Source of the DNA: Acidovorax sp. A79
Lineage (GTDB): Bacteria > Pseudomonadota > Gammaproteobacteria > Burkholderiales > Burkholderiaceae_C
Reading direction: 5' to 3'
DNA length: 64,000 bases
Assembly: GCF_041154505.1 (NCBI RefSeq)
Contig: NZ_AP028672.1
Location: forward strand, 3,140,501-3,204,500
Shown here: positions 1 to 64,000 of the stretch, piece by piece
Layout: every line of letters starts with the position of its first letter
Position numbering within the stretch: the first letter of the stretch is position 1
The notes under the pieces: model-generated
The model's input: the letters and a program-made list of their open reading frames with translations, nothing else
Told to the model about the DNA's origin: nothing
Databases searched by the model: none
Program-made: the position numbers and the translations under genes

Positions 1-17
1 GCAATCAGCAGGCGGCA

Positions 18-827
18 ATGACCACCGCCACCGAGATCAGCAACCGCATCATCGAAGCCGTGATGGCGCAAAAGCTCGCCCCGGGCTCGCGCCTGGGCGA
101 GCAGCAGCTGGCCATGCTGTTCGACTGCAGCCGCACCATCGTGCGCGAGGCGCTCACGCGGCTGTCCACGCGCGGCATCGTCACCGTGAGCGCGCGGCGT
201 GGCTGGTATGTGATCGAACCCTCGGAAGACGAGGCGCGCGAGGCCTTCGAAGCGCGCCGCGTGATCGAACTGGGCCTGCTGCACCAGCTCAAGGCGGTGG
301 ACAAGGCGGCCGTGCGCCAGCTCAGGAGCCACCTGCAGCGCGAGAAGGCGGCGCTGGCGGGCAGCGACGTGGGCGCGCGCAGCTTCCTGCTGGGCGACTT
401 CCATGTGTGCCTGGCCGAATGCCTGGGCAATTCACTGCTGGCCGACACGCTGCGCGACTTCACGGCGCGCACCACGCTGATCGCCATGCTCTACCAGTCG
501 TCGCACGATGCCGCGCAGTCGTGCGCCGACCACGTGCGCATCGTCGAGGCGCTGGAGGCGGGCGACATCGCCCAGGCCGAGGCGCTCATGTCCGAGCACA
601 TCGGCTCGGTGCAATCCGCGCTGCGCCTGCAGGCCAGCACCGACCCGCTGGCCGGGCTGCGCGATGCGCTGGCCCCGGTGCGCAAGACCACTGCCGCCGC
701 AGCGGACACCACCGCGCAGCCCCGGCAACGCAAGCCCCGCGCTGCGTCCAAGAGTTCTACCCCGAAAGCGTCCGACCAGGACGCAGCACCCGCCGACGCA
801 TCCACCTACCTAGGAGCCCTGCTATGA
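18..827 (+). CDS. GntR-family (FCD type) transcriptional regulator
   Basis: A 269-residue cytoplasmic DNA-binding regulator. The N-terminus carries a GntR winged helix (roughly residues 5-70, with LGEQQLAMLFDCSRTIVREAL as the recognition region), followed by an all-helical FCD-type effector domain to about residue 215 and an Ala/Pro/Lys-rich tail. Its TGA stop overlaps the ATG of the downstream amino-acid binding protein (ATGA), so it is very probably co-transcribed with that importer and controls it. The reading frame stays open upstream of the chosen ATG to the window edge, so the true start could lie outside. The ligand is unknown; an amino acid is an inference from the neighbours. Confidence 0.85.
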   Translation: MTTATEISNRIIEAVMAQKLAPGSRLGEQQLAMLFDCSRTIVREALTRLSTRGIVTVSARRGWYVIEPSEDEAREAFEARRVIELGLLHQLKAVDKAAVRQLRSHLQREKAALAGSDVGARSFLLGDFHVCLAECLGNSLLADTLRDFTARTTLIAMLYQSSHDAAQSCADHVRIVEALEAGDIAQAEALMSEHIGSVQSALRLQASTDPLAGLRDALAPVRKTTAAAADTTAQPRQRKPRAASKSSTPKASDQDAAPADASTYLGALL

Positions 828-1645
828 CCGCCCCCCGTGCCTTTGTTTCCTCGACCCGCCGCCTGACACTGGGCGTGCTCGCCGCCACGGGCCTGTGGGC
901 CGCGCTGATGGCCCCTGCCGCCCACGCGCAGAACGCGCTGGACAACATCCTCAAGGCCAAGGAAATCAAGATCGCCATCCCCACCGACTATCCGCCCTAC
1001 GGCTTTGTCGGCACCGACCTCAAGCCCCAGGGCCTGGATGTCGAGATGGCCAACTACATCGCCACCAAGCTGGGCGTGAAGGTCGAGTTGATCCCCGTGA
1101 CCAGCGCCAACCGCATCCCCTACCTGCAGACGCAGAAGGCCGACCTCGTCATCTCCACGCTGGGCAAGAACCCCGAGCGCGAGAAGGTCATCGACTTCAC
1201 TGCGGCCTACGCGCCGTTCTTCCAGGCCGTGTTTGCCAGCAAGAGCCTGAACATCAAGAGTTTTGCCGACCTCACGGGCAAGTCGGTGGCCGTGACCCGT
1301 GGCGCCATGGAGGACCAGGAACTGGCCAAGGTCGCGCCCGCGGGCGTGGACGTGAAGCGTTTTGAAGACCACGCGGCCAGCATCTCGGCCTTCGTGTCGG
1401 GCCAGACGCAGGCCATTGCCACCAGCGCCTCCACGGCCGGCACCATCATGGTCAAGAACCCCAACCTGCAGACCGAATACAAGCTGCTGCTCAAGGACAG
1501 CCCCAACTTCATCGGCGTGGCCAAGGGCGAGGACAAGCTGCGCCTGCGCGTGAACGAGATCATCGCCGAGGCGAAGAAGTCGGGCGACATCGACAAGCTC
1601 TCCAGCAAGTGGCTGGGCCGTCCCGCCGGCGAACTGCCCCTGTGA
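824..1645 (+). CDS. Amino-acid ABC transporter periplasmic binding protein
   Basis: A 273-residue solute-binding protein of the polar amino-acid family (SBP family 3). A signal peptide is visible (Arg-rich start, then a hydrophobic stretch ending AAHAQ, residues 1-34). The mature part begins with the family pattern IKIAIPTDYPPYGFVG and continues with GLDVEMANYIATKLGVKVELIPV. It is translationally coupled to the GntR gene upstream and followed by two permeases and an ATPase, so this is a complete importer. Substrate is not determinable; the family takes polar or charged amino acids. Confidence 0.92.
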   Translation: MTAPRAFVSSTRRLTLGVLAATGLWAALMAPAAHAQNALDNILKAKEIKIAIPTDYPPYGFVGTDLKPQGLDVEMANYIATKLGVKVELIPVTSANRIPYLQTQKADLVISTLGKNPEREKVIDFTAAYAPFFQAVFASKSLNIKSFADLTGKSVAVTRGAMEDQELAKVAPAGVDVKRFEDHAASISAFVSGQTQAIATSASTAGTIMVKNPNLQTEYKLLLKDSPNFIGVAKGEDKLRLRVNEIIAEAKKSGDIDKLSSKWLGRPAGELPL

Positions 1646-1708
1646 ACGCACACCACTGACCATTTGCTGAACAGGCCTGGGGCGTGACAAGCGCCGCAGG
1701 GCAACCGC

Positions 1709-2383
1709 ATGCTGATTGCGCTGGATTTCTCTGCCGTGCTGTCCTCCTGGCCGCTGCTGGTGCGCGGTGTGGTCTGGACCATCGGGCTCACGGTGGTGGG
1801 TACCGTGCTGGGCCTGTTGCTGGGCACGGCCTGTGCCTGGGCGCGCGCCCGCAACCTGGGGCCGCGTGCGCTGCCGCTGCGCTGGGCCGTGGCCGCCTAT
1901 GTGGAGCTGGTGCGCAACACGCCCTTCATCGTGCAGCTGTTCTTCCTGTTCTTCGGCCTGCCGGCGCTCGGGTTCAAGCTCTCGCCCGAGGTGGCCTCCG
2001 TGCTGGCCATGGTGATCAACCTGGGCGCGTATTCGGCCGAGATCATCCGCGCCGGCATCGAGGCCACGCCGCGCGGGCAGATCGAAGCCGCGCAGAGCCT
2101 GGCCCTGACGCCCGGCCAGACCTTCCGCCGTGTGGTGCTGCCGCCGGCGCTGCTCAAGGTGTGGCCGGCCATGGTGAGCCAGATCATCATCGTGATGCTG
2201 GGCTCGGCCGTGTGCGGGCAGATCTCCACGCCGGAACTGAGCTACGCGGCCAACCTGATCTCCAGCAACACCTTCCGCGCGTTCGAGGCGTTCATCCTGG
2301 CGACGGCCGTGTACCTGGCGCTGTCGATGCTGACCCGCCGCCTGCTCATCTGGGTGGGTGCCCGATTCTTGGTGGGGAGATAA
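1709..2383 (+). CDS. Amino-acid ABC transporter permease (HisM/GlnP type)
   Basis: A 224-residue inner-membrane permease with about five hydrophobic segments. The coupling loop motif is readable around residues 112-132 (EIIRAGIEATPRGQIEAAQSL), diagnostic of the polar amino-acid permease family. It lies 63 bp after the binding protein and 3 bp before a second, related permease, so the two probably form the heterodimeric channel of one importer. The ATG at 1709 is used because the hydrophobic N-terminus starts right after it. Confidence 0.92.
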   Translation: MLIALDFSAVLSSWPLLVRGVVWTIGLTVVGTVLGLLLGTACAWARARNLGPRALPLRWAVAAYVELVRNTPFIVQLFFLFFGLPALGFKLSPEVASVLAMVINLGAYSAEIIRAGIEATPRGQIEAAQSLALTPGQTFRRVVLPPALLKVWPAMVSQIIIVMLGSAVCGQISTPELSYAANLISSNTFRAFEAFILATAVYLALSMLTRRLLIWVGARFLVGR

Positions 2384-2386
2384 GCC

Positions 2387-3040
2387 ATGGTGGAATTTTC
2401 TCTGTGGGACATCCTGCGCAACCTGCTGATGGCCGCGCGCTGGACCGTCAGTCTCTCGCTCATTGCCTTCATCGGCGGCGGGCTGGTGGGCCTGTTGCTG
2501 CTGGTGCTGCGCCTGTCCAAGGTGCGGGGTACCGAGCGCCTGATCGGTGCCTATGTGCAGGTGTTCCAGGGCACGCCGCTGCTCATGCAGCTGTTCCTGG
2601 CGTACTTCGGCATTGCGCTCTTTGGCATCAAGACCTCGCCGTGGACGGCCGCCGCCGTGGCACTCACGCTCTACACCAGCGCCTATCTCACGGAGATCTG
2701 GCGCGGCTGCGTGGCCTCCATCCCCAAGGGCCAGTGGGAGGCGGCGCAGAGCCTGGCCCTGAACTTTGGCGAGCAGCTGCGCCATGTGGTGCTGCCGCAG
2801 GCACTGCGCATTGCGGTGCCGCCCACCGTGGGTTTTCTGGTGCAGGTGATCAAGGGCACGGCGCTGGCATCGGTGATCGGCTTTGTCGAGCTGACCAAGG
2901 CCGGCAGCATGATCTCCAACGCCACCTACCAGCCCTTCCTGGTCTACGCCTGCGTGGCCCTGCTGTACTTTGTTTTGTGCTTCCCGGTGAGCCTGGTGGC
3001 GCAGTCCCTTGAAAGGAAACTCCATGGCAACCGCAGTTGA
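2387..3040 (+). CDS. Amino-acid ABC transporter permease, second subunit
   Basis: A 217-residue membrane permease paralogous to the preceding one. The EAA loop is visible as EIWRGCVASIPKGQWEAAQSL near residues 105-125. It starts 3 bp after the first permease stops, and its 3' end overlaps the ATPase gene by 17 bp, showing tight operon packing. Together with its partner it forms the translocation path for the amino acid delivered by the binding protein at 824-1645. Confidence 0.92.
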   Translation: MVEFSLWDILRNLLMAARWTVSLSLIAFIGGGLVGLLLLVLRLSKVRGTERLIGAYVQVFQGTPLLMQLFLAYFGIALFGIKTSPWTAAAVALTLYTSAYLTEIWRGCVASIPKGQWEAAQSLALNFGEQLRHVVLPQALRIAVPPTVGFLVQVIKGTALASVIGFVELTKAGSMISNATYQPFLVYACVALLYFVLCFPVSLVAQSLERKLHGNRS

Positions 3041-3818
3041 TACAACCCCGGCTCCCGCCCACGACGGCATCGTGGTGGGCGCGCCGCCCATCGTGGACAT
3101 CACGGCCCTGCGCAAGTCCTACGGCACGAACGAGGTGCTCAAGGGCATCGACCTCAAGGTGCAAAAGGGCGAGGTGATCGCCATCATCGGCAAGAGCGGC
3201 TCGGGCAAGAGCACGCTGCTGCGCTGCGTGAACGGGCTGGAGGTCTTTCAGGAGGGTGCCCTCAGCGTCAACGGCAAGAAGCTCATGCACGACAGCCCCA
3301 CGGCCATGCGTGAGCTGCGCCAGCAGGTGGGCATGATTTTTCAGAACTTCAACCTGTTCCCGCACCTTTCGGTGGGCCGCAACATCATGCTGGCCCCCAC
3401 GCTGGTGAAGTCGCGCGACGCCGCCACGGCGGCCGCGCAGGCGCGCAAGCTCCTCGAGCGCGTGGGCCTGGCAGAAAAATTCGACGCCATGCCCGACCAG
3501 CTCTCGGGCGGGCAGCAGCAGCGCGTGGCCATTGCCCGCGCCCTGGCCATGGAGCCACAGGTGCTGCTGTGCGACGAGATCACCTCGGCGCTCGACCCTG
3601 AATTGGTGGGTGAGGTGTTGCGCGTGGTGGAGTCGCTCGCGCTGGAAGGCATGACACTGATGATGGTCACGCACGAGATGGCATTCGCGCGCAAGGTCAG
3701 CGACCGCGTGATCTTCATGCACCAGGGCCGTGTGCACGAGACGGGCACGCCCGCCGAGCTGTTCGGCCACCCGCGCACGCCTGAACTGCAGCAATTCCTG
3801 TCCTCGCTGCACGACTGA
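3024..3818 (+). CDS. Amino-acid ABC transporter ATP-binding protein
   Basis: A 264-residue ATPase that powers the importer. Walker A is GKSGSGKST (about residue 57), the Q-loop lies in [16 protein letters not shown], the signature is [15 protein letters not shown], Walker B is [14 protein letters not shown], and the H-loop is MVTHEM. The family more often has DEPTSALDPE, so Ile replaces the usual Pro-Thr pair here. A TTG at 3009 is in frame, but ATG 3024 is preferred because GAAAGGAAA lies just upstream. The gene overlaps the second permease. Confidence 0.93.
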
Positions 3819-3845
3819 CGGCGGCCCTCGGCGCGCAGGCGCAAA

Positions 3846-3885
3846 AGCCCGCCCACGGTCTGGAACGCTCCAGGGCGGGCGGGCT
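3846..3885 (-). terminator. Candidate terminator hairpin between convergent genes
   Basis: A 9-bp stem, AGCCCGCCC / GGGCGGGCT, with a loop of about 22 nt. On the minus strand the stem is followed by TTT, so it most likely ends the EF-hand transcript coming from the right. There is no T-run on the plus strand. Confidence 0.4.
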
Positions 3886-3969
3886 CGCGGACGCCAATGG
3901 TCCGCTACACGCGGTGGTCACCCCGGGTTTGGCTCCGTGGCCAAGAGCCAGGGCATCCGGGATGGAGGA

Positions 3970-4332
3970 TCAGGAAAGAAGGCCCTTCTCGAATTCGGCT
4001 GGAGACAGGGAGCCGCTCTGGTCGGCATCCAGTTCCTTGAAGCGCTGGCTGATGGCCGGCAGCTTGGTGGCTTCCTTCTCGCTCAGCTTGCCGTCCTTGT
4101 CGGTGTCGGCGCGATTGAAAGCGTTGGTGGCGGCCATGGAGGGGTTTCCGGTGCCAGGGCCGTAGGAGTATTTGGGGTCTCCCGGGGCTGCGGCCTTGCT
4201 GGCCGGCGCAGGCTGGGGCGAAGTGGAAGTGGACTGTGCCTGCAATGCGCCCACGCCACCCAGGGAGAGGGCGGCGAAGAGCATCACGCTGCGCGTATCG
4301 AACGAATAGGTGCGTCGTTGCAGTGCTTTCAT
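3970..4332 (-). CDS. Periplasmic EF-hand calcium-binding protein
   Basis: A 120-residue exported protein. An N-terminal signal segment (residues about 15-33, ending ALQAQ) is followed by a Pro/Ala/Ser-rich stretch and two EF-hand loops: DTDKDGKLSEKE (about residues 76-87) and DADQSGSLSPAE (about 101-112). Both loops have Asp at positions 1, 3 and 5 or an acceptable equivalent, Gly at 6 and Glu at 12, so both should bind calcium. It is transcribed divergently from another EF-hand protein at 4654. The partner or process is unknown. Confidence 0.85.
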   Translation of the reverse strand: MKALQRRTYSFDTRSVMLFAALSLGGVGALQAQSTSTSPQPAPASKAAAPGDPKYSYGPGTGNPSMAATNAFNRADTDKDGKLSEKEATKLPAISQRFKELDADQSGSLSPAEFEKGLLS

Positions 4333-4653
4333 GGAAGCTAGGCTCCTTCGAAGTTGAACAGGGTTTCATTGCACCGCAGCAGGCCGGGCAAGGCCAGCAC
4401 TCTTGCCTGCTGTTGCCCGGGCCAACATTTCCCAGCGCGGTGTAACCGGCAGCGGCTGCTTTGTAGGGCAATGCGGAGGGGATGTACCCAAACGTAGGGC
4501 GCCACAGGCGCCCGCCCGACGCCGCGGGCCGGTTGCCGGATGACTGGCAGGCCGGGGCATGTCCTACATCGGCGTTCCCGCCTGCCCAAAACAATGCACT
4601 TCAGCATCCCGCTGGATGGATGTTTTTTGTTGTTTTATCCCAAGGAGCCTCTC
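4333..4653. other. Divergent intergenic region between two EF-hand genes
   Basis: About 320 bp containing no convincing ORF. It must hold the promoters of both divergent EF-hand genes. The only clear element is the AAGGAG ribosome site of the right-hand gene and a T-rich run at 4622-4638. No recognisable operator was found. Confidence 0.5.
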
Positions 4654-5094
4654 ATGCAAAAGCAAACCGTTGTGGCCGCCCTCGCCGCCCTGGCCTGCAC
4701 CGCCGCCCTCGCGCAGGCGCCCGCCACCAACACCGCCCGCCCCCCTTCCGAGGTGAATCCCGCCGCTTCGGGCGGCCCCGCCGCCGCGAATGCGCAGAAC
4801 AAGGCCGACAACCGTGCCAGCCAGAGCACGGCGGCGCCCGCCAACCCTGCCAAGGGCGATGGCCGTGGCGCCCCGGTGGCAGAGATCAACCCCAGCGCCT
4901 CCGGGGGCAAGGCCGCCGCCAAGGCGGAAACGCGGGTGAACGCCCGCCTCATGGACTCCAACGGCGACGGCATGGTGTCGCGCCAGGAGTGGGACACGTA
5001 CCACGCCAATGCGTGGAACAACCTCAAGCCCTCGAACACGGGTGTCTCCACGGCGGACATCGACAAGCTCAACCGCTCGACGGCGACCCAGTGA
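4654..5094 (+). CDS. Exported EF-hand protein with an internal repeat
   Basis: A 146-residue protein. It starts at ATG 4654, preceded by AAGGAG; an upstream in-frame ATG at 4540 is rejected for lack of a signal and ribosome site. A signal peptide ends near LAQA (residue about 20). The middle holds two copies of one unit, EVNPAASGGPAAANAQ and EINPSASGGKAAAKAE (about 75 % alike). A single EF-hand loop, DSNGDGMVSRQE, follows near residue 108. Such single-EF-hand, Ala-rich exported proteins are common in Comamonadaceae and uncharacterised. A strong terminator follows. Confidence 0.8.
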   Translation: MQKQTVVAALAALACTAALAQAPATNTARPPSEVNPAASGGPAAANAQNKADNRASQSTAAPANPAKGDGRGAPVAEINPSASGGKAAAKAETRVNARLMDSNGDGMVSRQEWDTYHANAWNNLKPSNTGVSTADIDKLNRSTATQ

Positions 5095-5148
5095 CCCTGG
5101 TGGCCGGCGGCAGCCGGTGGGCGGCAGCGCGATAGGGGCTGCCCGCCC

Positions 5149-5187
5149 GCCCCTTGCACCGGGTGCGTGTGCAAGGGGCTTTTTTTT
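5149..5187 (+). terminator. Rho-independent terminator of the EF-hand gene
   Basis: A perfect 11-bp stem (GCCCCTTGCAC / GTGCAAGGGGC, 5149-5159 and 5169-5179) with a 9-nt loop, followed by eight T residues. Confidence 0.92.
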
Positions 5188-5283
5188 GAATACCGGCCCG
5201 GCGGGCGCGGTGGCGGAAAATCGCGGGTGCAGATTCCCCGCGCGGCCCTGCGCCGCATCCCCCACCGACCAAGCAAGGCACCC

Positions 5284-5853
5284 ATGGGCAACCGACTCAC
5301 ACAGATCGCCACGCGCACCGGCGACGCCGGCACCACCGGCCTGGGCAACAACGAACGCGTCTCCAAGGACAGCCTGCGCATCCATGCGCTCGGTGACGTG
5401 GATGAGCTCAACTCCCACATCGGCCTGCTGCTGTGCGAGCGCGTGCCGGAGGACGTGCGCGGCCTGCTCGTCGAGGTGCAGCACCAGTTGTTCAACCTGG
5501 GGGGCGAGCTGTCGATCCCGGGCTTCGAACTGCTCAAGCCGCAAGCGGTGCTGGCACTGGATGACGCCCTGGCCCACCACAACGCGGCGCTGCCGCGCCT
5601 GCAGGAATTCATCCTGCCCGCCGGCACCCGAGCCGCCGCGCAAGCCCATGTCTGCCGCACCGTGGCGCGCCGCGCCGAACGCGCCGTGGTCGCCCTGGGC
5701 AACGAAGAGGCGCTGAACGACGCGCCGCGCCAGTACCTCAACCGCCTCTCCGACCTGATGTTCGTCCTGGCCCGCGTGCTCAACCGCATGGATGGCGGGG
5801 ATGACGTGTACTGGAAAAGCGAGCGCCTGGCGCAGCAGAATGCTACTGAATAG
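5284..5853 (+). CDS. Cob(I)alamin adenosyltransferase (PduO type)
   Basis: A 189-residue cytoplasmic enzyme that transfers the adenosyl group of ATP to cob(I)alamin, giving adenosylcobalamin. The family's ATP-binding N-terminal motif is present (TRTGDAGTTGLGNNERVSK, residues 10-28), with the DVDELNSHIG segment and the C-terminal helix RAVVALGNEEALNDAPRQYLNRLSD. Start ATG 5284 gives the usual length; an upstream in-frame extension would read through the preceding terminator. The last residues (NATE) and the stop codon fall inside a dispersed repeat that begins here. No cobalamin riboswitch is visible upstream. Confidence 0.92.
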   Translation: MGNRLTQIATRTGDAGTTGLGNNERVSKDSLRIHALGDVDELNSHIGLLLCERVPEDVRGLLVEVQHQLFNLGGELSIPGFELLKPQAVLALDDALAHHNAALPRLQEFILPAGTRAAAQAHVCRTVARRAERAVVALGNEEALNDAPRQYLNRLSDLMFVLARVLNRMDGGDDVYWKSERLAQQNATE

Positions 5854-5900
5854 ATAGCTTCTGGCGCTTACCCAGTAAGCGCTGGAGAGTAATTTTCTAT
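5838..5900 (+). repeat. Dispersed 3'-end repeat, family 1, copy A
   Basis: AGAATGCTACTG..GATAGCTTCTGGCGCTTA.CCAG.TAAGCGCTGGAG: the ATAGCT box, the GCGCTTA / TAAGCGC inverted arms and the A/T-rich flanks of the family are present. It overlaps the end of the adenosyltransferase gene and supplies its stop codon. Confidence 0.75.
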
Positions 5901-5934
5901 AAATTCAACCCTGCCCGCTCCGGGTGGCGCTGCC

Positions 5935-6042
5935 CACCAGGGCAGCCAAGCAAGGGCCGCCCCGCAGCGAGGGCTGCGTCCCCCTTCCCGAGTCGCGTTA
6001 GCGATTCGAGAGAAGGGGAAGGCACGAAGTGCCTCAGGGGGA
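5935..6042 (+). repeat. Dispersed GC-rich repeat, family 2, copy 1
   Basis: About 108 bp reading CCACCAGGGC...AAGGGCCGCCCCGC...GCGTCCCCCTT...hairpin (CGAGTCGC / GCGATTCG)...AAGGCACGAAGTGCC...AGGGGG. The reverse complement of 42942-43053 follows the same order of blocks almost throughout. Confidence 0.65.
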
Positions 6043-6048
6043 TGCACC

Positions 6049-6471
6049 TTATCTCGGCGCCAGGATCGCCATGGTCAGCCGCGACACGCAGGTGAGCTCG
6101 CCCGCGTCGTTGACCATGTCGATGTGCCACACGTGCGTGGTGCGGCCCAGGTGGATGGGCCGGGCGGTGGCCGTCACCCAGCCGCTGGTGGCGGAGCGCA
6201 GGTGGTTGGCGTTGATGTCCAGGCCCACGGCGTTGTGGCCCTCGGGGCTGGCGTAGTAGGCGCCCACCGAGCCCAGCGACTCGGCCAGCACCACGCTCAC
6301 GCCGCCGTGCAGCAGCCCGAAGGGCTGTTTGGTGCGCTGGTCCACCGGCACGCGGCCGCGCAGGAAGTCGTCACCCAGTTCGATGATCTCGATGCCCAGG
6401 TGCGAGGCAGCGGTGTTGTGGTGGTCGGCGTTGAGTCGAGCCAGGTCGACGGGCTTTTTCCAGATGGGCAT
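6049..6471 (-). CDS. Hotdog-fold acyl-CoA thioesterase (YdiI/PaaI family)
   Basis: A 140-residue enzyme closely resembling E. coli YdiI/MenI, which hydrolyses aromatic and 1,4-dihydroxy-2-naphthoyl-CoA thioesters. Family blocks are clear: MPIWKKPVDLARLN at the start, QPFGLLHGGVSVVLAESLGS (the Glu of AES is the catalytic position), and RPIHLGRTTHVW. Start ATG 6471 gives the typical length and matches the YdiI N-terminus; a longer frame to 6537 exists. Physiological substrate unknown. It is convergent with the adenosyltransferase. Confidence 0.88.
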   Translation of the reverse strand: MPIWKKPVDLARLNADHHNTAASHLGIEIIELGDDFLRGRVPVDQRTKQPFGLLHGGVSVVLAESLGSVGAYYASPEGHNAVGLDINANHLRSATSGWVTATARPIHLGRTTHVWHIDMVNDAGELTCVSRLTMAILAPR

Positions 6472-6570
6472 GGTGGCTTCGGTCGGACAGAGGGATGAAT
6501 CTTTTCGGACCGGCCATTGTGCCCATCTTGCTCTCATGGGCGCAGCCCCGGCCTGGCGCCACCGTGGATC

Positions 6571-6631
6571 CGGCCCTGCCGGTCCACCGGAGGCGTCCCC
6601 CTTGAGGAACGGCGCGCAGCGCCCCAGGGGG
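6571..6631 (+). repeat. Dispersed GC-rich repeat, family 2, copy 3 (short form)
   Basis: GGCCCTGCCGGTCCACCGGAG followed by GCGTCCCCCTTGAGG, GGCGCGCAGCGCC and AGGGGG. It keeps the GCGTCCCCCTT block and the closing AGGGGG of family 2, with a different inner hairpin. It lies at the 3' end of the ABC binding protein at 6632. Confidence 0.5.
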
Positions 6632-7783
6632 TTACCCGATGAATTTGCCGTTGGCGCCCATCACGCCCAGGTCCAGGAAACGCGAGCCCACATAGGGGGC
6701 GCTGCCGGCGTAGTCGATCGTGAGGCCGCCCAGGTCGTTGCTGCGGATGCCGGCCAGCGCGTTGCGCAGCCTGGCGCGGGTCAGCTCGCGGCCGGCGCGC
6801 TCCAGGCCTTCGGCGAGCACGCGGGCGTTCACATAGCCCTCGAAGCTGCGGCTCGAGAATTCCTGAAAGCCCACCGCCTTCATGGCGCGCTGGTAGTCGC
6901 GCACCAGGGCAACGCTGGTGCGGCCGGCGTCGGGCAGCACCATCGACAGCGCGATGCCCGCCGCCTTGCCACCGAGCTGGCGCAGGTTGTCGCCGGACAG
7001 GGCCACGCTGGTCGCTGCCAGCGGCGTGCTGGGCGACACCTTCTTGAATTCGCTGACCAGCGCGGCCGACACGTCGCCCGCCGTCCCCAGCAGCACCGTC
7101 GTGGGCTTGGCCGCCACGGCCTGCCTGACCACGTCGGCCACCTGCGCGCCCTGTGCGTCGAGCTTGAACGCCTTGGGCGCGGGCTGCTGGGCCGCCTTCA
7201 TGGCGTTGTTCACATCGGCCAGGAATTCGCGGCCGAAGGCGGTGTCCTGGTAGACGATGGCCAGGTCGGTGATGCCCATGGCCACCAGCTTCTGCGTGAG
7301 GCGCTGGGCCTCGTCGGAGTAGCTGGCGCGCACGTGGAACACCGAGCGGTACTCGGCCTTGCGCAGCGACGTGGCGCCGCTTTGCGGGGCCACGTAGGGG
7401 ATCTGCGCCTCGTCCACCAGCGGCAGGATGCGCTGGTTGTTGGCCGTGCCCATGCACGACAGCAGCGCCACCACGCCGCCGTCGGCGATCAGCTTGCGCG
7501 CGTTCTCCTCCGAGCGGGCGGCGTCATAGCCGTCGTCCAGCGCCAGCAGCTTCAGCTCCCGGCCATGGATGCCGCGCACGTTCGCCTGGGCGATGCCCGC
7601 GTCCAGGCCCTGCTTGAGTTCCTTGCCCAGGCTGGCCAGGGCACCGGTCAGGCCGACGGAGCAGCCAATGGCCACGCTCCTGGCGTCCATCGGGTCCTGC
7701 ACGCCCACGGCGCGCGACGGGTTGGCAAAAAGCAGGCCGGCGCTGGCAGCGGCAAGGGACTGGGTGAACTGGCGACGTTGCAT
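6632..7783 (-). CDS. Branched-chain amino-acid type ABC binding protein (LivK-like), orphan
   Basis: A 383-residue periplasmic binding protein of the LivJ/LivK fold. The N-terminus MQRRQFTQSLAAASAGLLFANPSRAVG is a Tat-like or Sec signal. The mature domain shows IGCSVGLTGALASLGKELKQGLDAGIAQAN and later VALLSCMGTANNQRILPLVDEAQIPYVAPQSGA, typical of the family. No permease or ATPase lies next to it, so it must borrow a membrane complex or act in sensing. An AGGGTTAACCCT palindrome lies about 100 bp upstream. Start ATG 7783 is chosen because the signal peptide begins there. Confidence 0.88.
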   Translation of the reverse strand: MQRRQFTQSLAAASAGLLFANPSRAVGVQDPMDARSVAIGCSVGLTGALASLGKELKQGLDAGIAQANVRGIHGRELKLLALDDGYDAARSEENARKLIADGGVVALLSCMGTANNQRILPLVDEAQIPYVAPQSGATSLRKAEYRSVFHVRASYSDEAQRLTQKLVAMGITDLAIVYQDTAFGREFLADVNNAMKAAQQPAPKAFKLDAQGAQVADVVRQAVAAKPTTVLLGTAGDVSAALVSEFKKVSPSTPLAATSVALSGDNLRQLGGKAAGIALSMVLPDAGRTSVALVRDYQRAMKAVGFQEFSSRSFEGYVNARVLAEGLERAGRELTRARLRNALAGIRSNDLGGLTIDYAGSAPYVGSRFLDLGVMGANGKFIG

Positions 7784-7883
7784 GGCAGGAAAACTCACGG
7801 ACAAGAAGGCCACCAGCCCCGCGAAGGGCTGGTGGCCGGTGAAGAAAAAGGAAAACGGGGGGAGGCCTGGTGGTCCGACGACC

Positions 7884-7897
7884 AAGGGTTAACCCTG
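7884..7897. promoter_or_regulatory. Palindrome AAGGGTTAACCCTG, site 1
   Basis: A 12-bp perfect dyad (AGGGTTAACCCT) about 100 bp upstream of the LivK-like gene and downstream of the CoA-transferase. Two relatives occur in this window (9591-9606 and 56295-56309), so it looks like the operator of a shared regulator. The regulator is unknown. Confidence 0.5.
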
Positions 7898-7965
7898 ATT
7901 CTACCCAGGGCCTGTGACAAGACCATGTTCTCCCTGCCGGGCCGGGGGATTCGGCCGGGGCCTGG

Positions 7966-9495
7966 TCAGGCGGGCGCGCTCTGCCGCATGCTGCCCGTCT
8001 CCACGTAGCGCTGGTGCCAGGACAGTGCCTCGCCCAGCAGGTGCGGCGTGTGCTGGCCCACGGCGCCGCGCTTGGCGCGGGCCACATAGTCGTGCAGGGC
8101 CGGGCGGAAGTCGGGGTGCGCGCAGCGGTCGATGATGAGCTCGGCCCGCTGCGTGGGCGAGTGGCCGCGCAGGTCGGCCAGGCCCTGTTCGGTGACGAGG
8201 ATCTGCACGTCGTGCTCGGTGTGGTCCACGTGCGAGGCCATGGGCACGATGCACGAGATCGAGCCGTTCTTGGCCAGCGAGGGCGTCATGAAGATCGACA
8301 GGTACGCATTGCGCGCGAAGTCGCCCGAGCCGCCGATGCCGTTCATGATGGCCGAGCCCATGATGTGGGTGGAGTTGACGTTGCCGTAGATGTCGGCCTC
8401 GATCATGCCGTTCATCGCGATCAGGCCCATGCGGCGGATCAGCTCCGGGTGGTTGCTGATCTCCTGCGGGCGCAGCACGATGCGCTGCTTGTAGTACTCG
8501 ATGCGCTCGTTGAAGTCCTGCATCGCCGCCGGGCTGAGCGACAGGGCGGTGGCCGAGGCGCTGGCGAGCTTGCCCGAGCGCAGCATGTCCAGCATGCCGT
8601 CCTGCAGCACCTCGGTGTAGGCCGTGAGGTTTTCGAACGGGCCGTTGTTCAGCCCCGCCAGCACCGCGTTGGCGATGTTGCCCACGCCCGACTGCAGCGG
8701 CAGCAGGTCCCGGGGCAGCCGGCCCTTCTTCACCTCGTGCTGCAGGAACTCGATGATGTGGCCCGCGATGCGGTTCGAGGTGTCGTCGGGCGCGGCGTAG
8801 ACGCTGTTGCGGTCGGGCTGGTCCGTCACCACCACCGCGATCACCTTGGACGGGTCGCAGCGCAGGTAGGGCTCGCCGATGCGCTCGTCGGGCCGCGTCA
8901 TCGGGATGGGCCTGCGGTGTGGCGGCACGTCGGTGCCGTAGTAGATGTCGTGCATCCCTTCCAGGCCCGGGTTGTGCCAGGCATTCACTTCCAGGATGAC
9001 CTTGTCGGCCTGGTCCAGCCAGGTCTTGTTGTTGCCCACCGAGGACGAGGGGATCAGCCGGCCGTCGGGCAGCACGCCCGCCACCTCGACCACGGCCACG
9101 TCGAGCTTGCCCAGGAAGCCGAACCACACGAACTGCGCCACGTGCGACAGGTGGATGTCCACGTACTGCATGTGGCCTGCATTGATCTGGCGGCGCACCG
9201 TGGGGTCGGACTGGTAGGGCAGTCGCATCTCGATGCCGTCCACCTGGGCCAGCGCGCCGTCCAGCTCAGGCGCGGTGCTGGCTCCCGTCCACAGCCCGAT
9301 CTTGAAACCATGGCCTTGCGCGTTCAGGCTTTCGATGCGCCGCGCCAGCGCGCCGGGCACGGCCTTGGGGTAGCCCGCGCCGGTGAAGCCGCTCATGCCC
9401 ACATGGGCACCGGCAGGGATCAGGGCGGCAGCCTCGTCGGCGGACATGGTGCGGGAGAGAAAGTCGGGGTACAGCACCCGATCGGCCAGGGACAT
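7966..9495 (-). CDS. Succinyl-CoA:acetate CoA-transferase / acetyl-CoA hydrolase family
   Basis: A 509-residue class I CoA-transferase related to Acetobacter AarC. The order of motifs fits that family: GMSGFTGAGYPKAVP near residue 35, GVGNIANAVLAGL near 270, and TAYTEVLQDG, whose Glu (about residue 295) aligns with the catalytic Glu294 of AarC. The enzyme moves CoA between acetate and succinate and links acetate handling to the TCA cycle. ATG 9495 is preceded by GGAG; an in-frame TTG at 9501 is less likely. A 16-bp palindrome TAAGGGTTAACCCTTA lies about 95 bp upstream. Confidence 0.9.
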   Translation of the reverse strand: MSLADRVLYPDFLSRTMSADEAAALIPAGAHVGMSGFTGAGYPKAVPGALARRIESLNAQGHGFKIGLWTGASTAPELDGALAQVDGIEMRLPYQSDPTVRRQINAGHMQYVDIHLSHVAQFVWFGFLGKLDVAVVEVAGVLPDGRLIPSSSVGNNKTWLDQADKVILEVNAWHNPGLEGMHDIYYGTDVPPHRRPIPMTRPDERIGEPYLRCDPSKVIAVVVTDQPDRNSVYAAPDDTSNRIAGHIIEFLQHEVKKGRLPRDLLPLQSGVGNIANAVLAGLNNGPFENLTAYTEVLQDGMLDMLRSGKLASASATALSLSPAAMQDFNERIEYYKQRIVLRPQEISNHPELIRRMGLIAMNGMIEADIYGNVNSTHIMGSAIMNGIGGSGDFARNAYLSIFMTPSLAKNGSISCIVPMASHVDHTEHDVQILVTEQGLADLRGHSPTQRAELIIDRCAHPDFRPALHDYVARAKRGAVGQHTPHLLGEALSWHQRYVETGSMRQSAPA

Positions 9496-9590
9496 GAACA
9501 AACTCCGCGAAAAGAAAAGAGGCCACCCGCCCGGTGAGCGGATGGCCCCGTGGACAAAACCCAGGATGCTAGCCGTCGTTCCTTACAAAT

Positions 9591-9606
9591 TAAGGGTTAA
9601 CCCTTA
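9591..9606. promoter_or_regulatory. Perfect palindrome TAAGGGTTAACCCTTA, site 2
   Basis: A 16-bp perfect palindrome flanked by ACAAAT on both sides, between the CoA-transferase start (9495) and the permease stop (9638). It is the best-conserved of three related sites and is well placed to control the CoA-transferase. Confidence 0.6.
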
Positions 9607-9637
9607 CAAATGTGGTACGTCCGCTCACGCCCACAGA

Positions 9638-10927
9638 TTACGCCGCTTTGCGGTTGAGCAAGGCATACAGCAGGATGGCGCCGAACGTGGCCGTGCCGAT
9701 GCCGCCCAGCGCGAACTGGCCGAACTTGAGCGTGAAGTCGCCCGTGCCCAGGATGAGCGTGATGGCCGCGACGATCAGGTTCTTGTTCTGCGAGAAGTCC
9801 ACCTTGTTGTCCACCCAGATCTTGGCCCCGGCCACGGCGATCAGGCCGAACACCACGATGGAGACGCCCCCCATCACCGGCAGCGGAATGGTCTGGATCA
9901 GCGCGCCGAACTTGGGGGAAAAGCCCAGCACCAGCGCGAACACGCCCGCCAGCAGGAACACGGCGGTGGAATAGATCTTGGTCGCGGCCATCACGCCGAT
10001 GTTCTCGGCATAGGTCGTCACGCCCGTGCCGCCCACGCCGCCGCTCACCATGGTGGCCACGCCGTCGCCGATGAACGCACGGCCCATGTAGCGGTCCAGG
10101 TCGCGGCCGGTCATGGCCGTCACGGCCTTGATGTGGCCCAGGTTCTCCGCCACCAGGATGATGGCCACCGGGGCGATCAGCAGCATCGCGTTGCCGTCGA
10201 ACACCGGCGCGGCGAAGTTGGGCATGCCCACCCATGCCGCGTTCGCCAGGATCGACAGGTCGATGGGCTTGCCCAGGCCCAGGCCGTTGGTGAGCACCGC
10301 GTAGATGATGCTCGCCACGATCAGCCCCACCAGGATCAAGAGGCGCTGCACCATGCCGCGCGTGAGCACGGCCACCAGGCCCACGCTCACGAAGGTCACG
10401 ACCTGCATCCAGCTGTCGAAATTGCTCGCCGCCATGTTCTTGATCGGAATGCCCGCCAGGTTCAGCCCGATCACCGCGACGACCGAGCCCGTGACCACGG
10501 GCGGCATGAAGCGCTCGATCCAGCCCGTGCCGATGGCCTGCACCAGCGCGCCGATCAGCGTGTAGAGCAGGCCGCAGGCGATGATGCCGCCCAGGGCGAC
10601 GGCGATGTTGCCGTTGGCCCCCTTGCCCGCATAGCCCGTGGCCGCGATCACCACCCCGATGAAGGCAAAGCTCGAACCCAGGTAGCTGGGCACCCTGCCG
10701 CCCGTCACCAGGAAGAAGATCAGCGTGCCCACGCCGCTCATCAGGATGGCCACGTTGGGGTCGAACCCCATCAGGATGGGCGCCAGCACCGTGGCGCCGA
10801 ACATGGCGATCACGTGCTGCACGCCCATCGCCGTCGTCTGCGGCCAGGGCAGCCGTTCGTCGGGCGCGATCACTCCGCCCTGCTGCAGCACGGCCGCGCT
10901 TTTTTCTTGCCAGTTCATGAATCCCAT
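9638..10927 (-). CDS. Uracil/xanthine permease (NCS2, UraA-like)
   Basis: A 429-residue inner-membrane nucleobase:proton symporter with about 14 hydrophobic segments. NCS2 hallmarks are readable: the [15 protein letters not shown] segment near residue 80, the conserved [18 protein letters not shown] in the middle (Glu of AENLGH is the substrate-binding position in UraA), and [22 protein letters not shown]. Uracil is the likely substrate given the UraA-like core, but xanthine carriers share the fold. ATG 10927 has AAGGA 7 bp upstream. The gene appears monocistronic. Confidence 0.9.
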
Positions 10928-11083
10928 GTGTGTTGTTCCTTGTAGTTCGAGGCGCGAATGCTAGTGGATGAATGCGCACGTGGACGATGAACTTCGCCAG
11001 GCGAAGGTGCGAGGCGGCGGGAACGGTAGGATGGCTGCCTCACAGCGGCGGGCAAGAGGGCCGGCCCTCACCCGACGTCCACC

Positions 11084-11848
11084 ATGCCGCCATCCGCCCC
11101 ATCCTGCCCGTCGTGCCGCCAGCCCATGGAGGCCCATTCGTTCACCAGCAACACCGGGCACACGCTGGAGCTGGACATCTGCTACGCCTGCCAGGGCCTC
11201 TGGCTGGACCGGCACGAGAACCTCAAGCTCTCGCCCCAGGCGGTGGTGGACCTGTTCCGCCTGCTGCACGAACACCGCACCCATGAACACCGCCCGCTGC
11301 AGGCGCGCATGGCCTGCCCGCGCTGCAGCTGCGCGCTGGACCAGGGCTTCGACGTGGTGCGCAGCGGCCGCTACATGACCTACCGCTGCGCGCGCCAGCA
11401 CGGGCGGTTCAGCACCTTTTCCTCCTTCATGGTCGAAAAGGGCTTCGTGCGCCACATGACGCGCCCCGAGATCGACGACCTGGCCCGGCGCGTGGGCGCC
11501 ATCTACTGCACCAGCTGCGGCGCGCCCGTGGACATCCGCAAGGACCACGCCTGCCCCTACTGCCGCGCGGCGTTCTCGCTCATCGACCCCGACGCCGTGG
11601 TGCGCGCGATGGAGGGCTACGCCCGGGCTGGCGCCCGCCCGGCCCAGGCCGCGCACGGCACGCCGGCGGCGACCGTGGACATTGGCGATGCCCTGGTGGC
11701 GCTGGAGCGCGACCGCAGCCGGGCCGAGCGCGAGCGGCAAAAGAGTGCCTTCAGCGGCGCGCGGGATGGCGATGGCGACTCCTTCACCGGCGACCTGCTG
11801 GCCGCGGGCGTCTCGCTGGTCTGGGAGGTGTTGACCAAGCGGGTGTAG
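11084..11848 (+). CDS. Zinc-ribbon protein with TFIIB-type zinc fingers
   Basis: A 254-residue protein with three zinc-binding cysteine clusters: CPSCRQPM...CYACQGLWLD (residues about 8-44), CPRCSCALD...C (about 78-101), and CTSCGAPVDIRKDHACPYC (about 145-163). The first matches the zf-TFIIB domain found in many bacterial proteins of unknown role (pattern CPxC...C.xCxGxWLD). The C-terminal third is charged and ends in a short hydrophobic stretch. No catalytic motif is seen; protein or nucleic-acid binding through the zinc knuckles is a guess. Confidence 0.75.
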   Translation: MPPSAPSCPSCRQPMEAHSFTSNTGHTLELDICYACQGLWLDRHENLKLSPQAVVDLFRLLHEHRTHEHRPLQARMACPRCSCALDQGFDVVRSGRYMTYRCARQHGRFSTFSSFMVEKGFVRHMTRPEIDDLARRVGAIYCTSCGAPVDIRKDHACPYCRAAFSLIDPDAVVRAMEGYARAGARPAQAAHGTPAATVDIGDALVALERDRSRAERERQKSAFSGARDGDGDSFTGDLLAAGVSLVWEVLTKRV

Positions 11849-12079
11849 CCGCGCCGGCCATTTCCCGCGTTTGCATATACCCTTGCGCGGCCCTGCGAAA
11901 TGGGCACACCGGACCGGGTTCGGACCACAATGGCGTTCGCAGACTTCCCGGCGGCCCCAGTCCGTCGCCGCAGTCTCCCGTGGCGGCCAGCAGCCTGTGC
12001 GCGTGGCCGCCGTACTGCCTGACCCCGTCCATCCATTCCGCCAAACGGGGCGCCCCTGCGACCACAGGAGGAGACGATC

Positions 12080-13006
12080 TTGCCGCTGCAGCCGCACCGA
12101 AGCCGACGCCGTCCCCGGGCATCCGCCGGGCGGGCGCCCGCGCCACGCAGCGCCGCGGCACCGGCCCCGCTGCGGCACGCGCCCTTGCCCGCCGTGCCCA
12201 GCACCCTCCTCATCCCGCTGGCGGCGCGGGCGCGGGGCAACCATTACTTTCCCTGGCTGGCCTGCGGCGATGCGGTGGCCGCCGGGCTGCTGGAGCGGCT
12301 GGGCACCGATGTGGAGCCCTACCTCAACGACCTGCCCACCGTGCTGAACGTGCTGTGGCGCACCCGGATCATCCGGGACACCGCGCAGGGCTTCTTCCTC
12401 AGGCACCCCGGGGGCCAGGGCGTGAACCTGGGCTGCGGCCTGTCGCACCATTTCCAGTGGCTGGACACCGGCGCCAACCACTGGCTCGACGCCGACCTGC
12501 CCGAGGTGATGGCGCTGCGACGGCAACTGCTGCCCGCGCGGTGCCCGCGCACACGGCTGGCCGAGGCGGACATCACCCAGCCCGGCTGGTGGCGCCGGCT
12601 GGGCCTGCCGCCGCGCGCGGCGGGGAGCGGGGCGGCAGCGGCGCCCGTGCTGGTGGTGTGCGAGGGCGTGCTCATGTACCTGGAGCCAGGCCAGGTGCAG
12701 GCGGTGCTGCACGAGTTCGCGCAGTGCGCGCCCCCGGGCTCGCGCCTGGTGCTGGACGTGCTCACCCACCGGGCCGTGGGCACGGCCGGCCGGCACGCGA
12801 GCGTGGGGCCCACGGGGGCCGAGTTCCGCTGGGGCCTGGCACGCCTGGCCGACCTGTCCGCCGCGCACCCGCGCCTGGCGCTGCGGCACGCGCACAGCGT
12901 GGCGGAATGCTATGGCTGGGCGGGCCTGGCGCTGGAGACCCTGTGGTGGCCCTGGCTGGGCGCGCCGCTGTACGGCATGGTGGAGCTGGAAGTCACCATC
13001 CCCTGA
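12080..13006 (+). CDS. SAM-dependent methyltransferase of the leucine carboxyl methyltransferase family
   Basis: A 308-residue Ppm1/Tcmp-type methyltransferase. The SAM-binding loop is QGVNLGCGLSHHFQWLD (about residues 113-129), and the family block VCEGVLMYLEPGQVQAVL (about 192-209) follows. The start is taken as TTG 12080 because a full AGGAGGAG lies 6 bp upstream; no ATG with a good ribosome site precedes the domain. Distant homologues methylate polyketide-like small molecules; the substrate here is unknown. The N-terminal 35 residues are low-complexity Arg/Ala/Pro. Confidence 0.78.
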   Translation: MPLQPHRSRRRPRASAGRAPAPRSAAAPAPLRHAPLPAVPSTLLIPLAARARGNHYFPWLACGDAVAAGLLERLGTDVEPYLNDLPTVLNVLWRTRIIRDTAQGFFLRHPGGQGVNLGCGLSHHFQWLDTGANHWLDADLPEVMALRRQLLPARCPRTRLAEADITQPGWWRRLGLPPRAAGSGAAAAPVLVVCEGVLMYLEPGQVQAVLHEFAQCAPPGSRLVLDVLTHRAVGTAGRHASVGPTGAEFRWGLARLADLSAAHPRLALRHAHSVAECYGWAGLALETLWWPWLGAPLYGMVELEVTIP

Positions 13007-13108
13007 GCGCCCATGGCGTGGGCGCGGGCGCTGCCACTTCTTCCCTTCCGCGCGTGGAAAGGGGGCGGCACCCGGTGGCGGCCGGCGGGCTGGGCGGCGG
13101 CGGACGTG

Positions 13109-14434
13109 TCACTGCCGTGCCAGGCGCCCCAGCAGCTCGGTCCACGCGGGCGGCTTGCCGGTGAGCTGCCCCACGATGGCCGCCTGCAGCGGTGGCAGGC
13201 GCCGGGCGCCCTGCAGCACCAGCTGGCGCAGCAGGCGGGGCAGGGGGCGGGCATCGGTGTACAGCCGCACGATGGCGTTCGTGCCTTCGTAGATCGGCCA
13301 TGCGTGGTGGTGGTGCGCGCGTCCATAGCCGGACAGGATTGCGCTGTCTCCGATATCGCGGCCCTGGCCGCGCGCGGCCAGCAGGGCGGCGGTCAGGCGC
13401 TCCACGCCGGCCAGGCCCAGGTTGTAGCCGTGGGCCGTCACCGGGTGCATGCCCACGGCCGCGTCGCCCAGCAGCGCGCAGCGGTGGGCGGCAAAGCGAT
13501 CCGCGTACACGGCCACCAGCGGGTAGGCGTGGCGTTCTCCGTCGAGCTGCATGGGCCCCAGGCGGTTGTCGAACTGCGCCCGCACCTGGGCGGCAAAGGC
13601 GTCGGCGGGCAACGCCATCAGCGTGGCGGCATCCGCAGCGCCTGCGGTGACCACGACCGAGCACCGGTGCGGGCTGCCGGCCGTGTCGGCCGCGTCTGCG
13701 GCATCCACCGCATCCGGCAGGGGCAGGATGGCCAGCGTGCGTTCGTAGCCGAAACACTCGTGCGCCACGCCGCCATGGGGCCGGGCATGGCGCATGCGGC
13801 AGACGATCACGGTGCGGCCGAAGTCCGCCATGCGCGCGCCAATGCCCAGCTGGCGCCGCGTGGCCGAGAAGCGGCTGTCCGCCGCGACCAGCAAGGGCGC
13901 CTGCAGGCGCTGGGGTGAAGGGGCCTCCGCGTCCGGGGCCGTGTCTGTGGGGGCAGGCAGGCGGTACTCCAGCTCGGCATGCGTGGCCAGGGTGGCCACG
14001 CGCGTCACCTGGGCGCCGGTGACGATGCGCACGCCGGGCGTTTGCGCGGCCACCGCATAGGCGGTGCGGCGCAGCGCGTGGTTGGGGACCATGAAGCCCA
14101 GCGCCCCGTGGCCCGAGCGCTGGGCGTCGAGCTGCAGCGCGCTGCGCTGGCCGAGCGGCCCGTCATGCACCTGGGCCTCGCGGATGGCGCCGGTCTCGTG
14201 CGGCGCCAGTTGCGCCCAGGTGCCCAGCCGCTGGAGCGTGGCGCGGCTGGGGTGGGTCAGCGCGATCTCGCGGCCGTCGGGCGCGGGGGCGGCCAGCGCG
14301 GCCTGGGGCTGCTGCTCGACCACCGTGGCCGTGAAACCGGCGTGGGCCAGGGAAATGGCCAGCGACAGGCCCGCGGGCCCCGCGCCGACGATGAGGACAT
14401 CGCTGTGGGAGGAGGAGGAGAAGGAGGAAGTCAT
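13109..14434 (-). CDS. ubiM: FAD-dependent ubiquinone hydroxylase UbiM
   Basis: A 441-residue flavoprotein monooxygenase of the UbiH/UbiF group, matching UbiM, a hydroxylase of ubiquinone biosynthesis. The Rossmann motif VLIVGAGPAGLSLAISLAHAG is at residues 12-32, the UbiM-like block DGREIALTHPSRATLQRLG follows, then LVAADSRFSATRRQLGIG, and the FAD-contact motif ALLGDAAVGMHPVTAHGYNLGL. ATG 14434 sits directly before the FAD fold; the frame to 14620 would include a dispersed repeat. No other ubi gene is adjacent. Confidence 0.85.
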   Translation of the reverse strand: MTSSFSSSSHSDVLIVGAGPAGLSLAISLAHAGFTATVVEQQPQAALAAPAPDGREIALTHPSRATLQRLGTWAQLAPHETGAIREAQVHDGPLGQRSALQLDAQRSGHGALGFMVPNHALRRTAYAVAAQTPGVRIVTGAQVTRVATLATHAELEYRLPAPTDTAPDAEAPSPQRLQAPLLVAADSRFSATRRQLGIGARMADFGRTVIVCRMRHARPHGGVAHECFGYERTLAILPLPDAVDAADAADTAGSPHRCSVVVTAGAADAATLMALPADAFAAQVRAQFDNRLGPMQLDGERHAYPLVAVYADRFAAHRCALLGDAAVGMHPVTAHGYNLGLAGVERLTAALLAARGQGRDIGDSAILSGYGRAHHHHAWPIYEGTNAIVRLYTDARPLPRLLRQLVLQGARRLPPLQAAIVGQLTGKPPAWTELLGRLARQ

Positions 14435-14552
14435 GGCAGGAAAAGGCAGGAGGTGGACAGCCTGGTACGCACCCCCGCGACCGGAGGGGATCGCCTGCCA
14501 TTGTGGATGCGCTCCGCGCGCCGGGGGTTGCCCTGCGTCAAGTGTGCGCGCA

Positions 14553-14608
14553 GGATATGCTATTAAATATATAGCTGTCGGCGCTGATGTATTCAGCGCT
14601 AGGGGCCC
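14553..14608 (+). repeat. Dispersed 3'-end repeat, family 1, copy B
   Basis: GGATATGCTATTAAATATATAGCTGTCGGCGCTGATGTATTCAGCGCTAGGGGCC contains the ATAGCTG box, GGCGCTGA / TCAGCGCT arms and GGCC end. It starts about 22 bp beyond the stop of the membrane-protein gene at 14631 (minus strand). Confidence 0.75.
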
Positions 14609-14630
14609 CAAAGACCCCAAGGCCCGTGGA

Positions 14631-15062
14631 TCAGGCCCGGGCCGGCTTGCGCGGCGGGCGCTTGGCCGCTTTCTTCTTTCCGGCGCCGCCGGCAGGCTTG
14701 CCGCGCAGGTGCAGGCCCCAGGTGACCAGCAGCCACAGGTACGACGCCAGCACGCTGTAGGCCGCCACGGCCGCCAGCGACAGGGGCGGGGCGGTGATGG
14801 AGCGCGGATTGGCCATGGTTTCCAGCAGCTGGCGGGTGCCGGCGCCCAGCACGGCCTCGCGGCTGCCCGAACGGGCCATGCGCGCCGCCATGAAGATGAA
14901 GAACTCCATCAGCAGCGCGCCGATCAGGAAACACGCCAGCAGGGCCAGCAGGTGCGAGAACGCGCGGCGGTCGCCCTTGGCCAGGAAATAGAAGGCCGAC
15001 ACCAGCACCAGCGCGGGCAACAGCAGGGCCAGGGCGGGCCAGGCGGACAGGAGAGCGTGCAT
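14631..15062 (-). CDS. Hypothetical four-helix inner-membrane protein
   Basis: A 143-residue protein with three or four hydrophobic segments (roughly residues 5-26, 36-58 and 90-115) and a strongly basic C-terminus (GKKKAAKRPPRKPARA) that should stay in the cytoplasm. No family motif was recognised. ATG 15062 was chosen because the upstream extension is not hydrophobic and is unusually arginine-rich. It lies 197 bp upstream of ubiM on the same strand, separated by a dispersed repeat. Confidence 0.65.
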   Translation of the reverse strand: MHALLSAWPALALLLPALVLVSAFYFLAKGDRRAFSHLLALLACFLIGALLMEFFIFMAARMARSGSREAVLGAGTRQLLETMANPRSITAPPLSLAAVAAYSVLASYLWLLVTWGLHLRGKPAGGAGKKKAAKRPPRKPARA

Positions 15063-15293
15063 CGGAGACAACAGGTAGCGGCGTGGGGCCACCGGTGGCA
15101 GGCAGCACACCGGTGAATCATCGGCAAGAGCGGCCCTGGGGGCACGCACGACTGCGGATGATAGGCGCTGGCCGCGTCCTGTTCGCCTTGCGGCTGTAAC
15201 TGTTGGCGACACCGCGCGGCGGAGCGCCGAGCCACCCCGCACCGCCCGCTGCGCCGCGCGGCCCCCCGCCGGGCCCCCTGGCTCCCGGGCCCG

Positions 15294-16211
15294 TCAGCGT
15301 GGATGGCCCGGGCCCGCCACAAAATCGGCCACGGCCGCCAGCACGCCATCCTGCTGCAGGATCTTGCGGTGGCCCAGCCCTTCGGTGGCCAGCAGCGTGG
15401 CGCCAGGAATGTGGTCGCGGTAGGCCTCGCCATCGGCAAAGCGGTTGATGCGGTCGCCCCGGTCGTGCACCACCAGGGTGGGCAGCGCGATGCGCGGACC
15501 CACGGCCGGGGGCTCGAACTGGCGCATCAGGATGCCCTCGCGCGCCTCGATGCGCCGCTGCATGGAAGCGCGCGTGCGCTCCGACAGGCCGAACACCTGC
15601 GCGAACAGGCGCGTGTATTCGTGGGGCGACGCGGGCGGCGCCAGCAGCACCAGCCGCCCGGTGGCCAGGCCCCGGCTGGCCGCATGGGCCGCCGCGTTGG
15701 CCGCGAGCGAATGGGCCACCACGGCGCTGGGCGCCGAATCCTGCGCATGCAGGCGGGCGGTGGCGTATTCGATGGCGCGCGCGAACTGCGGCAGGTTGCT
15801 CACGCGGCCCCGGCTGCCGCCGTGCGCGGGCAGGTCCACCAGCACCGGGCGCAGGCCCCGCGCGGCCAGGGCGCCGGCCAGCGGCAGCATCTGGCGCGCG
15901 TGGCCGCCCCAGCCGTGCAGCAGCAGCACCGTGGGGCCGTGCGGCTGGGCCTGGGGCAGGTAAAGCGTGATCTCGGCGTCTTCGAACGGCCAGCGTTCCG
16001 TGCGCCAGTGGCCGGGCGGCACGGCGCTGCGGCCCGGTTTGCGCAGGGGCAGGGGCGTGCCGAAAAGGCGGTAGGCCGCGCGCACGGCCAGCGCGGGCCA
16101 CAGGCGCTCGGTGGTGCCCAGCGCCACGCGCAGCAGGCGCATGCCGGGGTGTTCGCCGTAGAAGCTGGACGTGGCCTGCAGGGCGGTGGAGGAGGAAGGG
16201 GAGGCGTTCAT
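15294..16211 (-). CDS. Alpha/beta-hydrolase
   Basis: A 305-residue serine hydrolase. The oxyanion strand LLLHGWGGHARQM (about residue 93) and the nucleophile elbow VVAHSLAANAA (about residue 166) are clear; the elbow is AHSLA rather than the usual GxSxG. The acid (HDRGDRINRF) and the catalytic His (TEGLGHRKIL) are in place. It is the last gene of a minus-strand set headed by a TetR regulator, with a TetR-type operator just upstream of the small ORF that precedes it. Substrate unknown. Confidence 0.85.
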   Translation of the reverse strand: MNASPSSSTALQATSSFYGEHPGMRLLRVALGTTERLWPALAVRAAYRLFGTPLPLRKPGRSAVPPGHWRTERWPFEDAEITLYLPQAQPHGPTVLLLHGWGGHARQMLPLAGALAARGLRPVLVDLPAHGGSRGRVSNLPQFARAIEYATARLHAQDSAPSAVVAHSLAANAAAHAASRGLATGRLVLLAPPASPHEYTRLFAQVFGLSERTRASMQRRIEAREGILMRQFEPPAVGPRIALPTLVVHDRGDRINRFADGEAYRDHIPGATLLATEGLGHRKILQQDGVLAAVADFVAGPGHPR

Positions 16212-16258
16212 GGGGGGCTCCGGAAAGGGAGGGAATGGGGGGCGGACGCGGTGGACGG

Positions 16259-16372
16259 TCAATAGAAGATCCAGTCCCGGTTGCTGCGCGGAAGGCGGGC
16301 GAGTGTCTGGCGCAGCGCCCGGACGGCGCCCGCCGCGGCCACGATGGCGGCGATACCCAAGATGATCAGCAT
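16259..16372 (-). CDS. Small (37-residue) single-span membrane peptide
   Basis: A 37-residue ORF: an N-terminal hydrophobic helix MLIILGIAAIVAAAGAVRAL followed by a basic tail ending DWIFY. AAGGAA lies about 6 bp before the ATG, supporting translation. It sits between the TetR regulator and the hydrolase on the same strand, with an 18-bp palindrome 14 bp upstream of its start codon. No family recognised; it would be missed by ordinary length cut-offs. Confidence 0.55.
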   Translation of the reverse strand: MLIILGIAAIVAAAGAVRALRQTLARLPRSNRDWIFY

Positions 16373-16385
16373 GGTGGTTCCTTTC

Positions 16386-16403
16386 TTCGCACGGTTGTGC
16401 GAA
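16386..16403. promoter_or_regulatory. TetR-type operator, internal site
   Basis: A palindrome TTCGCAC-GGTT-GTGCGAA (7-bp arms, 4-bp centre), between the tetR stop and the 37-residue ORF. It matches 16 of 18 positions of the site in front of tetR, so the same repressor should bind both. Confidence 0.75.
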
Positions 16404-16461
16404 ATTGGGGCAAAGAAAAACAAGAGGCATCCATCGCGCAAGAACAAGCAGAGGGGGAGGA

Positions 16462-17067
16462 TCAGGCGGTCTGATAACTCTTGACGAGGCGCGCCCAGGA
16501 CGCCTCGGTGCGCTGCACTGCCTGCGGATCGCGCAGGAAGCGAACGTCGTGCAACAGGCCCATGGCCATCGCATAGATCTCGCCCACCAGCTGGTCGGGC
16601 GGGGTGTCGGGGGGCAGGTGCCCGGCCTCGATGGACTGGATCACCGTGCGGCGCAGGGCCGCGCGCCAGCGGGTGATCTCGGCGTGCAGCAGGTCGCGCA
16701 GCTCGCCGTCGCGGTCGTCCAGCTCGAAGGCGCCCGCCGTATAGATGCAGCCGGTGAAGGCCTCCACGTCGCGCGTGCGGGCAATCCAGCGGCGCACGAT
16801 CTCGTTGAGGCGCGGCAGGCCCTTGGGGTGCTGCATGGCGGGCACGAACACATCGGCCAGGAAGCGGCGGCCAAACTCCTCGATCACCGCCTTCTGCAGC
16901 GCCTCGCGCGAGCCGGCGCGCGAGAACACGCCGCTCTTGGACAGGCCCACGCGGTCGGCCACCGCCTGCAGGGTGATCGACTCCAGCCCCTCGGCCGCGG
17001 CCAGGTCCAGCGCCGCGCCCACGATGGCCGCGCGGGTGAGTTCTGATTTCTGGGTCTTTGCATCCAT
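16462..17067 (-). CDS. TetR-family transcriptional repressor
   Basis: A 201-residue regulator. The helix-turn-helix lies at residues 10-55 (AAIVGAALDLAAAEGLESITLQAVADRVGLSKSGVFSRAGSREAL). The C-terminal ligand domain resembles the group often annotated YcdC/TetR_C. An operator-like palindrome lies about 10 bp before its start codon and a second one follows the gene, implying autoregulation plus control of the downstream small ORF and hydrolase. The inducer is unknown; a hydrolase substrate is a natural guess. Confidence 0.87.
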   Translation of the reverse strand: MDAKTQKSELTRAAIVGAALDLAAAEGLESITLQAVADRVGLSKSGVFSRAGSREALQKAVIEEFGRRFLADVFVPAMQHPKGLPRLNEIVRRWIARTRDVEAFTGCIYTAGAFELDDRDGELRDLLHAEITRWRAALRRTVIQSIEAGHLPPDTPPDQLVGEIYAMAMGLLHDVRFLRDPQAVQRTEASWARLVKSYQTA

Positions 17068-17076
17068 GGCGCTAAT

Positions 17077-17094
17077 TTAGCACGATTGTGCGAA
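17077..17094. promoter_or_regulatory. TetR-type operator upstream of tetR
   Basis: TTAGCACGATTGTGCGAA, centred about 19 bp upstream of the tetR start codon, with GCAC / GTGC arms. It is the partner of the 16386-16403 site. Confidence 0.75.
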
Positions 17095-17173
17095 ATTCGG
17101 AATTCCCCCTGCTGTCAAGCGGGTGACGGGGATGGCTGGCCTGCGCCCCGTGCCGCTGGTACGCTGCGTCGCC

Positions 17174-19249
17174 ATGGAGACAACACACAACACCCCGCCT
17201 TTCATTCCCCAGATCCGCCTGTACCAGGACTGGCTGCGCGACCAGCGCGGGCTGCAGTTCGACAGCTACGACGCCCTGTGGCGCTGGTCCACCACCGAGC
17301 TCGATGCCTTCTGGCAAAGCGTGTGGGACTACTTCAAGCTGGAGTCGCCCACGCCGCACACCGCCGTTCTGGGCCAGAACACCATGCCCGGCGCGCAGTG
17401 GTTCCCGGGCGCCCAGGTCAACTACGCGCGGCAGGCGCTGCGCCATGTGGACGCCGCCCACGCGGCCGGTCTGCCGGCCATCATCAGCCGCAACGAAAAG
17501 GGCCACCACCGCGAAATGAGCTGGCCCGAGCTGCGCCGCCAGGTCGCGTCGCTGGCGTTGCACCTGAAGGCCCAGGGCGTGGAGCCGGGCGACCGCGTGG
17601 CCGCCTACCTGCCCAACGTGCCGGAGGCGATGGTGGCCTTCCTCGCCACGGTGAGCATCGGCGGCGTGTGGAGCATCTGCGCGCCCGACATGGGCACCCA
17701 TGCGGTGCTCGACCGGTTCCGCCAGATCGAGCCCAAGGTGCTGATCGGCGTGGACGGCGTGACCTACGGCGGGCGCGACCACGACCGCACCGGCGTGCTG
17801 GCCGAGCTGCGCGCGGCGCTGCCCAGCCTGCGGCACGCGGTGTTGCTGGGCAATCTGGATGCTTCTGTTTCGATAGCTGGTTACGCAAGTTGGACAAGCG
17901 CTACAGCCAGAAATGATGCTGCAACTGAAGCTTTCGAACCGATGTGGCTGCCGTTCGACCACCCGCTGTGGATCGTCTATTCCAGCGGCACCACCGGCTT
18001 GCCCAAGCCCATCGTGCATGGCCACGGCGGCACGGTGCTGGTGGCGCTGCAGCTCAAGGTGCTGCACAACGACATCGGCTGCAGCTACGAGCCCAACAGC
18101 TTTGGCGAGCGCTACCACTGGTACAGCTCCACGGGCTGGGTGATGTGGAATGCACAGCTCTCGGGCCTGCTGTCGGGCACCACCTGCGTGATCTACGACG
18201 GCAACCCCGGCGGCAGCAAGGACCACCCCGACTGGGGCGTGCTGTGGCGCTTCGCGGCCGAGACGGGCGTGACCTTCTTCGGCGCGGGCGCGGCGTTTTT
18301 TGCCAACTGCATGAAGGCGGGCATCGCGCTGGCCGAATACGGCGACCTCACGCGCATCCGCGCCTTGGGTACCACCGGCTCGCCGCTGTCGCCCGAGGTG
18401 CAGGAATGGGGCACGGCGCAGTTCGAGGCCCTGGGCACGCACGACATCTGGTGGAACAACATCTCGGGCGGCACCGACTTTTGCGGCGCCTTCATCGGCG
18501 GCAATCGCGAGATGCCCCAGGTGCCCGGCGAGATGCAATGCCGCATGCTGGGCGCGGCCGTGGAATCCTGGAATGCCGAGGGCGTGCCGGTGATGGACGA
18601 GGTGGGCGAGCTGGTGTGCGCGCAGCCCATCCCGTCGATGCCGCTGTACCTGTGGGGGGACAAGGACGGTTCACGCTACCTGTCGAGCTACTTCGACATG
18701 TACCCGCCTGGCCACGGCCGCCAGCCCGGCGGCGGCGATGGCCCCGCGCGCATGGGCGCGGTGTGGCGCCACGGCGACTGGCTCAGGATCGGCGCCAACG
18801 GCGGCTGCGTCATCTACGGCCGCAGCGACGCCACCATCAACCGCCACGGCCTGCGCATGGGCACGAGCGAGATCTACAGCGCGGTCGAATCCCTGCCCGA
18901 GGTGCTCGACAGCCTGGTGGTGGACCTGGAATACCTGGGCCGAGAAAGCTACATGCCGCTGTTCGTGGTGCTGCGCCCCGGCAACGTGCTCGACGATGCC
19001 CTGCGCGCCCGCATCAACGGCGCGGTGCGCACGGCGCTGAGCCCGCGTTTCGTGCCCGACGACATCTTCGCGGTGGCCGAGGTGCCGCGCACCTTGAGCG
19101 GCAAGAAGCAGGAGCTGCCCATCAAGAAACTGCTGCTGGGCCAGCCCATCGAGAAGGTGGTGAACAAGGACGCCATGGCCAACCCGGGCTGCCTGGACTG
19201 GTATGTGGCGTTTGCCGCCGAGCGCGCGGCAGAAGTGCAAAATACATAG
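17174..19249 (+). CDS. aacS: Acetoacetyl-CoA synthetase, with a repeat-encoded insert
   Basis: A 691-residue AMP-forming ligase activating acetoacetate. The N-terminal ACAS block (YDALWRWSTTELDAFWQSVWDYF) and the P-loop YSSGTTGLPKPIVHGHGG (about residue 268) are typical, as are the later STGWVMWNAQLSGLLSG and the C-terminal LSGKKQELPIKKLL with the catalytic Lys. Residues about 229-251 (DASVSIAGYASWTSATARND...) are encoded by an in-frame copy of dispersed repeat family 1, lying just ahead of the P-loop. The last residues and the stop codon fall in another copy. Start ATG 17174 is chosen over 17123 by homology. Confidence 0.9.
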   Translation: METTHNTPPFIPQIRLYQDWLRDQRGLQFDSYDALWRWSTTELDAFWQSVWDYFKLESPTPHTAVLGQNTMPGAQWFPGAQVNYARQALRHVDAAHAAGLPAIISRNEKGHHREMSWPELRRQVASLALHLKAQGVEPGDRVAAYLPNVPEAMVAFLATVSIGGVWSICAPDMGTHAVLDRFRQIEPKVLIGVDGVTYGGRDHDRTGVLAELRAALPSLRHAVLLGNLDASVSIAGYASWTSATARNDAATEAFEPMWLPFDHPLWIVYSSGTTGLPKPIVHGHGGTVLVALQLKVLHNDIGCSYEPNSFGERYHWYSSTGWVMWNAQLSGLLSGTTCVIYDGNPGGSKDHPDWGVLWRFAAETGVTFFGAGAAFFANCMKAGIALAEYGDLTRIRALGTTGSPLSPEVQEWGTAQFEALGTHDIWWNNISGGTDFCGAFIGGNREMPQVPGEMQCRMLGAAVESWNAEGVPVMDEVGELVCAQPIPSMPLYLWGDKDGSRYLSSYFDMYPPGHGRQPGGGDGPARMGAVWRHGDWLRIGANGGCVIYGRSDATINRHGLRMGTSEIYSAVESLPEVLDSLVVDLEYLGRESYMPLFVVLRPGNVLDDALRARINGAVRTALSPRFVPDDIFAVAEVPRTLSGKKQELPIKKLLLGQPIEKVVNKDAMANPGCLDWYVAFAAERAAEVQNT
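17858..17927 (+). repeat. Dispersed repeat family 1, copy C, in-frame inside aacS
   Basis: ATGCTTCTGTTTCGATAGCTG...ACGCAAGTTGGACAAGCGCT...GCCAGAAATGATGC. It aligns without gaps to copy E (28540-28602), about 35 of 50 positions identical by hand count, including ATGCTTC, GATAGCTG, TGGACA and GCGCT. It contains no stop in the gene's frame. Confidence 0.75.
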
Positions 19250-19288
19250 CTGCCCGCGCTTGCGGGCTGTACGCTACAGCCCGGTTTG
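19237..19288 (+). repeat. Dispersed repeat family 1, copy D
   Basis: GCAAAATACATAGCTGCCCGCGCTTGCGGGCTGTACGCTACAGCCCGG. The aacS stop codon (TAG) is part of the ATAGCT box. It contains a GCCCGC-GCTT-GCGGGC hairpin and lies in the convergent gap before the LysR gene, so it could serve as a terminator. Confidence 0.7.
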
Positions 19289-20203
19289 ATCCATATCCGG
19301 GCCGGGGCGGGGCACGCTGGAAAAGCCCATCGCATGCTCGATGAAGCGCTCCACGAGCCGGCTGGCCTCCCCCGCGCGCCGCGCGAGCGCGATGCCCACC
19401 TTGAAGCCCGGCGGGTTGTCGGTGAGCGCCAGGCATTTCACGCCGGGCGGCACCACCAGCCGCGCGACGCCGGCCACCAGTCCCACGCCCAGGCCCGCGG
19501 CCACCAGGCTCATGATGGTCTGCACCTGCATGGCCTCCTGTGCCACGCGGGGTGAAAAGCCCGACAGCTGGCAGCGCAGAAGCGCCAGGGCGGACAGCCC
19601 GGGCACTTTGTCCTGCGGGTACATGATGAAGGGCTCGTCCGCCGCTTCCGAGAGCGCGATCGCGTCGCGCTTCGCCAGCGGGCCGTGCGCGGACACGGCG
19701 AGCACGAAATCGTCGCGGTCCATGGGCAGGAGCTCGAACGGCTCGGGGTGCAGAACCGGGTAGCGCACGAATCCCACGTCGAAGCGGCGCGCCAGCAGCC
19801 CGTCGAGGATTTCGGTCGATGTGGCCTCCGACAGCTCCAGCTCGATCTGCGGGTAGCGCGCCCGCACGGACGGGATCAGCTCCGGCAGCAGGGCATAGGT
19901 GGCCGATCCGATGATGCCCAGGCGCAGCAGGCCGCCCAGTCCCTCGCGCGCGTCCGCCACGGCCTGGCGGCAGCGCTCCGCATGAAACAGCGCCAGGTGC
20001 GCCTCGGGCAGCATGGCCTGGCCCTCGGCCGTCAGGCGCACGCCAGTGCTGTGGCGCTCGAACAGGCGGCTGCCCAGTTCCTCCTCCAGTTTGCGCACGG
20101 ACACCGACAGGGGCGGCTGGGCCATGTGCAGCAGCTCGGCGGTGCGGTGGAAGTTGCCGGTTTCCGCCAGGGTGACGAATTGGCGCAGCTGGCGCAGGTT
20201 CAT
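19274..20203 (-). CDS. LysR-family regulator of the acyl-CoA catabolic operon
   Basis: A 309-residue regulator. The N-terminal winged helix is plain (MNLRQLRQFVTLAETGNFHRTAELLHMAQPPLSVSVRKLEEELGSRLFERHSTGVRLTAEG, residues 1-60), followed by a two-lobe effector domain. It is transcribed divergently from the Bug gene at 20332, the first gene of a catabolic operon, with a CAAAC-N8-GTTTG dyad in between; this is the standard LysR arrangement. The effector is probably an acid or acyl-CoA of that pathway. Confidence 0.88.
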   Translation of the reverse strand: MNLRQLRQFVTLAETGNFHRTAELLHMAQPPLSVSVRKLEEELGSRLFERHSTGVRLTAEGQAMLPEAHLALFHAERCRQAVADAREGLGGLLRLGIIGSATYALLPELIPSVRARYPQIELELSEATSTEILDGLLARRFDVGFVRYPVLHPEPFELLPMDRDDFVLAVSAHGPLAKRDAIALSEAADEPFIMYPQDKVPGLSALALLRCQLSGFSPRVAQEAMQVQTIMSLVAAGLGVGLVAGVARLVVPPGVKCLALTDNPPGFKVGIALARRAGEASRLVERFIEHAMGFSSVPRPGPDMDQTGL

Positions 20204-20210
20204 GGGATAC

Positions 20211-20228
20211 CAAACAAATATCGGTTTG
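20211..20228. promoter_or_regulatory. Candidate LysR operator (CAAAC-N8-GTTTG)
   Basis: A short dyad in the A/T-rich divergent gap between the LysR gene and the Bug gene, 8 bp upstream of the LysR start codon. Placement suits autoregulation and activation of the divergent operon. Confidence 0.4.
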
Positions 20229-20331
20229 TGAATTTTTAATATTAGACAGCATGGGTGCCCGCTGCCTACATTCGCCTGCAGGCCTGGGCAGGGCCTGACG
20301 ATCAAAAAAATTCCATGAAGGAGACACCGTG

Positions 20332-21303
20332 ATGCAATCCCGTAGAACCGTGGCCGGCGCGCTGCTGGCGCTTGCCGCCACGGCCCTGGCCCCCGCCGTG
20401 CAAGCCCAGGCATTCCCTGCCAAAACCATCAAGTTCGTCGTGCCCTTCGGCCCCGGCAGCGGCACCGACACCTCGGCGCGCTACTTCGCGCGCAAGCTGC
20501 AGGACCTCACGGGCCAGGCCGTGGTGGTGGAAAACAAGCCCGGCGCCAACGGCTTTATCGCCGTCAAGCAAGTGCTGTCGGCGCCGGCCGACGGCTACAC
20601 CGTCTTCATCGGCAGCAACTCCACGCTGGCGGTGAACGCCGCGTTGTTCAAGGAGCTGCCGTACGACCCGGTGAAGGACTTCTCGCCGCTGACCATGATG
20701 ATGCGTTCGCCCGCCATGATCGCGGCCATGCCCAAGGCGGCGTACAGCGACCTCAAGGGCCTGATCGCCTACGCCAAGGCCAGCCCGGGCAAGGTGAACT
20801 TCGGCGCGGGCTCGGCCGGCTACCAGCTCATGGGCGAGTTGCTCAACGACACGGCGGGCATCCACACCGTGCACGTGCCCTTCAAGGGCGCCGGCGAGAC
20901 CATGACGGCCGTGGCCTCGGGCACCGTCGACTACACCTTCGCCGAGGTGACCGCCGTGCAGGAGCTAGCCAAGGGCGGCCGCGTGAAGGTGCTGGCCGTG
21001 GCGTCCGACAAGCGCGTGGCCGCGGCGCCGGACGTGCCCACCGCCACGGAAGCGGGCCTGCCGGGCTTCGAGGCCTACACGTGGGTGGGCGCCATGGTCA
21101 GCGCCCAGACCCCCGCCGCCGAAACCGCCCGGCTGGCCGAGCTGTTCACCGTCATCTCCAGGATGGACGAGACCCGTTCCTTCTACGAGCGCATCGGAGC
21201 CACCGCCATGACCGGTGGGCCCGCGCAGATGCACGAGTTCCAGAAAAACGAGATCGTGCTGTGGAAGCGCATCGTCACCCAGGCCAAGGTGCCGCTGCAA
21301 TGA
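20332..21303 (+). CDS. Bug/TctC-family periplasmic binding protein
   Basis: A 323-residue tripartite-tricarboxylate-type binding protein. The signal peptide ends at AVQAQA (residue about 26); the mature part begins with FPAKTIKFVVPFGPGSGTDTSARYFARKL and contains VVVENKPGANGFIAVKQV, both standard for Bug proteins. GTG 20329 and ATG 20332 are adjacent; ATG is preferred, 8 bp from AAGGAG. Its stop overlaps the CoA-transferase start (ATGA). Bug proteins bind carboxylates; no TctA/TctB membrane partners are nearby. Confidence 0.9.
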   Translation: MQSRRTVAGALLALAATALAPAVQAQAFPAKTIKFVVPFGPGSGTDTSARYFARKLQDLTGQAVVVENKPGANGFIAVKQVLSAPADGYTVFIGSNSTLAVNAALFKELPYDPVKDFSPLTMMMRSPAMIAAMPKAAYSDLKGLIAYAKASPGKVNFGAGSAGYQLMGELLNDTAGIHTVHVPFKGAGETMTAVASGTVDYTFAEVTAVQELAKGGRVKVLAVASDKRVAAAPDVPTATEAGLPGFEAYTWVGAMVSAQTPAAETARLAELFTVISRMDETRSFYERIGATAMTGGPAQMHEFQKNEIVLWKRIVTQAKVPLQ

Positions 21304-22547
21304 GCGGTGCTCCCGCCGCGCAGCCGGGTGCGCTGCAGCATGTGAAGGTGCTCGACCTGTCCCGCGTGCTGGCCGGCCCCTGGGCCGCGCAGACCCTGGG
21401 CGACCTGGGGGCCGAAGTGATCAAGGTCGAGCGCCCGGGCACCGGCGACGACACCCGCGCCTGGGGCCCTCCCCATGTGACGGACGCGGCGGGCCGGCCC
21501 ACCGGCGAGTCGGCCTATTACATGTGCACCAACCGCAACAAGCAGTCGGTGACGGTGGACTTCACCCGGCCCGAGGGTCAGCAGATCGTGCGCGAGCTCG
21601 CGGCGCGGTGCGACGTGCTCATCGAGAATTTCAAGACCGGCGGCCTGGCGCAGTACGGGCTCGACCATGTGAGCCTGAGCGCGCTGAACCCGCGCCTGGT
21701 GTACTGCTCCGTGACCGGCTTTGGCCAGGACGGCCCCTACGCGCACCGCGCGGGCTACGACTTCCTGATCCAGGGCATGGGTGGGCTCATGAGCATCAGC
21801 GGCCACCCCGACGGGGCACCCGGCGGCGGTCCCATGAAGGTGGGCGTGGCGCTCACCGACATCCTCACCGGGCTGTATGCGAGCACGGCCATCCTCGCTG
21901 CGCTGCAGGCGCGCGAACACACGGGCCGGGGCCAGCACATCGACCTGGCGCTGCTCGACGTGGGCGTGGCCTGCCTGGCCAACCAGGGCATGAATTACCT
22001 GTACGGCGACAAGGTGCCGCAGCGCATGGGCAATGCGCACCCGAACACCGTGCCCTACCAGGACTTCCCCACGCAGGACGGCCACATGATCCTGGCCATT
22101 GGCAACGACGGACAGTTTGCACGCTTTTGCCATGCCATCGGCGAACCGGACTGGGCGCAGGACGAACGCTTCGTGTGCAACGCCGGCCGCCTGGCCCACC
22201 GGGAGGAACTGGTCGGCCGCATCCGCGCCGCCACGGTGGCGCGCACCACGCGCGACTGGATCGCTCTGCTGGAGCGGCACGCCGTGCCCTGCGGCCCCAT
22301 CAACACCGTGCGCGATGTGTTCGAGGACCCACAGGTCCAGGCCCGGGGCCTGCGGATCGCGATGCCGCACCCGCAGGCGGGCGAGGTGCCGCTGGTGGCC
22401 AGCCCCATCCGCCTGTCGGACACGCCCGTCACTTACCGCCACACGCCCCCGCAGCTGGGCCAGCACACCGACGAGGTGCTGGCCCGCTACCTGGGTTTTT
22501 CGCCCGCGCAATTGCAGGCCTACAAGGACGACGGAGTTTTGGGATGA
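21300..22547 (+). CDS. CaiB/BaiF-type (class III) CoA-transferase
   Basis: A 415-residue enzyme that moves CoA onto a carboxylic acid. The N-terminal block VKVLDLSRVLAGPWAAQTLGDLGAEVIKVERPGTGDDTR is diagnostic, as is the CSVTGFGQDGPYAHRAGYDFLIQGMGGLMSISG segment. The catalytic Asp of the family should lie in the LNPRLVYCS..GYD region. Both ends overlap its neighbours by 4 bp (ATGA), so it is locked into the operon between the Bug gene and an acyl-CoA dehydrogenase. It likely activates the acid imported with the Bug protein. Confidence 0.92.
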   Translation: MSGAPAAQPGALQHVKVLDLSRVLAGPWAAQTLGDLGAEVIKVERPGTGDDTRAWGPPHVTDAAGRPTGESAYYMCTNRNKQSVTVDFTRPEGQQIVRELAARCDVLIENFKTGGLAQYGLDHVSLSALNPRLVYCSVTGFGQDGPYAHRAGYDFLIQGMGGLMSISGHPDGAPGGGPMKVGVALTDILTGLYASTAILAALQAREHTGRGQHIDLALLDVGVACLANQGMNYLYGDKVPQRMGNAHPNTVPYQDFPTQDGHMILAIGNDGQFARFCHAIGEPDWAQDERFVCNAGRLAHREELVGRIRAATVARTTRDWIALLERHAVPCGPINTVRDVFEDPQVQARGLRIAMPHPQAGEVPLVASPIRLSDTPVTYRHTPPQLGQHTDEVLARYLGFSPAQLQAYKDDGVLG

Positions 22548-23701
22548 GCACCCTGGATTCACTGGCGCTCACGCGCATTCCCGCTGAAGACGAGGCACTG
22601 CGCGCCGAGGTGCGCGCCTTCCTGCAGGAGGCCATTGCCGACCTGCCCGCGCACATCCGCGCGCGCTCCTGGGGCGGCTACAGCAGCGCTCTGAGCCGCC
22701 GGCTGGGAGACAAGGGCTGGATCGGCATCACGCTGCCCAGGGCGTACGGCGGGGGCGGGCGCAGCGCGTTCACGCGCTACGTGCTGGTGGAGGAATACCT
22801 GGCCTGCGGCGCCCCCGTGGGTTCGCACTGGATCGCCGACCGCCAGAGCGCGCCCCTGATCCTGAAGTACGGCACCGAGGCGCAAAAGCAGTTCTACATT
22901 CCGCGCGTGTGCAAGGGCGAGGCGTTCTTCTGCATCGGCATGAGCGAACCCAACGCGGGTTCGGACCTGGCCAGCGTGAAGACGCGCGCCGTGCCCAATG
23001 CGCAAGGCTTTGTGCTCAACGGCCAGAAGATCTGGACCACCAACGCCCACCACTGCCAGTACATGATCGCGCTGGTACGCACCTCGGGCACCTCCGAGGA
23101 CCGCCACCAGGGCCTGTCGCAGGTCATCGTGGACCTGTCGCTGCCGGGGGTCACGGTGCGCCCCATCGAAGACCTCTCGGGCGACAGCCATTTTTGCGAG
23201 GTGTTCTTCGACAACGTGCAGCTGGGGCCGGATGCGCTCATTGGCGCCGAGGGCCAGGGCTGGGAGCAGGTCACGGCGGAGCTGGCGTTCGAGCGCAGCG
23301 GGCCCGAGCGCCTGTTCTCCTCCATCGTGCTGTTCGACCAGTGGCTCGGCTACGTGCGCACGCCCCAGGGACGCACCGACTCGGCCGTGCGGCTGGCGGG
23401 CAAGGTGCTCACGCAGCTGGCGCCGCTGCGCGCCATGTCCGTGTCGGTGCAGGAAAAACTCACGCAGGGCGCGAGCCCCATCGTCGAGGCGGCGCTGGTG
23501 AAGGAGCTTGGAACCACCCTCGAGCAGATGATTCCAGCGGCCATTGCCGAGGACCTGTTCGCGCGCGAGGCCGAGGACGTGCCCGTGGAGCTCCTGATGA
23601 CGCTCAAGTACGTGACCGAGGCCTCGCCCTCCTTCTCGCTGCGCGGCGGCACGCGCGACATCCTGCGCGGAATGATCGCCCGCGGCCTGGGCTTGAGATG
23701 A
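22544..23701 (+). CDS. Acyl-CoA dehydrogenase, subunit with intact N-terminal/middle domains
   Basis: A 385-residue flavoprotein. The N-terminal and middle domains are well conserved: GWIGITLPRAYGGGG, then CIGMSEPNAGSDLASVKTRA and LNGQKIWTTNAHHCQYM (FAD and substrate contacts). The C-terminal half lacks the QxFGRPI...Q FAD-contact motif but ends in SLRGGTRDILRGMIARGLGL, close to the usual GGTSEIQ block. The next gene has the complementary set of motifs, so the two probably form a heteromeric enzyme. Confidence 0.88.
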   Translation: MSTLDSLALTRIPAEDEALRAEVRAFLQEAIADLPAHIRARSWGGYSSALSRRLGDKGWIGITLPRAYGGGGRSAFTRYVLVEEYLACGAPVGSHWIADRQSAPLILKYGTEAQKQFYIPRVCKGEAFFCIGMSEPNAGSDLASVKTRAVPNAQGFVLNGQKIWTTNAHHCQYMIALVRTSGTSEDRHQGLSQVIVDLSLPGVTVRPIEDLSGDSHFCEVFFDNVQLGPDALIGAEGQGWEQVTAELAFERSGPERLFSSIVLFDQWLGYVRTPQGRTDSAVRLAGKVLTQLAPLRAMSVSVQEKLTQGASPIVEAALVKELGTTLEQMIPAAIAEDLFAREAEDVPVELLMTLKYVTEASPSFSLRGGTRDILRGMIARGLGLR

Positions 23702-23826
23702 GACACCCCTGGGCTGCTGCGCGGCATCTCTCGCGCGCTGCGTGGGGACCGTGCCTGGCGCCTCCGACCGGGCCGCGCTTCGGCCAGGGGCCGGGGGCAG
23801 TGTGTGCAACGCAATGGATGACCGAC

Positions 23827-24867
23827 ATGAGCATGAATGACAACGACCTGTTCGCCGATGCCGCGCACGACGTGCTGGCGGACCGGTGCACCCCCGCCGT
23901 GGTGCGCGCCATCGAGTGCGGCGGGCGCGCGGCGGATGCCGCGCGGGGCCTGTGGGAGCAGCTGGAATCCACCGGCCTGGCCGACGCCCTGCTGGGCGAA
24001 GACGAGGGGGGGGCGGGCCTGGAACTGGACCAGGCCTTTGGCGTGCTGGAGCAATGCGGTGCCCACGCGCTGCCGCTGCCCCTGGCCGAGACCATGGTGG
24101 CGCGGGCCTTGCTGGCCCAGGCAGGGCTGGTGCGCCCGCAGGGCAGCATCGCCCTGGCCCGCGGCCAGCGTGGCGCCGGCGGCGGTCTGCACTGCGCGCT
24201 GGTGCGCGGCGGCCAGGTGGCCGATACGGTGCTGGTGCAGGCCGGCGGCGCCTGGCACCTGCTTCCCGTCGACGGCGCCCACGCCCATGCGCATGCACTG
24301 GCGCTGGATGCGGCGCTGACCTGGTCGGCCGCGCAGTGCGATGCCGCCTCCACGGTGGCCGTGGATGCCGCACTGGATGTGCGCACCCTGCAGGCCGCGG
24401 TGGTGGCAGCGCAGATGGCCGGCGCCCTCAGCAGCGTGTTCCAGCGCACCCTGCGGTACGCCAACGAACGCCAGCAATTCGGCCGCCCCATCGGCAAGTT
24501 CCAGGCCGTCCAGCACCAGCTGGCCGTGATGAGCGAACACGTGTTTGCCGCGCGCATGGCCGCGCAGCTCGGCTGCAGCGGCGGCGGCGTGGGCATCCAG
24601 CCCGACCGCCTGCGCGTGGCGACCGCCAAGGCGCGCTGCAGCGAGGCCGCGCTGGCCGTGTCGGAAGCCGCCCACGCCATCCACGGCGCCATCGGCTTCA
24701 CCGAGGAGCATGACCTGCAGCTCTTCACCCGGCGCCTGCATGCCTGGCGCCAGACGGCCGGCAGCGAGGGGTACTGGCACACCGTGGCCGGCGAGGCGCT
24801 GCTGCAGCACAGCGGCATCACGCTCGATCTGGTGCGCCGCATCACCGACGTCGAATTCCCGGCCTGA
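23827..24867 (+). CDS. Acyl-CoA dehydrogenase, partner subunit with FAD-contact C-terminal domain
   Basis: A 346-residue protein. The N-terminal and middle domains are degenerate and short (no SEPxxGSD or WITN motif), but the C-terminal domain is well kept: RYANERQQFGRPIGKFQAVQHQLAVM (about residues 206-231) and AIHGAIGFTEEHDLQLFTRRL. Possible starts are ATG 23818, 23827 and 23833; none has a strong ribosome site, and 23827 is a compromise. A 125-bp gap separates it from the first dehydrogenase. Paired split dehydrogenases of this kind are known as alpha2-beta2 enzymes in steroid side-chain degradation. Confidence 0.82.
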   Translation: MSMNDNDLFADAAHDVLADRCTPAVVRAIECGGRAADAARGLWEQLESTGLADALLGEDEGGAGLELDQAFGVLEQCGAHALPLPLAETMVARALLAQAGLVRPQGSIALARGQRGAGGGLHCALVRGGQVADTVLVQAGGAWHLLPVDGAHAHAHALALDAALTWSAAQCDAASTVAVDAALDVRTLQAAVVAAQMAGALSSVFQRTLRYANERQQFGRPIGKFQAVQHQLAVMSEHVFAARMAAQLGCSGGGVGIQPDRLRVATAKARCSEAALAVSEAAHAIHGAIGFTEEHDLQLFTRRLHAWRQTAGSEGYWHTVAGEALLQHSGITLDLVRRITDVEFPA

Positions 24868-24897
24868 GTGCCACTTCGCTGACTGGAGACATTTGCC

Positions 24898-25686
24898 ATG
24901 GCCTTTCTGACCATTGAACGCGACGGCGGCATCCTCACCGCCACCATGAACCAGCCCGAAACGCGCAACGCGCTCACCGGCAACACCGCGGTGGACGAGT
25001 TCGTGCAGCTGTGCGAGGACGTGCGCCGGGATGCCGGCGTCAAGGTGCTGATCCTCACGGGCGCGGGCCCCATCTTCAGCTCGGGCGGCAACGTCAAGGA
25101 CATGAAGCGCTTCTTTGATGATGCGTGCACGCCCGACCTGATCCGCGAGGAGTACCGCCAGGGCATCCAGCGCATCCCCCAGGCGCTGTACCAGCTCGAT
25201 GTTCCCGTGATCTGCGCCGTCAACGGCCCGGCCATCGGCGCGGGGCTGGACCTGGCCTGCATGTGCGACATCCGCATCGCCAGCGAGGCGGCCACCTTCG
25301 CCGAGAGTTTTGTGCGCGTGGGCATCGTGCCCGGCGACGGTGGTGCCTGGCTGCTGCCGCGCGCGGTCGGCAGGGCCAAGGCGTCCGAGATGGCGTTCAC
25401 CGGCGAGGCCATCGGCGCGCAGGAGGCGTTGGCCTGCGGCCTGGTGAGTCGCGTGGTGGCGGCGGACCAGTTGCTGCCCGCCGCGCGGGCGCTGGCCGCC
25501 AGGATCGCGGCCAACCCCGGCGCCGTGATGCGGATGACAAAACGCCTGCTGCGCGAGGGCGAACACGCCTCGCTGGCCTCGCTGCTGGAGACTTCGGCGG
25601 GCTACCAGGCCATCGCGCACAAGACGGCAGACCACCGGGAAGCGGTGACCGCCTTCATTGAAAAACGCGCGCCGAAGTTCCAGTGA
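24898..25686 (+). CDS. Enoyl-CoA hydratase/isomerase
   Basis: A 262-residue crotonase-fold protein. The oxyanion-hole segments are IFSSGGNVKDM (about residue 59-70) and VNGPAIGAGLDLACMCDIRIAS (about 108-129). The position equivalent to the first catalytic Glu is in GPAIGAGLDLAC..., and the second in FAESFVRVGIVPGDGGAWLLPR, where GDGG replaces the common EGGG/DAGG, so Asp may act as the base. Thirty bp after the dehydrogenase pair, it fits the hydration step of the same pathway. Confidence 0.9.
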   Translation: MAFLTIERDGGILTATMNQPETRNALTGNTAVDEFVQLCEDVRRDAGVKVLILTGAGPIFSSGGNVKDMKRFFDDACTPDLIREEYRQGIQRIPQALYQLDVPVICAVNGPAIGAGLDLACMCDIRIASEAATFAESFVRVGIVPGDGGAWLLPRAVGRAKASEMAFTGEAIGAQEALACGLVSRVVAADQLLPAARALAARIAANPGAVMRMTKRLLREGEHASLASLLETSAGYQAIAHKTADHREAVTAFIEKRAPKFQ

Positions 25687-25725
25687 GGCACCGTGCCCGC
25701 CCACCCGCCTTCGGAAGGATGTGAG

Positions 25726-26916
25726 ATGACGCCTTTGCAAGGCCTTCGCGTGCTGGATCTGTCCAGCGTGATTTTCGGCCCCCTGGCCAGCCAGGTCCTG
25801 GCCGACTACGGTGCCGAGGTGATCAAGATCGAACCGCCCGAGGGCGACTCGACGCGCCATACCGGCCCCGCCCGGGAGGCGGGCATGGCGGCGATGTTCC
25901 TGGGCGCCAACCGCAGCAAGAAGAGCGTGGCGCTGGACCTCAAGCAGGCCGGTGCGCAGGAGGCGCTGGGCGCACTGATCGCCACGGCCGATGTGCTGAT
26001 GCACAGCATGCGGCCGCAGAAGCTGGCGGCCCTGGGCCTCGCGCCCGAGGCGCTGCGCGAGCGTTTTCCGCGCCTGGTGTATGCCAGCCTGGTGGGCTTC
26101 TTGCCTGGCCCCTATGCCGGCAAACCCGCGTATGACGACGTGATCCAGGGCATGTCGGGGCTTGCCGACCTGATGGAACGGCAGGGCGGGGAAATGCGCT
26201 ACCTGCCCACCATCGCCGCCGACAAGACCTGTGCCCATGTGGCCGCGCATGCCATCCTGGCCGCGCTGTGGCAGCGCGAGCGCACGGGCCGGGGGGCCTT
26301 CGTGGAAATCCCCATGTTCGAGTCCATGGTGGGTTTCAACCTGGTCGAGCACTACTACGGCCAGCACTTCGAGCCGCCGCTGTCCCCACCGGGCTACCCG
26401 CGTGTGCTGGCCCCCTGGCGCCGGCCCTACCGCACGGCCGACGGGGCGGTGGCCATGATGCCGTACACCAACCTGCACTGGCAGCGCTTCTTCACCGAAG
26501 TGGGTGCCCCGGACCTGGCGCGCGATGCGCGCTTCGCCGACATCGCCAGCCGCACGCGGCACATCGCCGAACTGCTGGAGCTTGCGTCGGGCTTCACCGG
26601 GCGCCACACCACGGCCCACTGGATCGCGGTGTGCGAGCGGCTGGAAATCCCCGCCGCGCCCGTGGCCAGGCTGCAGGATCTGCCCCTGGATCCACACCTC
26701 GTGGCCACGGATTTCTTCGAAACCCTCTCCGACCCCGCCCTGGGCGAGGTGCGCTTTCCGGGCGTGCCGGTGCGCTTTGACGGGCAGCGCCCCGCCATCG
26801 CCATGCCCCCCCGGCTGGGCGAACACACCGAGACGCTGCTGGCCCAGGCCGGGCTCGGCGGCGCACGGATCCAGGCACTGCTGGGCACCCGCGCAGCCGT
26901 GGGCCCCTCTTCTTGA
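25726..26916 (+). CDS. CaiB/BaiF-type CoA-transferase, second copy
   Basis: A 396-residue class III CoA-transferase distinct from the one at 21300: LRVLDLSSVIFGPLASQVLADYGAEVIKIEPPEGDSTRH, then SLVGFLPGPYAGKPAYDDVIQGMSGLADLM with the expected Asp of the YDD motif. ATG 25726 is used, with GGAAGG upstream; an in-frame GTG at 25693 is less likely. The pathway therefore has two CoA-transferase steps, or two alternative CoA donors or substrates. Confidence 0.9.
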   Translation: MTPLQGLRVLDLSSVIFGPLASQVLADYGAEVIKIEPPEGDSTRHTGPAREAGMAAMFLGANRSKKSVALDLKQAGAQEALGALIATADVLMHSMRPQKLAALGLAPEALRERFPRLVYASLVGFLPGPYAGKPAYDDVIQGMSGLADLMERQGGEMRYLPTIAADKTCAHVAAHAILAALWQRERTGRGAFVEIPMFESMVGFNLVEHYYGQHFEPPLSPPGYPRVLAPWRRPYRTADGAVAMMPYTNLHWQRFFTEVGAPDLARDARFADIASRTRHIAELLELASGFTGRHTTAHWIAVCERLEIPAAPVARLQDLPLDPHLVATDFFETLSDPALGEVRFPGVPVRFDGQRPAIAMPPRLGEHTETLLAQAGLGGARIQALLGTRAAVGPSS

Positions 26917-26930
26917 CAAGGACGCCTTCC

Positions 26931-27446
26931 ATGATCCCCCAGACGCCTTCTGCGGACACCCTCCGCCCTGCCGCCCTCGCTGGCGTGGACCGCCATTTGC
27001 CGCGCCTCGGACAGGGGTTTGTGTGGCAGGACCTGAGCGTGGGACAACGCTTTCGCACCTTCCGGCGCACGGTCACCGAGACGGACCTGGTCAGCTTCAT
27101 CGGCGTGACCGGCATGCTGGAGGCGATCTTCATCGAAGACGGCTACGAGGGCGGCGCCATGGCGGGGCGGCCCGTGCCGGGGGCGCTGACCTATGCGCTC
27201 ATCGAGGGCTTCATCCTGCAGACCATGATCCAGGGCACGGGCCTTGCGATGCTGGAGCTGCACCAGAAGATCCTCGCGCCCGTGCGGGTGGGCGACACCA
27301 TCGAGGCGGTGGTGGAGGTGACGGAGATCCGGCCCACCTCCAGGAGTGGCCGCGCGGTCGTGACCTCGCGCATCGACGTCTTCAACCAGCAGGGGGTACC
27401 GGTCATGACCTACACGGCCACCCGCTTGCTCGCCGGGCGTTCGTGA
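26931..27446 (+). CDS. MaoC-like hotdog acyl dehydratase
   Basis: A 171-residue single hotdog domain. LSVGQRFRTFRRTVTETDLVSFIGVTG (about residues 36-62) is the MaoC-type entry segment, and VPGALTYALIEGFI replaces the usual hydratase motif (HxxD..H), so hydratase activity is not certain. ATG 26931 is used, 8 bp after AAGGA; a TTG at 26913 overlapping the previous stop is in frame. Hydratase, dehydratase or thioesterase of the same pathway are all possible. Confidence 0.75.
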   Translation: MIPQTPSADTLRPAALAGVDRHLPRLGQGFVWQDLSVGQRFRTFRRTVTETDLVSFIGVTGMLEAIFIEDGYEGGAMAGRPVPGALTYALIEGFILQTMIQGTGLAMLELHQKILAPVRVGDTIEAVVEVTEIRPTSRSGRAVVTSRIDVFNQQGVPVMTYTATRLLAGRS

Positions 27447-27486
27447 ACAGATTTCCCCAACTACAACCACCCAGGAGACAAGCACC

Positions 27487-28506
27487 ATGAAAAAAAGCAC
27501 TTCCCGCACGTCTTCGCGACCCAGCGGCGTCCGGCGTGTATGCTTGGCCATGCTCGGCTGCGCGGCCGGCGTGGCGGCCATCGCCCCCATGGGCTTGGCG
27601 CATGCGCAGGCCTACCCTTCCAAACCGATCACCCTGGTGGTGCCCTTTCCGCCAGGCGGGCCCACCGACCAGGTGGCGCGCGTGCTGGCGCAGAAGCTGA
27701 CGGAGCAGATGGGGCAGTCCGTGATCGTGGACAACAAGCCCGGCGCCAACGGCAACATCGGCGGCACCCAGGTCAGCAAGGCGGCGGGTGACGGGTACAC
27801 GCTGCTCTACAACACCTCGTCCATCACCCTGAGCCCGGCGCTCTACAAGAACCTGAGCTATGACGTGCAGAAAGACCTGGCGCCCGTGGCCCTCACCGCC
27901 GTGGTGCCGCTGGCCCTGGTCGTGCACCCGAGCCTTCCCGTCAACAATGTGCGCGAGTTCGTCGACTACGCCAAGGCCAACCCAGGCAAGCTCTCCTATG
28001 GCTCGGCCGGCAATGGCAATGTGACCCACCTGGCGGCTTTCCAGTTCACCAGGAGCCTGGGCATCGAGGCCACGCACGTGTCCTACCGGGGCAGCGCCCC
28101 CGCGGATGTCGACCTCGTGGCGGGGCAGATCCAGTTCATGACGGACACCATCAACTCCGTGATGCCTTTCGTGAAGGACAGGCGCCTGAAGCTGCTGGCG
28201 GTCACCACCGCCAGGCGCATGTCCCTGTACCCCGACGTGCCCACGCTGGGGGAAACCGTGATGCCCGGTTTTGAGGCGGGCGCCTGGCAGGGCGTGATGG
28301 TGCCCGCCAGGACGCCGGCGGCGCTGGTGCAGCGCCTCAACGCCGAGATCAACAAGGCGCTGCAAAGCGATGAGGTGCGTGCCAGGCTGGCGGTGCAGGG
28401 CGCCGAGCCGCTGGGCTCCACGCCCGAAGAGTACCGCGCCTATGTCGGCAAGGAACTCCAGCGCTGGGCCGGGGTGGTGAAATCGACCGGCGTGACCCTC
28501 GATTGA
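27487..28506 (+). CDS. Bug/TctC-family periplasmic binding protein
   Basis: A 339-residue binding protein. A long signal peptide (about 41 residues, ending GLAHAQA) is followed by YPSKPITLVVPFPPGGPTDQVARVLAQKL and VIVDNKPGANGNIGGTQVSKAAGDGYTLL. It closes the catabolic operon that another Bug protein opens. The two share the fold but little sequence beyond the motifs, so they may serve different ligands. A terminator and a dispersed repeat follow. Confidence 0.9.
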   Translation: MKKSTSRTSSRPSGVRRVCLAMLGCAAGVAAIAPMGLAHAQAYPSKPITLVVPFPPGGPTDQVARVLAQKLTEQMGQSVIVDNKPGANGNIGGTQVSKAAGDGYTLLYNTSSITLSPALYKNLSYDVQKDLAPVALTAVVPLALVVHPSLPVNNVREFVDYAKANPGKLSYGSAGNGNVTHLAAFQFTRSLGIEATHVSYRGSAPADVDLVAGQIQFMTDTINSVMPFVKDRRLKLLAVTTARRMSLYPDVPTLGETVMPGFEAGAWQGVMVPARTPAALVQRLNAEINKALQSDEVRARLAVQGAEPLGSTPEEYRAYVGKELQRWAGVVKSTGVTLD

Positions 28507-28538
28507 ACGCGGCGGGGCCCCTGCACCGTGGGCGGCGC

Positions 28539-28602
28539 TAAAATGCTTCAAAAATGATAGCTGCTTGCGCTTGATGGACAGGCGCTGGGGCCCATTTTGG
28601 TC
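28539..28602 (+). repeat. Dispersed 3'-end repeat, family 1, copy E
   Basis: TAAAATGCTTCAAAAATGATAGCTGCTTGCGCTTGATGGACAGGCGCTGGGGCCCATTTTGGTC, the copy with the most complete flanks. It begins 33 bp after the Bug stop codon and runs into a terminator. Confidence 0.8.
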
Positions 28603-28604
28603 TC

Positions 28605-28628
28605 AAAGGCCCTCGCGGGCCTTTTTTT
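28605..28628 (+). terminator. Rho-independent terminator of the catabolic operon
   Basis: An 8-bp stem AAAGGCCC / GGGCCTTT closed by a TCGC tetraloop, ending in seven T residues. It immediately follows repeat copy E. Confidence 0.9.
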
Positions 28629-28665
28629 GCCTCCTGCCACCTGTTGTGACCGGCGCGCCGCCATG

Positions 28666-28716
28666 CCAGGGCCGCTCCGCCGCGCTGGCGACGGCCCCCT
28701 TCAGGGGCTGAGGGCT
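28666..28716 (+). repeat. Dispersed GC-rich repeat, family 2, copy 4
   Basis: CAGGGCCGCTCCGCCGCGCTGG..GACGGCCCCCTTCAGGGG. It matches the GGGCCGCCCCGCCGCGCTGG...CCCCCT part of copy 2 (reverse strand) closely, with one or two changes per block. Lies at the 3' side of the minus-strand Bug gene. Confidence 0.5.
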
Positions 28717-28787
28717 GCGGCTCCAAGCCTGCTTGCGCAGGCCTGGACATGACGAAGAGCAGCTGTTTCTGGCAGCCGCTCAGGGGG

Positions 28788-29792
28788 TCAGTCAAGCTTC
28801 GCGCCCGAGGCCTTGATCAATCGCTCCCACACCGGCCGCTCCTTGGCGATCGCGGCCGTGAACAGCGCGGGTGAGCTGTTCTGCACATCGAACCCCATGG
28901 CCGCGATGCGCTGCGCCACGTCGGGCAACTGCGTGGCCTTGCGCACCTCGGCGGCAATGCGCTCCAGGATGGGCGCGGGCGTGCCGGCCGGTGCGCCAAA
29001 GGCCAGCCAGCCCGCCACGCGGTAGGCCTCGTCGTTCAGGCCCTGTTCGGCCAGCGTGGGCACGCCCGGCAGCGCGCCCATGCGGCGCTCGCCGCTCACG
29101 CCGATGGCCTTGAGCTTGCCCGCGTCGATGTGCGGCTTGGCCTGCAGCGCGCTGGCGAACGCGATCTGGATCTGGCCGCCCAGCAGGTCCTGCACCATGG
29201 GCGCCTCGCCCCGGTAGGCCACGTGGCTCATGTCGGCGTTCTGCGTGAGGCTCATGTAGGCGCCGGCCAGATGCGGGTAGGCGCCCGTGCCGTAGGAGCC
29301 GTAGGCCACCTTGCCCTTGTTCTCCACCACGTACTTGAGCAGCTCGGGGCCCGTGGCCACGGGCACGCCGGGGTGGGCCACCAGCACCAGCGGCGCGATG
29401 GCGATCTGGTAGATGGGCGCGATGTCGCGCTCGGGGCTGTAGGGCAGCTTGGTGTACAGGAACTGGTTGGTGAGCATCGAATTGCTCAGGCCCAGCAGCA
29501 GCGTGTAGCCATCGGGCGCGGCCTTGGCCACCGCGTCGGTGCCGATGATGCCGGCCGCGCCGGGCTTGTTGTCGATGACCATGGGCTGGCCCAGGCCCGC
29601 GGCCATCTTCTCGGCCAGCACGCGCGCGAGCACGTCGGTGGCGCCGCCTGCGGCAAAGGGCACGACCACCTTGATGGGCTTGCTGGGGTAGGCCTGCGCC
29701 AGGGCGGCGGGGCCGGTGCACGCGGCGGCGGCGGCCAGGGCGGCGGCGCCCAGCCAGTGGCGGCGGGTCATCGACGGGGGGTGGTGGGGCAT
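28788..29792 (-). CDS. Bug/TctC-family periplasmic binding protein
   Basis: A 334-residue binding protein. A signal segment (RRHWLGAAALAAAAACTGPAALAQA, Tat-like RR) precedes YPSKPIKVVVPFAAGGATDVLARVLAEKM and MVIDNKPGAAGIIGTDAVAKAAPDGYTLL. Start ATG 29792 has GGAGA upstream. It lies 71 bp downstream of an acyl-CoA ligase on the same strand, so the pair probably takes up and activates one carboxylic acid, under the divergent LysR. Confidence 0.9.
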   Translation of the reverse strand: MPHHPPSMTRRHWLGAAALAAAAACTGPAALAQAYPSKPIKVVVPFAAGGATDVLARVLAEKMAAGLGQPMVIDNKPGAAGIIGTDAVAKAAPDGYTLLLGLSNSMLTNQFLYTKLPYSPERDIAPIYQIAIAPLVLVAHPGVPVATGPELLKYVVENKGKVAYGSYGTGAYPHLAGAYMSLTQNADMSHVAYRGEAPMVQDLLGGQIQIAFASALQAKPHIDAGKLKAIGVSGERRMGALPGVPTLAEQGLNDEAYRVAGWLAFGAPAGTPAPILERIAAEVRKATQLPDVAQRIAAMGFDVQNSSPALFTAAIAKERPVWERLIKASGAKLD

Positions 29793-29863
29793 GTGTCGTC
29801 TCCTGTCATGGGTATTGCAAATCAGGCTGGCCCGGCCCTGCGCGGTGGCGGGCCGGGGCTCGT

Positions 29864-31801
29864 TCAGGCGGGCTGGGGGCTTCCTGGCGCCGGGGCGATG
29901 GTGACGGCAAGCGGCAGGGGCGCGAGCACCTCGCGCAGCCGGGCCTGCAGCGCGGCCGCGCCCGGGCCGGGCTGCAGGGTCACGCGCACGGCGCTCTCGC
30001 CTTCGGGCTGCACCTGGGGGCGGGGGAGGCCGGGGGTCTCGGCCCACACGCCGTCGGCCAGCGCCTGCACCGTGTGGCAGGCGGCCTGCAGGCGCAGCGC
30101 GGGCTTGTAAATCTTGCCCACGTTGGTCACGGGCATGGTGCCCAGGACCCGCACCCAGCGCGGGCGGGCCACGGCCTCGTCCACGCGCTCTGCGGTGAAG
30201 GCGAGCAGCTCGGCCTCGGTCGCCTGCGCGCCCGGCACCAGCGTGGCAAAGGCCACGGGCAGCTCGCCCGCATAGGCGTCGGGCGCGCCCACGGCGGCGG
30301 CGAGCTGCACGGCGGGGTGGGCGCCCAGCGCGTCCTCGATCACCTTGGGATCGATGTTGTGGCCGCTGCGGATGATGAGGTCCTTGGAGCGGCCGCTCAG
30401 GTGCAGGCGCCCTTCGGCGTCCACGAAACCCAGGTCTCCGGTGGCCAGCCAGCCGTCGGCCGTGAAGGCCTTGGCCGTGTCCGCCGCATCCAGAAACCCC
30501 GAGAACAGGTTGGGCGACTGGAACAGCACCATGCCCGGCTGCCCAGGCGGCATGTCCTGGCCGGACGCGTTGCCGTGCGCGTCCAGCGCCACGATGCGCA
30601 GCCGCGCGTATGGCAGGCGCCAGCCCACGCAGCCGGCGGGCGCGTGCACGCCCGGTGGCGTGATGGTGGAGATGCCCGCCATCTCCGTCATGCCCAGGCT
30701 TTCGTGCACATGCAGGCCGAACAGGCGCTCAAAGCGCGCCGCCAGCTCCGGCGCGAGGATGGCCGCGCCCGTGCGGCAGTAGCGCAGCGACGAGATGTCC
30801 GCGCCATCGAGCGGCACGTTGGCCAGCGCGGCCAGCACCGTGGGCACGGCCGACAGGTAGGTGCAGCGGTGGCGCTCGACCAGCCGCCAGTAGCTGGCGA
30901 TGACCTCGCGGTTGCGGAACAGGCCCGCCGTCGGGATGATGGTCTCCACCCCCGCCGAGAGCGCCGCGAGCGAACCGGGCAGCACGCCCGCCACATGGAA
31001 CAGCGGGTAGCCGTTGATGCCCACGTCCTGCGGCGTGATGCCCTGCATCTGCACGCTGGCCCAGGCGGTGAACACCTGCGCGCCATGGCTGTGGCGCGCG
31101 ATCTTGGGCGCGCCCGTGGTGCCGCCGGTGTGAAAGTACGCTGCGATGTCGCCGGGCGCGATGCGCCGGCCGCTCACCAGCTGGCCGGCGGGCTGGCGCA
31201 GGCGCGCCGCGAAGTCCACCACGCCCTCGGGCAGCGCGCCGGCGGCGCCGGGCGCCTCATCGTGCGGGGCCACGCGCAGCACGGTGGCGAGCGTGGGCAC
31301 CTGGCTGCGCAGGCGCAGGGCCTTGCTCCAGTAGCCCACGTCGCCTTCCGCGCCGTAGGCGATCAGCACCTTGGCGCCCGCCAGCGCCATCATGGCCGCG
31401 AGCTTCTCGTCGGTGAGCATGGGGTTCAGGGGCTGCACGATGCCCGCCGCCTCGCCGCCCCACAGGGCCAGGTGGTATTCCAGGCAGCCGGGCAGCAGCA
31501 CGGCCACGGCGTCCCGGGGGCCCACGCCCAGTGTGTGCAGCAGGTTGGCCGTCTGGTGGATGCCGGCCAGCAGCTGCGCGTACGACCAGCGGATGGGCGC
31601 GTCCGCCGGATCGGCCGTGGGCAGGAAGGTCAGCGCGGTCTTGCCGCCGAACGCATGGGCGGCATTGCGCAGGATTTCATAGGTGCTTCGCACCGGCAGC
31701 GCCTCGGCCAGGGGCGTGGCTTCCAGCTGTTCGACATCCCGCAGGCCGCGGAGGGTGGTGGCGGTGCGGGCAAAGGGCGGATGGAGTGCGGGAGCGGTCA
31801 T
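29864..31801 (-). CDS. AMP-dependent acyl-CoA ligase
   Basis: A 645-residue adenylate-forming enzyme. The P-loop is YFHTGGTTGAPKIARHSHG (about residue 220-240), the adenine-binding block is HESLGMTEMAGIS, and the C-terminal hinge reads GWLATGDLGFVDAEGRLHLSGRSKDLIIRSGHNIDP; the final catalytic Lys should be in NVGKIYKPAL. A C-terminal extension of about 70 residues follows the usual domain end. ATG 31801 is chosen; an in-frame TTG at 31855 is weaker. Substrate unknown (fatty or aromatic acid). Confidence 0.87.
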   Translation of the reverse strand: MTAPALHPPFARTATTLRGLRDVEQLEATPLAEALPVRSTYEILRNAAHAFGGKTALTFLPTADPADAPIRWSYAQLLAGIHQTANLLHTLGVGPRDAVAVLLPGCLEYHLALWGGEAAGIVQPLNPMLTDEKLAAMMALAGAKVLIAYGAEGDVGYWSKALRLRSQVPTLATVLRVAPHDEAPGAAGALPEGVVDFAARLRQPAGQLVSGRRIAPGDIAAYFHTGGTTGAPKIARHSHGAQVFTAWASVQMQGITPQDVGINGYPLFHVAGVLPGSLAALSAGVETIIPTAGLFRNREVIASYWRLVERHRCTYLSAVPTVLAALANVPLDGADISSLRYCRTGAAILAPELAARFERLFGLHVHESLGMTEMAGISTITPPGVHAPAGCVGWRLPYARLRIVALDAHGNASGQDMPPGQPGMVLFQSPNLFSGFLDAADTAKAFTADGWLATGDLGFVDAEGRLHLSGRSKDLIIRSGHNIDPKVIEDALGAHPAVQLAAAVGAPDAYAGELPVAFATLVPGAQATEAELLAFTAERVDEAVARPRWVRVLGTMPVTNVGKIYKPALRLQAACHTVQALADGVWAETPGLPRPQVQPEGESAVRVTLQPGPGAAALQARLREVLAPLPLAVTIAPAPGSPQPA

Positions 31802-31914
31802 GGACGGAAGTGCGGGCAGACCCGGGATTGTTGTGCCGACAGGATTTCTTGACAATCACATGAAGGATTGACACTCTGTATGAATATTTTTGACAAACAA
31901 GCGGAGCGCGCCAC

Positions 31915-32838
31915 ATGGATCTCTCGGCACTGACCCTGCTGGTGGAGATCCTGGACGCCGGCAACCTCAGCCTGGCCGCGCGCAAGCTCAAGATGAGCCG
32001 CGCCAACGTGAGCTACCACCTGCACCAGCTGGAGAAGTCGGTGGGCGTGCAGCTGGTGCGCCGCACCACGCGGCGCGTGGAGCCCACCGAGGTCGGGCTG
32101 CGCCTGTACGAGCACGGCCGCAGCATCATGAACGAGATGCTGGCGGCGCGCGAAACCATCGCCACGCTGGGCCAGAGCCTGCAGGGGCGCGTGGGGCTGA
32201 GCATGCCCCTGGGCTACGGCCAGATGGTCATGGCCGGCTGGCTCATCGAATTCAAGCGCCTGTACCCGGGGATCGTGCTCGAAGTGATGTTCGAGAACCG
32301 CGTGAGCGACCTCGTGCGCGAGGACGTGGACATCGCCATCCGCATCATGACCGAGCCGCCGCCGGCCCTGGTGTCGCGGGCCCTGGGCCCCGTGCGCTAC
32401 GTGGTGTGCGCCGCCCGCGCGTACGCGCAGGAGCACGGCCTGCCCACGCGCCTGGAGCACCTGGCCACGGTGCCGCTCTTCACCTCGGGCTTCATCGGGC
32501 GCGAGCTGCGCGTGGCCGCCTACCGGCCCGACGGCCAGCGCGAGGAAGTGCTGCCCCGGCCCACCCTGCTGTCCGAGCATTTTCCCTTCCTGCGCGACGC
32601 GGTCCTGGCGGGCCTGGGCGTGGGCCTGCTGCCCGACTACGTGGTGGCGGACCCTGTGCGCGAGGGGCGCATCGTCACCGCGCTCGACGACTACCGCCTG
32701 AGCGTCTTTGGCACGCAGATGTTCCTCCTGTACATGCCCAACCGCTACCAGACCAGTTCGGTGCGCACGCTCATCGATTTCATCCTCGAGCGGGCGGGCG
32801 GTGTGCCTACAAGAAGCCCGGCACCTGGCCGCCCATAA
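31915..32838 (+). CDS. LysR-family regulator, divergent from the acyl-CoA ligase
   Basis: A 307-residue regulator. The HTH block is DLSALTLLVEILDAGNLSLAARKLKMSRANVSYHLHQLEKSVGVQLVRRTTRRVEPTEVG. The effector domain resembles the CrgA-like PBP2 group. The 113-bp gap to the ligase is A/T-rich with three TTGACA hexamers (31849, 31868 and 31890), a likely promoter/operator cluster. It should control the ligase-Bug pair. The downstream pssA follows after 42 bp but is probably independent housekeeping. Confidence 0.87.
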   Translation: MDLSALTLLVEILDAGNLSLAARKLKMSRANVSYHLHQLEKSVGVQLVRRTTRRVEPTEVGLRLYEHGRSIMNEMLAARETIATLGQSLQGRVGLSMPLGYGQMVMAGWLIEFKRLYPGIVLEVMFENRVSDLVREDVDIAIRIMTEPPPALVSRALGPVRYVVCAARAYAQEHGLPTRLEHLATVPLFTSGFIGRELRVAAYRPDGQREEVLPRPTLLSEHFPFLRDAVLAGLGVGLLPDYVVADPVREGRIVTALDDYRLSVFGTQMFLLYMPNRYQTSSVRTLIDFILERAGGVPTRSPAPGRP

Positions 32839-32880
32839 TGGGGCGTTCTCATCCACCATGGCGCGACCGGAGCTCCTGAC

Positions 32881-33507
32881 ATGAACACTCCCCGACATCC
32901 CAAGCGTTTCTCGATGATCCGCGAATTCCACCTGGCCGACTGGTTCACGCTGGGCAACGCGGTCTGCGGCGTGGGCGCATTGTTCTCGTCGATGACCTAC
33001 CTGGAAACCGGCGCCGTGGTGCACGTCTATTTCGCCGCCGCCCTCGTGCTGGCCGCGCTCATCTTCGACGTGCTGGACGGCCGCATCGCGCGCTGGCGCC
33101 AGAAGAGTTCGGCCATGGGCCGGGAGCTCGATTCGCTGGCCGACGTGATCTCGTTCGGCGTGGCTCCGGCCATCATCGCCTATGGCTGCGGCATGCAGGG
33201 CCTGTACGACCGCATCGTGCTGGCCTACTTCGTGGCCTGCGGCGTCTCGCGCCTGGCGCGCTACAACGTCACGGCCGAAACCCTCTCGGGCGACGACGGC
33301 AAGGTGAAGTACTTCGAGGGCACGCCCATCCCTACCTCCATCGTGCTCGTGGGCCTGCTGGCCCTGGCGGCCTACCTGGGCGCGGTGCGCGAGAGCCTGT
33401 GGTTCGGCAAGGTGCTCATCGGCGGCTTCACGCTGCACCCGCTGGTGCTGCTGTTCGCGCTGTCGGGTTCGCTGATGATCAGCCGGATCCGGATCCCGAA
33501 GCTGTAG
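32881..33507 (+). CDS. pssA: CDP-diacylglycerol-serine O-phosphatidyltransferase
   Basis: A 208-residue integral-membrane CDP-alcohol phosphotransferase making phosphatidylserine, precursor of phosphatidylethanolamine. The metal-binding motif DVLDGRIARWRQKSSAMGRELDSLAD fits the D-x2-DG-x2-AR-x8-G-x3-D-x3-D pattern of the family (about residues 54-79). About six membrane segments follow. The amino-acid pattern FGVAPAIIAYG and YFEGTPIPTSIV is typical of the PssA subtype. No psd gene is adjacent. Confidence 0.92.
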   Translation: MNTPRHPKRFSMIREFHLADWFTLGNAVCGVGALFSSMTYLETGAVVHVYFAAALVLAALIFDVLDGRIARWRQKSSAMGRELDSLADVISFGVAPAIIAYGCGMQGLYDRIVLAYFVACGVSRLARYNVTAETLSGDDGKVKYFEGTPIPTSIVLVGLLALAAYLGAVRESLWFGKVLIGGFTLHPLVLLFALSGSLMISRIRIPKL

Positions 33508-33537
33508 CCCCCCGGCGCGGGCCTATTGCCACCGCGC

Positions 33538-34461
33538 CTACTGCGCCGCGGGCCGGCGGTTCACCAGCACGATCCCCGCCGCCACCAGCACCAGCGCGGC
33601 CACGAGCCCGGCGGTGACGGGCTCGCCCAGCCACCAGGCGCCAAACAGCAGCGCGAACACGGGCGTGAGGAACACGAACACCGAGATCTTCGTGGCCGGG
33701 TAGTGCGCCAGCATCCACATCCAGGCCAGATAGCTCACGAATGCACCCACGAGCGCCTGCACCAGCAGCGAACCCCAGGCGAAGGTGCTGAACTGCAAGG
33801 TCCAGCTTTCGCCCAGGGCCAGCGACAGCCAGGGCAGTGCGGCGGCGCTCACGCCCACCTGGTAGAGCAGCTGCTTGGCGGGCGCCACGCGCGCGAGCGG
33901 CGTGGTGCGGATCACCACCGTGGTCAACGCCCACATCAGGCCCGCGGCCAGGCCCAGCAGGTCGCCCAGCCAGGCACGGGGCAGGGCGGCATTGGCGGGG
34001 CCCAGCAGACCGTCGCCCAGCGCCAGCCCCACGCCCACAAAGGCAGCGGCCAGTCCCAGCCACTGCCAGCCCTGCAGGCGCTCACCGGGGATGAAGCGCG
34101 GCAGCAGCAGGGCCACCCAGAACGGGGCGGCATAGAGGAACACCGTGAGGCGCGACGCCGTGGTGTACTGCAGCCCCAGGTAGATGCAGGCAAATTCTCC
34201 TGCGAACAGCGCCCCGGCGAGCAGGCCCGCGCGCGGTGCCCCGGCCGGCTCGGCCGCGCCCGACAGCGGCACGCCGCGCCACGCGCACCAGGCGGCGACC
34301 GCCACGGTGGCCAGCACGAAGCGCAGAAAGGCCTGGTACACGGGAGCCACCTCGCCCACGGTGGCTTTCACCAGCACCTGCTGGAAGCCCCAGAACATGC
34401 AGCAGGCCAGCAGCAGGGCGATGGCCAGGGAATCGATGTGGGTTTTGCGGGGAGAAGACAT
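33538..34461 (-). CDS. EamA/DMT-family transporter
   Basis: A 307-residue membrane protein with ten predicted spans in two homologous halves: the first EamA repeat begins LLLACCMFWGFQQVLVKATVGEVAPVYQAFLRF and the second GLAAGLMWALTTVVIRTTPLARVAPAKQL. The YTTASRLTVFLYAAPFWVALL segment is typical of the family. Members export amino acids or metabolites; the substrate here cannot be read. ATG 34461 gives full length. Confidence 0.88.
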   Translation of the reverse strand: MSSPRKTHIDSLAIALLLACCMFWGFQQVLVKATVGEVAPVYQAFLRFVLATVAVAAWCAWRGVPLSGAAEPAGAPRAGLLAGALFAGEFACIYLGLQYTTASRLTVFLYAAPFWVALLLPRFIPGERLQGWQWLGLAAAFVGVGLALGDGLLGPANAALPRAWLGDLLGLAAGLMWALTTVVIRTTPLARVAPAKQLLYQVGVSAAALPWLSLALGESWTLQFSTFAWGSLLVQALVGAFVSYLAWMWMLAHYPATKISVFVFLTPVFALLFGAWWLGEPVTAGLVAALVLVAAGIVLVNRRPAAQ

Positions 34462-34538
34462 CGGTCGATTATCAAAGACCCTTGCCCGGCGGCCCGTCGC
34501 CCATGCATCCAGGCGACCCGGAGCGCAGGCGGAAGGCT

Positions 34539-35771
34539 TCACGGCCCCTCGCAACCCTGGCGGCCATCGGCCCGGGCGCGCCACAGCGGCGGTCCGATGC
34601 GCCACAGCAGCACGGCGAAGGCCGCGCACCAGCCCGCGCCGGCCCCCGCCAGCCACAGCGGCCCGCCGCCCGCCCACGCGGCGCCCGCGCGCACGGCGGT
34701 CGCCAGCAGCAGCAGGCCGGCGGCCCAGGGAATCCAGCGGCTGGTATCGGGCGGCAGCCCGCAGTGCGCCCGCCCGGCAATGGCGATCACCATGAAGATG
34801 TTCAGGCCCACCGCGCCCATTGTGATCAGGTGCCGCCCCGCGCCCGTGCCGCCGCCCGCGCCCAGGTGCGACAGCCCCAGCGCGCCATAGCCCAGCGCCA
34901 TGCAGGCATACACCGCGTAGAGCAGAAGTGGCGTGCGCCGCAGCAGCGCCCGGCCCACATGCCAGTCGCCCATCAGGTGGAACACCGAGGCACTGGCCGC
35001 CAGCGCCAGCCAGCCCGCGAGGTGACTGCCTGGCCGGGCGAACTCGGCCAGCGTGTATAGCGCGATGCACAGCGCCGCCAGATGGCGCCGTGGCGGACGC
35101 GCCACGTAGGGTGGCGCGCCGGGCGTGGCCTGTTCGATGGCGCGGTTCACGATGCGCATGGAGATGCGGCTCATGGCCGCCACGATGAGCAGCATCAGCA
35201 GCCCCAGTGCCACAAGCAGCCAGCGCAGGGCCGGCAGGCCCCGCAGCGCATCGGCATAGAAGCCCGCCACGGCGGTCGCCAGCGCGGGCAGCGCCCACCA
35301 GAACGCCACATGGCGCCGGCCGGCCGGTGACCACAGGGGCCGCGCCAGCATGGCCGCCAGCCCCAGCAGCAGCCCGCCGTGCGCCAGCGCCGCCAGCCAC
35401 AGCGCCGGCGCACCGGCCGCGCCGGAGCCCCAGAAACCGATGCGCCCCAGCATCCACAGCGCCGCCAGCGCACGCAGCTGCCCGCGCGTGGCACCCCTCT
35501 GGCCCGTGAATTCAGGCATGGCGGTGAGCGCGAACCCCCCCACGGCGGCCAGCGCGAAGCCGAAGACCAGTTCATGCACGTGCCAGGCCACCGCGCCGCC
35601 GGCCACGGCCGGAGGCGGCAGGCCGGCGCCCAGCACGGCGCTCCACCACGCCAGCAGCGTGACGGCCGAGCCCATGGCCAGCAGGAAGAAGGGCCGCATC
35701 TCGCACATCCACACCGGATGGGCCGCATGCCACGGCGCGGGCCGTGGCGTATCCGCAGGCCTGCTCAGCAT
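34539..35771 (-). CDS. nnrS: NnrS family haem-copper membrane protein
   Basis: A 410-residue integral-membrane protein with about 12 spans. NnrS features are present: HPVWMCEMRPFFLLAMGSA near the start, WHVHELVFGFALAAVGGFAL (conserved His pair), FHLMGDWHVGRALLRRTPL, and GRHLITMGAVGLNIFMVIAIAGRAHCG. NnrS proteins carry haem and copper and help cells withstand nitrosative stress. ATG 35771 overlaps the ATPase stop by 7 bp (ATGCTGA), so it is the last gene of the TonB/ABC operon. An in-frame GTG at 35783 is possible. Confidence 0.87.
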   Translation of the reverse strand: MLSRPADTPRPAPWHAAHPVWMCEMRPFFLLAMGSAVTLLAWWSAVLGAGLPPPAVAGGAVAWHVHELVFGFALAAVGGFALTAMPEFTGQRGATRGQLRALAALWMLGRIGFWGSGAAGAPALWLAALAHGGLLLGLAAMLARPLWSPAGRRHVAFWWALPALATAVAGFYADALRGLPALRWLLVALGLLMLLIVAAMSRISMRIVNRAIEQATPGAPPYVARPPRRHLAALCIALYTLAEFARPGSHLAGWLALAASASVFHLMGDWHVGRALLRRTPLLLYAVYACMALGYGALGLSHLGAGGGTGAGRHLITMGAVGLNIFMVIAIAGRAHCGLPPDTSRWIPWAAGLLLLATAVRAGAAWAGGGPLWLAGAGAGWCAAFAVLLWRIGPPLWRARADGRQGCEGP

Positions 35772-36616
35772 CGCGATGCCCACGGTCCAGGGTGAGGGGT
35801 GTGCGATCCTGGCGCCAACGGCTGCCAGCGGCCCTCGCCCGTGGCGTTCTCCGGCGCCGCGGTGCCGGCGTCGCCGGGCAGGCCGAATGCCGCGCGCACC
35901 CCGGGGTGCTGCCGCAGCTCGGCGATGCAGCGGTACACCAGCGCGTCACCGCGCGCCAGCGCCGCGCCCGGCGGCTCGTAGCGCGCCACGATGCGCCCGG
36001 GCGCGGCAGCCATGACCAGCACCGTGTCCGCCAGGCGCACGGCTTCCATCAGGTCGTGTGTGATCAGCAGCACGGCCATGCCCTGTGCGGCCTGGCGCGC
36101 GAGCAGCAGCTGGTGCAACTGGCCGCGCAGGCCCACGTCGAGTGCGCCGAACGGCTCGTCCATCAGCAGCAGGTCGGGCTGCAGCACCAGCGCGCGGGCC
36201 AGGGCCGCGCGGCTTTGCATGCCGCCTGAGAGCTCGGCGGGGAACTGCGCCAGCACCGACGCCGCCAGGCCCAGCGCCAGCGCGGCCTCCCTGGCGCGGC
36301 GGTGGCGCTCGGAGCGGGCCACGCCCTGCGCCTTCAGACCCAGGGCGATGTTGTCCAGCGTGCTCATCCAGGGCAGCAGGCGCGGCTGCTGGAACATCAG
36401 CGCGGTGTGCGCGAAGCCGTGGCGGATACGGCCCTGCTGGTGCGCCAGCAGCCCGGCGCACAGGTGCAGCAGCGTGGTCTTGCCACAGCCCGATGGGCCC
36501 ACCAGCGCGACGATGCGGCCAGCCGGCACGTCGAGGTCGATCCCTTCCAGCACCGGGGCGGGGCCGTAGGCATGGCGCAACCCGCGCACCTGCAGGTTGG
36601 ATGGGCACGCGCTCAT
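35765..36616 (-). CDS. ABC transporter ATP-binding protein (NitT/TauT type)
   Basis: A 283-residue ATPase of the nitrate/sulfonate/taurine group. Walker A is GPSGCGKTT, the signature LSGGMQSRAALARAL, Walker B LLLMDEPFGALD, H-loop LITHDLMEAVRLAD, as in SsuB/TauB. About 45 residues beyond the ABC domain form a tail with low complexity (GTAAPENATGEG). Overlaps the permease upstream and NnrS downstream, giving an uninterrupted transcription unit. Confidence 0.9.
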   Translation of the reverse strand: MSACPSNLQVRGLRHAYGPAPVLEGIDLDVPAGRIVALVGPSGCGKTTLLHLCAGLLAHQQGRIRHGFAHTALMFQQPRLLPWMSTLDNIALGLKAQGVARSERHRRAREAALALGLAASVLAQFPAELSGGMQSRAALARALVLQPDLLLMDEPFGALDVGLRGQLHQLLLARQAAQGMAVLLITHDLMEAVRLADTVLVMAAAPGRIVARYEPPGAALARGDALVYRCIAELRQHPGVRAAFGLPGDAGTAAPENATGEGRWQPLAPGSHTPHPGPWASRC

Positions 36617-37404
36617 GCGCCGGCTCCCCGCCAGCGCTCCAGCTCGCGCTTGAAAGGCTCCAGCAGCGCATATTCCAGCACCAGCAGGCTGCCCACCACG
36701 GCACAGATCCAGGCGAGCGAGCCGCTCGTGTCCAGGTGCGAACGCGTGACGGCCAGCGCCGCGCCCACGCCGTCGCTCGTGGCGAGCAGTTCGGCCATCA
36801 CCGCCACCTTCCACGAGGAGCCCAGGGCCGTGATCCAGGCCGGGAACAGGTAGGCCGCCACGTGCGGCAGATACAGGTCGAGGATGCGCATGCGCCAGGG
36901 CAGGCGGTAGGCGCGCGCCATGTCCCGGAGGTGGTGGTCCAGGGTGCGCGTGCCCTGCAGCGCGCCGGTGAAGACCACCGGCAGGCAGGCCACGAAGACG
37001 GTGAACACCGGTGTGCCGTCGCCCGCCCCGAACCAGAGCATGGCCAGCACCAGCCAGGCGATGGGCGGCATGCCCAGCAGCAGCGTGACCCAGGGGCGCG
37101 CCATCATCGAAGCCGTCATCGACAGGCCCGCCAGCAGCCCCAGCGCGCTGCCCACGCCTGCCGCGAGCACGAGCCCCAGCAGCGCGCGGCGCGCGGTGGC
37201 GGCCAGCTCCGGCCAGGCCGCGCCCGACTGCGCCAGGCCCCGCAGCGCGGTGAAGGTGGTGAGCGGGTCGGGCAGGATCAGCGGGCCGTAGAGGCCCGCG
37301 CCCAGGTCCCACAGCGCAAGGAACAGCAGCAGGCTGGCCAGTGCCCCCCAGCCGCTCCACAGATAGGCGGGCGCGCCCCGCAGCAGGCGCCAGACCAGGC
37401 GCAT
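36613..37404 (-). CDS. ABC transporter permease (NitT/TauT type)
   Basis: A 263-residue permease with about six spans. The EAA-type loop is GTRTLDHHLRDMARAYRLPWRMRILDLYLPHVAAYLFPAWITALGSSWKVAVMAELL, close to the SsuC/TauC pattern. It overlaps the ATPase gene by 4 bp. With the ATPase and the binding protein at 37878-38975 it forms a complete importer. Confidence 0.9.
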   Translation of the reverse strand: MRLVWRLLRGAPAYLWSGWGALASLLLFLALWDLGAGLYGPLILPDPLTTFTALRGLAQSGAAWPELAATARRALLGLVLAAGVGSALGLLAGLSMTASMMARPWVTLLLGMPPIAWLVLAMLWFGAGDGTPVFTVFVACLPVVFTGALQGTRTLDHHLRDMARAYRLPWRMRILDLYLPHVAAYLFPAWITALGSSWKVAVMAELLATSDGVGAALAVTRSHLDTSGSLAWICAVVGSLLVLEYALLEPFKRELERWRGAGA

Positions 37405-37443
37405 CTCAGCCCGGCCCCCGGCCGGAACAACGTGCGGGACAGC

Positions 37444-37896
37444 TCATGGGCGGGCGGGCGATGGGGCGGCGCAAGCAAGGCAAACTTCGGTCAGCTGCAG
37501 CACCACGGGCTCCTGCAGCGTGCGGGCGAAGTGCCGGTGGCCGGCGTCTTCCGAGAACACGCTGCCGGGCGGCATCGGCTTGAGCATGGCCGCGTCGAAG
37601 CGGTCGCCAAAGCCCAGCAGCAGCGTGCCGCTGACCACGGTGACGAGGCGGTAGCCGCGTTCATGGCCATGGGGGGGCAGGTCGGTGCCGGCGGCGATGC
37701 GCACGCGGCGCGTCACCACGTGGTGCGCGGCGTCGGCGTGCACGTCCACACGTTGGGTGGCCTTGCCCTCCTGCCAGGTAATCTGTTCGGGCGTGAGGGT
37801 GAACGCACCGCCGTCGCCGCCACCGGCGGCGAGGACGGGCAGCGCCATGGTGCCCAGCAGGGCGGCGAGCAGTGGAATCAGGCGATGGCTTGGCAT
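37444..37896 (-). CDS. Exported cupin-fold protein
   Basis: A 150-residue protein with a signal peptide (residues 1-23, ending VLAAG). The single cupin barrel shows TDLPPHGHERGYRLVTVVSGTLLLGFGD, in which the HxH..(x)n..Y/V pattern supplies metal ligands (HGH), and a later AGHRHFART. It overlaps the binding-protein gene upstream by 19 bp. A periplasmic metal-binding or anion-binding role within the importer operon is an inference; the wider family (exported cupins with Mg/Fe/Ni) includes enzymes. Confidence 0.75.
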   Translation of the reverse strand: MPSHRLIPLLAALLGTMALPVLAAGGGDGGAFTLTPEQITWQEGKATQRVDVHADAAHHVVTRRVRIAAGTDLPPHGHERGYRLVTVVSGTLLLGFGDRFDAAMLKPMPPGSVFSEDAGHRHFARTLQEPVVLQLTEVCLACAAPSPARP

Positions 37897-38975
37897 GGAG
37901 ATCCTTGAAACGAAGAGGTGCCGCCGTGGCGGGACGCGGGGGCCCCGGGCGGCGGCATGTGGATGAAGCCGGCGTCGGGCAGCTTGCCGCCCAGCAGCGC
38001 GGGATCGCGTGCGAACAGCTGGCCGAAGAAGAAGCCGATGTCGTCCCGCGCCGCATGGGCCGGCACGGCGTCGAGCTGGCTCGTGGCCAGGGCGTCGGCG
38101 ACGGCCTCGGGCGTGAGCAAATCGATGCGCGCCGCCACCAGACGGCCGCAGTCAAGCGGGTTCGCGCGGCACCATGCGGCCGAACGCGCGTAGGCGTGCG
38201 CCACGGCCGCCAGCACGGCGGGCTGCCCGCGCACCATGCCCACGGCGGCGATGCCGGCCTGCGGCAGGCGTGGCGCGCGCTGGAACACCCGCCCCCATTC
38301 CTGCTGAAGATCGGCGCCGCGGTGCAGTGCGGGCGCCACGAGGCCGGCGGGAAACGACTGCGTCTTGCGCAGCGCCATCGACACCGCGGGCTCGGACAGC
38401 AGTGCGTGCGCAACGCGGCGCGTGATGAGCAATTGCATGGCCTCCATGGGCGTGGGCACGTAGCGCGCGCGGAAATCGCGGCGCAGGTCCAGGCCCTGCC
38501 TGGCGGCCAGCAGCTGCAGCATCAGGTCGGGCATGTCGCCACGGAACGGCACGGCGATCTCTTCACCGCGAAAGTCCGCAAGCGCCTTGCGCCCGACGTC
38601 GCGCGTGACGATCCACAGCGCGCCCCAGGTAGCGATGTTGAGCAGCGTCACGCCCGCGCCGCGGTTGTAGAGGTTGGCCGCCACGTTGCTGGGCATCGCC
38701 AGCACGTCGGCCTGGTGGCCCAGGGCCATCACGCGCAACTGGTCGGGATCGCGCCAGGGGGTGAAGGTGGTGCGCTCGGCGATGCCGTTCAGCGCGCCGG
38801 TCTCGGCCATGTGGATGAGCGGCGCGGACACGATGGCGGGCGGGCCCGCCAGGGCAATCCGCGGCAGCCGCCCCGCGGGCGACGGGTCGGCGGCGCGCGC
38901 ATGTCCGCCCAGGGCGAGCGCGCAGCTTGCGGCCAGCATCTGGCGGCGGCGAAGTCCGTTCCAGTGGAGTGTCAT
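37878..38975 (-). CDS. ABC transporter substrate-binding protein (NitT/TauT type)
   Basis: A 365-residue binding protein; signal peptide residues 1-29 (LRRRQMLAASCALALGGHARAA). The mature part has the NMT1/SsuA-type order: LPRIALAGPPAIVSAPLIHMAETGAL, then HQADVLAMPSNVAANLYNRGAGVTLLNIATWGALWIV. The C-terminus ends in a low-complexity stretch rich in Pro and Gly. It is 14 bp downstream of the TonB receptor gene and overlaps the cupin gene, so outer-membrane and inner-membrane transport are in one operon. Confidence 0.85.
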   Translation of the reverse strand: MTLHWNGLRRRQMLAASCALALGGHARAADPSPAGRLPRIALAGPPAIVSAPLIHMAETGALNGIAERTTFTPWRDPDQLRVMALGHQADVLAMPSNVAANLYNRGAGVTLLNIATWGALWIVTRDVGRKALADFRGEEIAVPFRGDMPDLMLQLLAARQGLDLRRDFRARYVPTPMEAMQLLITRRVAHALLSEPAVSMALRKTQSFPAGLVAPALHRGADLQQEWGRVFQRAPRLPQAGIAAVGMVRGQPAVLAAVAHAYARSAAWCRANPLDCGRLVAARIDLLTPEAVADALATSQLDAVPAHAARDDIGFFFGQLFARDPALLGGKLPDAGFIHMPPPGAPASRHGGTSSFQGSPCQAIA

Positions 38976-38989
38976 GCGGCGGCCTCCGG

Positions 38990-41125
38990 TCAGAACTGGT
39001 AGCTCATGCCGGCCGCCACACTGCGGCCCAGGCCGGGCAGGTAGCCCGGCTGGGCGGCGGTGGCGCGGTTGCGGACGGCGTAGCTGCTGGCGTAGCGGCG
39101 GTCGGTCACGTTCTCGGCCTGCAGATAGGCGGTCCAGGGGCCGTTGCGCCATTCGAGCTTCACGCCCAGCAGCGCGTAGGCGTCCTGCTCGGCGCCGGCG
39201 GTGTTGGCGTGGTCGGTGGGTGTGCTGGTGGGCATCCAGCGCAGGTTGGGGCCCAGGCGCCAGTCGCCCACGCGCCACAGCACCTCGGCGTTGAGCAGGT
39301 GGCGTGGCACGCCGGCGATCCGCTTGCCCGCGTATTCACCGCCCTTGAAGCGCAGGTCGCTGTAGGTCCAGGAACCGCGCCAGTCCAGAGCGCCCGTGGC
39401 CAGGGGCCAGCTGCCCGACAGGCCTGCTTCCACCCCCTGGTGGCGGGTACCGCCCGCGTAGTTGTAGGTGCCCACCTTGATGCCGTTGGCGTCGGTGGTG
39501 CTGATGAGTTCGCCGGCCACCTGGCTGCGGTAGACGGCGGCGGTCCATTGCACGGCGCCCGTGCCGTCGCCCCAACGGCCCTGGCCGCCCATCTCAGTCG
39601 TGGTGGCGCGCTGCATGGACAGGCGGATCAGTTCGCTGCTGGCCGTGGCCGGGCTGTTGGGGGCCACGGTGGCGCCCAGGATCTCCCAGAAGGTTGGCGC
39701 CTCGTGGCTGCGGCTCAGGTTGGCCCACCAGCGCGTCGCGGGTGTGAGGTTCCAGTTCACACCCACCTTGGGCGTGGCAAAGGTCCATTGCTGGTCCAGC
39801 CCCGCGCCCGCGGTGCGGCTGGCCGCGTCGCGCGACTGGCGGCTCCACTGCAGATGGCCCACCAGCGTCCACTGGGGCGCCACGCGCCAGTCGGCCCCGG
39901 CCAGGGCCTGCAGGTTGTTGGCGGTGAGGTCATAGGCGCCAAAGCGCTGCAGGCGCGTGCCGTTGGCGGGGCTGGTGGCGAACAGGTCGCGCTCCATGCT
40001 GCTGCGCGACCACGCCAAGGCCGTGCGCCAGCCCAGCGGGCCGGCCTCGCCCGCGGGGCGACCGCTGGCCTGCCATTGCGCGCCGGTGGTGCGGGTGCCG
40101 CTCACTGTGTAGTGGGTCTGGTTGTTGAACAGATCCTCCGTGTCCTGCCAGTACACGCCGACCTCCTGGCGGAGGGCTTCGCTGCCCCAGCGCGAACGGT
40201 TGGCCAGGCGCCATTGCGTGGCCTCGCGGCGCGGGTCGCGCTTGTAGACGTTCAGAAGCTGGTCCTGCGGCGTGGCGCCATCGCCCATCACGCCGCGCGG
40301 GTTCGAGGCGATGCGGTCCTTGGGGATCACGGTGGGGATCTGGAAGGCAAGGTCCGTCCAGCTGAAATAGGTGCGGTTCTCGAAACCCCCATCGCCCAGG
40401 AACCCGATGTTGGCGTGCACCGCGTCGCGCTGCGAGGCGGAATGGCGGCGGTAGCCGTCGAAGCGGTCGCCGCTGACGCTCAGGCGCGCGTCCCATTGTT
40501 CGCCGCGCGTGCCCACGGCGGCCTGCAGCCCCTGGCGGCCGAAGCTGCCCGCCTCGGCGCGCACCTGGCCGCGTCCGTCGACCCCGGTGAGCGACTGGAA
40601 GTCCAACTCGCCGCCCAGGGTGGTGGCGCCGGGCGAGAGCGTGTTCGCGCCGCGCCGAACGCTCACCAACGCCGCGTTGCGTGGCTCGACCAGCCCGATG
40701 ATGAAGGAGCCGTCGGCTTCGTTGAGCGGCAGGCCGTCCTGCAGCAGCAGCACGCCGCGGTTGACCGGGTTGCTCTGGATGCCCGAGCCCCGGATCGACA
40801 GGCGCGGCTGGTCCGTGCCCCCAAAGAAGTCCTGGATCACGATGCCCGGCTGGTAGTCGAGCGCATCGCGCAGCGTGGCCAGGCGGGTTTCCTTCTGCGG
40901 TTCGACTAGGTGGGTGCCGCCGGGCACGCGTGCCAGGCGCTGACGCTCGGCCGCCACCGAGGCCCGCACGGGCGAGGTGTCCGCCTCGCTCCCGGCACGC
41001 ACCGTCACGGTCGGCAGCGCGGCGGCTTGCGGGGTGTCGGATTGGGCCATTGCGGCCGGTATCGGGAAGGCGCCAGCAAGGGCGATGGCCAGGAGTGGAC
41101 GGCGGAAGGTGCGATGGGATGACAT
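38990..41125 (-). CDS. TonB-dependent outer-membrane receptor
   Basis: A 711-residue receptor. Signal peptide residues 1-27 (AGAFPIPAAMAQS), then an N-terminal plug with DALDYQPGIVIQDFFGGTDQPRLSIRGSGIQSNPVNRGVLLLQDGLPLNEADGSF (plug residues about 85-140), then a 22-strand barrel ending in GMSYQF with the C-terminal Phe needed for assembly. It transports a ligand too large or scarce for porins; siderophores, haem, copper chelates or cobalamin are typical. No cobalamin riboswitch and no convincing Fur box were seen. First gene of the TonB-ABC-cupin-NnrS operon. Confidence 0.9.
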   Translation of the reverse strand: MSSHRTFRRPLLAIALAGAFPIPAAMAQSDTPQAAALPTVTVRAGSEADTSPVRASVAAERQRLARVPGGTHLVEPQKETRLATLRDALDYQPGIVIQDFFGGTDQPRLSIRGSGIQSNPVNRGVLLLQDGLPLNEADGSFIIGLVEPRNAALVSVRRGANTLSPGATTLGGELDFQSLTGVDGRGQVRAEAGSFGRQGLQAAVGTRGEQWDARLSVSGDRFDGYRRHSASQRDAVHANIGFLGDGGFENRTYFSWTDLAFQIPTVIPKDRIASNPRGVMGDGATPQDQLLNVYKRDPRREATQWRLANRSRWGSEALRQEVGVYWQDTEDLFNNQTHYTVSGTRTTGAQWQASGRPAGEAGPLGWRTALAWSRSSMERDLFATSPANGTRLQRFGAYDLTANNLQALAGADWRVAPQWTLVGHLQWSRQSRDAASRTAGAGLDQQWTFATPKVGVNWNLTPATRWWANLSRSHEAPTFWEILGATVAPNSPATASSELIRLSMQRATTTEMGGQGRWGDGTGAVQWTAAVYRSQVAGELISTTDANGIKVGTYNYAGGTRHQGVEAGLSGSWPLATGALDWRGSWTYSDLRFKGGEYAGKRIAGVPRHLLNAEVLWRVGDWRLGPNLRWMPTSTPTDHANTAGAEQDAYALLGVKLEWRNGPWTAYLQAENVTDRRYASSYAVRNRATAAQPGYLPGLGRSVAAGMSYQF

Positions 41126-41196
41126 GGCGGGCCAGGAGGAAATGAATGAGATCTATTCGTATTTGTGGAGAATGCATGCTCAAAGAGGAATATGAA

Positions 41197-41940
41197 ATGA
41201 CTTTTATCAACGGTGCCCCGGTCCAGCGGGAGGATGCGGTGGCCTCCAGCCCGTGTGGTGCGTTGCAAGAGCTGCTGGCCGCCACGCGCCTGCTCGCAGG
41301 CATGCCGCGCGAGGTACTGGCGGCCCTGGGCGGCGACGCCGTGCGCTGGCGCCACGCCGATGGCGACACACTGTTCTTTGAAGGCGACGAGGCCCGCCAC
41401 TGCCTGCTGGTCGCCCAGGGGGCCGTGGAAGTGCTGCGCTATGACGCAGCGGGCGACGAGCGCATGCTGCACTGCTTCGAGGTCGGCCAGCTGGTGGCCG
41501 AGGCGGCGATGTTCATGCCCCACGGCCTGTACCCGATGACGGCGCGCGCGCGAGGCGGCACACAGGTCTGGCGCATTTCCCGGCGGGCATTGCGCGGCGC
41601 CTGCGAACGGCATCCCGCGCTGGCGCTGCGGCTGCTGGAGTCGCTGAGCCTGCGCCTTTACCAGCGGGTGAACGAGGTGGACTGGCTCACCAGCAGCAAT
41701 GCCCCGCAGCGCCTGGCCGCCTATCTGGTGTCGCAGGCCGAGCGGCAGGGCCTGGACATCCAGCTGCCGACCAGCCAGCGCCACCTGGCGGCCCATCTGG
41801 GCATCCGCGCCGAAACGCTCAACCGCATCCTGGCCGAATGGCAGGGCAAGGGCTGGATCCGTGGCGGGCGCCGCCTCTGGTGCCTGCAGGACGTCGCCCC
41901 GCTGCGCGCGCTCGCGGCCCCCGCCGCCCGTGCGTTCTGA
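41197..41940 (+). CDS. Crp/Fnr-family regulator (Dnr-like)
   Basis: A 247-residue regulator: cyclic-nucleotide-like barrel (residues 20-130, with DGDTLFFEGDEARHCLLVAQGAVEVLRYD) and a C-terminal winged helix (RHLAAHLGIRAETLNRILAEW). The FMPHGLYPMTARA segment resembles Dnr/NarR-type NO-sensing regulators. Several starts are possible: 41146 (AGGAGGA 5 bp upstream; would add a CGEC pair), 41176 and 41197 (AAGAGG upstream). 41197 is preferred because 41146 would leave only 20 bp between divergent genes. Likely controls the TonB/NnrS operon. Confidence 0.82.
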   Translation: MTFINGAPVQREDAVASSPCGALQELLAATRLLAGMPREVLAALGGDAVRWRHADGDTLFFEGDEARHCLLVAQGAVEVLRYDAAGDERMLHCFEVGQLVAEAAMFMPHGLYPMTARARGGTQVWRISRRALRGACERHPALALRLLESLSLRLYQRVNEVDWLTSSNAPQRLAAYLVSQAERQGLDIQLPTSQRHLAAHLGIRAETLNRILAEWQGKGWIRGGRRLWCLQDVAPLRALAAPAARAF

Positions 41941-42023
41941 TTCTCGGCCCTGCCCTGCGGCGGGCCTGCGGTGCGCGGGCGCTGGCCCGTTTTCCGATGA
42001 AGGCACGGGCTCCCCAGGGAGGG

Positions 42024-42055
42024 GCGCGGCGCCACGCGCGAGGCGCCGCGCGTTT
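42024..42055 (+). terminator. Candidate terminator hairpin after the Crp/Fnr gene
   Basis: A perfect 10-bp stem, GCGCGGCGCC / GGCGCCGCGC, with an 8-nt loop; only three T residues follow, so its strength is uncertain. Confidence 0.45.
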
Positions 42056-42171
42056 CCCCTTGTGTTCCCGCGCAGGGCGCCCGGGGAGCGCGAACAGGTT
42101 CTTACACGGGCCCACGGTACACTTTGCGCCTTCTGAAACCCGTTCCCGAGCGTCTTTTCCACCCCTCATTC

Positions 42172-42939
42172 ATGGCCCTTACGACGGCGGCGCAGTCCCG
42201 CACCAGCTTTGACCTCAAGAGCGCCTCTTTGCCCGTGGTGGCCGTGGTGCTCAAGACCACCGACGCCGCGCTGTTTGCCGCCGACCTGGCCGAGCGCGTG
42301 GCCGACGCCCCGGGCTTCTTCGACAATGATCCGGTGCTGATCGATCTGGCCCCTGTGCGCGAAGCCCAGGAACCCATCGATTTCGCGGCCATCACGGCCT
42401 TGCTGCGCAGCCACAGCACCCTGCCCGTGGCGGTCCGCGGCGGCAGCCCTGCCCAGATGGATGCCGCGCGCGCGGCCGGGCTGGCCGCGGCGCCCGATGC
42501 ACCGCCCGTTCGCGCCGAGGCCCCTGCCACCCCGGTGCAGGAAGTGGTGCGCGAGGTGATCCGCGAGGTCGAGGTCGAAGTGGTGCGCGAAGTGCCCATG
42601 CCGGGCCCCGGCACCGTGGTGGTGGACAAGCCCCTGCGCTCGGGCCAGCAGGTGTATGCCCGTGGCGCCGACCTGGTGGTGATGGCCGTGGTGAGCTTTG
42701 GCGCCGAGGTGATCGCCGACGGCAACATCCACGTCTATGCCCCGCTGCGCGGCCGCGCGATTGCCGGTGCGCGCGGCAACACCGAAGCGCGCATCTTTTC
42801 GACCTGCCTGGAGCCCCAGCTGGTGTCCATCGCGGGCATCTACCGCACCACCGAGACCGAGTTGCCCGCCGATGTGCGCGGCAAGCCGGCCCAGGTCCGG
42901 CTCGACGGCGAGAAGCTCATCATCGAAGCTCTCAAGTGA
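42172..42939 (+). CDS. minC: Septum site-determining protein MinC
   Basis: A 255-residue FtsZ assembly inhibitor that, with MinD, blocks division at the poles. N-terminal MinC_N domain (SFDLKSASLPVVAVVLKTTDAALFAADLAERV) and C-terminal beta-helix (GQQVYARGADLVVMAVVSFGAEVIADGNIHVYAPLRGRAIAGARGN) are both standard. The linker between them is a Glu/Arg/Val repeat (VVREVIREVEVEVVREV, about residues 124-140), an unusual charged spacer. First gene of minCDE; a family-2 repeat separates it from minD. Confidence 0.95.
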   Translation: MALTTAAQSRTSFDLKSASLPVVAVVLKTTDAALFAADLAERVADAPGFFDNDPVLIDLAPVREAQEPIDFAAITALLRSHSTLPVAVRGGSPAQMDAARAAGLAAAPDAPPVRAEAPATPVQEVVREVIREVEVEVVREVPMPGPGTVVVDKPLRSGQQVYARGADLVVMAVVSFGAEVIADGNIHVYAPLRGRAIAGARGNTEARIFSTCLEPQLVSIAGIYRTTETELPADVRGKPAQVRLDGEKLIIEALK

Positions 42940-42941
42940 AA

Positions 42942-43053
42942 CACCCCCCTATGTCGCTTCGCTCCTTCCCCCCGCTCTCGCAGCGCTGCGCGCAGCGGGC
43001 AGGGGGACGCTCCCAGCGCGGCGGGGCGGCCCTTGCGCGGGAGCCCTGGTGTG
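42942..43053 (-). repeat. Dispersed GC-rich repeat, family 2, copy 2
   Basis: Reads on the minus strand as CCACACCAGGGC...GCAAGGGCCGCCCCGC...GAGCGTCCCCCT...GAGAGCGGGGGGAAGGAGCGAAGCG...AGGGGGG. It has the same block order as copy 1 (5935-6042), including the AAGG-hairpin-AGGGGG end, and lies in the minC-minD gap. Confidence 0.65.
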
Positions 43054-43143
43054 GGCCACGCCCGTGTCAAGCGTCGCCCCGGTGCATGCACCACGAAAAT
43101 TGATACTTCATTCATCATCCAACCCCTCAAGAGACCCCAACAC

Positions 43144-43962
43144 ATGGCCAAAATCGTCGTCGTGACCTCCGGCAAGGGTGGCGTGGGCAAGACCACCACC
43201 AGTGCCAGCTTTGCCACCGGCCTCGCCCTGCGCGGCCACAAGACCGCCGTGATCGACTTTGATGTCGGCCTGCGCAACCTGGACCTCATCATGGGCTGCG
43301 AACGCCGCGTGGTGTACGACCTCATCAACGTGATCCAGGGCGAGGCCAACCTGAACCAGGCCCTCATCAAGGACAAGCAGTGCGACAACCTGTTCGTGCT
43401 GGCCGCCAGCCAGACGCGCGACAAGGACGCGCTCACGCAGGACGGCGTCGAGAAAGTGCTCAAGGACCTGGCCGCGATGGACTTCGAGTACATCGTCTGC
43501 GACTCGCCCGCCGGCATTGAAAGCGGCGCGCTGATGGCCATGCACTTCGCCGACGAGGCGCTGCTGGTGACGAACCCCGAGGTGTCGTCGGTGCGCGACT
43601 CGGACCGCATCCTGGGCATGCTGGGCAGCAAGACCAAGCGCGCGATCGAAGGCGGCGAGCCGATCAAGGAGCACCTGCTCATCACGCGCTACAACCCCAG
43701 CCGCGTGCAGGACGGCCAGATGCTGAGCCTGGAAGACATCCAGGACATCCTGCGCATCAAGCTGATCGGCGTGATCCCCGAGTCGGAAGTGGTGCTGCAG
43801 TCGTCCAACCAGGGCACGCCCGCGATCCACGCCAAGGACTCGGATGTGTCCGAGGCCTACAAGGACGTGATCGACCGCTTCCTGGGCGCCACCGACAAGC
43901 CGCTGCGTTTCATCGACGCGGAAAAGCCAGGCTTCTTCAAACGCCTGTTCGGGAGCAAATAA
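43144..43962 (+). CDS. minD: Septum site-determining protein MinD
   Basis: A 272-residue membrane-associated ATPase that recruits MinC and is swept off the membrane by MinE. Deviant Walker A KGGVGKTT at residues 11-18, VIDFDVGLRNLD next, and an amphipathic C-terminal helix (KPGFFKRLFGSK) for membrane binding. It starts 205 bp after minC and ends 3 bp before minE. Confidence 0.97.
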   Translation: MAKIVVVTSGKGGVGKTTTSASFATGLALRGHKTAVIDFDVGLRNLDLIMGCERRVVYDLINVIQGEANLNQALIKDKQCDNLFVLAASQTRDKDALTQDGVEKVLKDLAAMDFEYIVCDSPAGIESGALMAMHFADEALLVTNPEVSSVRDSDRILGMLGSKTKRAIEGGEPIKEHLLITRYNPSRVQDGQMLSLEDIQDILRIKLIGVIPESEVVLQSSNQGTPAIHAKDSDVSEAYKDVIDRFLGATDKPLRFIDAEKPGFFKRLFGSK

Positions 43963-43965
43963 GCC

Positions 43966-44232
43966 ATGGCTTCTTTCCTGTCCTTCCTGCTCGGCGAGAA
44001 GAAGAAAACCGCCAGCGTCGCCAAGGAGCGGCTGCAGATCATCCTGGCGCACGAGCGCAACGGCCGCAACGCCTCGGAGCCCGACTACCTGCCCGCGCTG
44101 CAGCGCGAACTGGTGGCGGTGATCTCCAAGTACGTGAAGATCAACCCCGACGACCTCAAGGTGCACCTGGAGCGCCAGGACAACCTGGAGGTGCTGGAGG
44201 TCAAGATCGAGCTGCCCGACACCGTGCGCTGA
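43966..44232 (+). CDS. minE: Cell division topological specificity factor MinE
   Basis: An 88-residue MinE. The N-terminal membrane/MinD-binding part ([28 protein letters not shown]) and the dimerisation domain ([36 protein letters not shown]) match the family. It begins 3 bp after minD (GGGAG upstream). A reverse-oriented family-1 repeat begins 15 bp after its stop. Confidence 0.96.
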
Positions 44233-44247
44233 GGTCCTGCATCCAAG

Positions 44248-44300
44248 CCAAATTGGCCCCTGGCGCTTATCTGGTAAGCGCTGGCAGCTATCAAAATTGA
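44248..44300 (-). repeat. Dispersed 3'-end repeat, family 1, copy F (reverse)
   Basis: CCAAATTGGCCCCTGGCGCTTATCTGGTAAGCGCTGGCAGCTATCAAAATTGAT; the reverse complement shows the family order TTTGATAGCTG-CCAGCGCTTACC...AAGCGCCAGGGGCC. Sits between the minE stop and the convergent MOSC gene. Confidence 0.75.
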
Positions 44301-44319
44301 TGAACCCGATGGGGCTTGG

Positions 44320-44910
44320 CTAGCGCGCGTGTTTTGCCCACTTGCCGGCCAGCGCCTGCGCGATGCTCAGCCCGCGCTGCCCGGGCACCAGCGTGGCGGT
44401 CTCTCCGGCGGCGATGGTGCCGGGCTGGTCCACCGCCAGGTAGTAGCCGCAGCATCCGGCCAGGGCCATGGTGCGGCCCGCCTGCGCAAACCCCATGACG
44501 GCGTTGAACTTGAAGCATGGCTCGCGCGGGGCGCTCACCCGCAGCACGCAGTGGGGGAAATGCCATTCATCGCCCACAAACACATCCGCTTCCAGCGGCC
44601 CGTCGATGGTGAGGTTCTCCCCCATGAAACCCGGCGGCAAGGTTTCATCGAACAGGCTCACGCCGCGTTCGCGGCGCTGTGCCTGCCAGAACGCGTAGTG
44701 GGCGGCGGGGTAGGCGTATATGGCCTTGCCCAGGCCGCCGTGCACGCTCGGGTCGGCCTGCTCGTCCCCTGCCAGGCCCAGCGGGCCCACCGCCACCGGG
44801 CCGGTGACGGGTGCCTTGCCGATGGCGGTGAGCACCGAGCGCTCGCCCACCTTCAGGCGCCGGGCCAGACCGATGTTCACGTGGCGCACGGCCACGGTGG
44901 GGGTCGTCAC
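44320..44910 (-). CDS. MOSC-domain protein (YiiM-like)
   Basis: A 196-residue protein with the molybdenum-cofactor sulfurase C-terminal domain. The MOSC block ...DPSVHGGLGKAIYAYPAAHYAFW and GFMGENLTIDGPLEADVFVGDEWHF is clear, and the cysteine of APREPCFKFNAVMGF aligns with the conserved MOSC Cys. It starts with GTG, whose GTGA overlaps the flavin-reductase stop, so the two are translationally coupled. YiiM relatives reduce N-hydroxylated bases and need a reductase partner. Confidence 0.87.
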   Translation of the reverse strand: MTTPTVAVRHVNIGLARRLKVGERSVLTAIGKAPVTGPVAVGPLGLAGDEQADPSVHGGLGKAIYAYPAAHYAFWQAQRRERGVSLFDETLPPGFMGENLTIDGPLEADVFVGDEWHFPHCVLRVSAPREPCFKFNAVMGFAQAGRTMALAGCCGYYLAVDQPGTIAAGETATLVPGQRGLSIAQALAGKWAKHAR

Positions 44911-45428
44911 AGCGGGTGCTCGGTGTAGAACTTGCCCCCGTGGTACAGCAGGGGCGAGATGCCTTCGCGGTGCTCGCAGCGTTCGACCTCGCCCACAAAG
45001 ATGGTGTGGTCGCCCTCCTTGTACTGGCTGCGGTTGAAGCATTCGAATGTGGCAGCCGCCCCGGCCAGCAACGGGGCGCCGCTGATGCCGGGCCGGTGTT
45101 CCAGGCCTGCCCAGCGGTCGATGCCGCGCGTGGCAAAACGCTCGGCCAGCGCCTTCTGGTCCGCGGCCAGCACGTGGATGGCGTAGTGCGAGCCATCGGC
45201 AAAGGTGGGCAGGGTGCTGGCGCCGTGCGACAGGCTCCACAGCACCAGCGGGGGTGCCAGCGACACCGAATTGAACGAACTGGCCGTGAGCCCCACCAGG
45301 TCGCCCGCCGCCGTGCGGGCCGTGACGATGGTCACGCCCGTGGCAAACATGCCCAGTGCATCGCGAAACTCGCGTGTGGAGAAGCTCGGTGGCAGGGCGA
45401 GGGCGGGGCGGGGGGGCGAAGGGTTCAC
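44907..45428 (-). CDS. Flavin reductase-like FMN-binding protein
   Basis: A 173-residue split-barrel flavin reductase (DIM6/NTAB type): FRDALGMFATGVTIVTARTAAGDLVGLTASSFNSVSLAPPLVLWSLSHGAST covers the FMN-binding pattern; HTIFVGEVERCEH closes it. The start is uncertain: TTG 45464 and GTG 45428 are in frame, no ATG precedes the domain; GTG 45428 gives the normal size. It is coupled to a MOSC gene, for which it may supply reduced flavin. Confidence 0.85.
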   Translation of the reverse strand: MNPSPPRPALALPPSFSTREFRDALGMFATGVTIVTARTAAGDLVGLTASSFNSVSLAPPLVLWSLSHGASTLPTFADGSHYAIHVLAADQKALAERFATRGIDRWAGLEHRPGISGAPLLAGAAATFECFNRSQYKEGDHTIFVGEVERCEHREGISPLLYHGGKFYTEHPL

Positions 45429-45616
45429 AAAAGCGGTGCCAGCGGTGGCAGCAGGGGGGAACAACTATTATCAGGCGCCACCCACCACCGCGCTGTTGCG
45501 GGGTTTACTTCCGTAAGACTTGCGCAAATCGGGATGCAACCACCACCTGGCGTGGGGGCGAGCTACCTGCCTGAACCCTGTTTTGCGTAAGTCATTTCTG
45601 TTCCGTTTTCCACCGC

Positions 45617-46405
45617 ATGGCCGTTCTTCCTACCTTCACCGCCCTGGGCTCCGGCCCCACCGTGCTCATGCTGCACGACGCCGATGGCGACCACCTCACC
45701 TTTGCCCCCCAGGTGGAAACGCTGGCCACGGTTGGCTACCGCGCCGTGGCCTGGAACATGCCGGGCTATGGCCGCAGCGCGCCCGTGGAGCCCTACACCT
45801 TCAAGGCGCTGGCGCAGAGCTGCCTGGCCCTGATCGACGCCCTGCGGGGTGGCCCGGTCACGCTGGTGGGGCACGGCATGGGCGCCATGGTGGCGCTGGA
45901 GGCCGCAGTGCGCGGCCCATCGCAGGTGCGGCGCCTCGTGCTGTGCGCGGGCGGGCCGGCGCTCGATGCGCAGGCGGTGGAAGACTGGGTGGCGCCCCGG
46001 CTGCGCGCCCTGAAAGCACTGGATGGCGGTGGCGGCATGGAGGCGCTGGCGCAGACGCTGGTACCCCAGTTCATCGGCACCGGCGCCCTGCCCGAAGGGG
46101 TGCGGCTGGCCAGCCATGCGCTGGCCCAGGTGTACCCGGGGGCCTACCGGCGCGCGCTGGAGGCCTTGCCCACGTTTGATCGCGGGGCTGCCGCGCTGGC
46201 CCACCTGGCCATGCCCACGCTGCTGGTGGGGGGCGCGCTGGACCGCTGCACACCCCCCGTGGCCCTGGAGGCGCTTGCCCAGGTGCTGCCCGATGCGCAG
46301 ACCCTGGTGCTGCCCCATGTCGGGCACTGGCCCCAGCTGGAGGACCCCGAGGGTTTCGATGCCGCGCTGCTGGACTTTCTAGCCCAGCGGCGGATGCTGC
46401 ACTGA
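45617..46405 (+). CDS. Alpha/beta-hydrolase-fold protein lacking the serine nucleophile
   Basis: A 262-residue alpha/beta fold. The nucleophile elbow reads VGHGMGAMVAL (about residue 93-103), with Gly where the catalytic Ser is expected, while the acid (GALDRCTPP) and His (VGHWPQLEDP) positions are intact. The oxyanion strand is LMLHDADGDH rather than HGxG. The protein may be non-hydrolytic, or use another residue. It starts a plus-strand pair with the YdcF gene. Confidence 0.8.
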   Translation: MAVLPTFTALGSGPTVLMLHDADGDHLTFAPQVETLATVGYRAVAWNMPGYGRSAPVEPYTFKALAQSCLALIDALRGGPVTLVGHGMGAMVALEAAVRGPSQVRRLVLCAGGPALDAQAVEDWVAPRLRALKALDGGGGMEALAQTLVPQFIGTGALPEGVRLASHALAQVYPGAYRRALEALPTFDRGAAALAHLAMPTLLVGGALDRCTPPVALEALAQVLPDAQTLVLPHVGHWPQLEDPEGFDAALLDFLAQRRMLH

Positions 46406-46533
46406 GCTTGCCCCATCCCGCAGGGCCGATGGTTCGGCCGTCCAAGCGGTCCATTTTTCCCCCGCCATGCCCTGGCGCCGCCGGGCGGGCTCGTGCAGGC
46501 CTGATTGCTCCTTCCCTTTCTCCTTCTGTTGCC

Positions 46534-47292
46534 ATGTGGTTTGCCCTGAAGAAAATACTGTCTGCGCTGCTGTTGCCCCCGGTGTCCAGCATCCTGCTGG
46601 CGCTGGTGGGGCTGTGGATCGCGCGCTACCACCGCCGCACGGGCATCACGGTGGTGGTGCTGTCGCTGCTGTCGGTGCTGGTGCTGTCCTGGCCACCGGT
46701 GTCGGATGTGCTGGTGCGCAGCCTGGAGCACCATCCCGTGGTGACCGCCCGGCAGCTGTCCCAAGCGCGCACCCAGGCCATCGTGGTGCTGGGGGGCGGG
46801 GCCGACACCGTGGCCCCCGAGTACGGTGTGGATGTGCTCAGTCGGGGCGCCCGCGAGCGGGTGCGCTACGCCGTGCACCTGCAGCAGCAGGCGGGCTTGC
46901 CCATCCTGGCGACGGGCGGCTCCACCGGCGGCATGCGGGCCGAGTCGCTGGTCATGAAGGACGTGGTGGAGCGCGAGTTCAAAGGGCGGGTGCGCTGGAC
47001 GGAGGTGGAGTCGCTCGACACCCGCAGCAATGCCGAAAAATCCGCCATCCTGCTCAAGGCCGCCGGCATCGAGCGCATTGCCCTGGTCACCCACGGCTGG
47101 CACATGGTGCGCGCGGCCGGGGCCTTCGAGCGCGCGGGGCTGCAGGTGCTGCCCGCGCCCATGGGCTTCAAGGGCGGGCAGGCCCGCAAGCTGTACCGGG
47201 TGTTGCCGCGCGCCTCCGCGCTGGCCGACAGCAGCCTGGCGCTGCACGAATGGCTGGGGATTCTGGTGCAGCGGATGGGGCTGGGCTCCTGA
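46534..47292 (+). CDS. YdcF-family (DUF218) membrane-anchored protein
   Basis: A 252-residue protein: two N-terminal membrane segments (about residues 5-27 and 36-57) then the DUF218 domain with AIVVLGGGADTVAPEYG, ILATGGSTGGMRAESLVMKDVV and SLDTRSNAEKSAILLKAAGI...VTHGWHMVRA. ElyC/SanA relatives act in envelope polysaccharide metabolism. ATG 46534 is selected because the first membrane helix starts there; the frame extends upstream to 46408. Confidence 0.85.
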   Translation: MWFALKKILSALLLPPVSSILLALVGLWIARYHRRTGITVVVLSLLSVLVLSWPPVSDVLVRSLEHHPVVTARQLSQARTQAIVVLGGGADTVAPEYGVDVLSRGARERVRYAVHLQQQAGLPILATGGSTGGMRAESLVMKDVVEREFKGRVRWTEVESLDTRSNAEKSAILLKAAGIERIALVTHGWHMVRAAGAFERAGLQVLPAPMGFKGGQARKLYRVLPRASALADSSLALHEWLGILVQRMGLGS

Positions 47293-47354
47293 CACGACGT
47301 TGTCAGCAGCCCGGCAATAGCCTCGTGTGCACCATTCTTGAGAGGGAGCTGCCC

Positions 47355-47543
47355 ATGATGCAGGCCAATGCCGCCGGCACAGCGAAGTGGAAAGGCGCGC
47401 CGGGCGCCGGCGCCCCAGCCATGGGAGACGCCGCGCACGCCCCGGTGCCGGATGGATCTGCGGGCCGCCAGAGCCTGGCGAACCTGATGGCGCTCGGGCA
47501 GGCGGATACAGTCTCCCTCGTTGCAATGCCCACAGTGGGGTGA
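47355..47543 (+). CDS. Possible small ORF ahead of the HhH protein
   Basis: A 62-residue ORF (MMQANAAGTAKWKG...) preceded by AGAGGGAG at 47341-47348. It stops 1 bp before the ATG of the next gene (TGACATG), so it could be coupled to it. The sequence is low-complexity and unrecognised; it may not be a gene. Confidence 0.3.
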   Translation: MMQANAAGTAKWKGAPGAGAPAMGDAAHAPVPDGSAGRQSLANLMALGQADTVSLVAMPTVG

Positions 47544-47544
47544 C

Positions 47545-47784
47545 ATGGGTTTTTCTGCCGCTGAAAAAGAGCAAATGCTGGCCCTGCACGGCGTGGGGGC
47601 CACCGTGATTGCGCGCCTGGAGCAGGTCGGGTTTTCGTCGCTGGCCGAACTGGTCGACGCGGATGTGGCCGCGGTGACCAGAACCATCTCGGAGATGATG
47701 AGGTCCACCTGCTGGCACAACAGCCCCCAGGCGCGCGGTGCCATTGGCGCCATCGTGGCGCTGGCCCGGAGCCGGCAGCCCTAG
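47545..47784 (+). CDS. Small helix-hairpin-helix protein
   Basis: A 79-residue protein with an HhH motif: LALHGVGATVIARLEQVGFSSLAELVDADVAAVTRTI, i.e. a GVG hairpin between helices as in nonspecific DNA-binding proteins, then CWHNSPQARGAIGAIVALAR, which repeats a helical pattern seen in Cdd1-like proteins. Role unknown, perhaps DNA binding. ATG 47545 is used; a second in-frame start at 47521 would add eight residues. Confidence 0.65.
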   Translation: MGFSAAEKEQMLALHGVGATVIARLEQVGFSSLAELVDADVAAVTRTISEMMRSTCWHNSPQARGAIGAIVALARSRQP

Positions 47785-47882
47785 CTGTTCTCGCCGGCGG
47801 CCCGGCCCCTGTGGCGAAAGCCACACCCACCGCGACCGCAGCAGCCTCACCCTGGGCCGAGCCGGCACGGCGTTGTGGTTAG

Positions 47883-48437
47883 CTACGCCAGCAAGAAGTC
47901 CGGCGCCGCAGCCAGCGCCTGCGCGTCGGCCTGCACCGCCCCCGGCGGCCCGCCCTTGCCCCAGAGCGCGCCGCCCCAGGCCATCGACAGGAACCGGGCG
48001 CACAGCTCCACGGAGTCGATCATGGGCTGGGCCTTGGCGCGGTCGCCGCTGGTGGTGATGAGCGCCAGGGTCTTCGCGCCCATGGGCTCCTTGAAGGCCA
48101 GGCCAGGCACGCGCATCCAGGCGCTCCAGTGGTCCAGGTAGGTCTTGAGCGGCGAGGGAATGCTGTACCAGTAGACCGGCGCCACGAACACGATGTGCGT
48201 GGCCGCCAGCGTGGCGTCCAGCAGCGTCTTCATGTCGCCTTCGGGCGGCGCATAGGTGCCCGAGGTGTGGCGCTGGTCCACGAAGGGCGGCAGGTCCATG
48301 CGGGCCAGGTGGTGCCAGGTTTGCGCGGTGCCCGGGGGCAGCGCGGCGGCCGCCTGGCGTGCGAGCCACTCGGTGTTGCCGGTGTGGCCCGGCTCGCGGG
48401 TGGACGTGGTGAGAAAGAGGTAGTGCGGTGCAGGCAT
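47883..48437 (-). CDS. NAD(P)H-dependent FMN reductase / flavodoxin-like oxidoreductase
   Basis: A 184-residue flavodoxin-fold protein. TTSTREPGHTGNTEWLARQAAAALP binds the FMN phosphate, THIVFVAPVYWYSIPSPLKTYLDHWSAWM is the family's second block, and LALITTSGDRAKAQPMIDSV the third. NAD(P)H-dependent oxidoreductases of this type reduce quinones or flavins. It precedes dadA on the same strand but the direction of transcription places dadA upstream; the gap is 45 bp. Confidence 0.85.
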   Translation of the reverse strand: MPAPHYLFLTTSTREPGHTGNTEWLARQAAAALPPGTAQTWHHLARMDLPPFVDQRHTSGTYAPPEGDMKTLLDATLAATHIVFVAPVYWYSIPSPLKTYLDHWSAWMRVPGLAFKEPMGAKTLALITTSGDRAKAQPMIDSVELCARFLSMAWGGALWGKGGPPGAVQADAQALAAAPDFLLA

Positions 48438-48482
48438 GGACGGGATCGTAACGGCCCCGGCCCGTGTCTGCTGGCAGTGGCT

Positions 48483-49820
48483 TCAGGCCGTGGCGACGGC
48501 CCGGGGCGCGCGCACGCGCTCGTCGCCCAGGAAGCCGAAGTTCATCGCGGGCTGTTCGCCGCTGATGAGCTCGGCCAGCGCCTTGCCCGAGCCCGCGCCG
48601 TGCGTCCAGCCCAGCGTGCCGTGGCCCGCATTCACCCACAGCTTGCCCACGCGGGTCTGCCCGATGAACGGGATGTTGGTGGGCGTGGCCGGGCGCAGGC
48701 CGGTCCAGTACTGCGGGTCGCCGCCTTCTTCGGGCGTGCGGGTGTCGCACACGCCGGGCAGGATGGCCTCGATGCGGCGCGACAGCATGTGGCAGCGTGC
48801 GCGGGCCAGTGTGCTGTCCAGCGTCAGGTCCCAGCCATTGAGTTCGATGGTGCCCGCCACGCGCAGGTGGTTGCCCAGGCGGCTCATGGCGATCTTCTTG
48901 CCGTCGTCGATGGTGGAGACCATGGGCGCGCCCTCGGGCTTGAGCAGCGGGAACGTGGCGCTGTAGCCCTTGCCAGGGTAGATCGGCAGGTCCACGCCCA
49001 CGCTGCGCAACAGCGGCGCGCTGTAGGAGCCGCAGGCCACGACCACGGCGTCGGCCTTCAGGATGAAGTCTTTTTTGCCCCCACCGCTGGACTGGCGTGC
49101 CATGACAGCTACCGAATCAATAGCGTTGCCGATCTTGTTCAGGCGCAGCACGTCGTGGCCATAGAGGAACTGCGCGCCGCGCGCCATGCAGCGGCGGGCG
49201 AGTTCCTGCGTGAACACGCGCGCGTCGCCGCTCTCGTCGGTGCTGGTGTAGGTGCCGCCGGTGATCTTGTCGCCGTAGGCCTTGAACGCGGGCTCGATCT
49301 GCAGCAGCTCGTCGCGGCTCACCAGGCGCCGTTGCACGCCGTGCTTGCGCATGAGCTCCACCGCATGGCCGGCGGCGTCAAAGGATTTCTGGTCGGTGTA
49401 GAAGTGGGCAATGCCGCGTTCCAGCCGGTTGTATTCGATGCCCGTGGTGCTGACCAGGTCCTTGAGGGCGGCATGGCTGTACGCGCCCAGCGCCACGATC
49501 TGCTGCACATTGCGCTCGAACGCGGCGTCGTTGCACTGCGCGAGGAACTGCAGGCCCCAGCGCCATTGCTGCCAGTCCATCTGCGGGCGAAACAGCAGCG
49601 GCGCTTCCTTGTCGAACATCCACTTGAGCGCCTTGAGCGGCGCCTCGCGGTTGGCCCAGGGCTCGCAGTAGCTCACCGAGATCTGTGCTGCATTGGCAAA
49701 ACTGGTTTCGAGCGCAGCATCGGGCTGGCGGTCGATCACGATGACTTCGTGACCGCGTTCCAGCAGGTGCCACGCCGTGCTGGTGCCGATGATGCCTGCG
49801 CCGAGAACAATGGTTTTCAT
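48483..49820 (-). CDS. dadA: D-amino-acid dehydrogenase small subunit, with a repeat-like insert
   Basis: A 445-residue membrane-associated flavoprotein oxidising D-amino acids to 2-oxo acids. The FAD motif VLGAGIIGTSTAWHLLERGHEV is at residues 4-25. VVACGSYSAPLLRSVGVDLPIYPGKGYSATFP and WVNAGHGTLGWTHGAGSGKALAELISG are standard DadA blocks. Residues about 232-251 (IDSVAVMARQSSGGGKKD) are encoded by a stretch that aligns, without gaps, to dispersed repeat family 1. It is divergent from a LysR regulator, as for catabolic dad genes. Confidence 0.9.
   Translation of the reverse strand: MKTIVLGAGIIGTSTAWHLLERGHEVIVIDRQPDAALETSFANAAQISVSYCEPWANREAPLKALKWMFDKEAPLLFRPQMDWQQWRWGLQFLAQCNDAAFERNVQQIVALGAYSHAALKDLVSTTGIEYNRLERGIAHFYTDQKSFDAAGHAVELMRKHGVQRRLVSRDELLQIEPAFKAYGDKITGGTYTSTDESGDARVFTQELARRCMARGAQFLYGHDVLRLNKIGNAIDSVAVMARQSSGGGKKDFILKADAVVVACGSYSAPLLRSVGVDLPIYPGKGYSATFPLLKPEGAPMVSTIDDGKKIAMSRLGNHLRVAGTIELNGWDLTLDSTLARARCHMLSRRIEAILPGVCDTRTPEEGGDPQYWTGLRPATPTNIPFIGQTRVGKLWVNAGHGTLGWTHGAGSGKALAELISGEQPAMNFGFLGDERVRAPRAVATA
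49068..49127 (-). repeat. Diverged dispersed repeat family 1, copy H, in-frame inside dadA
   Basis: The minus strand reads AACGCTATTGATTCGGTAGCTG...CAGCGGTGGGGGCAAAAAAG. ATTGATTxGGTAGCTG, the CAGCGxT box and the GGGGGC-A6 tail follow the family order at family spacing; the middle is diverged. No stop in frame. Confidence 0.5.
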
Positions 49821-49942
49821 ATGCGGAATGCCTTGTGAGCCTTTGCGTGCCACCCGCCCCAGTGCGGGACACGATGGGGCGCAGTGTGCGCGACATTGCA
49901 TTCAACTAAAAGCAAAATTAAACTTACTCCAAAAACATCAGC

Positions 49943-49962
49943 GCACCTAATAAACGGTGCGG
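49943..49962. promoter_or_regulatory. Dyad CGCACC-N8-GGTGCG between dadA and the LysR gene
   Basis: A 6-bp inverted repeat with an A/T-rich centre (TAATAAAC), 34 bp before the LysR-type start codon. Suits a LysR operator acting on itself and on divergent dadA. Confidence 0.5.
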
Positions 49963-49996
49963 TAGAGACAATCCTCTTTTGTTCGAGCCCGAGACC

Positions 49997-50917
49997 ATGA
50001 GCACCTACGATCCCGCCGCCCTGGAATGCCTTGCCGCCATCGTTGAAGAGGGCGGCTTCGAGCGCGCTGCGCAGCGCCTGAACGTCACACAGTCGGCCGT
50101 CTCACAGCGCCTGCGCGCGCTGGAGGCGCAGGTGGGCTCGGTGCTCATCGTGCGCAGCCGTCCGCTGCGGCCCACCTCGGCGGGGCAGTTGCTGCTCAAG
50201 CACACCAAGCAGCTACGACTGCTGCGCGCCGACCTGGAGCGCGACCTGCACGAACTCGCGCCCAGCGCCCCCGGCGGCACGCGCGAGGACGAACGCATCT
50301 CGATCGCCATCAATGCCGACAGCATCGCCACCTGGGCGATGGGCGCGCTGCACGAGCTGGTGCGCCAGCGCCTGCCGCTGGAAATCATCGTGGACGACCA
50401 GGATTTCACGCAGGAATGGCTGCGCTCCGGTCAGGTGCTGGGCTGCGTGACCACGCTCAAGCAGGCCCTGCGCGGCTGCAAGATGGTGCCGCTGGGCGCC
50501 ATGCACTACGTGGCGGTGGCGTCTGCGCCCTATGCGCAGCAGCACCTGCCCCAGGGGCTCACGCCGCACAACTTCCGCGAAGTGCCGTTCCTGTCGTTCA
50601 ACCGCAAGGACGACATGGCCGCCGAATTCGTGGCCCGTGCCTTCGGCCTCAAGCGCGTGGCGCTCAACCACCTGTTCGTGCCCGGGTCGGAGGCGCAGAT
50701 GCGCGCCGTGGCCGCCGGCTGGGCGGTGGGCGTGGTGCCCGAGCTGCTGGCGCGCGGGCCCATCGCCGACGGCAGCATGGTGGACCTGGCGCCCGGCCGC
50801 AGGCTGCCGATCCAGCTGTACTGGCACTGCTGGAACCTGGAGTCGGCGGTGCTGGACGCGCTCACGGCCGCGCTCACGGCCACGGCCGCCCGCACGCTCG
50901 AGGCGCCGGCGGCCTAG
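49997..50917 (+). CDS. LysR-family regulator (ArgP/LysG type)
   Basis: A 306-residue regulator. HTH block LECLAAIVEEGGFERAAQRLNVTQSAVSQRLRALEAQVGSVLIVRSRP at residues 7-54 matches ArgP/IciA. ArgP regulates amino-acid export and uptake genes and answers to arginine and lysine; here the divergent neighbour is dadA, not the usual LysE exporter. Start ATG 49997 was preferred to 49979, since the HTH begins soon after it. Confidence 0.87.
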   Translation: MSTYDPAALECLAAIVEEGGFERAAQRLNVTQSAVSQRLRALEAQVGSVLIVRSRPLRPTSAGQLLLKHTKQLRLLRADLERDLHELAPSAPGGTREDERISIAINADSIATWAMGALHELVRQRLPLEIIVDDQDFTQEWLRSGQVLGCVTTLKQALRGCKMVPLGAMHYVAVASAPYAQQHLPQGLTPHNFREVPFLSFNRKDDMAAEFVARAFGLKRVALNHLFVPGSEAQMRAVAAGWAVGVVPELLARGPIADGSMVDLAPGRRLPIQLYWHCWNLESAVLDALTAALTATAARTLEAPAA

Positions 50918-50935
50918 CCGGGGCGGCGGCTGCGT

Positions 50936-51514
50936 TCAGTGCGGCCGGCCCACCACGAGATGGCACGAGGCCATGGGCGCCAGCGTCTGCCCCACCGTGC
51001 ATCGGGTCTCATCACCCGGGCCCTGGATGCGGTGCGCGGCGGTCACGCCCACGGCGGTGAGCCGCTGGGGGCGGTCCGTGGTGTTGCGCACCTCGTAGGC
51101 GTGCAGGTAGTCGGCGAATGCACGTTCCAGGTCGGGGTGGTCGGGAATGTCGGCCACGCCCCCCGCCGGGTTGTCCAGCGGGACATCGCTGGAGGGCACC
51201 GCGATCGCCTGTCCGCCCCACGGCATGCACAGCAGCGCCGCGCAGGCCAGCAGCCCCGGCACGATGGCGCGGACCACGCCGTGTCCCGCGTGGCGCAGCA
51301 GGTGGCGGGCCGCGGCGGCCAGGAGCAGCACCAGCACCAGCAGCCCCCATTGCGACAGCGTGGGCACGGCGGCCGGGGCCGCCAGCGGGGCATAGGCCAC
51401 CGCGCCCACGGGCGCGCCCTGGGCCCAGGCGGCGGGGGCTGCAGCGGCGGCGGCCCACAGCAGGGCGATGCGTGGGGCGGTTGCGGGGCGACGGGAGGGA
51501 TGGTTTTTTTGCAT
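50936..51514 (-). CDS. Exported protein with a mid-chain IPTL-type sorting motif
   Basis: A 192-residue protein: signal peptide (residues 14-32, ending AWAQG), then VPTLSQWGLLVLVLLLAAAARHLLR at about residues 50-74, closely matching the IPTL-CTERM signal (PTLSEWG, hydrophobic helix, basic end) recognised by exosortase XrtH. In normal targets that signal is at the extreme C-terminus; here about 115 residues follow, including a second hydrophobic helix. The family is annotated in databases as midcut-by-XrtH. The C-terminal globular part is unrecognised. Confidence 0.7.
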   Translation of the reverse strand: MQKNHPSRRPATAPRIALLWAAAAAAPAAWAQGAPVGAVAYAPLAAPAAVPTLSQWGLLVLVLLLAAAARHLLRHAGHGVVRAIVPGLLACAALLCMPWGGQAIAVPSSDVPLDNPAGGVADIPDHPDLERAFADYLHAYEVRNTTDRPQRLTAVGVTAAHRIQGPGDETRCTVGQTLAPMASCHLVVGRPH

Positions 51515-51807
51515 GAAATTGCCTTGTAGCGCTTGTTTTAAAAGGGTGAGTGGCTATTGTTTTGGGAGTGACGCGCGAGCCCTGCGACGGGACCCGGGCC
51601 GCCGTCGGTCAAGGCCAAGCCCACGCTGCGCCGGTTGGCCGCGAAAAGGGCGGCGGCGATGCCGCGGACAAGGAACATGGTGGCGCGCACGGAGAAGAAG
51701 CGAAGGAGGGCTGCCGCGCATGCTAGGCAGCATTCACGGCGCGGCTTGACTGTGCGTTTCAGGGCGCTTGACTGCCCGTGCCGCCGAGGGATCGGCAAAA
51801 GCGGGTG
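51515..51807. other. Intergenic gap between two minus-strand genes
   Basis: About 290 bp with no convincing gene; an 86-codon minus-strand ORF is present but unrecognised and has no ribosome site. Two copies of GCTTGACTG (51746 and 51768) form a direct repeat near the AraC gene end. The left part holds the promoter of the IPTL protein. Confidence 0.4.
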
Positions 51808-52863
51808 CTACACCCTCAAGCCGCGCAGCCAGTCCGCGTATTCGGCGGTGGTCTGCCCGCTGGCGCCGTCCGGGCCCTTGCGGGGCGCTTGCCAGCCGCG
51901 GCCCATGGCACGCACGTCGCTGGGCGTGAGGCCAAAGGTCGTGCGAAAGGCGCGGCTGAAATGCGCCTCGCTGGTGAACCCGGCGCGCGTGGCGATCTCG
52001 CCCACCCGCAGCCGGCGGTTGGCCGGGTTGGCCAGCGCGTGGAACGCCCGGGCCAGGCGCTGCTGCTGCACGTAGTGCGCCACGCCGCCCAGCGGCTCGA
52101 ACAGCCGGTACAGCATGCTGCGCGAGACGCCGAACGTGCGGCTCAGCAGCTCGGGGCTGAGCGGGGCTCCCAGGTGCTGCGCGATGTATTGCTGGATGCG
52201 TCCGAGGGTGACACCCTGGATCTGTGGCTCCGCCTGGGCGAGGGTGTCGCGGCCCGGGCGCAGGCAGGCCGCCAGCATCTGCGTGGTGGCCTGCACCACG
52301 GCGGGCGCCTCTGGGAGGGTGACGGTGGACAGCCGCCGATGCAGCGACTGCAGGTAGTCGCTGAGCAGCCCGCCCAGCGCCGTGTGGCCGCGCAGCACCG
52401 TGCCGTGCAGGTCGGCCGAGGGGCTGCAAAAGGCCTCGTCGGCGATCTCGCGGGGCACGACGATGGACAGGACGTGCGAGGGGCTGGCGTAGGTGCGCTG
52501 CGTGCGGCCGAGGTCGAACACGGTGATGTCGCCCGCGCGCACCTGCATGTCCACGCCGTCGTCGTGCTGGCCCACGAACCCGCCGCTGCGGTACCACTGC
52601 ACCAGGTAGTGGTTGACCCCGTCGCGCGCCACGCGCGGCGTACCGCGCGAGAACTGCTGCCGGCCAAAGCGCAGGTCGCCCACCAGCAGGGCGCCCAGGT
52701 GGCTGGCGGTGACCGATGCACTGAAGCTCTCCAGCGGATCGCGGTCCAGCGGCGCGACATCGAAGACCACCGAAATGCTGCTGCGCCAGGCCTCGAAGCG
52801 CTCTTCGCCGGAACCCTGGTCGGTGGTGAAAACTGTCGATGGCAGGGCGTGCGGCGTGGACAT
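51808..52863 (-). CDS. AraC-family transcriptional regulator
   Basis: A 351-residue regulator with an AraC_binding_2-type N-terminal domain (AWRSSISVVFDVAPLDRDPLESFSASV to about residue 200) and a C-terminal pair of HTH motifs (LSPELLSRTFGVSRSMLYRLFEPLGGVAHYVQQQRLARAFHAL and VGEIATRAGFTSEAHFSRAFRTTFGLTPSDVRAMGR, the AraC signature). ATG 52863 begins the recognised N-terminus. It is divergent from a TetR-type gene. The target is unknown; related regulators control catabolic or stress genes. Confidence 0.87.
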   Translation of the reverse strand: MSTPHALPSTVFTTDQGSGEERFEAWRSSISVVFDVAPLDRDPLESFSASVTASHLGALLVGDLRFGRQQFSRGTPRVARDGVNHYLVQWYRSGGFVGQHDDGVDMQVRAGDITVFDLGRTQRTYASPSHVLSIVVPREIADEAFCSPSADLHGTVLRGHTALGGLLSDYLQSLHRRLSTVTLPEAPAVVQATTQMLAACLRPGRDTLAQAEPQIQGVTLGRIQQYIAQHLGAPLSPELLSRTFGVSRSMLYRLFEPLGGVAHYVQQQRLARAFHALANPANRRLRVGEIATRAGFTSEAHFSRAFRTTFGLTPSDVRAMGRGWQAPRKGPDGASGQTTAEYADWLRGLRV

Positions 52864-52969
52864 GGCGGCGCGATTATGGGGGCGGGTGCTGCAGTGCACC
52901 AGCGCAGATTGCCCGCCCTCGCGCCCAGGCCCGCGGCACGATTCCTGCTGGAGAAAACGTGAACGACGT

Positions 52970-52984
52970 AGTTGCATTGCAACT
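52970..52984. promoter_or_regulatory. Perfect inverted repeat AGTTGCA-T-TGCAACT
   Basis: A 15-bp palindrome in the 153-bp divergent gap, 33 bp upstream of the TetR start. A TATAAAAT hexamer follows at 53011. It is a strong candidate for the TetR operator and may also influence the araC promoter. Confidence 0.6.
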
Positions 52985-53016
52985 TGGTCATTTATTTTTT
53001 TACTGTGATGTATAAA

Positions 53017-53640
53017 ATGGACGCCATGCAAACGCAGCCCCCCAAAGCCTCGTTCAAGGAGCAGATGCACCAGGCGCGCGAGGATGCCATCCTCCAGTCC
53101 ACCTGTCAGCTCCTGGGCGAAAAGGCCTTCGACGCCATGACCATGGACGATGTGGCCAACGCCGTGGGCATTGCCAAGGCCAGCCTGTACAAGCACTTTT
53201 GCAGCAAGGAAGAGCTGTGCAGCGCCGCCATGGTGCAGATCCTGGCGCGGGTGCGGGCCTATCTGGCGGACCTGCCCGCCGAAACGCCACCCCTCGAAAA
53301 GCTCCATGCGCTGGTGCGCTGGTCGCTGGAGCGCCTGCTGAGCAATGAAATGCCACTGCTGCCCAGCCGCAACTCCACGCTGCGCGCGGTGCTCATGGCC
53401 AACAAGGACTATCTCAACGGCCTGGTGGCGGTGAGCGACCAGATCGGCGAATGGATCACCCAGGCCCAGGCCGAGGGCGTGATCAACCCCACGCTGCCAC
53501 CGCTGGTGGTGCTGTACACCTTGTATGCGCGGGCCTGTGACCCGGTGGTGAGCTTCCTCAAGGAAGGCGGCCAGTATTCGGATGCGCAGATCGTGGATCT
53601 GGTGGTGCGCACCTGTTTCGAGGGGCTGGCTGCGCGGTAG
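53017..53640 (+). CDS. TetR-family transcriptional regulator
   Basis: A 207-residue regulator. The helix-turn-helix is REDAILQSTCQLLGEKAFDAMTMDDVANAVGIAKASLYKHFCSKEELC (residues 20-66). Two start codons 9 bp apart (53017 and 53026) are possible; a -10-like TATAAAAT overlaps the first, so 53026 might be the real start. The C-terminal domain is helical and unassigned. Convergent with the universal stress gene, from which it is separated by a perfect palindromic terminator. Confidence 0.85.
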   Translation: MDAMQTQPPKASFKEQMHQAREDAILQSTCQLLGEKAFDAMTMDDVANAVGIAKASLYKHFCSKEELCSAAMVQILARVRAYLADLPAETPPLEKLHALVRWSLERLLSNEMPLLPSRNSTLRAVLMANKDYLNGLVAVSDQIGEWITQAQAEGVINPTLPPLVVLYTLYARACDPVVSFLKEGGQYSDAQIVDLVVRTCFEGLAAR

Positions 53641-53670
53641 CGGCAGCCCGTTCCGGCGTTTCGCACCTCG

Positions 53671-53700
53671 CAAGAAAGCCCGGCATGCCGGGCTTTCTTG
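53671..53700. terminator. Perfect 30-bp palindromic bidirectional terminator
   Basis: CAAGAAAGCCCGGCA / TGCCGGGCTTTCTTG: 15-bp arms with no spacer, ending in TTTCTTG on both strands. It sits between the convergent TetR and UspA genes and should stop transcription both ways. Confidence 0.85.
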
Positions 53701-53757
53701 TCTTGTGGGCGAAAAACCCTGCCGAGGCAGGGCGCGGCCTGCGCCGGGCAGCGGGGC

Positions 53758-54180
53758 TCAGCGCACGAGCAGCACGGGCACCTTGCTGTGGGCCAGCACC
53801 TGCGTGGTGACCGAACCCATGACCAGGGTGGCCAGGGCCCCGTGGCCGTGGGAGCCCATCACCAGCAGGTCGAACTTGCCGCTGTCGGCCACCTTGGCGA
53901 TGTTCTCGCCCACCGTGCCGACCTTGACGCTGCGCTTGGCCTCCACACCGTGGCGCGCGAGAAACTTGCACACGGGCGCCAGGATTTTCTCGGCTTCTTC
54001 GGCGTGGTAGTTCTCCACGACTTCCTTGCCCAGGGCCGCGCGGGCACGCGCGGGCAGCGGGGCCTGCACGGTGAGCACCGTGTACTGGTGGTTGCCCCCC
54101 AGCAGTTCTTCGTGGGTGGCCAGGTAAGCCAGCATTTTCTTGGTGTAGGCGCTGCCGTCGACAGCAAGCAGGATGTTCAT
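53758..54180 (-). CDS. Universal stress protein (UspA family)
   Basis: A 140-residue USP fold: ILLAVDGSAYTKKMLAYLA at the start and the nucleotide-binding motif GSHGHGALATLVMGSVT (G-2x-G-9x-G-S/T, residues about 109-125), so it probably binds ATP. A TTGAC-CTGG-GTCAT box (Fnr/Anr-like) lies 54 bp before the start codon, suggesting induction at low oxygen. Stress survival and anaerobic starvation are typical roles. Confidence 0.9.
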   Translation of the reverse strand: MNILLAVDGSAYTKKMLAYLATHEELLGGNHQYTVLTVQAPLPARARAALGKEVVENYHAEEAEKILAPVCKFLARHGVEAKRSVKVGTVGENIAKVADSGKFDLLVMGSHGHGALATLVMGSVTTQVLAHSKVPVLLVR

Positions 54181-54233
54181 GGTGTTCTCCGAAAAGGAAT
54201 GGGTCAGACTAACGTGCGCGGACTTCTGTTGTC

Positions 54234-54247
54234 TTGACCTGGGTCAT
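54234..54247. promoter_or_regulatory. Fnr/Anr-like box upstream of uspA
   Basis: TTGAC-CTGG-GTCAT differs from the Fnr consensus TTGAT-N4-ATCAA at three positions. Its centre is about 60 bp from the start codon, appropriate for a -41.5 activator site if the mRNA leader is about 20 nt. Confidence 0.5.
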
Positions 54248-54291
54248 GTTTTTTCCTCTGCACTGCGGGGCGGCAGGGCCCCGTGCGCCGA

Positions 54292-55137
54292 TCATAAGGT
54301 GATGCAGCACTGCGCCTGGAACGCCGCCTGCTCGCCCTTGCGCGCATAACCCAGCGGATTGGCCACGACACGGCACTGCCACGGCGTGCCGTCCTCGCGC
54401 AGGCCCCGTGCCGTGTAGTCGCTCGGGGCATGCAGGTGCCCGTGCAGCCACAGCTGCGCGCGGGGCAGCAGGGCGTCCAGCGCGTTGCAGAAGCCCGCCG
54501 TGCCCGGCACCATGCCGTAGCGCGGGTCGGCACTGCGCAGGCTGGGCGCGAAGTGCGTGGCCACGACCGTGGGCCCGTCGAACGGGACCGCGAGCGCGTC
54601 GCCCAGCCACTGCTGGCAGGCCAGGGCCTGATCGCGCACGGCCTCGGCGAGGAACGGCTGCGCATGGCGGGTGCCGCCCGTCTTGCGCAGATAGAAATTC
54701 GCCGCCCGGAACGCCTTGTCGCGCAGCTTCAGGCGCCTGGCCAGGTCGGTGGTGCCTTCATGGTCCGCCAATGCGTCGAAATCGCTCCAGAGCGTGGTGC
54801 CCACGAAGCGGACACCTTGAAGAGTGACCACCTCCCGCTCCAGCCAGGTGATCCCCAGCCGTTCGCAGGTCCTGCGCAGCCGCTGGTGGGCCGCATCGAA
54901 ATCCTGCGCGTCGTATTCGTGGTTGCCGGGCACGAAGAGCACCGGCGTGGGCCAGCCCGCGTACGGGGCCAGGGGCGAGAACCGGGCGAGGCCGAAGTCA
55001 TCGTCCTGCAGCAGCGAGCCTTGCTGGTAAGAGCCCACGTCTCCCGCAAGCACCAGCACATCGGCGCCGGGGGCCGGTTCGGGGATGAAATGGGGGTGCG
55101 CCTCAAGGTGCAGATCGGACAGCAGCTGGATGTTCAT
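54292..55137 (-). CDS. Metallophosphoesterase (calcineurin-like)
   Basis: A 281-residue binuclear-metal phosphoesterase. All five metal/active-site motifs are present: SDLHLE (residues 7-12), GDVGS, PGNHEYD, a THFAPS histidine and HGHLHAPSDY. The family includes nucleotide phosphodiesterases and phosphatases; the substrate cannot be deduced. It is minus-strand between UspA and a LysR gene. Confidence 0.88.
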   Translation of the reverse strand: MNIQLLSDLHLEAHPHFIPEPAPGADVLVLAGDVGSYQQGSLLQDDDFGLARFSPLAPYAGWPTPVLFVPGNHEYDAQDFDAAHQRLRRTCERLGITWLEREVVTLQGVRFVGTTLWSDFDALADHEGTTDLARRLKLRDKAFRAANFYLRKTGGTRHAQPFLAEAVRDQALACQQWLGDALAVPFDGPTVVATHFAPSLRSADPRYGMVPGTAGFCNALDALLPRAQLWLHGHLHAPSDYTARGLREDGTPWQCRVVANPLGYARKGEQAAFQAQCCITL

Positions 55138-55278
55138 GGAGCGCGCAGTCTACGGGCTCGGGGTGGGACGGGGCGAATCGAATGCCGTGGCGGCACCCCG
55201 AAATGCGCCAGATCCCGCCACAAGGCACTGCCGCGGCAGGCCGCGCTGGGGTGAGTGGGCGGGATGCCCGCCCGGGCC

Positions 55279-56238
55279 TCACGGTTCGGGAAAGGTGCGG
55301 CGCGCCGAGCGCGCCAGGGCGTGCAGCAGCCAGGTCATCGCCGCCTGCTGCGGGCCGCGGCGGCGCCACAGGGCATCGACGTGCACGGGCGGGACGTCCA
55401 GCGGCAGGGCCCGTTGCACCAGCGCGTCGGAGATGCCCGTGACGGGCACGAAGTGGCGCGGCAGCACCGTCAGCAGGTCCGAACCCGACACCACGCGCCC
55501 GGCGGTGAAGAACTGGTTGACCGTGATCACCACCTTGCGCTCGCGGCCCAGGGAAGCCAGCGCCTCGTCGATGAAACCGAAAGGGCGGCCGGAAAAGCTC
55601 ACCAGCATGTGCCGGGCAGCGCAGTAGGCGTCCAGGGTGAGCGGCGCGTCCGCCAGCGGGTGGCCCTGGCGCATCACGCACACGTATTCCCCGTCGTAGA
55701 GGCGGCGGCTCTCGAACGCGACCGCCCCGCCCGACTGCGCGCGTGCCGTGAGGTCCGCCAGCACGGCCGGAAAGTAGCCCACCGCCATGTCGGCGGCTTC
55801 CTCGTCGAGCAGGCGCCGGGGGTCGCGGGTGGTCAGGGGCAGCACCCGGATCGAAATGCCGGGGGCCTCGCGCTCGATGATCTCCACGAGGGCGGGAACC
55901 AGCGTGGCCGCCGTGGCATCGGCCATGGCCAGCACAAAGGTGGACTCGGCCGTGGCGGGCTCGAAGCGCCCCGGCGCCAGGGAGTCCTGCAGATGGGCCA
56001 GGGCCTCGCGCACGGGGGGCCACAGCGCCAAGGCGCGGGGCGTGGGCTCAACCCCCTGGCCGCTGCGCACCACCAGTTCATCACCCAGCACGTCGCGCAG
56101 CCGGCGCATGGCATTGCTCACGGCGGGCTGGGTGATGGACAGCTTGTGCGCCGCGCGCGTGAGGCTGCGCTCGGCCATCACCTCGTCGAAGACGCGCAAC
56201 AGATTCAGGTCCAGCGAGCGGAAGTTCAAGGGTGTCAT
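55279..56238 (-). CDS. LysR-family transcriptional regulator
   Basis: A 319-residue regulator of the NodD/LinR-like group: LDLNLLRVFDEVMAERSLTRAAHKLSITQPAVSNAMRRLRDVLGDELVVRSGQGVEPTPRAL (residues 9-70), then a PBP2 domain with FVLAMADATAATLVPALVEII. It is divergent from an unknown membrane protein; the gap carries a GGGTAAACCC palindrome. Its target is not evident. Confidence 0.88.
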   Translation of the reverse strand: MTPLNFRSLDLNLLRVFDEVMAERSLTRAAHKLSITQPAVSNAMRRLRDVLGDELVVRSGQGVEPTPRALALWPPVREALAHLQDSLAPGRFEPATAESTFVLAMADATAATLVPALVEIIEREAPGISIRVLPLTTRDPRRLLDEEAADMAVGYFPAVLADLTARAQSGGAVAFESRRLYDGEYVCVMRQGHPLADAPLTLDAYCAARHMLVSFSGRPFGFIDEALASLGRERKVVITVNQFFTAGRVVSGSDLLTVLPRHFVPVTGISDALVQRALPLDVPPVHVDALWRRRGPQQAAMTWLLHALARSARRTFPEP

Positions 56239-56294
56239 GGCAATTCATCACCATTATGAATATCAATGATTCAAAATATAAACTTGAACATGCA

Positions 56295-56309
56295 AAGGGT
56301 AAACCCTAA
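56295..56309. promoter_or_regulatory. Palindrome AAGGGTAAACCCTAA, site 3
   Basis: One mismatch from GGGTTAACCC of sites 1 and 2. It lies in the 125-bp divergent gap between a LysR gene and a small membrane-protein gene. Confidence 0.45.
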
Positions 56310-56363
56310 TATCACCCCATCGCCCGGCAATCTCGCCACAAGCGTTAGAAAAGGGAAACCGAA

Positions 56364-56804
56364 ATGACCAGCTTTGCACACGTTGACTACCCCACTGAAC
56401 ACCCCGGCGTGGTCCGCGCCGAAAACGCCGCCGCCGCTCTGAAGAGCGTGGCCGCCAACTTTGACGGCGCCCGTGGTGCCGCCACCCTGCTGCTCGCGGC
56501 CGTCGTGTCGGCACTGCTGGTCGTGGCCAACCAGGTCATCGACACCTGGAGCGAAGGCCACCTGCTGGCCGCGTGGATGGTGCTGTGGCTGGTGGCGTTC
56601 GCCGCCCTGGCCCTGCTGACCGCCCCGGCACGCCGTGCTGGCGCCGCTCTGCGCGTGGCAGGCCGCGCCTGGGCGGAAAACCGCCGCCGCGCCGCGGACG
56701 ACGAGCGCACCTGGCAAGTCGCCATGAAGGATCCCCGCATCATGGCTGAACTGAACCATGCAATGGGCATCCCCACGGTGAACGATATCCGCACGTACTA
56801 CTGA
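56364..56804 (+). CDS. Hypothetical two-helix membrane protein
   Basis: A 146-residue protein with two adjacent membrane segments (roughly residues 40-58 and 66-86: AATLLLAAVVSALLVVANQVI and LLAAWMVLWLVAFAALALL) and a basic/acidic C-terminal domain (ARRAGAALRVAGRAWAENRRRAADDERTWQVAMKDPRIMAELNHAMG). AAAGGGAAA lies before the ATG. No family was recognised. Its strong terminator and tidy ribosome site suggest a well-expressed gene. Confidence 0.7.
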   Translation: MTSFAHVDYPTEHPGVVRAENAAAALKSVAANFDGARGAATLLLAAVVSALLVVANQVIDTWSEGHLLAAWMVLWLVAFAALALLTAPARRAGAALRVAGRAWAENRRRAADDERTWQVAMKDPRIMAELNHAMGIPTVNDIRTYY

Positions 56805-56847
56805 GACCGCGCTGCGCGGCCGGCGCGGCCGTCCCGATCCCCTTGAA

Positions 56848-56877
56848 GCCGTGGCGAATGCTCGCCACGGCTTTTTT
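56848..56877 (+). terminator. Rho-independent terminator after the two-helix protein
   Basis: A 10-bp stem GCCGTGGCGA / TCGCCACGGC, tetraloop ATGC, then six T residues. Confidence 0.92.
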
Positions 56878-56930
56878 CATGGGCCGACTGTCCTGCGCCT
56901 GGCCTGTCTTCCCCCTGGCGCCGGCCCATG

Positions 56931-56963
56931 AAAAAACCGCCCGTTCGGCAGAAGGGGCGGTTT
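56931..56963 (-). terminator. Rho-independent terminator of pckG
   Basis: On the minus strand, AAACCGCCC / GGGCGGTTT form a 9-bp stem with a 12-nt loop, and the right arm runs on into six T residues. It follows the pckG stop by 23 bp. Confidence 0.85.
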
Positions 56964-56986
56964 CTCGGACTGGGAAGAACAGGGTT

Positions 56987-58858
56987 TTATGCAGCCAGGC
57001 GTTTTTCCAGCAGGGCCTTGGTTTCCAGCAGGGCCGTGGGCAGGTGGTAGGCCAGTTGCTCGAAGTGGGCATCGTGCAGCTTGAACTCATCGGCCCAGGC
57101 CGCCTTGTCGATGCTGGTCACGGCGTCGAACTTCTGGGCGCTGAAATCCAGACCCGTCCAGTTGATCTCGGCGTACTGGGGCGCCACGCCGAACATGGTT
57201 TCCTGGCCTTGGGCCTGGCCTTCAATGCGGTCGATCATCCACTTGAGCACGCGCATGTTGTCGCCGTAGCCGGGCCAGACGAACTTGCCGGCCTCGTCCT
57301 TGCGGAACCAGTTCACGCAGAAGACCTTGGGCACGGCCTTGCCGGTGGCGGCGATCTTGCCTTCCATGTTCAGCCAGTGCTGGAAGTAGTCGCTCATGTT
57401 GTAGCCGCAGAACGGCAGCATGGCGAAGGGGTCGCGGCGCACCACGCCCTGGGCGCCGAAGGCGGCGGCGGTGGTCTCGGAGCCCATGGTGGCGGCCATG
57501 TACACGCCTTCCGTCCAGGTGCGGGCTTCCGTCACCAGCGGCACGGTGGTGGAGCGGCGGCCGCCGAAGATGAAGGCGTCGATCGCCACGCCGTTGGCGT
57601 CGTCCCACTGCGCATCGAGCGCCGGGTTGTTGGTGGCGGCCACCGTGAAGCGCGAGTTGGGGTGGGCCGCCTTGGCGCCGGTTTCCTTGGCGATCTGGGG
57701 CGTCCAGTCCTTGCCTTGCCAGTCGATCAGGTGGTCCGGGAGCTTGCCGGTGTCCTTTTCCATGCCTTCCCACCACACGTCGCCGTCGTCGGTCAGGGCC
57801 ACGTTGGTGAAGATCACGTCCTTGTCCAGGCTCTTCATGCAGTTGGGGTTGGTGTGCATGTTCGTGCCGGGGGCCACGCCGAAGTAGCCGGCTTCAGGGT
57901 TGATGGCATACATCTTGCCGTCGGCATGGGGCTTGATCCAGGCGATGTCGTCACCGATGGTGGTGACCTTCCAGCCGGCAAAGCCTGCTTCGGGCGGCAC
58001 CAGCATCGAGAAGTTGGTCTTGCCGCAGGCGCTGGGGAAGGCGGCGGCCACGTGGTACTTCTTGCCGGCGGGGTTGGTCACGCCCAGGATGAGCATGTGC
58101 TCGGCCAGCCAGCCCTGGTCGCGGCCCATGGTCGATGCGATGCGCAGGGCCAGGCACTTCTTGCCCAGCAGCGCGTTGCCGCCGTAGCCCGAGCCGTACG
58201 ACCAGATCTCGCGCGTCTCGGGGTAGTGCACGATGTACTTGACCTTGGGATTGCAGGGCCAGCTGGTCGTGTCCTTTTCACCTTCGGCCAGGGGGGCGCC
58301 CACGGTGTGCATGCAGGGCACGAACTCGCCTTCCACGCCCAGCACGTCGTACACGGCCTTGCCCATGCGGGTCATGAGGCGCTGGTTCACGGCCACGTAG
58401 GCGCTGTCGGTCAGCTCCACGCCGATGTGGGCGATGTGGCTGCCCAGGGGGCCCATGCTGAAGGGCACCACGTACATGGTGCGGCCCTTCATGCAGCCGT
58501 CGAACAGGGGCTGCAGCGTGGCCCGCATTTCAGCGGGGGCCATCCAGTTGTTGGTGGGGCCTGCGTCTTCCTTGGCGGCCGAGCAGATGTAGGTGCGGTC
58601 TTCCACGCGGGCCACGTCCGACGGGTCGGACCAGGCCAGGAAGCTGCCGGGGCGCTTGGCGGGGTTGAGCTTCTTGAAGGTGCCGGCGTCGACCAGCTGC
58701 TGGCACAGGCGGTCGTACTCTTCCTTGCTGCCGTCGCACCAGTAGATGGTGTCGGGCTTGCACAGGGCGGCCATGTCGGCCACCCAGGCGAGCAGCCGGG
58801 CGTTCTTGACGTAAGCGGGGGCGTTGAGATTCAGGCCCTGCATGGTGGGTGCGTTCAT
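56987..58858 (-). CDS. pckG: Phosphoenolpyruvate carboxykinase (GTP)
   Basis: A 623-residue enzyme converting oxaloacetate and GTP to PEP, the gateway of gluconeogenesis from acids. Motifs: FPSACGKTN (kinase-1a P-loop), [12 protein letters not shown] (kinase-2), RRSTTVPL, and the active-site Cys in the P-loop region as in GTP-dependent enzymes. The start ATG 58858 has AGGA upstream; a 5'-extended frame exists to 58921. A 17/18 inverted repeat lies in its leader, and it is monocistronic between two terminators. Suits a cell growing on organic acids. Confidence 0.95.
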
Positions 58859-58883
58859 CGGGAGCTTCCTAAGTTGAAAAACA

Positions 58884-58964
58884 GTTTTTTCAAAGGAAGC
58901 GGACCCGGTGGATCGCGGCAAGGCCTGGCGCAGTTGCGATGCTGAGCGCTGCCTTTGAAAAAAC
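58884..58964 (-). promoter_or_regulatory. Long inverted repeat in the pckG leader
   Basis: Arms 58884-58901 (GTTTTTTCAAAGGAAGCG) and 58947-58964 (CGCTGCCTTTGAAAAAAC) are complementary at 17 of 18 positions, with a 45-nt loop. In the pckG transcript this would fold into a long stem ending 26 nt before the start codon; such a structure could control expression. Confidence 0.55.
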
Positions 58965-59154
58965 GGCTTTCGTGCTCAGTCGGCGGGCGGGAGCGTGGAT
59001 CAGCCCCACGGGGTGGAGGCTATTTCCACGGATTCCGCGGGTCGGCTGGGGTGTCAATTTTATGAATCTGCCGACCGCTTGTCTGTCAGACTGGGGCTAA
59101 AACCATGCAAAAGATGCATGGGGTTATGCATCGCAATCCGCCCTGTCCCGCCCT
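58965..59154. other. pckG upstream region
   Basis: About 190 bp. Contains the minus-strand promoter of pckG (a TTGACA at 59053-59058 minus and A/T-rich stretches) and three ATGCAT repeats at 59115-59140. No gene seen. Confidence 0.4.
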
Positions 59155-59874
59155 TCAGGTGCTGGGCTGGCCTGTCTGGCCGGCCTGCCACCGCGCATGG
59201 CCCGCCTTGCGCAACTCGCACGCCGGGCAGGTGCCGCAGCCGTAGCCCCAGGCATGCAGCGTGTCGCGCACCCCGTGGTAGCAGGTGTGCGACTCGGTGA
59301 TGATGAGATCCACCAGCGCGTCGCCGCCCAGGGTGCGGGCCAGCTCCCAGGTGGCGGCCTTGTCCAGCCACATGAGCGGCGTCTCGAACGTGAAGCGCTG
59401 CCCCATGCCCAGCGACACGGCGACCTGCAGCGCCTTGAGCGTGTCGTCGCGGCAGTCGGGGTAGCCCGAGAAGTCGGTTTCGCACATGCCGCCCACCAGC
59501 GTGTGCAGCCCGCGCCGGTAGCCCACGGCGGCGGCCAGGTTGAAGAACAGCAGGTTGCGCCCCGGCACGAAGGTGTTGGGCAGGCCGGCGGCGGTCATCT
59601 GGATCTCGGCGTCGCTGGTCAGCGCCGTGTCGCTGATGCGGCCCAGCACGGCCAGGTCGATCATGTGGTCGTCGCCGAGCCGGTCACGCCATGGCCCGAA
59701 GCGGGACCGCAGGGCCGCCAGCACGGCCTGCCGGGCCTGCAGCTCCACATGGTGGCGCTGGCCGTAGTCGAAGCCGATGGTTTCCACGCGCTCGAACTGC
59801 GTGAGCGCCCAGGCCAGGCAGGTGGTGGAGTCCTGGCCACCGGAAAAAAGGACGAGGGCGTGTCCGGGTCTCAT
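59155..59874 (-). CDS. queC: 7-cyano-7-deazaguanine synthase QueC
   Basis: A 239-residue PP-loop ATPase that makes preQ0 from 7-carboxy-7-deazaguanine, on the queuosine/archaeosine path. The PP-loop SGGQDSTTC is at residues 11-19. The C-terminal zinc site has Cys in SHTCYHG and in [13 protein letters not shown]. No queD/queE lies adjacent, and no preQ1 riboswitch is visible upstream. Confidence 0.94.
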
Positions 59875-59906
59875 GGGGTCTCCTGGTGACGGGGGTGGTG
59901 CAAGGC

Positions 59907-59933
59907 GAAAAAAAGCCCCGCGCAGCGGGGCTT
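59907..59933 (-). terminator. Rho-independent terminator upstream of queC
   Basis: On the minus strand, AAGCCCCGC / GCGGGGCTT form a 9-bp stem with a 3-nt loop, ending in seven or eight T residues. It ends the transcript of the 48-residue ORF. Confidence 0.88.
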
Positions 59934-59955
59934 GTGGCGGTGCCAGGGCAATCGA

Positions 59956-60102
59956 TCAGGCCATGTACACGGCGATGAAGGCCAGCAGGAACATCATGAT
60001 GCCGCCGACCACGGGCAGCACCACGGGAATCACGTGAACCACGTTTTCCACGGGATCGTGCGGGAGCGATTCGGGGGCGTGCGTAGTGTGGTGGTCGGAC
60101 AT
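59956..60102 (-). CDS. Small (48-residue) single-span membrane protein
   Basis: A 48-residue ORF: a His-rich N-terminus MSDHHTTHAPESLPHDPVEN and a single hydrophobic helix (residues about 24-46, VIPVVLPVVGGIMMFLLAFIAVYMA). It has its own terminator 23 bp downstream. No family recognised; small His-rich membrane proteins often accompany respiratory complexes or copper handling, which is only an analogy. It is too short to appear in usual annotations. Confidence 0.6.
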   Translation of the reverse strand: MSDHHTTHAPESLPHDPVENVVHVIPVVLPVVGGIMMFLLAFIAVYMA

Positions 60103-60182
60103 GGTGTGGGCTCCAGATGCTTAAAACTTGCGCAATTCTAGCCGCGCCGGCGTGCACGGGGCTGAAAACCCCGCGCCGGGGG

Positions 60183-61406
60183 TCAGATCAGGTCGGCCTC
60201 CATGCCCGCCGAACGCAGCTTGCCCAGCACCTCGTCCACGTGCGCCTTGCTCCTTGTCTGCAGGACCAGCTCGATCTCCACGTTCTGCGCGGCCAGCATG
60301 GTGAATGCGCGCTGGTGGTGCACTTCCTCGATGTTCGCGCCCGCGTCGGCCACGGTGGCGGTGATGCGCGCGAGCACGCCCGGCACGTCGCGCGCGCTGA
60401 CCTTGATGCGCGCCAGCCGGCCCGAGCGCACCATGCCGCGCTCGATGATGGCGGCCAGCAGCAGCGGATCGATGTTGCCCCCCGAGAGCACCAGCCCCAC
60501 GCGCTTGCCCCTGAAGCGGGCGGGGTGGCGCACCAGCGCCGCCAGGGCCGCGGCGCCCGCGCCCTCGACCAGGGTCTTTTCGATCTCCAGCAGCATCAGC
60601 ACGGCCTGCTCGATATCGCCTTCGTCCACCAGCACCAGGTCGTCCACCAGGCGCTGCACCACCTCCTGGGTGATCTTGCCCGGGGTGCCCACGGCAATGC
60701 CCTCGGCGATGGTCGAGGTGCCCATGGGGTGCTGCGTGTGCCGCACGGCGTTGACCATCGACGGAAAGCGCGCCGCCTGCACGCCCACGATCTCGATGCC
60801 GGGCTTGAGCGCCTTGGCCGCCGTGGCCATGCCGGCGATCAGCCCGCCCCCGCCGATGGCGACGACCAGCATGTCCAGATCGGGCTGGGCGGCGAGCATC
60901 TCCAGCGCGACCGTGCCCTGGCCCGCGGCAATGGCTTCGTCGTCGTAGGGGTGCACGAACGTCAGCCCCTGCGCATCGGCCAGCCCGTAGGCGTGGGCCC
61001 GGGCTTCTTCGAGCGTGTCGCCGTGCAGCACCACCTCGGCGCCGAAGCCGCGGGTGCGCTCCACCTTCACGCCGGGCGTGAAGCGCGGCATCACGATCAC
61101 CGCGCGCAGGCCCAGGCGCTGCGCGTGGTAGGCCACGCCCTGGGCATGGTTGCCCGCGCTCATGGCCACCACACCCGGCGTCGTTCCGGGCGCCGCGCCG
61201 CGGGCACGTTCCGCGTCGACCAGCAAGGTGAGCCGGTTGCAGGCGCCCCGCTCCTTGAACGAGGCCGTGAACTGCAGGTTCTCGAACTTGAGGAATACCT
61301 GCGCGCCCACGATCTGCGAGAGCGTCTTGGATTCCACACAGGGGGTGTCCAGCACCTGGCCCTGCAGGCGGGTGGCGGCGTCTCGGATGTCTTGGAGGGT
61401 CAGCAT
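60183..61406 (-). CDS. ilvA: Threonine dehydratase with C-terminal ACT domain
   Basis: A 407-residue PLP enzyme that deaminates threonine to 2-oxobutyrate, first step to isoleucine. The PLP lysine is in TASFKERGACN (about residue 57), the phosphate-binding GGGGLIAGMA is near 178, and the C-terminus holds an ACT-like regulatory region (KVSARDVPGVLARITATVADAGANIEEVHHQRAF). With one ACT domain it resembles the catabolic/allosteric TdcB-IlvA intermediate class. ATG 61406 chosen; the frame to 61508 crosses a dispersed repeat. Confidence 0.92.
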   Translation of the reverse strand: MLTLQDIRDAATRLQGQVLDTPCVESKTLSQIVGAQVFLKFENLQFTASFKERGACNRLTLLVDAERARGAAPGTTPGVVAMSAGNHAQGVAYHAQRLGLRAVIVMPRFTPGVKVERTRGFGAEVVLHGDTLEEARAHAYGLADAQGLTFVHPYDDEAIAAGQGTVALEMLAAQPDLDMLVVAIGGGGLIAGMATAAKALKPGIEIVGVQAARFPSMVNAVRHTQHPMGTSTIAEGIAVGTPGKITQEVVQRLVDDLVLVDEGDIEQAVLMLLEIEKTLVEGAGAAALAALVRHPARFRGKRVGLVLSGGNIDPLLLAAIIERGMVRSGRLARIKVSARDVPGVLARITATVADAGANIEEVHHQRAFTMLAAQNVEIELVLQTRSKAHVDEVLGKLRSAGMEADLI

Positions 61407-61460
61407 GGCGCCATTGTGGCGCAGGCCCGCGTGCCGCAGGCCCCCCGGCATGGACATGGG

Positions 61461-61523
61461 AAGAAAATGGCCGCCAGCGCTTGAGGGGTAAGCGCTGAAT
61501 GCTATCAAAATGGAAGCATTTAC
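61461..61523 (-). repeat. Dispersed 3'-end repeat, family 1, copy G
   Basis: On the minus strand it reads AAATGCTTCCATTTTGATAGC...CAGCGCTTACCCCTCAAGCGCTGGCGGCCATTTTC, starting at the norR stop codon (TAAATGC). It separates norR from ilvA. Confidence 0.8.
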
Positions 61524-63085
61524 TTGATGCCCAGCCTGCGCGCCAGCTTGTGCAGGTTGCTCGCGTCCACCTCCAGCGCACGCGCCGCCTGGGCCCAGTT
61601 GCCCTGGTGGCGCGCCAGGGCCTGCGTGATGGCGTGCCGCTGGCAGGCATCCACGGCGTCGCGCAGCGGGCCTTCGGCGGTGATGGGTGCGGACGGCTCG
61701 GTGGCCACGGCGGGGGCACCGGCATCCAGGGGGGCGTGGGCCACGCTGGCGGCGTCGGCGTCCAGGTCGAGCAGCGCGGGCTCCAGCGTCACGATGTCCG
61801 CGCGGCTCACGCCCCGGCTCAGGGCCTTGAGCGCCGCGCGGCTGACCACGTGCTCCAGCTCGCGGATGTTGCCGGGCCAGGGGTAGCGGCGCAGGGCGTC
61901 CTGTGCGCTGGCCGACAGCCGCAGGCTGCGCAGGCCCAGGCGCGCACGGTTCAGTTCCAGAAAGCGGCCTGCCAGCAGCAGCACATCGTTGCCCCGTTCG
62001 CGCAGCGGCGGGATGGGCACGGGGTACACCGACAGCCGGTGGTACAGGTCGGCGCGGAACGCGCCGTCGCGCACCTGCTCGCGCAGGTTGCGGTTGGTGG
62101 CGGCGATCACGCGCACGTCCACGCGGCGCGGGCGGTCGGCGCCCAGGCGCTGGATCTCGCCGTTCTGCAGCGTGCGCAGCAGCTTGGCCTGCACGGCCAG
62201 CGGCAGCTCGCCCACCTCATCCAGGAACAGCGTGCCGCCCTCGGCGGCCTCAAAGCGTCCCGGCCGGTCGGCCACCGCGCCCGAGAACGCGCCGCGCACA
62301 TGCCCAAACAGCTCGCTCTCGGCCAGCGATTCGGGCAGCGCCGCGCAGTTCACGTGCACCAGCGGACGGGTAGCGCGGGTGGACTGGCGGTGCAGCAGGC
62401 GCGCGAACAGCTCCTTGCCCACGCCGGTCTCACCCAGCAGCAACACGGGGAGGTCCGAGCCCGCCACCACCTCCAGCTCGTGCAGCAGGCGCAGCAGGGG
62501 CTCGCTCTGGCCGACGATCTCCATGTCGCCATCGCCCGCGCGGGTGGTGCGCTCGTCGTCGGCGCTGCGTGTGTGGGGGGCGCTGCGCAGCGCCTGCACC
62601 TCGCGCTCCAGCCGCGAGATGCGCACGGCCGCCTCCACCAGCACCTTGCAGTCGGCCAGCGCAGCGCGTGCGGCCTCGCCAAAGGTGCCGGTCTGCAGCG
62701 CGTCGAGCGTCAGCACCCCCCAGGGCTGGCCGTCCACCCACAGGCTCACGCCCATGCAGTCGTGCACGGGCAGGGGCTCGCCCACCAGGGTGTCGAGCAG
62801 GCCGTCGTAGGGGTCGGGCAGGGTGCTGTCGTGGTCAAAGCAGGTCACCTCGCGCCGCGCCAGGATGGCCGCGAGCCGGGGGTGCTGGCTGACCACAAAG
62901 CGCCGGCCCAGCGCCTCGCGCACCAGGCCCTCCACGGCCACGGGGCGCAGGTGGTCTTCCTCCAGCTGCAGCAGGGCCACGGCCCCGCAGTGAAAGCGCA
63001 TGCGCAGGTGGTCCGCCAGCCGCTGCAGGCGCACGGCCTGGGGCAGATCGGTGGCCAGGTCGGCGAGCAGGGGGCTATGGTCCAT
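61520..63085 (-). CDS. norR: Nitric-oxide-responsive sigma-54 activator NorR
   Basis: A 521-residue enhancer-binding protein. An N-terminal GAF domain (to about residue 170; NO-sensing iron site expected), a central AAA+ domain with Walker A GETGVGKE and [22 protein letters not shown], and a C-terminal Fis-type HTH ([34 protein letters not shown]). The sigma-54 contact loop is GAFSGA, a conservative change from GAFTGA. It is divergent from norZ with three GT-N7-AC sites between them. A family-1 repeat directly follows its stop. Confidence 0.93.
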
Positions 63086-63086
63086 G

Positions 63087-63142
63087 GTGATACTTACCTT
63101 TGATGGGTGAATTAAACCCTATCCATGGATGGTCAAAAAGAC
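63087..63142. promoter_or_regulatory. Three NorR binding sites (GT-N7-AC)
   Basis: GGTGATACTTACC (core 63087-63097), GGGTGAATTAAACCC (core 63107-63117) and TGGTCAAAAAGACCA (core 63132-63142). Each has GT and AC 7 bp apart with extended palindromic flanks. Three such sites upstream of a sigma-54 promoter is the arrangement known for E. coli norVW. Confidence 0.85.
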
Positions 63143-63183
63143 CATGACCGCTGCAAGTGGTTGATTTGATGGGCCTGCAGCCC

Positions 63184-63199
63184 TGGCCCGGCGCTTGCG
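63184..63199 (+). promoter_or_regulatory. Sigma-54 promoter of norZ
   Basis: TGGCCCGGCGCTTGCG: GG at 63185-63186 and GC at 63197-63198 with the required 10-bp gap (-24/-12). The spacing and the NorR sites 42-98 bp upstream make this the norZ promoter; transcription would start near 63210. Confidence 0.8.
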
Positions 63200-63323
63200 A
63201 TGTGGACAGTGATACCGATTCACTCGTTCCGAAAAGCCATGACCACAAGACCCCGACCCCACGCCGCCAGCGCACGCTGGCGCCGCCCCTTCGTTGTTGT
63301 TCTGTTGAAGCAGGAGGCCCGCC

Positions 63324-64000
63324 ATGGGTAACTACCGCAAGCTCTGGTTCACGCTGATCGGCGTGCTCATCGTCACCTTCAGCCTGCTGGGCTACTACGG
63401 CGCCGAGGTCTACCGCACCGCGCCGCCCATCCCCGCCAGGATCGCCACGGCCGGGGGTGAAGTGCTTTTCACCCACGACAGCATCCTCGACGGCCAGACC
63501 GCCTGGCAGTCGGTGGGCGGCATGCAGCTGGGTTCCATCTGGGGCCACGGCGCCTACCAGGCACCCGACTGGACGGCCGACTGGCTGCACCGCGAGCTGC
63601 TCAACTGGCTGGAAGTGGCGTCCGAGCGCGCCCATGGCAAGCCGTTTGCAGACATCGACGCCGCCGCCCAGGCCGTGCTGCGCGACCGCATGAAGACCGA
63701 GTACCGCACCAACACCTACAGCCCCGAGACGGGCGTGGCCACGGTGTCCTCGGTGCGGGCCGACGCGATCGCGATGACCGCGCTGTACTACGACCAGCTT
63801 TTCAGCGACGTGCCTGCGCTGCACAAGACCCGCGAGCACTTCGCCATGAAGGAGAACACCCTGCCCAGCGCCGAGCGGCGCGCGCAGATGACGGGCTTCT
63901 TCTTCTGGACGGCCTGGGCCGCCGCCACCGAGCGCCCCGGCACCACGGCGACGTACACCAACAACTGGCCCCACGAGCCGCTGATCGGCAACAAGCCCAC
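63324..64000 (+). CDS. norZ: Quinol-dependent nitric oxide reductase, 5' part (cut by window end)
   Basis: The first 225 residues of a single-chain qNor (NorB fused to an N-terminal extension). ATG 63324 has AGGAGG 6 bp upstream. The first membrane helix is LWFTLIGVLIVTFSLLGYYGAEVY, then the qNor periplasmic extension with VLFTHDSILDGQTAWQSVGGMQLGSIWGHGAYQAPDW. The catalytic haem-copper core lies beyond the window. It reduces NO to N2O using quinol. Control is by NorR and sigma-54. Family members are about 750 residues, so two thirds of the gene is missing here. Confidence 0.93.
   Translation, partial: MGNYRKLWFTLIGVLIVTFSLLGYYGAEVYRTAPPIPARIATAGGEVLFTHDSILDGQTAWQSVGGMQLGSIWGHGAYQAPDWTADWLHRELLNWLEVASERAHGKPFADIDAAAQAVLRDRMKTEYRTNTYSPETGVATVSSVRADAIAMTALYYDQLFSDVPALHKTREHFAMKENTLPSAERRAQMTGFFFWTAWAAATERPGTTATYTNNWPHEPLIGNKP

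Follow-up and report, generated by a model that had tools for sequence, protein, structure and literature searches.

The window, i.e., the 64,000-nucleotide stretch of the Acidovorax sp. A79 genome (contig NZ_AP028672.1) analyzed here, contains nine copies of a dispersed motif as scored with a position weight matrix. The motif is gap-free and has the consensus TTTGCTAY-N7-RTAGCT-NNYN-GCGCTT-N7-AAGCGC-TRGNGGCC-NNTTT, i.e., two dyads plus A/T tracts. Six of the copies had been listed in a preliminary description, and all six were confirmed in position; the matrix added three more, with anchors at 17873 (+), 49112 (-), and 51557 (-). The features are as follows.

5838..5900, + strand: motif copy containing the stop codon of the cobalamin adenosyltransferase gene (5284-5853); anchor 5854
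14555..14617, + strand: motif copy between two minus-strand genes; matrix
17857..17919, + strand: motif copy within the coding sequence for acetoacetyl-CoA synthetase (17132-19249); matrix, newly found
19230..19292, + strand: motif copy containing the acetoacetyl-CoA synthetase stop codon; anchor 19246
28541..28603, + strand: motif copy ~35 bp past a TctC-family gene; matrix
28605..28624, + strand: ordinary intrinsic-terminator-like stem, outside the motif and directly after the copy at 28541; terminator scan
44245..44307, - strand: motif copy past the stop codon of minE (43966-44232); anchor 44291
49066..49128, - strand: motif copy inside the coding sequence of a DAO-family FAD oxidoreductase (48483-49820); matrix, newly found
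51511..51573, - strand: degenerate motif copy; matrix, anchor 51557, newly found
61459..61521, - strand: motif copy at the stop codon of a norR-like gene (61520-63085) encoding a sigma-54 activator; matrix

The shared elements first reported for the six copies hold as types rather than as exact strings. The ATAGCT box occurs in five of them, the copy first placed at 61461 having ATAGCA; the GCGCTT/AAGCGC arms are imperfect in those first placed at 14553, 19237, and 28539; and all six end in a GGCC-like sequence. With gene calls, each of the six has a called stop codon no more than ~35 bp away, and the coordinates agree that the stop codons of the adenosyltransferase and acetoacetyl-CoA synthetase (aacS) genes fall inside the repeat.

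Across the whole genome (G000), a pattern search allowing up to three mismatches returned 688 matches, against 7 for the reversed pattern (in such counts, a near-palindromic copy can be scored twice, once per strand). The matrix found 111 copies in the 864 kb to which it was applied, the weakest listed copy scoring 30 bits and the reversed sequence reaching at most 8.6 bits; this density extrapolates to ~750 copies per genome, or ~1 per 8 kb counting both strands. The proposal of a conserved dispersed family on both strands is supported, with copies on both strands throughout the sampled stretches and 54 of the 111 on the + strand. Its informative columns span ~63 bp and hold 55 to 68 bits, far above the ~14 bits that would suffice to mark this many sites. 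Counts per 20 kb were no more even than Poisson (dispersion of 1.0 for all copies and 0.72 for the 81 copies scoring at least 50). With low GC content taken as no more than a proxy for acquired DNA, 15 5-kb windows with a GC fraction below 0.62 contained 3 copies, and the other 157 windows contained 107; on replicon C2, 6 copies were found in a single 20-kb stretch.

Relative to genes, 67 of the 111 copies have a stop codon no more than 35 bp away, compared with 11.8% of random positions. Among the 93 intergenic copies (2 further copies at stretch ends being kept out), the figure is 65, versus 30.3% of random intergenic positions (p ~7e-15). The 3'-end bias is genuine but, contrary to the earlier claim, not strict: 10 copies lie between divergent genes and 16 inside called genes. 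Genes were called throughout with a home-made codon-usage caller, whose gene starts are approximate, and 2 of the 16 in-gene placements were checked further. Of the copies between tandem genes, 32 share the strand of the genes and 23 have the opposite orientation; for in-gene copies, the numbers are 6 and 10. When orientation was tallied by replichore, with the origin set by GC skew, the + strand carried 22 of 52 and 27 of 53 copies; a replichore-polar motif of the Chi or KOPS type was rejected on this lack of orientation bias.

The window copies differ in how widely they are shared. Of 23 norR loci fetched from the genus, 3 gave no readable 3' end, and 19 of the other 20 carry the copy there; for the adenosyltransferase gene, the copy lies alongside in 14 of the 16 loci with Acidovorax in their record. 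Acidovorax temperans lacks the latter copy, yet the C terminus of its protein, which elsewhere bears the 5' part of the motif, is equal in codon number. The junction of the copy at 14555..14617 scores at least 15 with the matrix in 7 of 8 loci, one weak. Among the five congeners aligned over the window, the in-gene copies at 17857..17919 and 49066..49128 are both found in all five, and those at 19230..19292, 44245..44307, and 51511..51573 in three, two, and one, respectively. Aligning the junctions at 51557 and 19246 added no further relative; the one at 44291 aligned in G160 and G165 alone, whereas in G161, G167, and G177 the flanks there lie more than 2.5 kb apart.

The two in-gene copies are base substitutions in existing coding sequence, not insertions. 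In the DAO-family gene, 67 of 72 box A codons end in A or T in 12 copy-rich genomes, versus 3 of 36 in 6 few-copy genomes; the corresponding values for acetoacetyl-CoA synthetase are 70 of 84 (12 copy-rich genomes) and 9 of 35 (5 few-copy genomes; G150 has no ortholog of this gene). Only 7 to 17% of the codons flanking the two copies are AT-ending. At both sites, protein length differs by 0 to 2 codons between copy-rich and few-copy congeners, the few-copy acetoacetyl-CoA synthetase, for example, having the same length without the motif. This in-place origin applies to the two in-gene loci and the coding part of the adenosyltransferase copy; intergenic copies may be insertions. Constraint is concentrated in the boxes, which are conserved at orthologous sites where spacers have diverged. 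In 16 norR orthologs (the 19 copy-bearing loci minus 3 displaced or near-identical ones), pairwise identity was 0.75 in the 17 most informative columns, 0.62 in 24 middling columns, and 0.42 in the 15 least informative ones, for loci preselected by a matrix score of at least 25 (19 of 20 passed); downstream flank identity was 0.37, the flank not being realigned for indels.

Among the genomes surveyed, the motif is abundant only in the GTDB family of the window, and counts in congeners range from 1 to 694, a >100-fold spread. Species also differ in the form of the motif. In G167, 34 of 45 copies have A at position 14 (G000, 19 of 111; G165, 6 of 60), and 24 of 45 have T at position 23 (G000, 0 of 111; G165, 1 of 60). 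The dialect changes at orthologous intergenic sites as well (3 of 4 in G167 and 2 of 4 in G177). This shift is incomplete, the G000 form being retained at 19246 in G167 and G177 and roughly at 5854 in G177. Further variants, with few copies each, occur at Curvibacter, Hylemonella, Rhodoferax, and Polaromonas loci.

The preliminary description had suggested a mobile or conserved element acting as a terminator or mRNA 3'-end stabilizer, like REP/BIME elements; neither the RNA-level nor the mobile reading was supported. An intrinsic terminator or a stabilizing 3' hairpin would account for the 3'-end bias, for the short T run that comes after the GC-rich inverted repeat, and for the 28 copies in convergent regions, where ~14 were expected by length, and box A appears by eye to be fused to a real terminator at two loci, in Curvibacter and Hylemonella. 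Stem pairing in G000 does slightly exceed expectation (742 of 999 cells versus a shuffle mean of 725.7, a 2% excess reached by 6 of 500 shuffles). Pair shuffles in two other species (60 and 45 copies) gave no clear excess, and mutual information across 111 copies singled out only positions 6 and 10, not a stem pair, as exceeding the shuffled maximum. Against an RNA element stand this scarce covariation, the G167 dialect, in which the inner stem is mostly noncomplementary, the use of both strands, the copies inside called genes, and the T run, which is A-rich in many copies. A terminator scan of 14.6 kb flagged none of the four copies that it covered (of nine in the window), the only stem of 8 pairs and a long run of Ts that it detected adjoining a copy. 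The copies do not show the covarying stem and gene-strand U run of an intrinsic terminator; RNA structure was rejected, and we regard a terminator or stabilizing hairpin as very improbable. A REP- or MITE-like mobile repeat, with old insertions mostly after genes that are now decaying and boxes held by selection or gene conversion, is unlikely, although less remote. Information beyond what marking needs suggests common descent; copy number is patchy; the copy past the TctC-family gene occurs in 2 of 8 orthologs, both of its own species; and the RTAG box beside a palindrome resembles GTAG-tagged REPs. Opposed to mobility are the two in-gene copies, which show no inserted sequence relative to few-copy genomes, the strongly position-dependent conservation at orthologous sites, and the lack of excess clustering in the sampled stretches. 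A RAYT-type transposase gene, for which a search had been proposed, does exist: Y1_Tnp has a single match in G000 (C1:4327940), with no motif copy within 5 kb. It occurs in 112 of 150 family genomes and in 44 of the 47 from the genus, all 6 few-copy ones among them; three draft genomes (82 to 90% complete), with 165 to 463 motif matches, gave no Y1_Tnp match. As a mobilizer, RAYT was rejected because it is near-ubiquitous whatever the copy number. A RAYT-mobilized REP is likewise not supported, as flanking repeats, tracking of copy number, and a maintained hairpin were not found, nor is a MITE, there being no insert at the two in-gene loci and the consensus ends not being inverted repeats.

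We infer that selection or drive acts on a double-stranded DNA recognition motif, not on a hairpin in RNA or on a transposon. One candidate reader is an abundant sequence-specific DNA-binding protein (e.g., a nucleoid- or chromosome-organizing factor). Sites would then be retained because the protein needs them, the dialect would drift with the protein, and locations after genes would be favored because they least disturb promoters and coding sequence. Dyad boxes at fixed spacing, scarce covariation, the lack of a clear strand preference, upkeep in place, and dialects fit this explanation equally well. However, 55 to 68 bits over 63 bp exceeds the usual load of one protein site, and a >100-fold spread in counts would be odd for a core chromosome function; we consider such a protein site rather doubtful, if less so than a mobile repeat.

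Of the described systems closest to the motif, the uptake signal sequences (USS) of Pasteurellaceae have many copies, a core plus AT tracts, lineage variants, and reported evolution by point mutation in place, not insertion (PMC7811141). They differ in having a 9-bp core, as opposed to ~63 bp with two dyads at ~1 per 8 kb, and belong to another family. The DNA uptake sequences (DUS) of Neisseriaceae are described as having species dialects (PMC3630211) and as occupying permissive core-genome sites, being absent from recently acquired genes, and acting as terminators when in inverted pairs (PMC2397512); compared by description, they are shorter (10 to 12 bp) and several times more abundant. REP/BIME elements and GTAG-tagged palindromic repeats share high copy number, an intergenic bias, a palindromic core, and an RTAG box (PMC3733652), and the present motif differs from them in lacking RAYT association, excess clustering, in-gene insertion, and a stem kept across dialects. 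The Beta-proteobacterial repeat element (BRE; Hot et al. 2011) is also dispersed in Comamonadaceae, including Acidovorax, and is set apart by its description: Bordetella BREs are 75 to 91 bp long (one partial) with an average GC content of 69%, and a genome has no more than 29 BREs, tandem copies among them (PMC3110155). Word searches of the accessible text of the RepRanger (PMC12306157) and GTAG/CGTC (PMC3733652) papers returned no Comamonadaceae names, and the corresponding text of a Rhodoferax genome paper mentions only CRISPR among repeats (PMC2755013). An Rfam scan of the window gave nothing at gathering thresholds. No named family, and no published description of the motif, was found in the literature searched.

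The reading that we favor, with a rough probability of 0.45, is that the motif is a double-stranded DNA recognition sequence maintained in place, most likely as a DNA-uptake (self-recognition) signal. Its reader would most likely be the type IV pilus/competence machinery, preferentially taking up motif-bearing DNA. A closer match would raise the frequency with which a fragment's alleles enter and recombine (molecular drive), so motifs would persist at tolerant sites, and a change in the receptor would shift them together into dialects. The system would resemble the DUS of Neisseria and the USS of Haemophilus, with a longer motif. The in-place origin at the two in-gene sites, the column constraint, the dialects, the lack of clear strand preference and of replichore polarity, and the few low-GC copies speak for uptake. 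Against it, the motif lacks the short 9- to 12-bp core of DUS and USS, being far longer at 55 to 68 bits, an excess that descent of the copies from one another would explain more easily, and its ~8-kb spacing is sparser than that of DUS. The incomplete dialect shift and the Poisson-like spread of counts along the sampled stretches also weigh against it, as do the two Acidovorax species reported to give no transformants. The comEC gene is found in 44 of 47 genus genomes, and since it is present in 5 of 6 few-copy genomes and was not found in two copy-bearing ones, it does not discriminate.

Natural transformation has been reported for A. temperans, Acidovorax facilis, and Verminephrobacter (PMC4212676). 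In that study, A. temperans transformants were obtained only with DNA of the same species, uptake by Verminephrobacter eiseniae appeared selective, two of four Acidovorax species yielded no transformants, and the accessible text names no uptake signal. Tentatively, and at somewhat less than even odds, DNA self-recognition in natural transformation may have evolved independently in Acidovorax and related Comamonadaceae, apart from the systems of Pasteurellaceae and Neisseriaceae, and use a 63-bp motif that has two dyads, A/T tracts, and dialects differing between species. Such a system would go some way toward accounting for A. temperans transformants being obtained with own-species DNA alone; sequence divergence or restriction can also cause interspecies transformation to fail. 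Strong sequence preference in uptake is described for two bacterial families (PMC7811141). If the uptake reading is true, the motif would add another signal, unrelated to those and of far greater length, allowing comparison of convergent systems, would provide a genome-readable marker of DNA exchange partners in a common environmental family, and would make the Acidovorax species barrier to transformation directly testable. Even with another protein as the reader, a dialect-bearing motif of 55 to 68 bits that is partly spelled in coding sequence needs a cause. A plasmid search with one copy as the query returned 2 records, and the exact pattern matched in 37 viral-contig stretches.

An iterated matrix search identified nine copies of a dispersed repeat in the window, including all six copies reported in the preliminary description (5838, 14553, 19237, 28539, 44248, and 61461), which were found at those positions. 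In 41 stretches of the genome containing the window (G000; 864,000 bases in total, 15% of the genome), 111 copies were identified, and this density extrapolates to approximately 750 copies per genome. The lowest-scoring copy counted had a score of 30 bits, and the maximum score in reversed sequences was 8.6. The consensus, TTTGCTAY-N7-RTAGCT-NNYN-GCGCTT-N7-AAGCGC-TRGNGGCC-NNTTT, spans approximately 63 bp without gaps and comprises two dyads (GCTAY/RTAGC and GCGCTT/AAGCGC), with A/T tracts located 5' of, between, and 3' of them. With respect to the fixed ATAGCT box, the 7-bp loop at the motif center takes either of two forms in G000 and its relatives, GATGGAY and RTCCATC, which are reverse complements of each other.

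Motif copies in the window (by anchor position) and presence at the orthologous sites of five congeners, some of which leave parts of the window unaligned
5854: copy in 4 of 5 congeners
14571: copy in 4 of 5 congeners
17873: copy in 5 of 5 congeners
19246: copy in 3 of 5 congeners
28557: copy in 0 of 5 congeners
44291: copy in 2 of 5 congeners
49112: copy in 5 of 5 congeners
51557: copy in 1 of 5 congeners
61505: copy in 5 of 5 congeners

Two copies in the window lie within coding sequences, one in the gene for a DAO-family oxidoreductase and the other in an acetoacetyl-CoA synthetase gene, and both are kept in all five congeners aligned across the window. Protein alignments of 18 genomes (DAO gene) and 17 genomes (synthetase) revealed no insertion at these sites, with differences of 0 to 2 codons, and the proteins of congeners almost devoid of copies likewise align through the motif site. 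Codons in box A are mostly AT-ending in many-copy genomes (67/72 in the DAO gene and 70/84 in the synthetase gene) compared with few-copy genomes (3/36 and 9/35, respectively), while the flanking codons are mainly GC-ending in both. In distant solved homologs, the loops at the two sites differ by only a few residues. Thus, at least in these two genes, the motif copies were not inserted. The C terminus of the adenosyltransferase also has the same number of codons in Acidovorax temperans, which lacks the copy at this gene, as in the window.

Copies are retained at several orthologous sites. At the adenosyltransferase gene, a copy was present in 14 of 16 loci with Acidovorax-named records (missing in A. 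temperans and strain NO-1), and among the other 64 loci it was near the gene in three (L091, L102, and L124). The 14571 junction carried a copy in 7 of 8 loci (one of them weak, 15.6 bits), and the norR stop in 19 of 20 readable loci, one shifted by approximately 100 bp; for the TctC gene, only 2 of 8 orthologs, both from the same species as the window, had a copy. Across 16 norR orthologs, identity fell from 0.75 in the most informative motif columns to 0.42 in the least informative ones; the downstream flank, taken without realignment, gave 0.37.

The motif differs in spelling between species. Position 14 is A in 34/45 copies of the congener G167, 19/111 of G000, and 6/60 of a further congener, G165; position 23 is T in 24/45, 0/111, and 1/60, respectively. 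Of four intergenic orthologous sites in each, the G167 form occupies three in G167 and two in the congener G177, and the 19246 site retains the G000 form in both. Both A. delafieldii copies scored best with the G167 matrix, and further variants were present at Curvibacter, Hylemonella, Rhodoferax, and Polaromonas loci. A G167 subtype with AGGCAT in place of GCGCAT was common: position 11 was G in approximately 29% of the 45 copies.

The strict placement at gene 3' ends previously proposed for the repeat holds as a bias: with genes called by a home-made caller, 65 of 93 intergenic copies lie ≤35 bp from a stop codon, compared with 30.3% of random intergenic positions. It does not hold as a rule, since 16 of the 111 copies fall in called genes and 10 between divergent genes. 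The others are in tandem (55) and convergent (28) gene pairs or at stretch ends (2); intergenic length predicts approximately 56 tandem, 14 convergent, and 23 divergent. Proximity to starts was not significantly enriched (38/93 intergenic copies versus 34%; p = 0.19). Between tandem genes, 32 copies follow the gene strand and 23 the opposite strand (6 and 10, respectively, inside genes), and no replichore polarity was detected with the origin set by GC skew near 3.0 Mb. Copy counts per 20-kb stretch were Poisson-like (dispersion, 1.0 in 39 stretches; 0.72 for copies scoring ≥50). The 15 5-kb windows with GC content <0.62 held 3 copies; the remaining 157 held 107. On the second replicon (166 kb), one stretch of 20 kb (C2:60001-80000) contained six copies, compared with an average of 2.5 in chromosomal stretches.

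The suggestion that the repeat acts as a terminator or mRNA 3'-end stabilizer was not borne out. Stem pairs in the 111 G000 copies are nearly independent (742/999 cells paired versus a shuffle mean of 725.7; 6 of 500 shuffles reached 742), no clear excess was seen in G165 (435 versus 434.6) or G167 (241 versus 237.6), and the 5' dyad showed none in any of the three copy sets. The most frequent inner stem in G167, GCGCAT...CTAGCGC, leaves its inner bases unpaired. An Rfam scan of the window yielded nothing at gathering score, and a terminator scan of one stretch flagged 0 of 4 motif copies; in the same scan, a stem of 8 pairs carrying a long run of T residues lay immediately after the 28541 copy. 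At the Curvibacter and Hylemonella loci L091 (around 10749) and L102 (around 10698), a box A is joined to a GC-rich sequence that resembles, by eye, a true intrinsic terminator, 3' of the adenosyltransferase gene.

These features suggest that the motif may serve as a DNA uptake signal of natural transformation, which it resembles: it is double stranded and strand neutral, has dialects, is spelled in place at the tested loci, is concentrated after genes, and is rare in low-GC regions. Published work on USS describes a core combined with AT tracts and evolution through point mutations rather than insertions (PMC7811141); DUS have dialects (PMC3630211) and occupy permissive core sites, and for many new DUS, recombination was favored over point mutation as the origin (PMC2397512). 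Natural transformation has been reported for A. temperans, with own-species DNA only, and A. facilis but not for two other tested Acidovorax species, and DNA uptake by V. eiseniae appears selective; the portion of that study covered here names no uptake signal (PMC4212676). The presence of comEC has no discriminating value, since it occurs in 44 of 47 genomes of the genus.

The main difficulty for an uptake signal is the information content of the motif, 55 to 68 bits, which is four to five times that needed for marking sites. This excess is also consistent with descent of the copies by copying. The strongest rival is a nucleoid-protein site. DUS and USS have a short core, which the motif lacks; it would thus be classed as working like an uptake signal and not as a member of either.

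Taxon surveys used patterns in the G000 dialect, so that other dialects are undercounted: 41 of 47 genomes of the genus had 37 to 694 matches and the other 6 had 1 to 6, while any match occurred in 57 of 150 genomes of the GTDB family (>10 in 25) and 41 of 300 in the order sample. Outside the family, no genome in this sample exceeded 4 matches, a number also reached by the reversed control. Exact matches were present in 37 stretches of viral contigs, four contigs carrying two each, and are possibly prophage flanks. Two motif-rich genomes had 37 (G194; mostly IS200-like and full length) and 20 (G015) Y1 transposase matches. At the title and abstract level, full-text searches with few subscription papers in scope yielded no description of the motif, whether with six motif strings, for REP, MITE, or RAYT in Acidovorax, Delftia, or Comamonadaceae, or for uptake sequences in Comamonadaceae or Acidovorax. 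A second dispersed repeat, GC-rich and of the GGGCCGCCCCGC...GGGGGA type, lies at window positions 5935-5997, 28665-28700, and 42989-43051, and many Acidovorax loci carry it 3' of the adenosyltransferase gene; it is possibly related to BRE.
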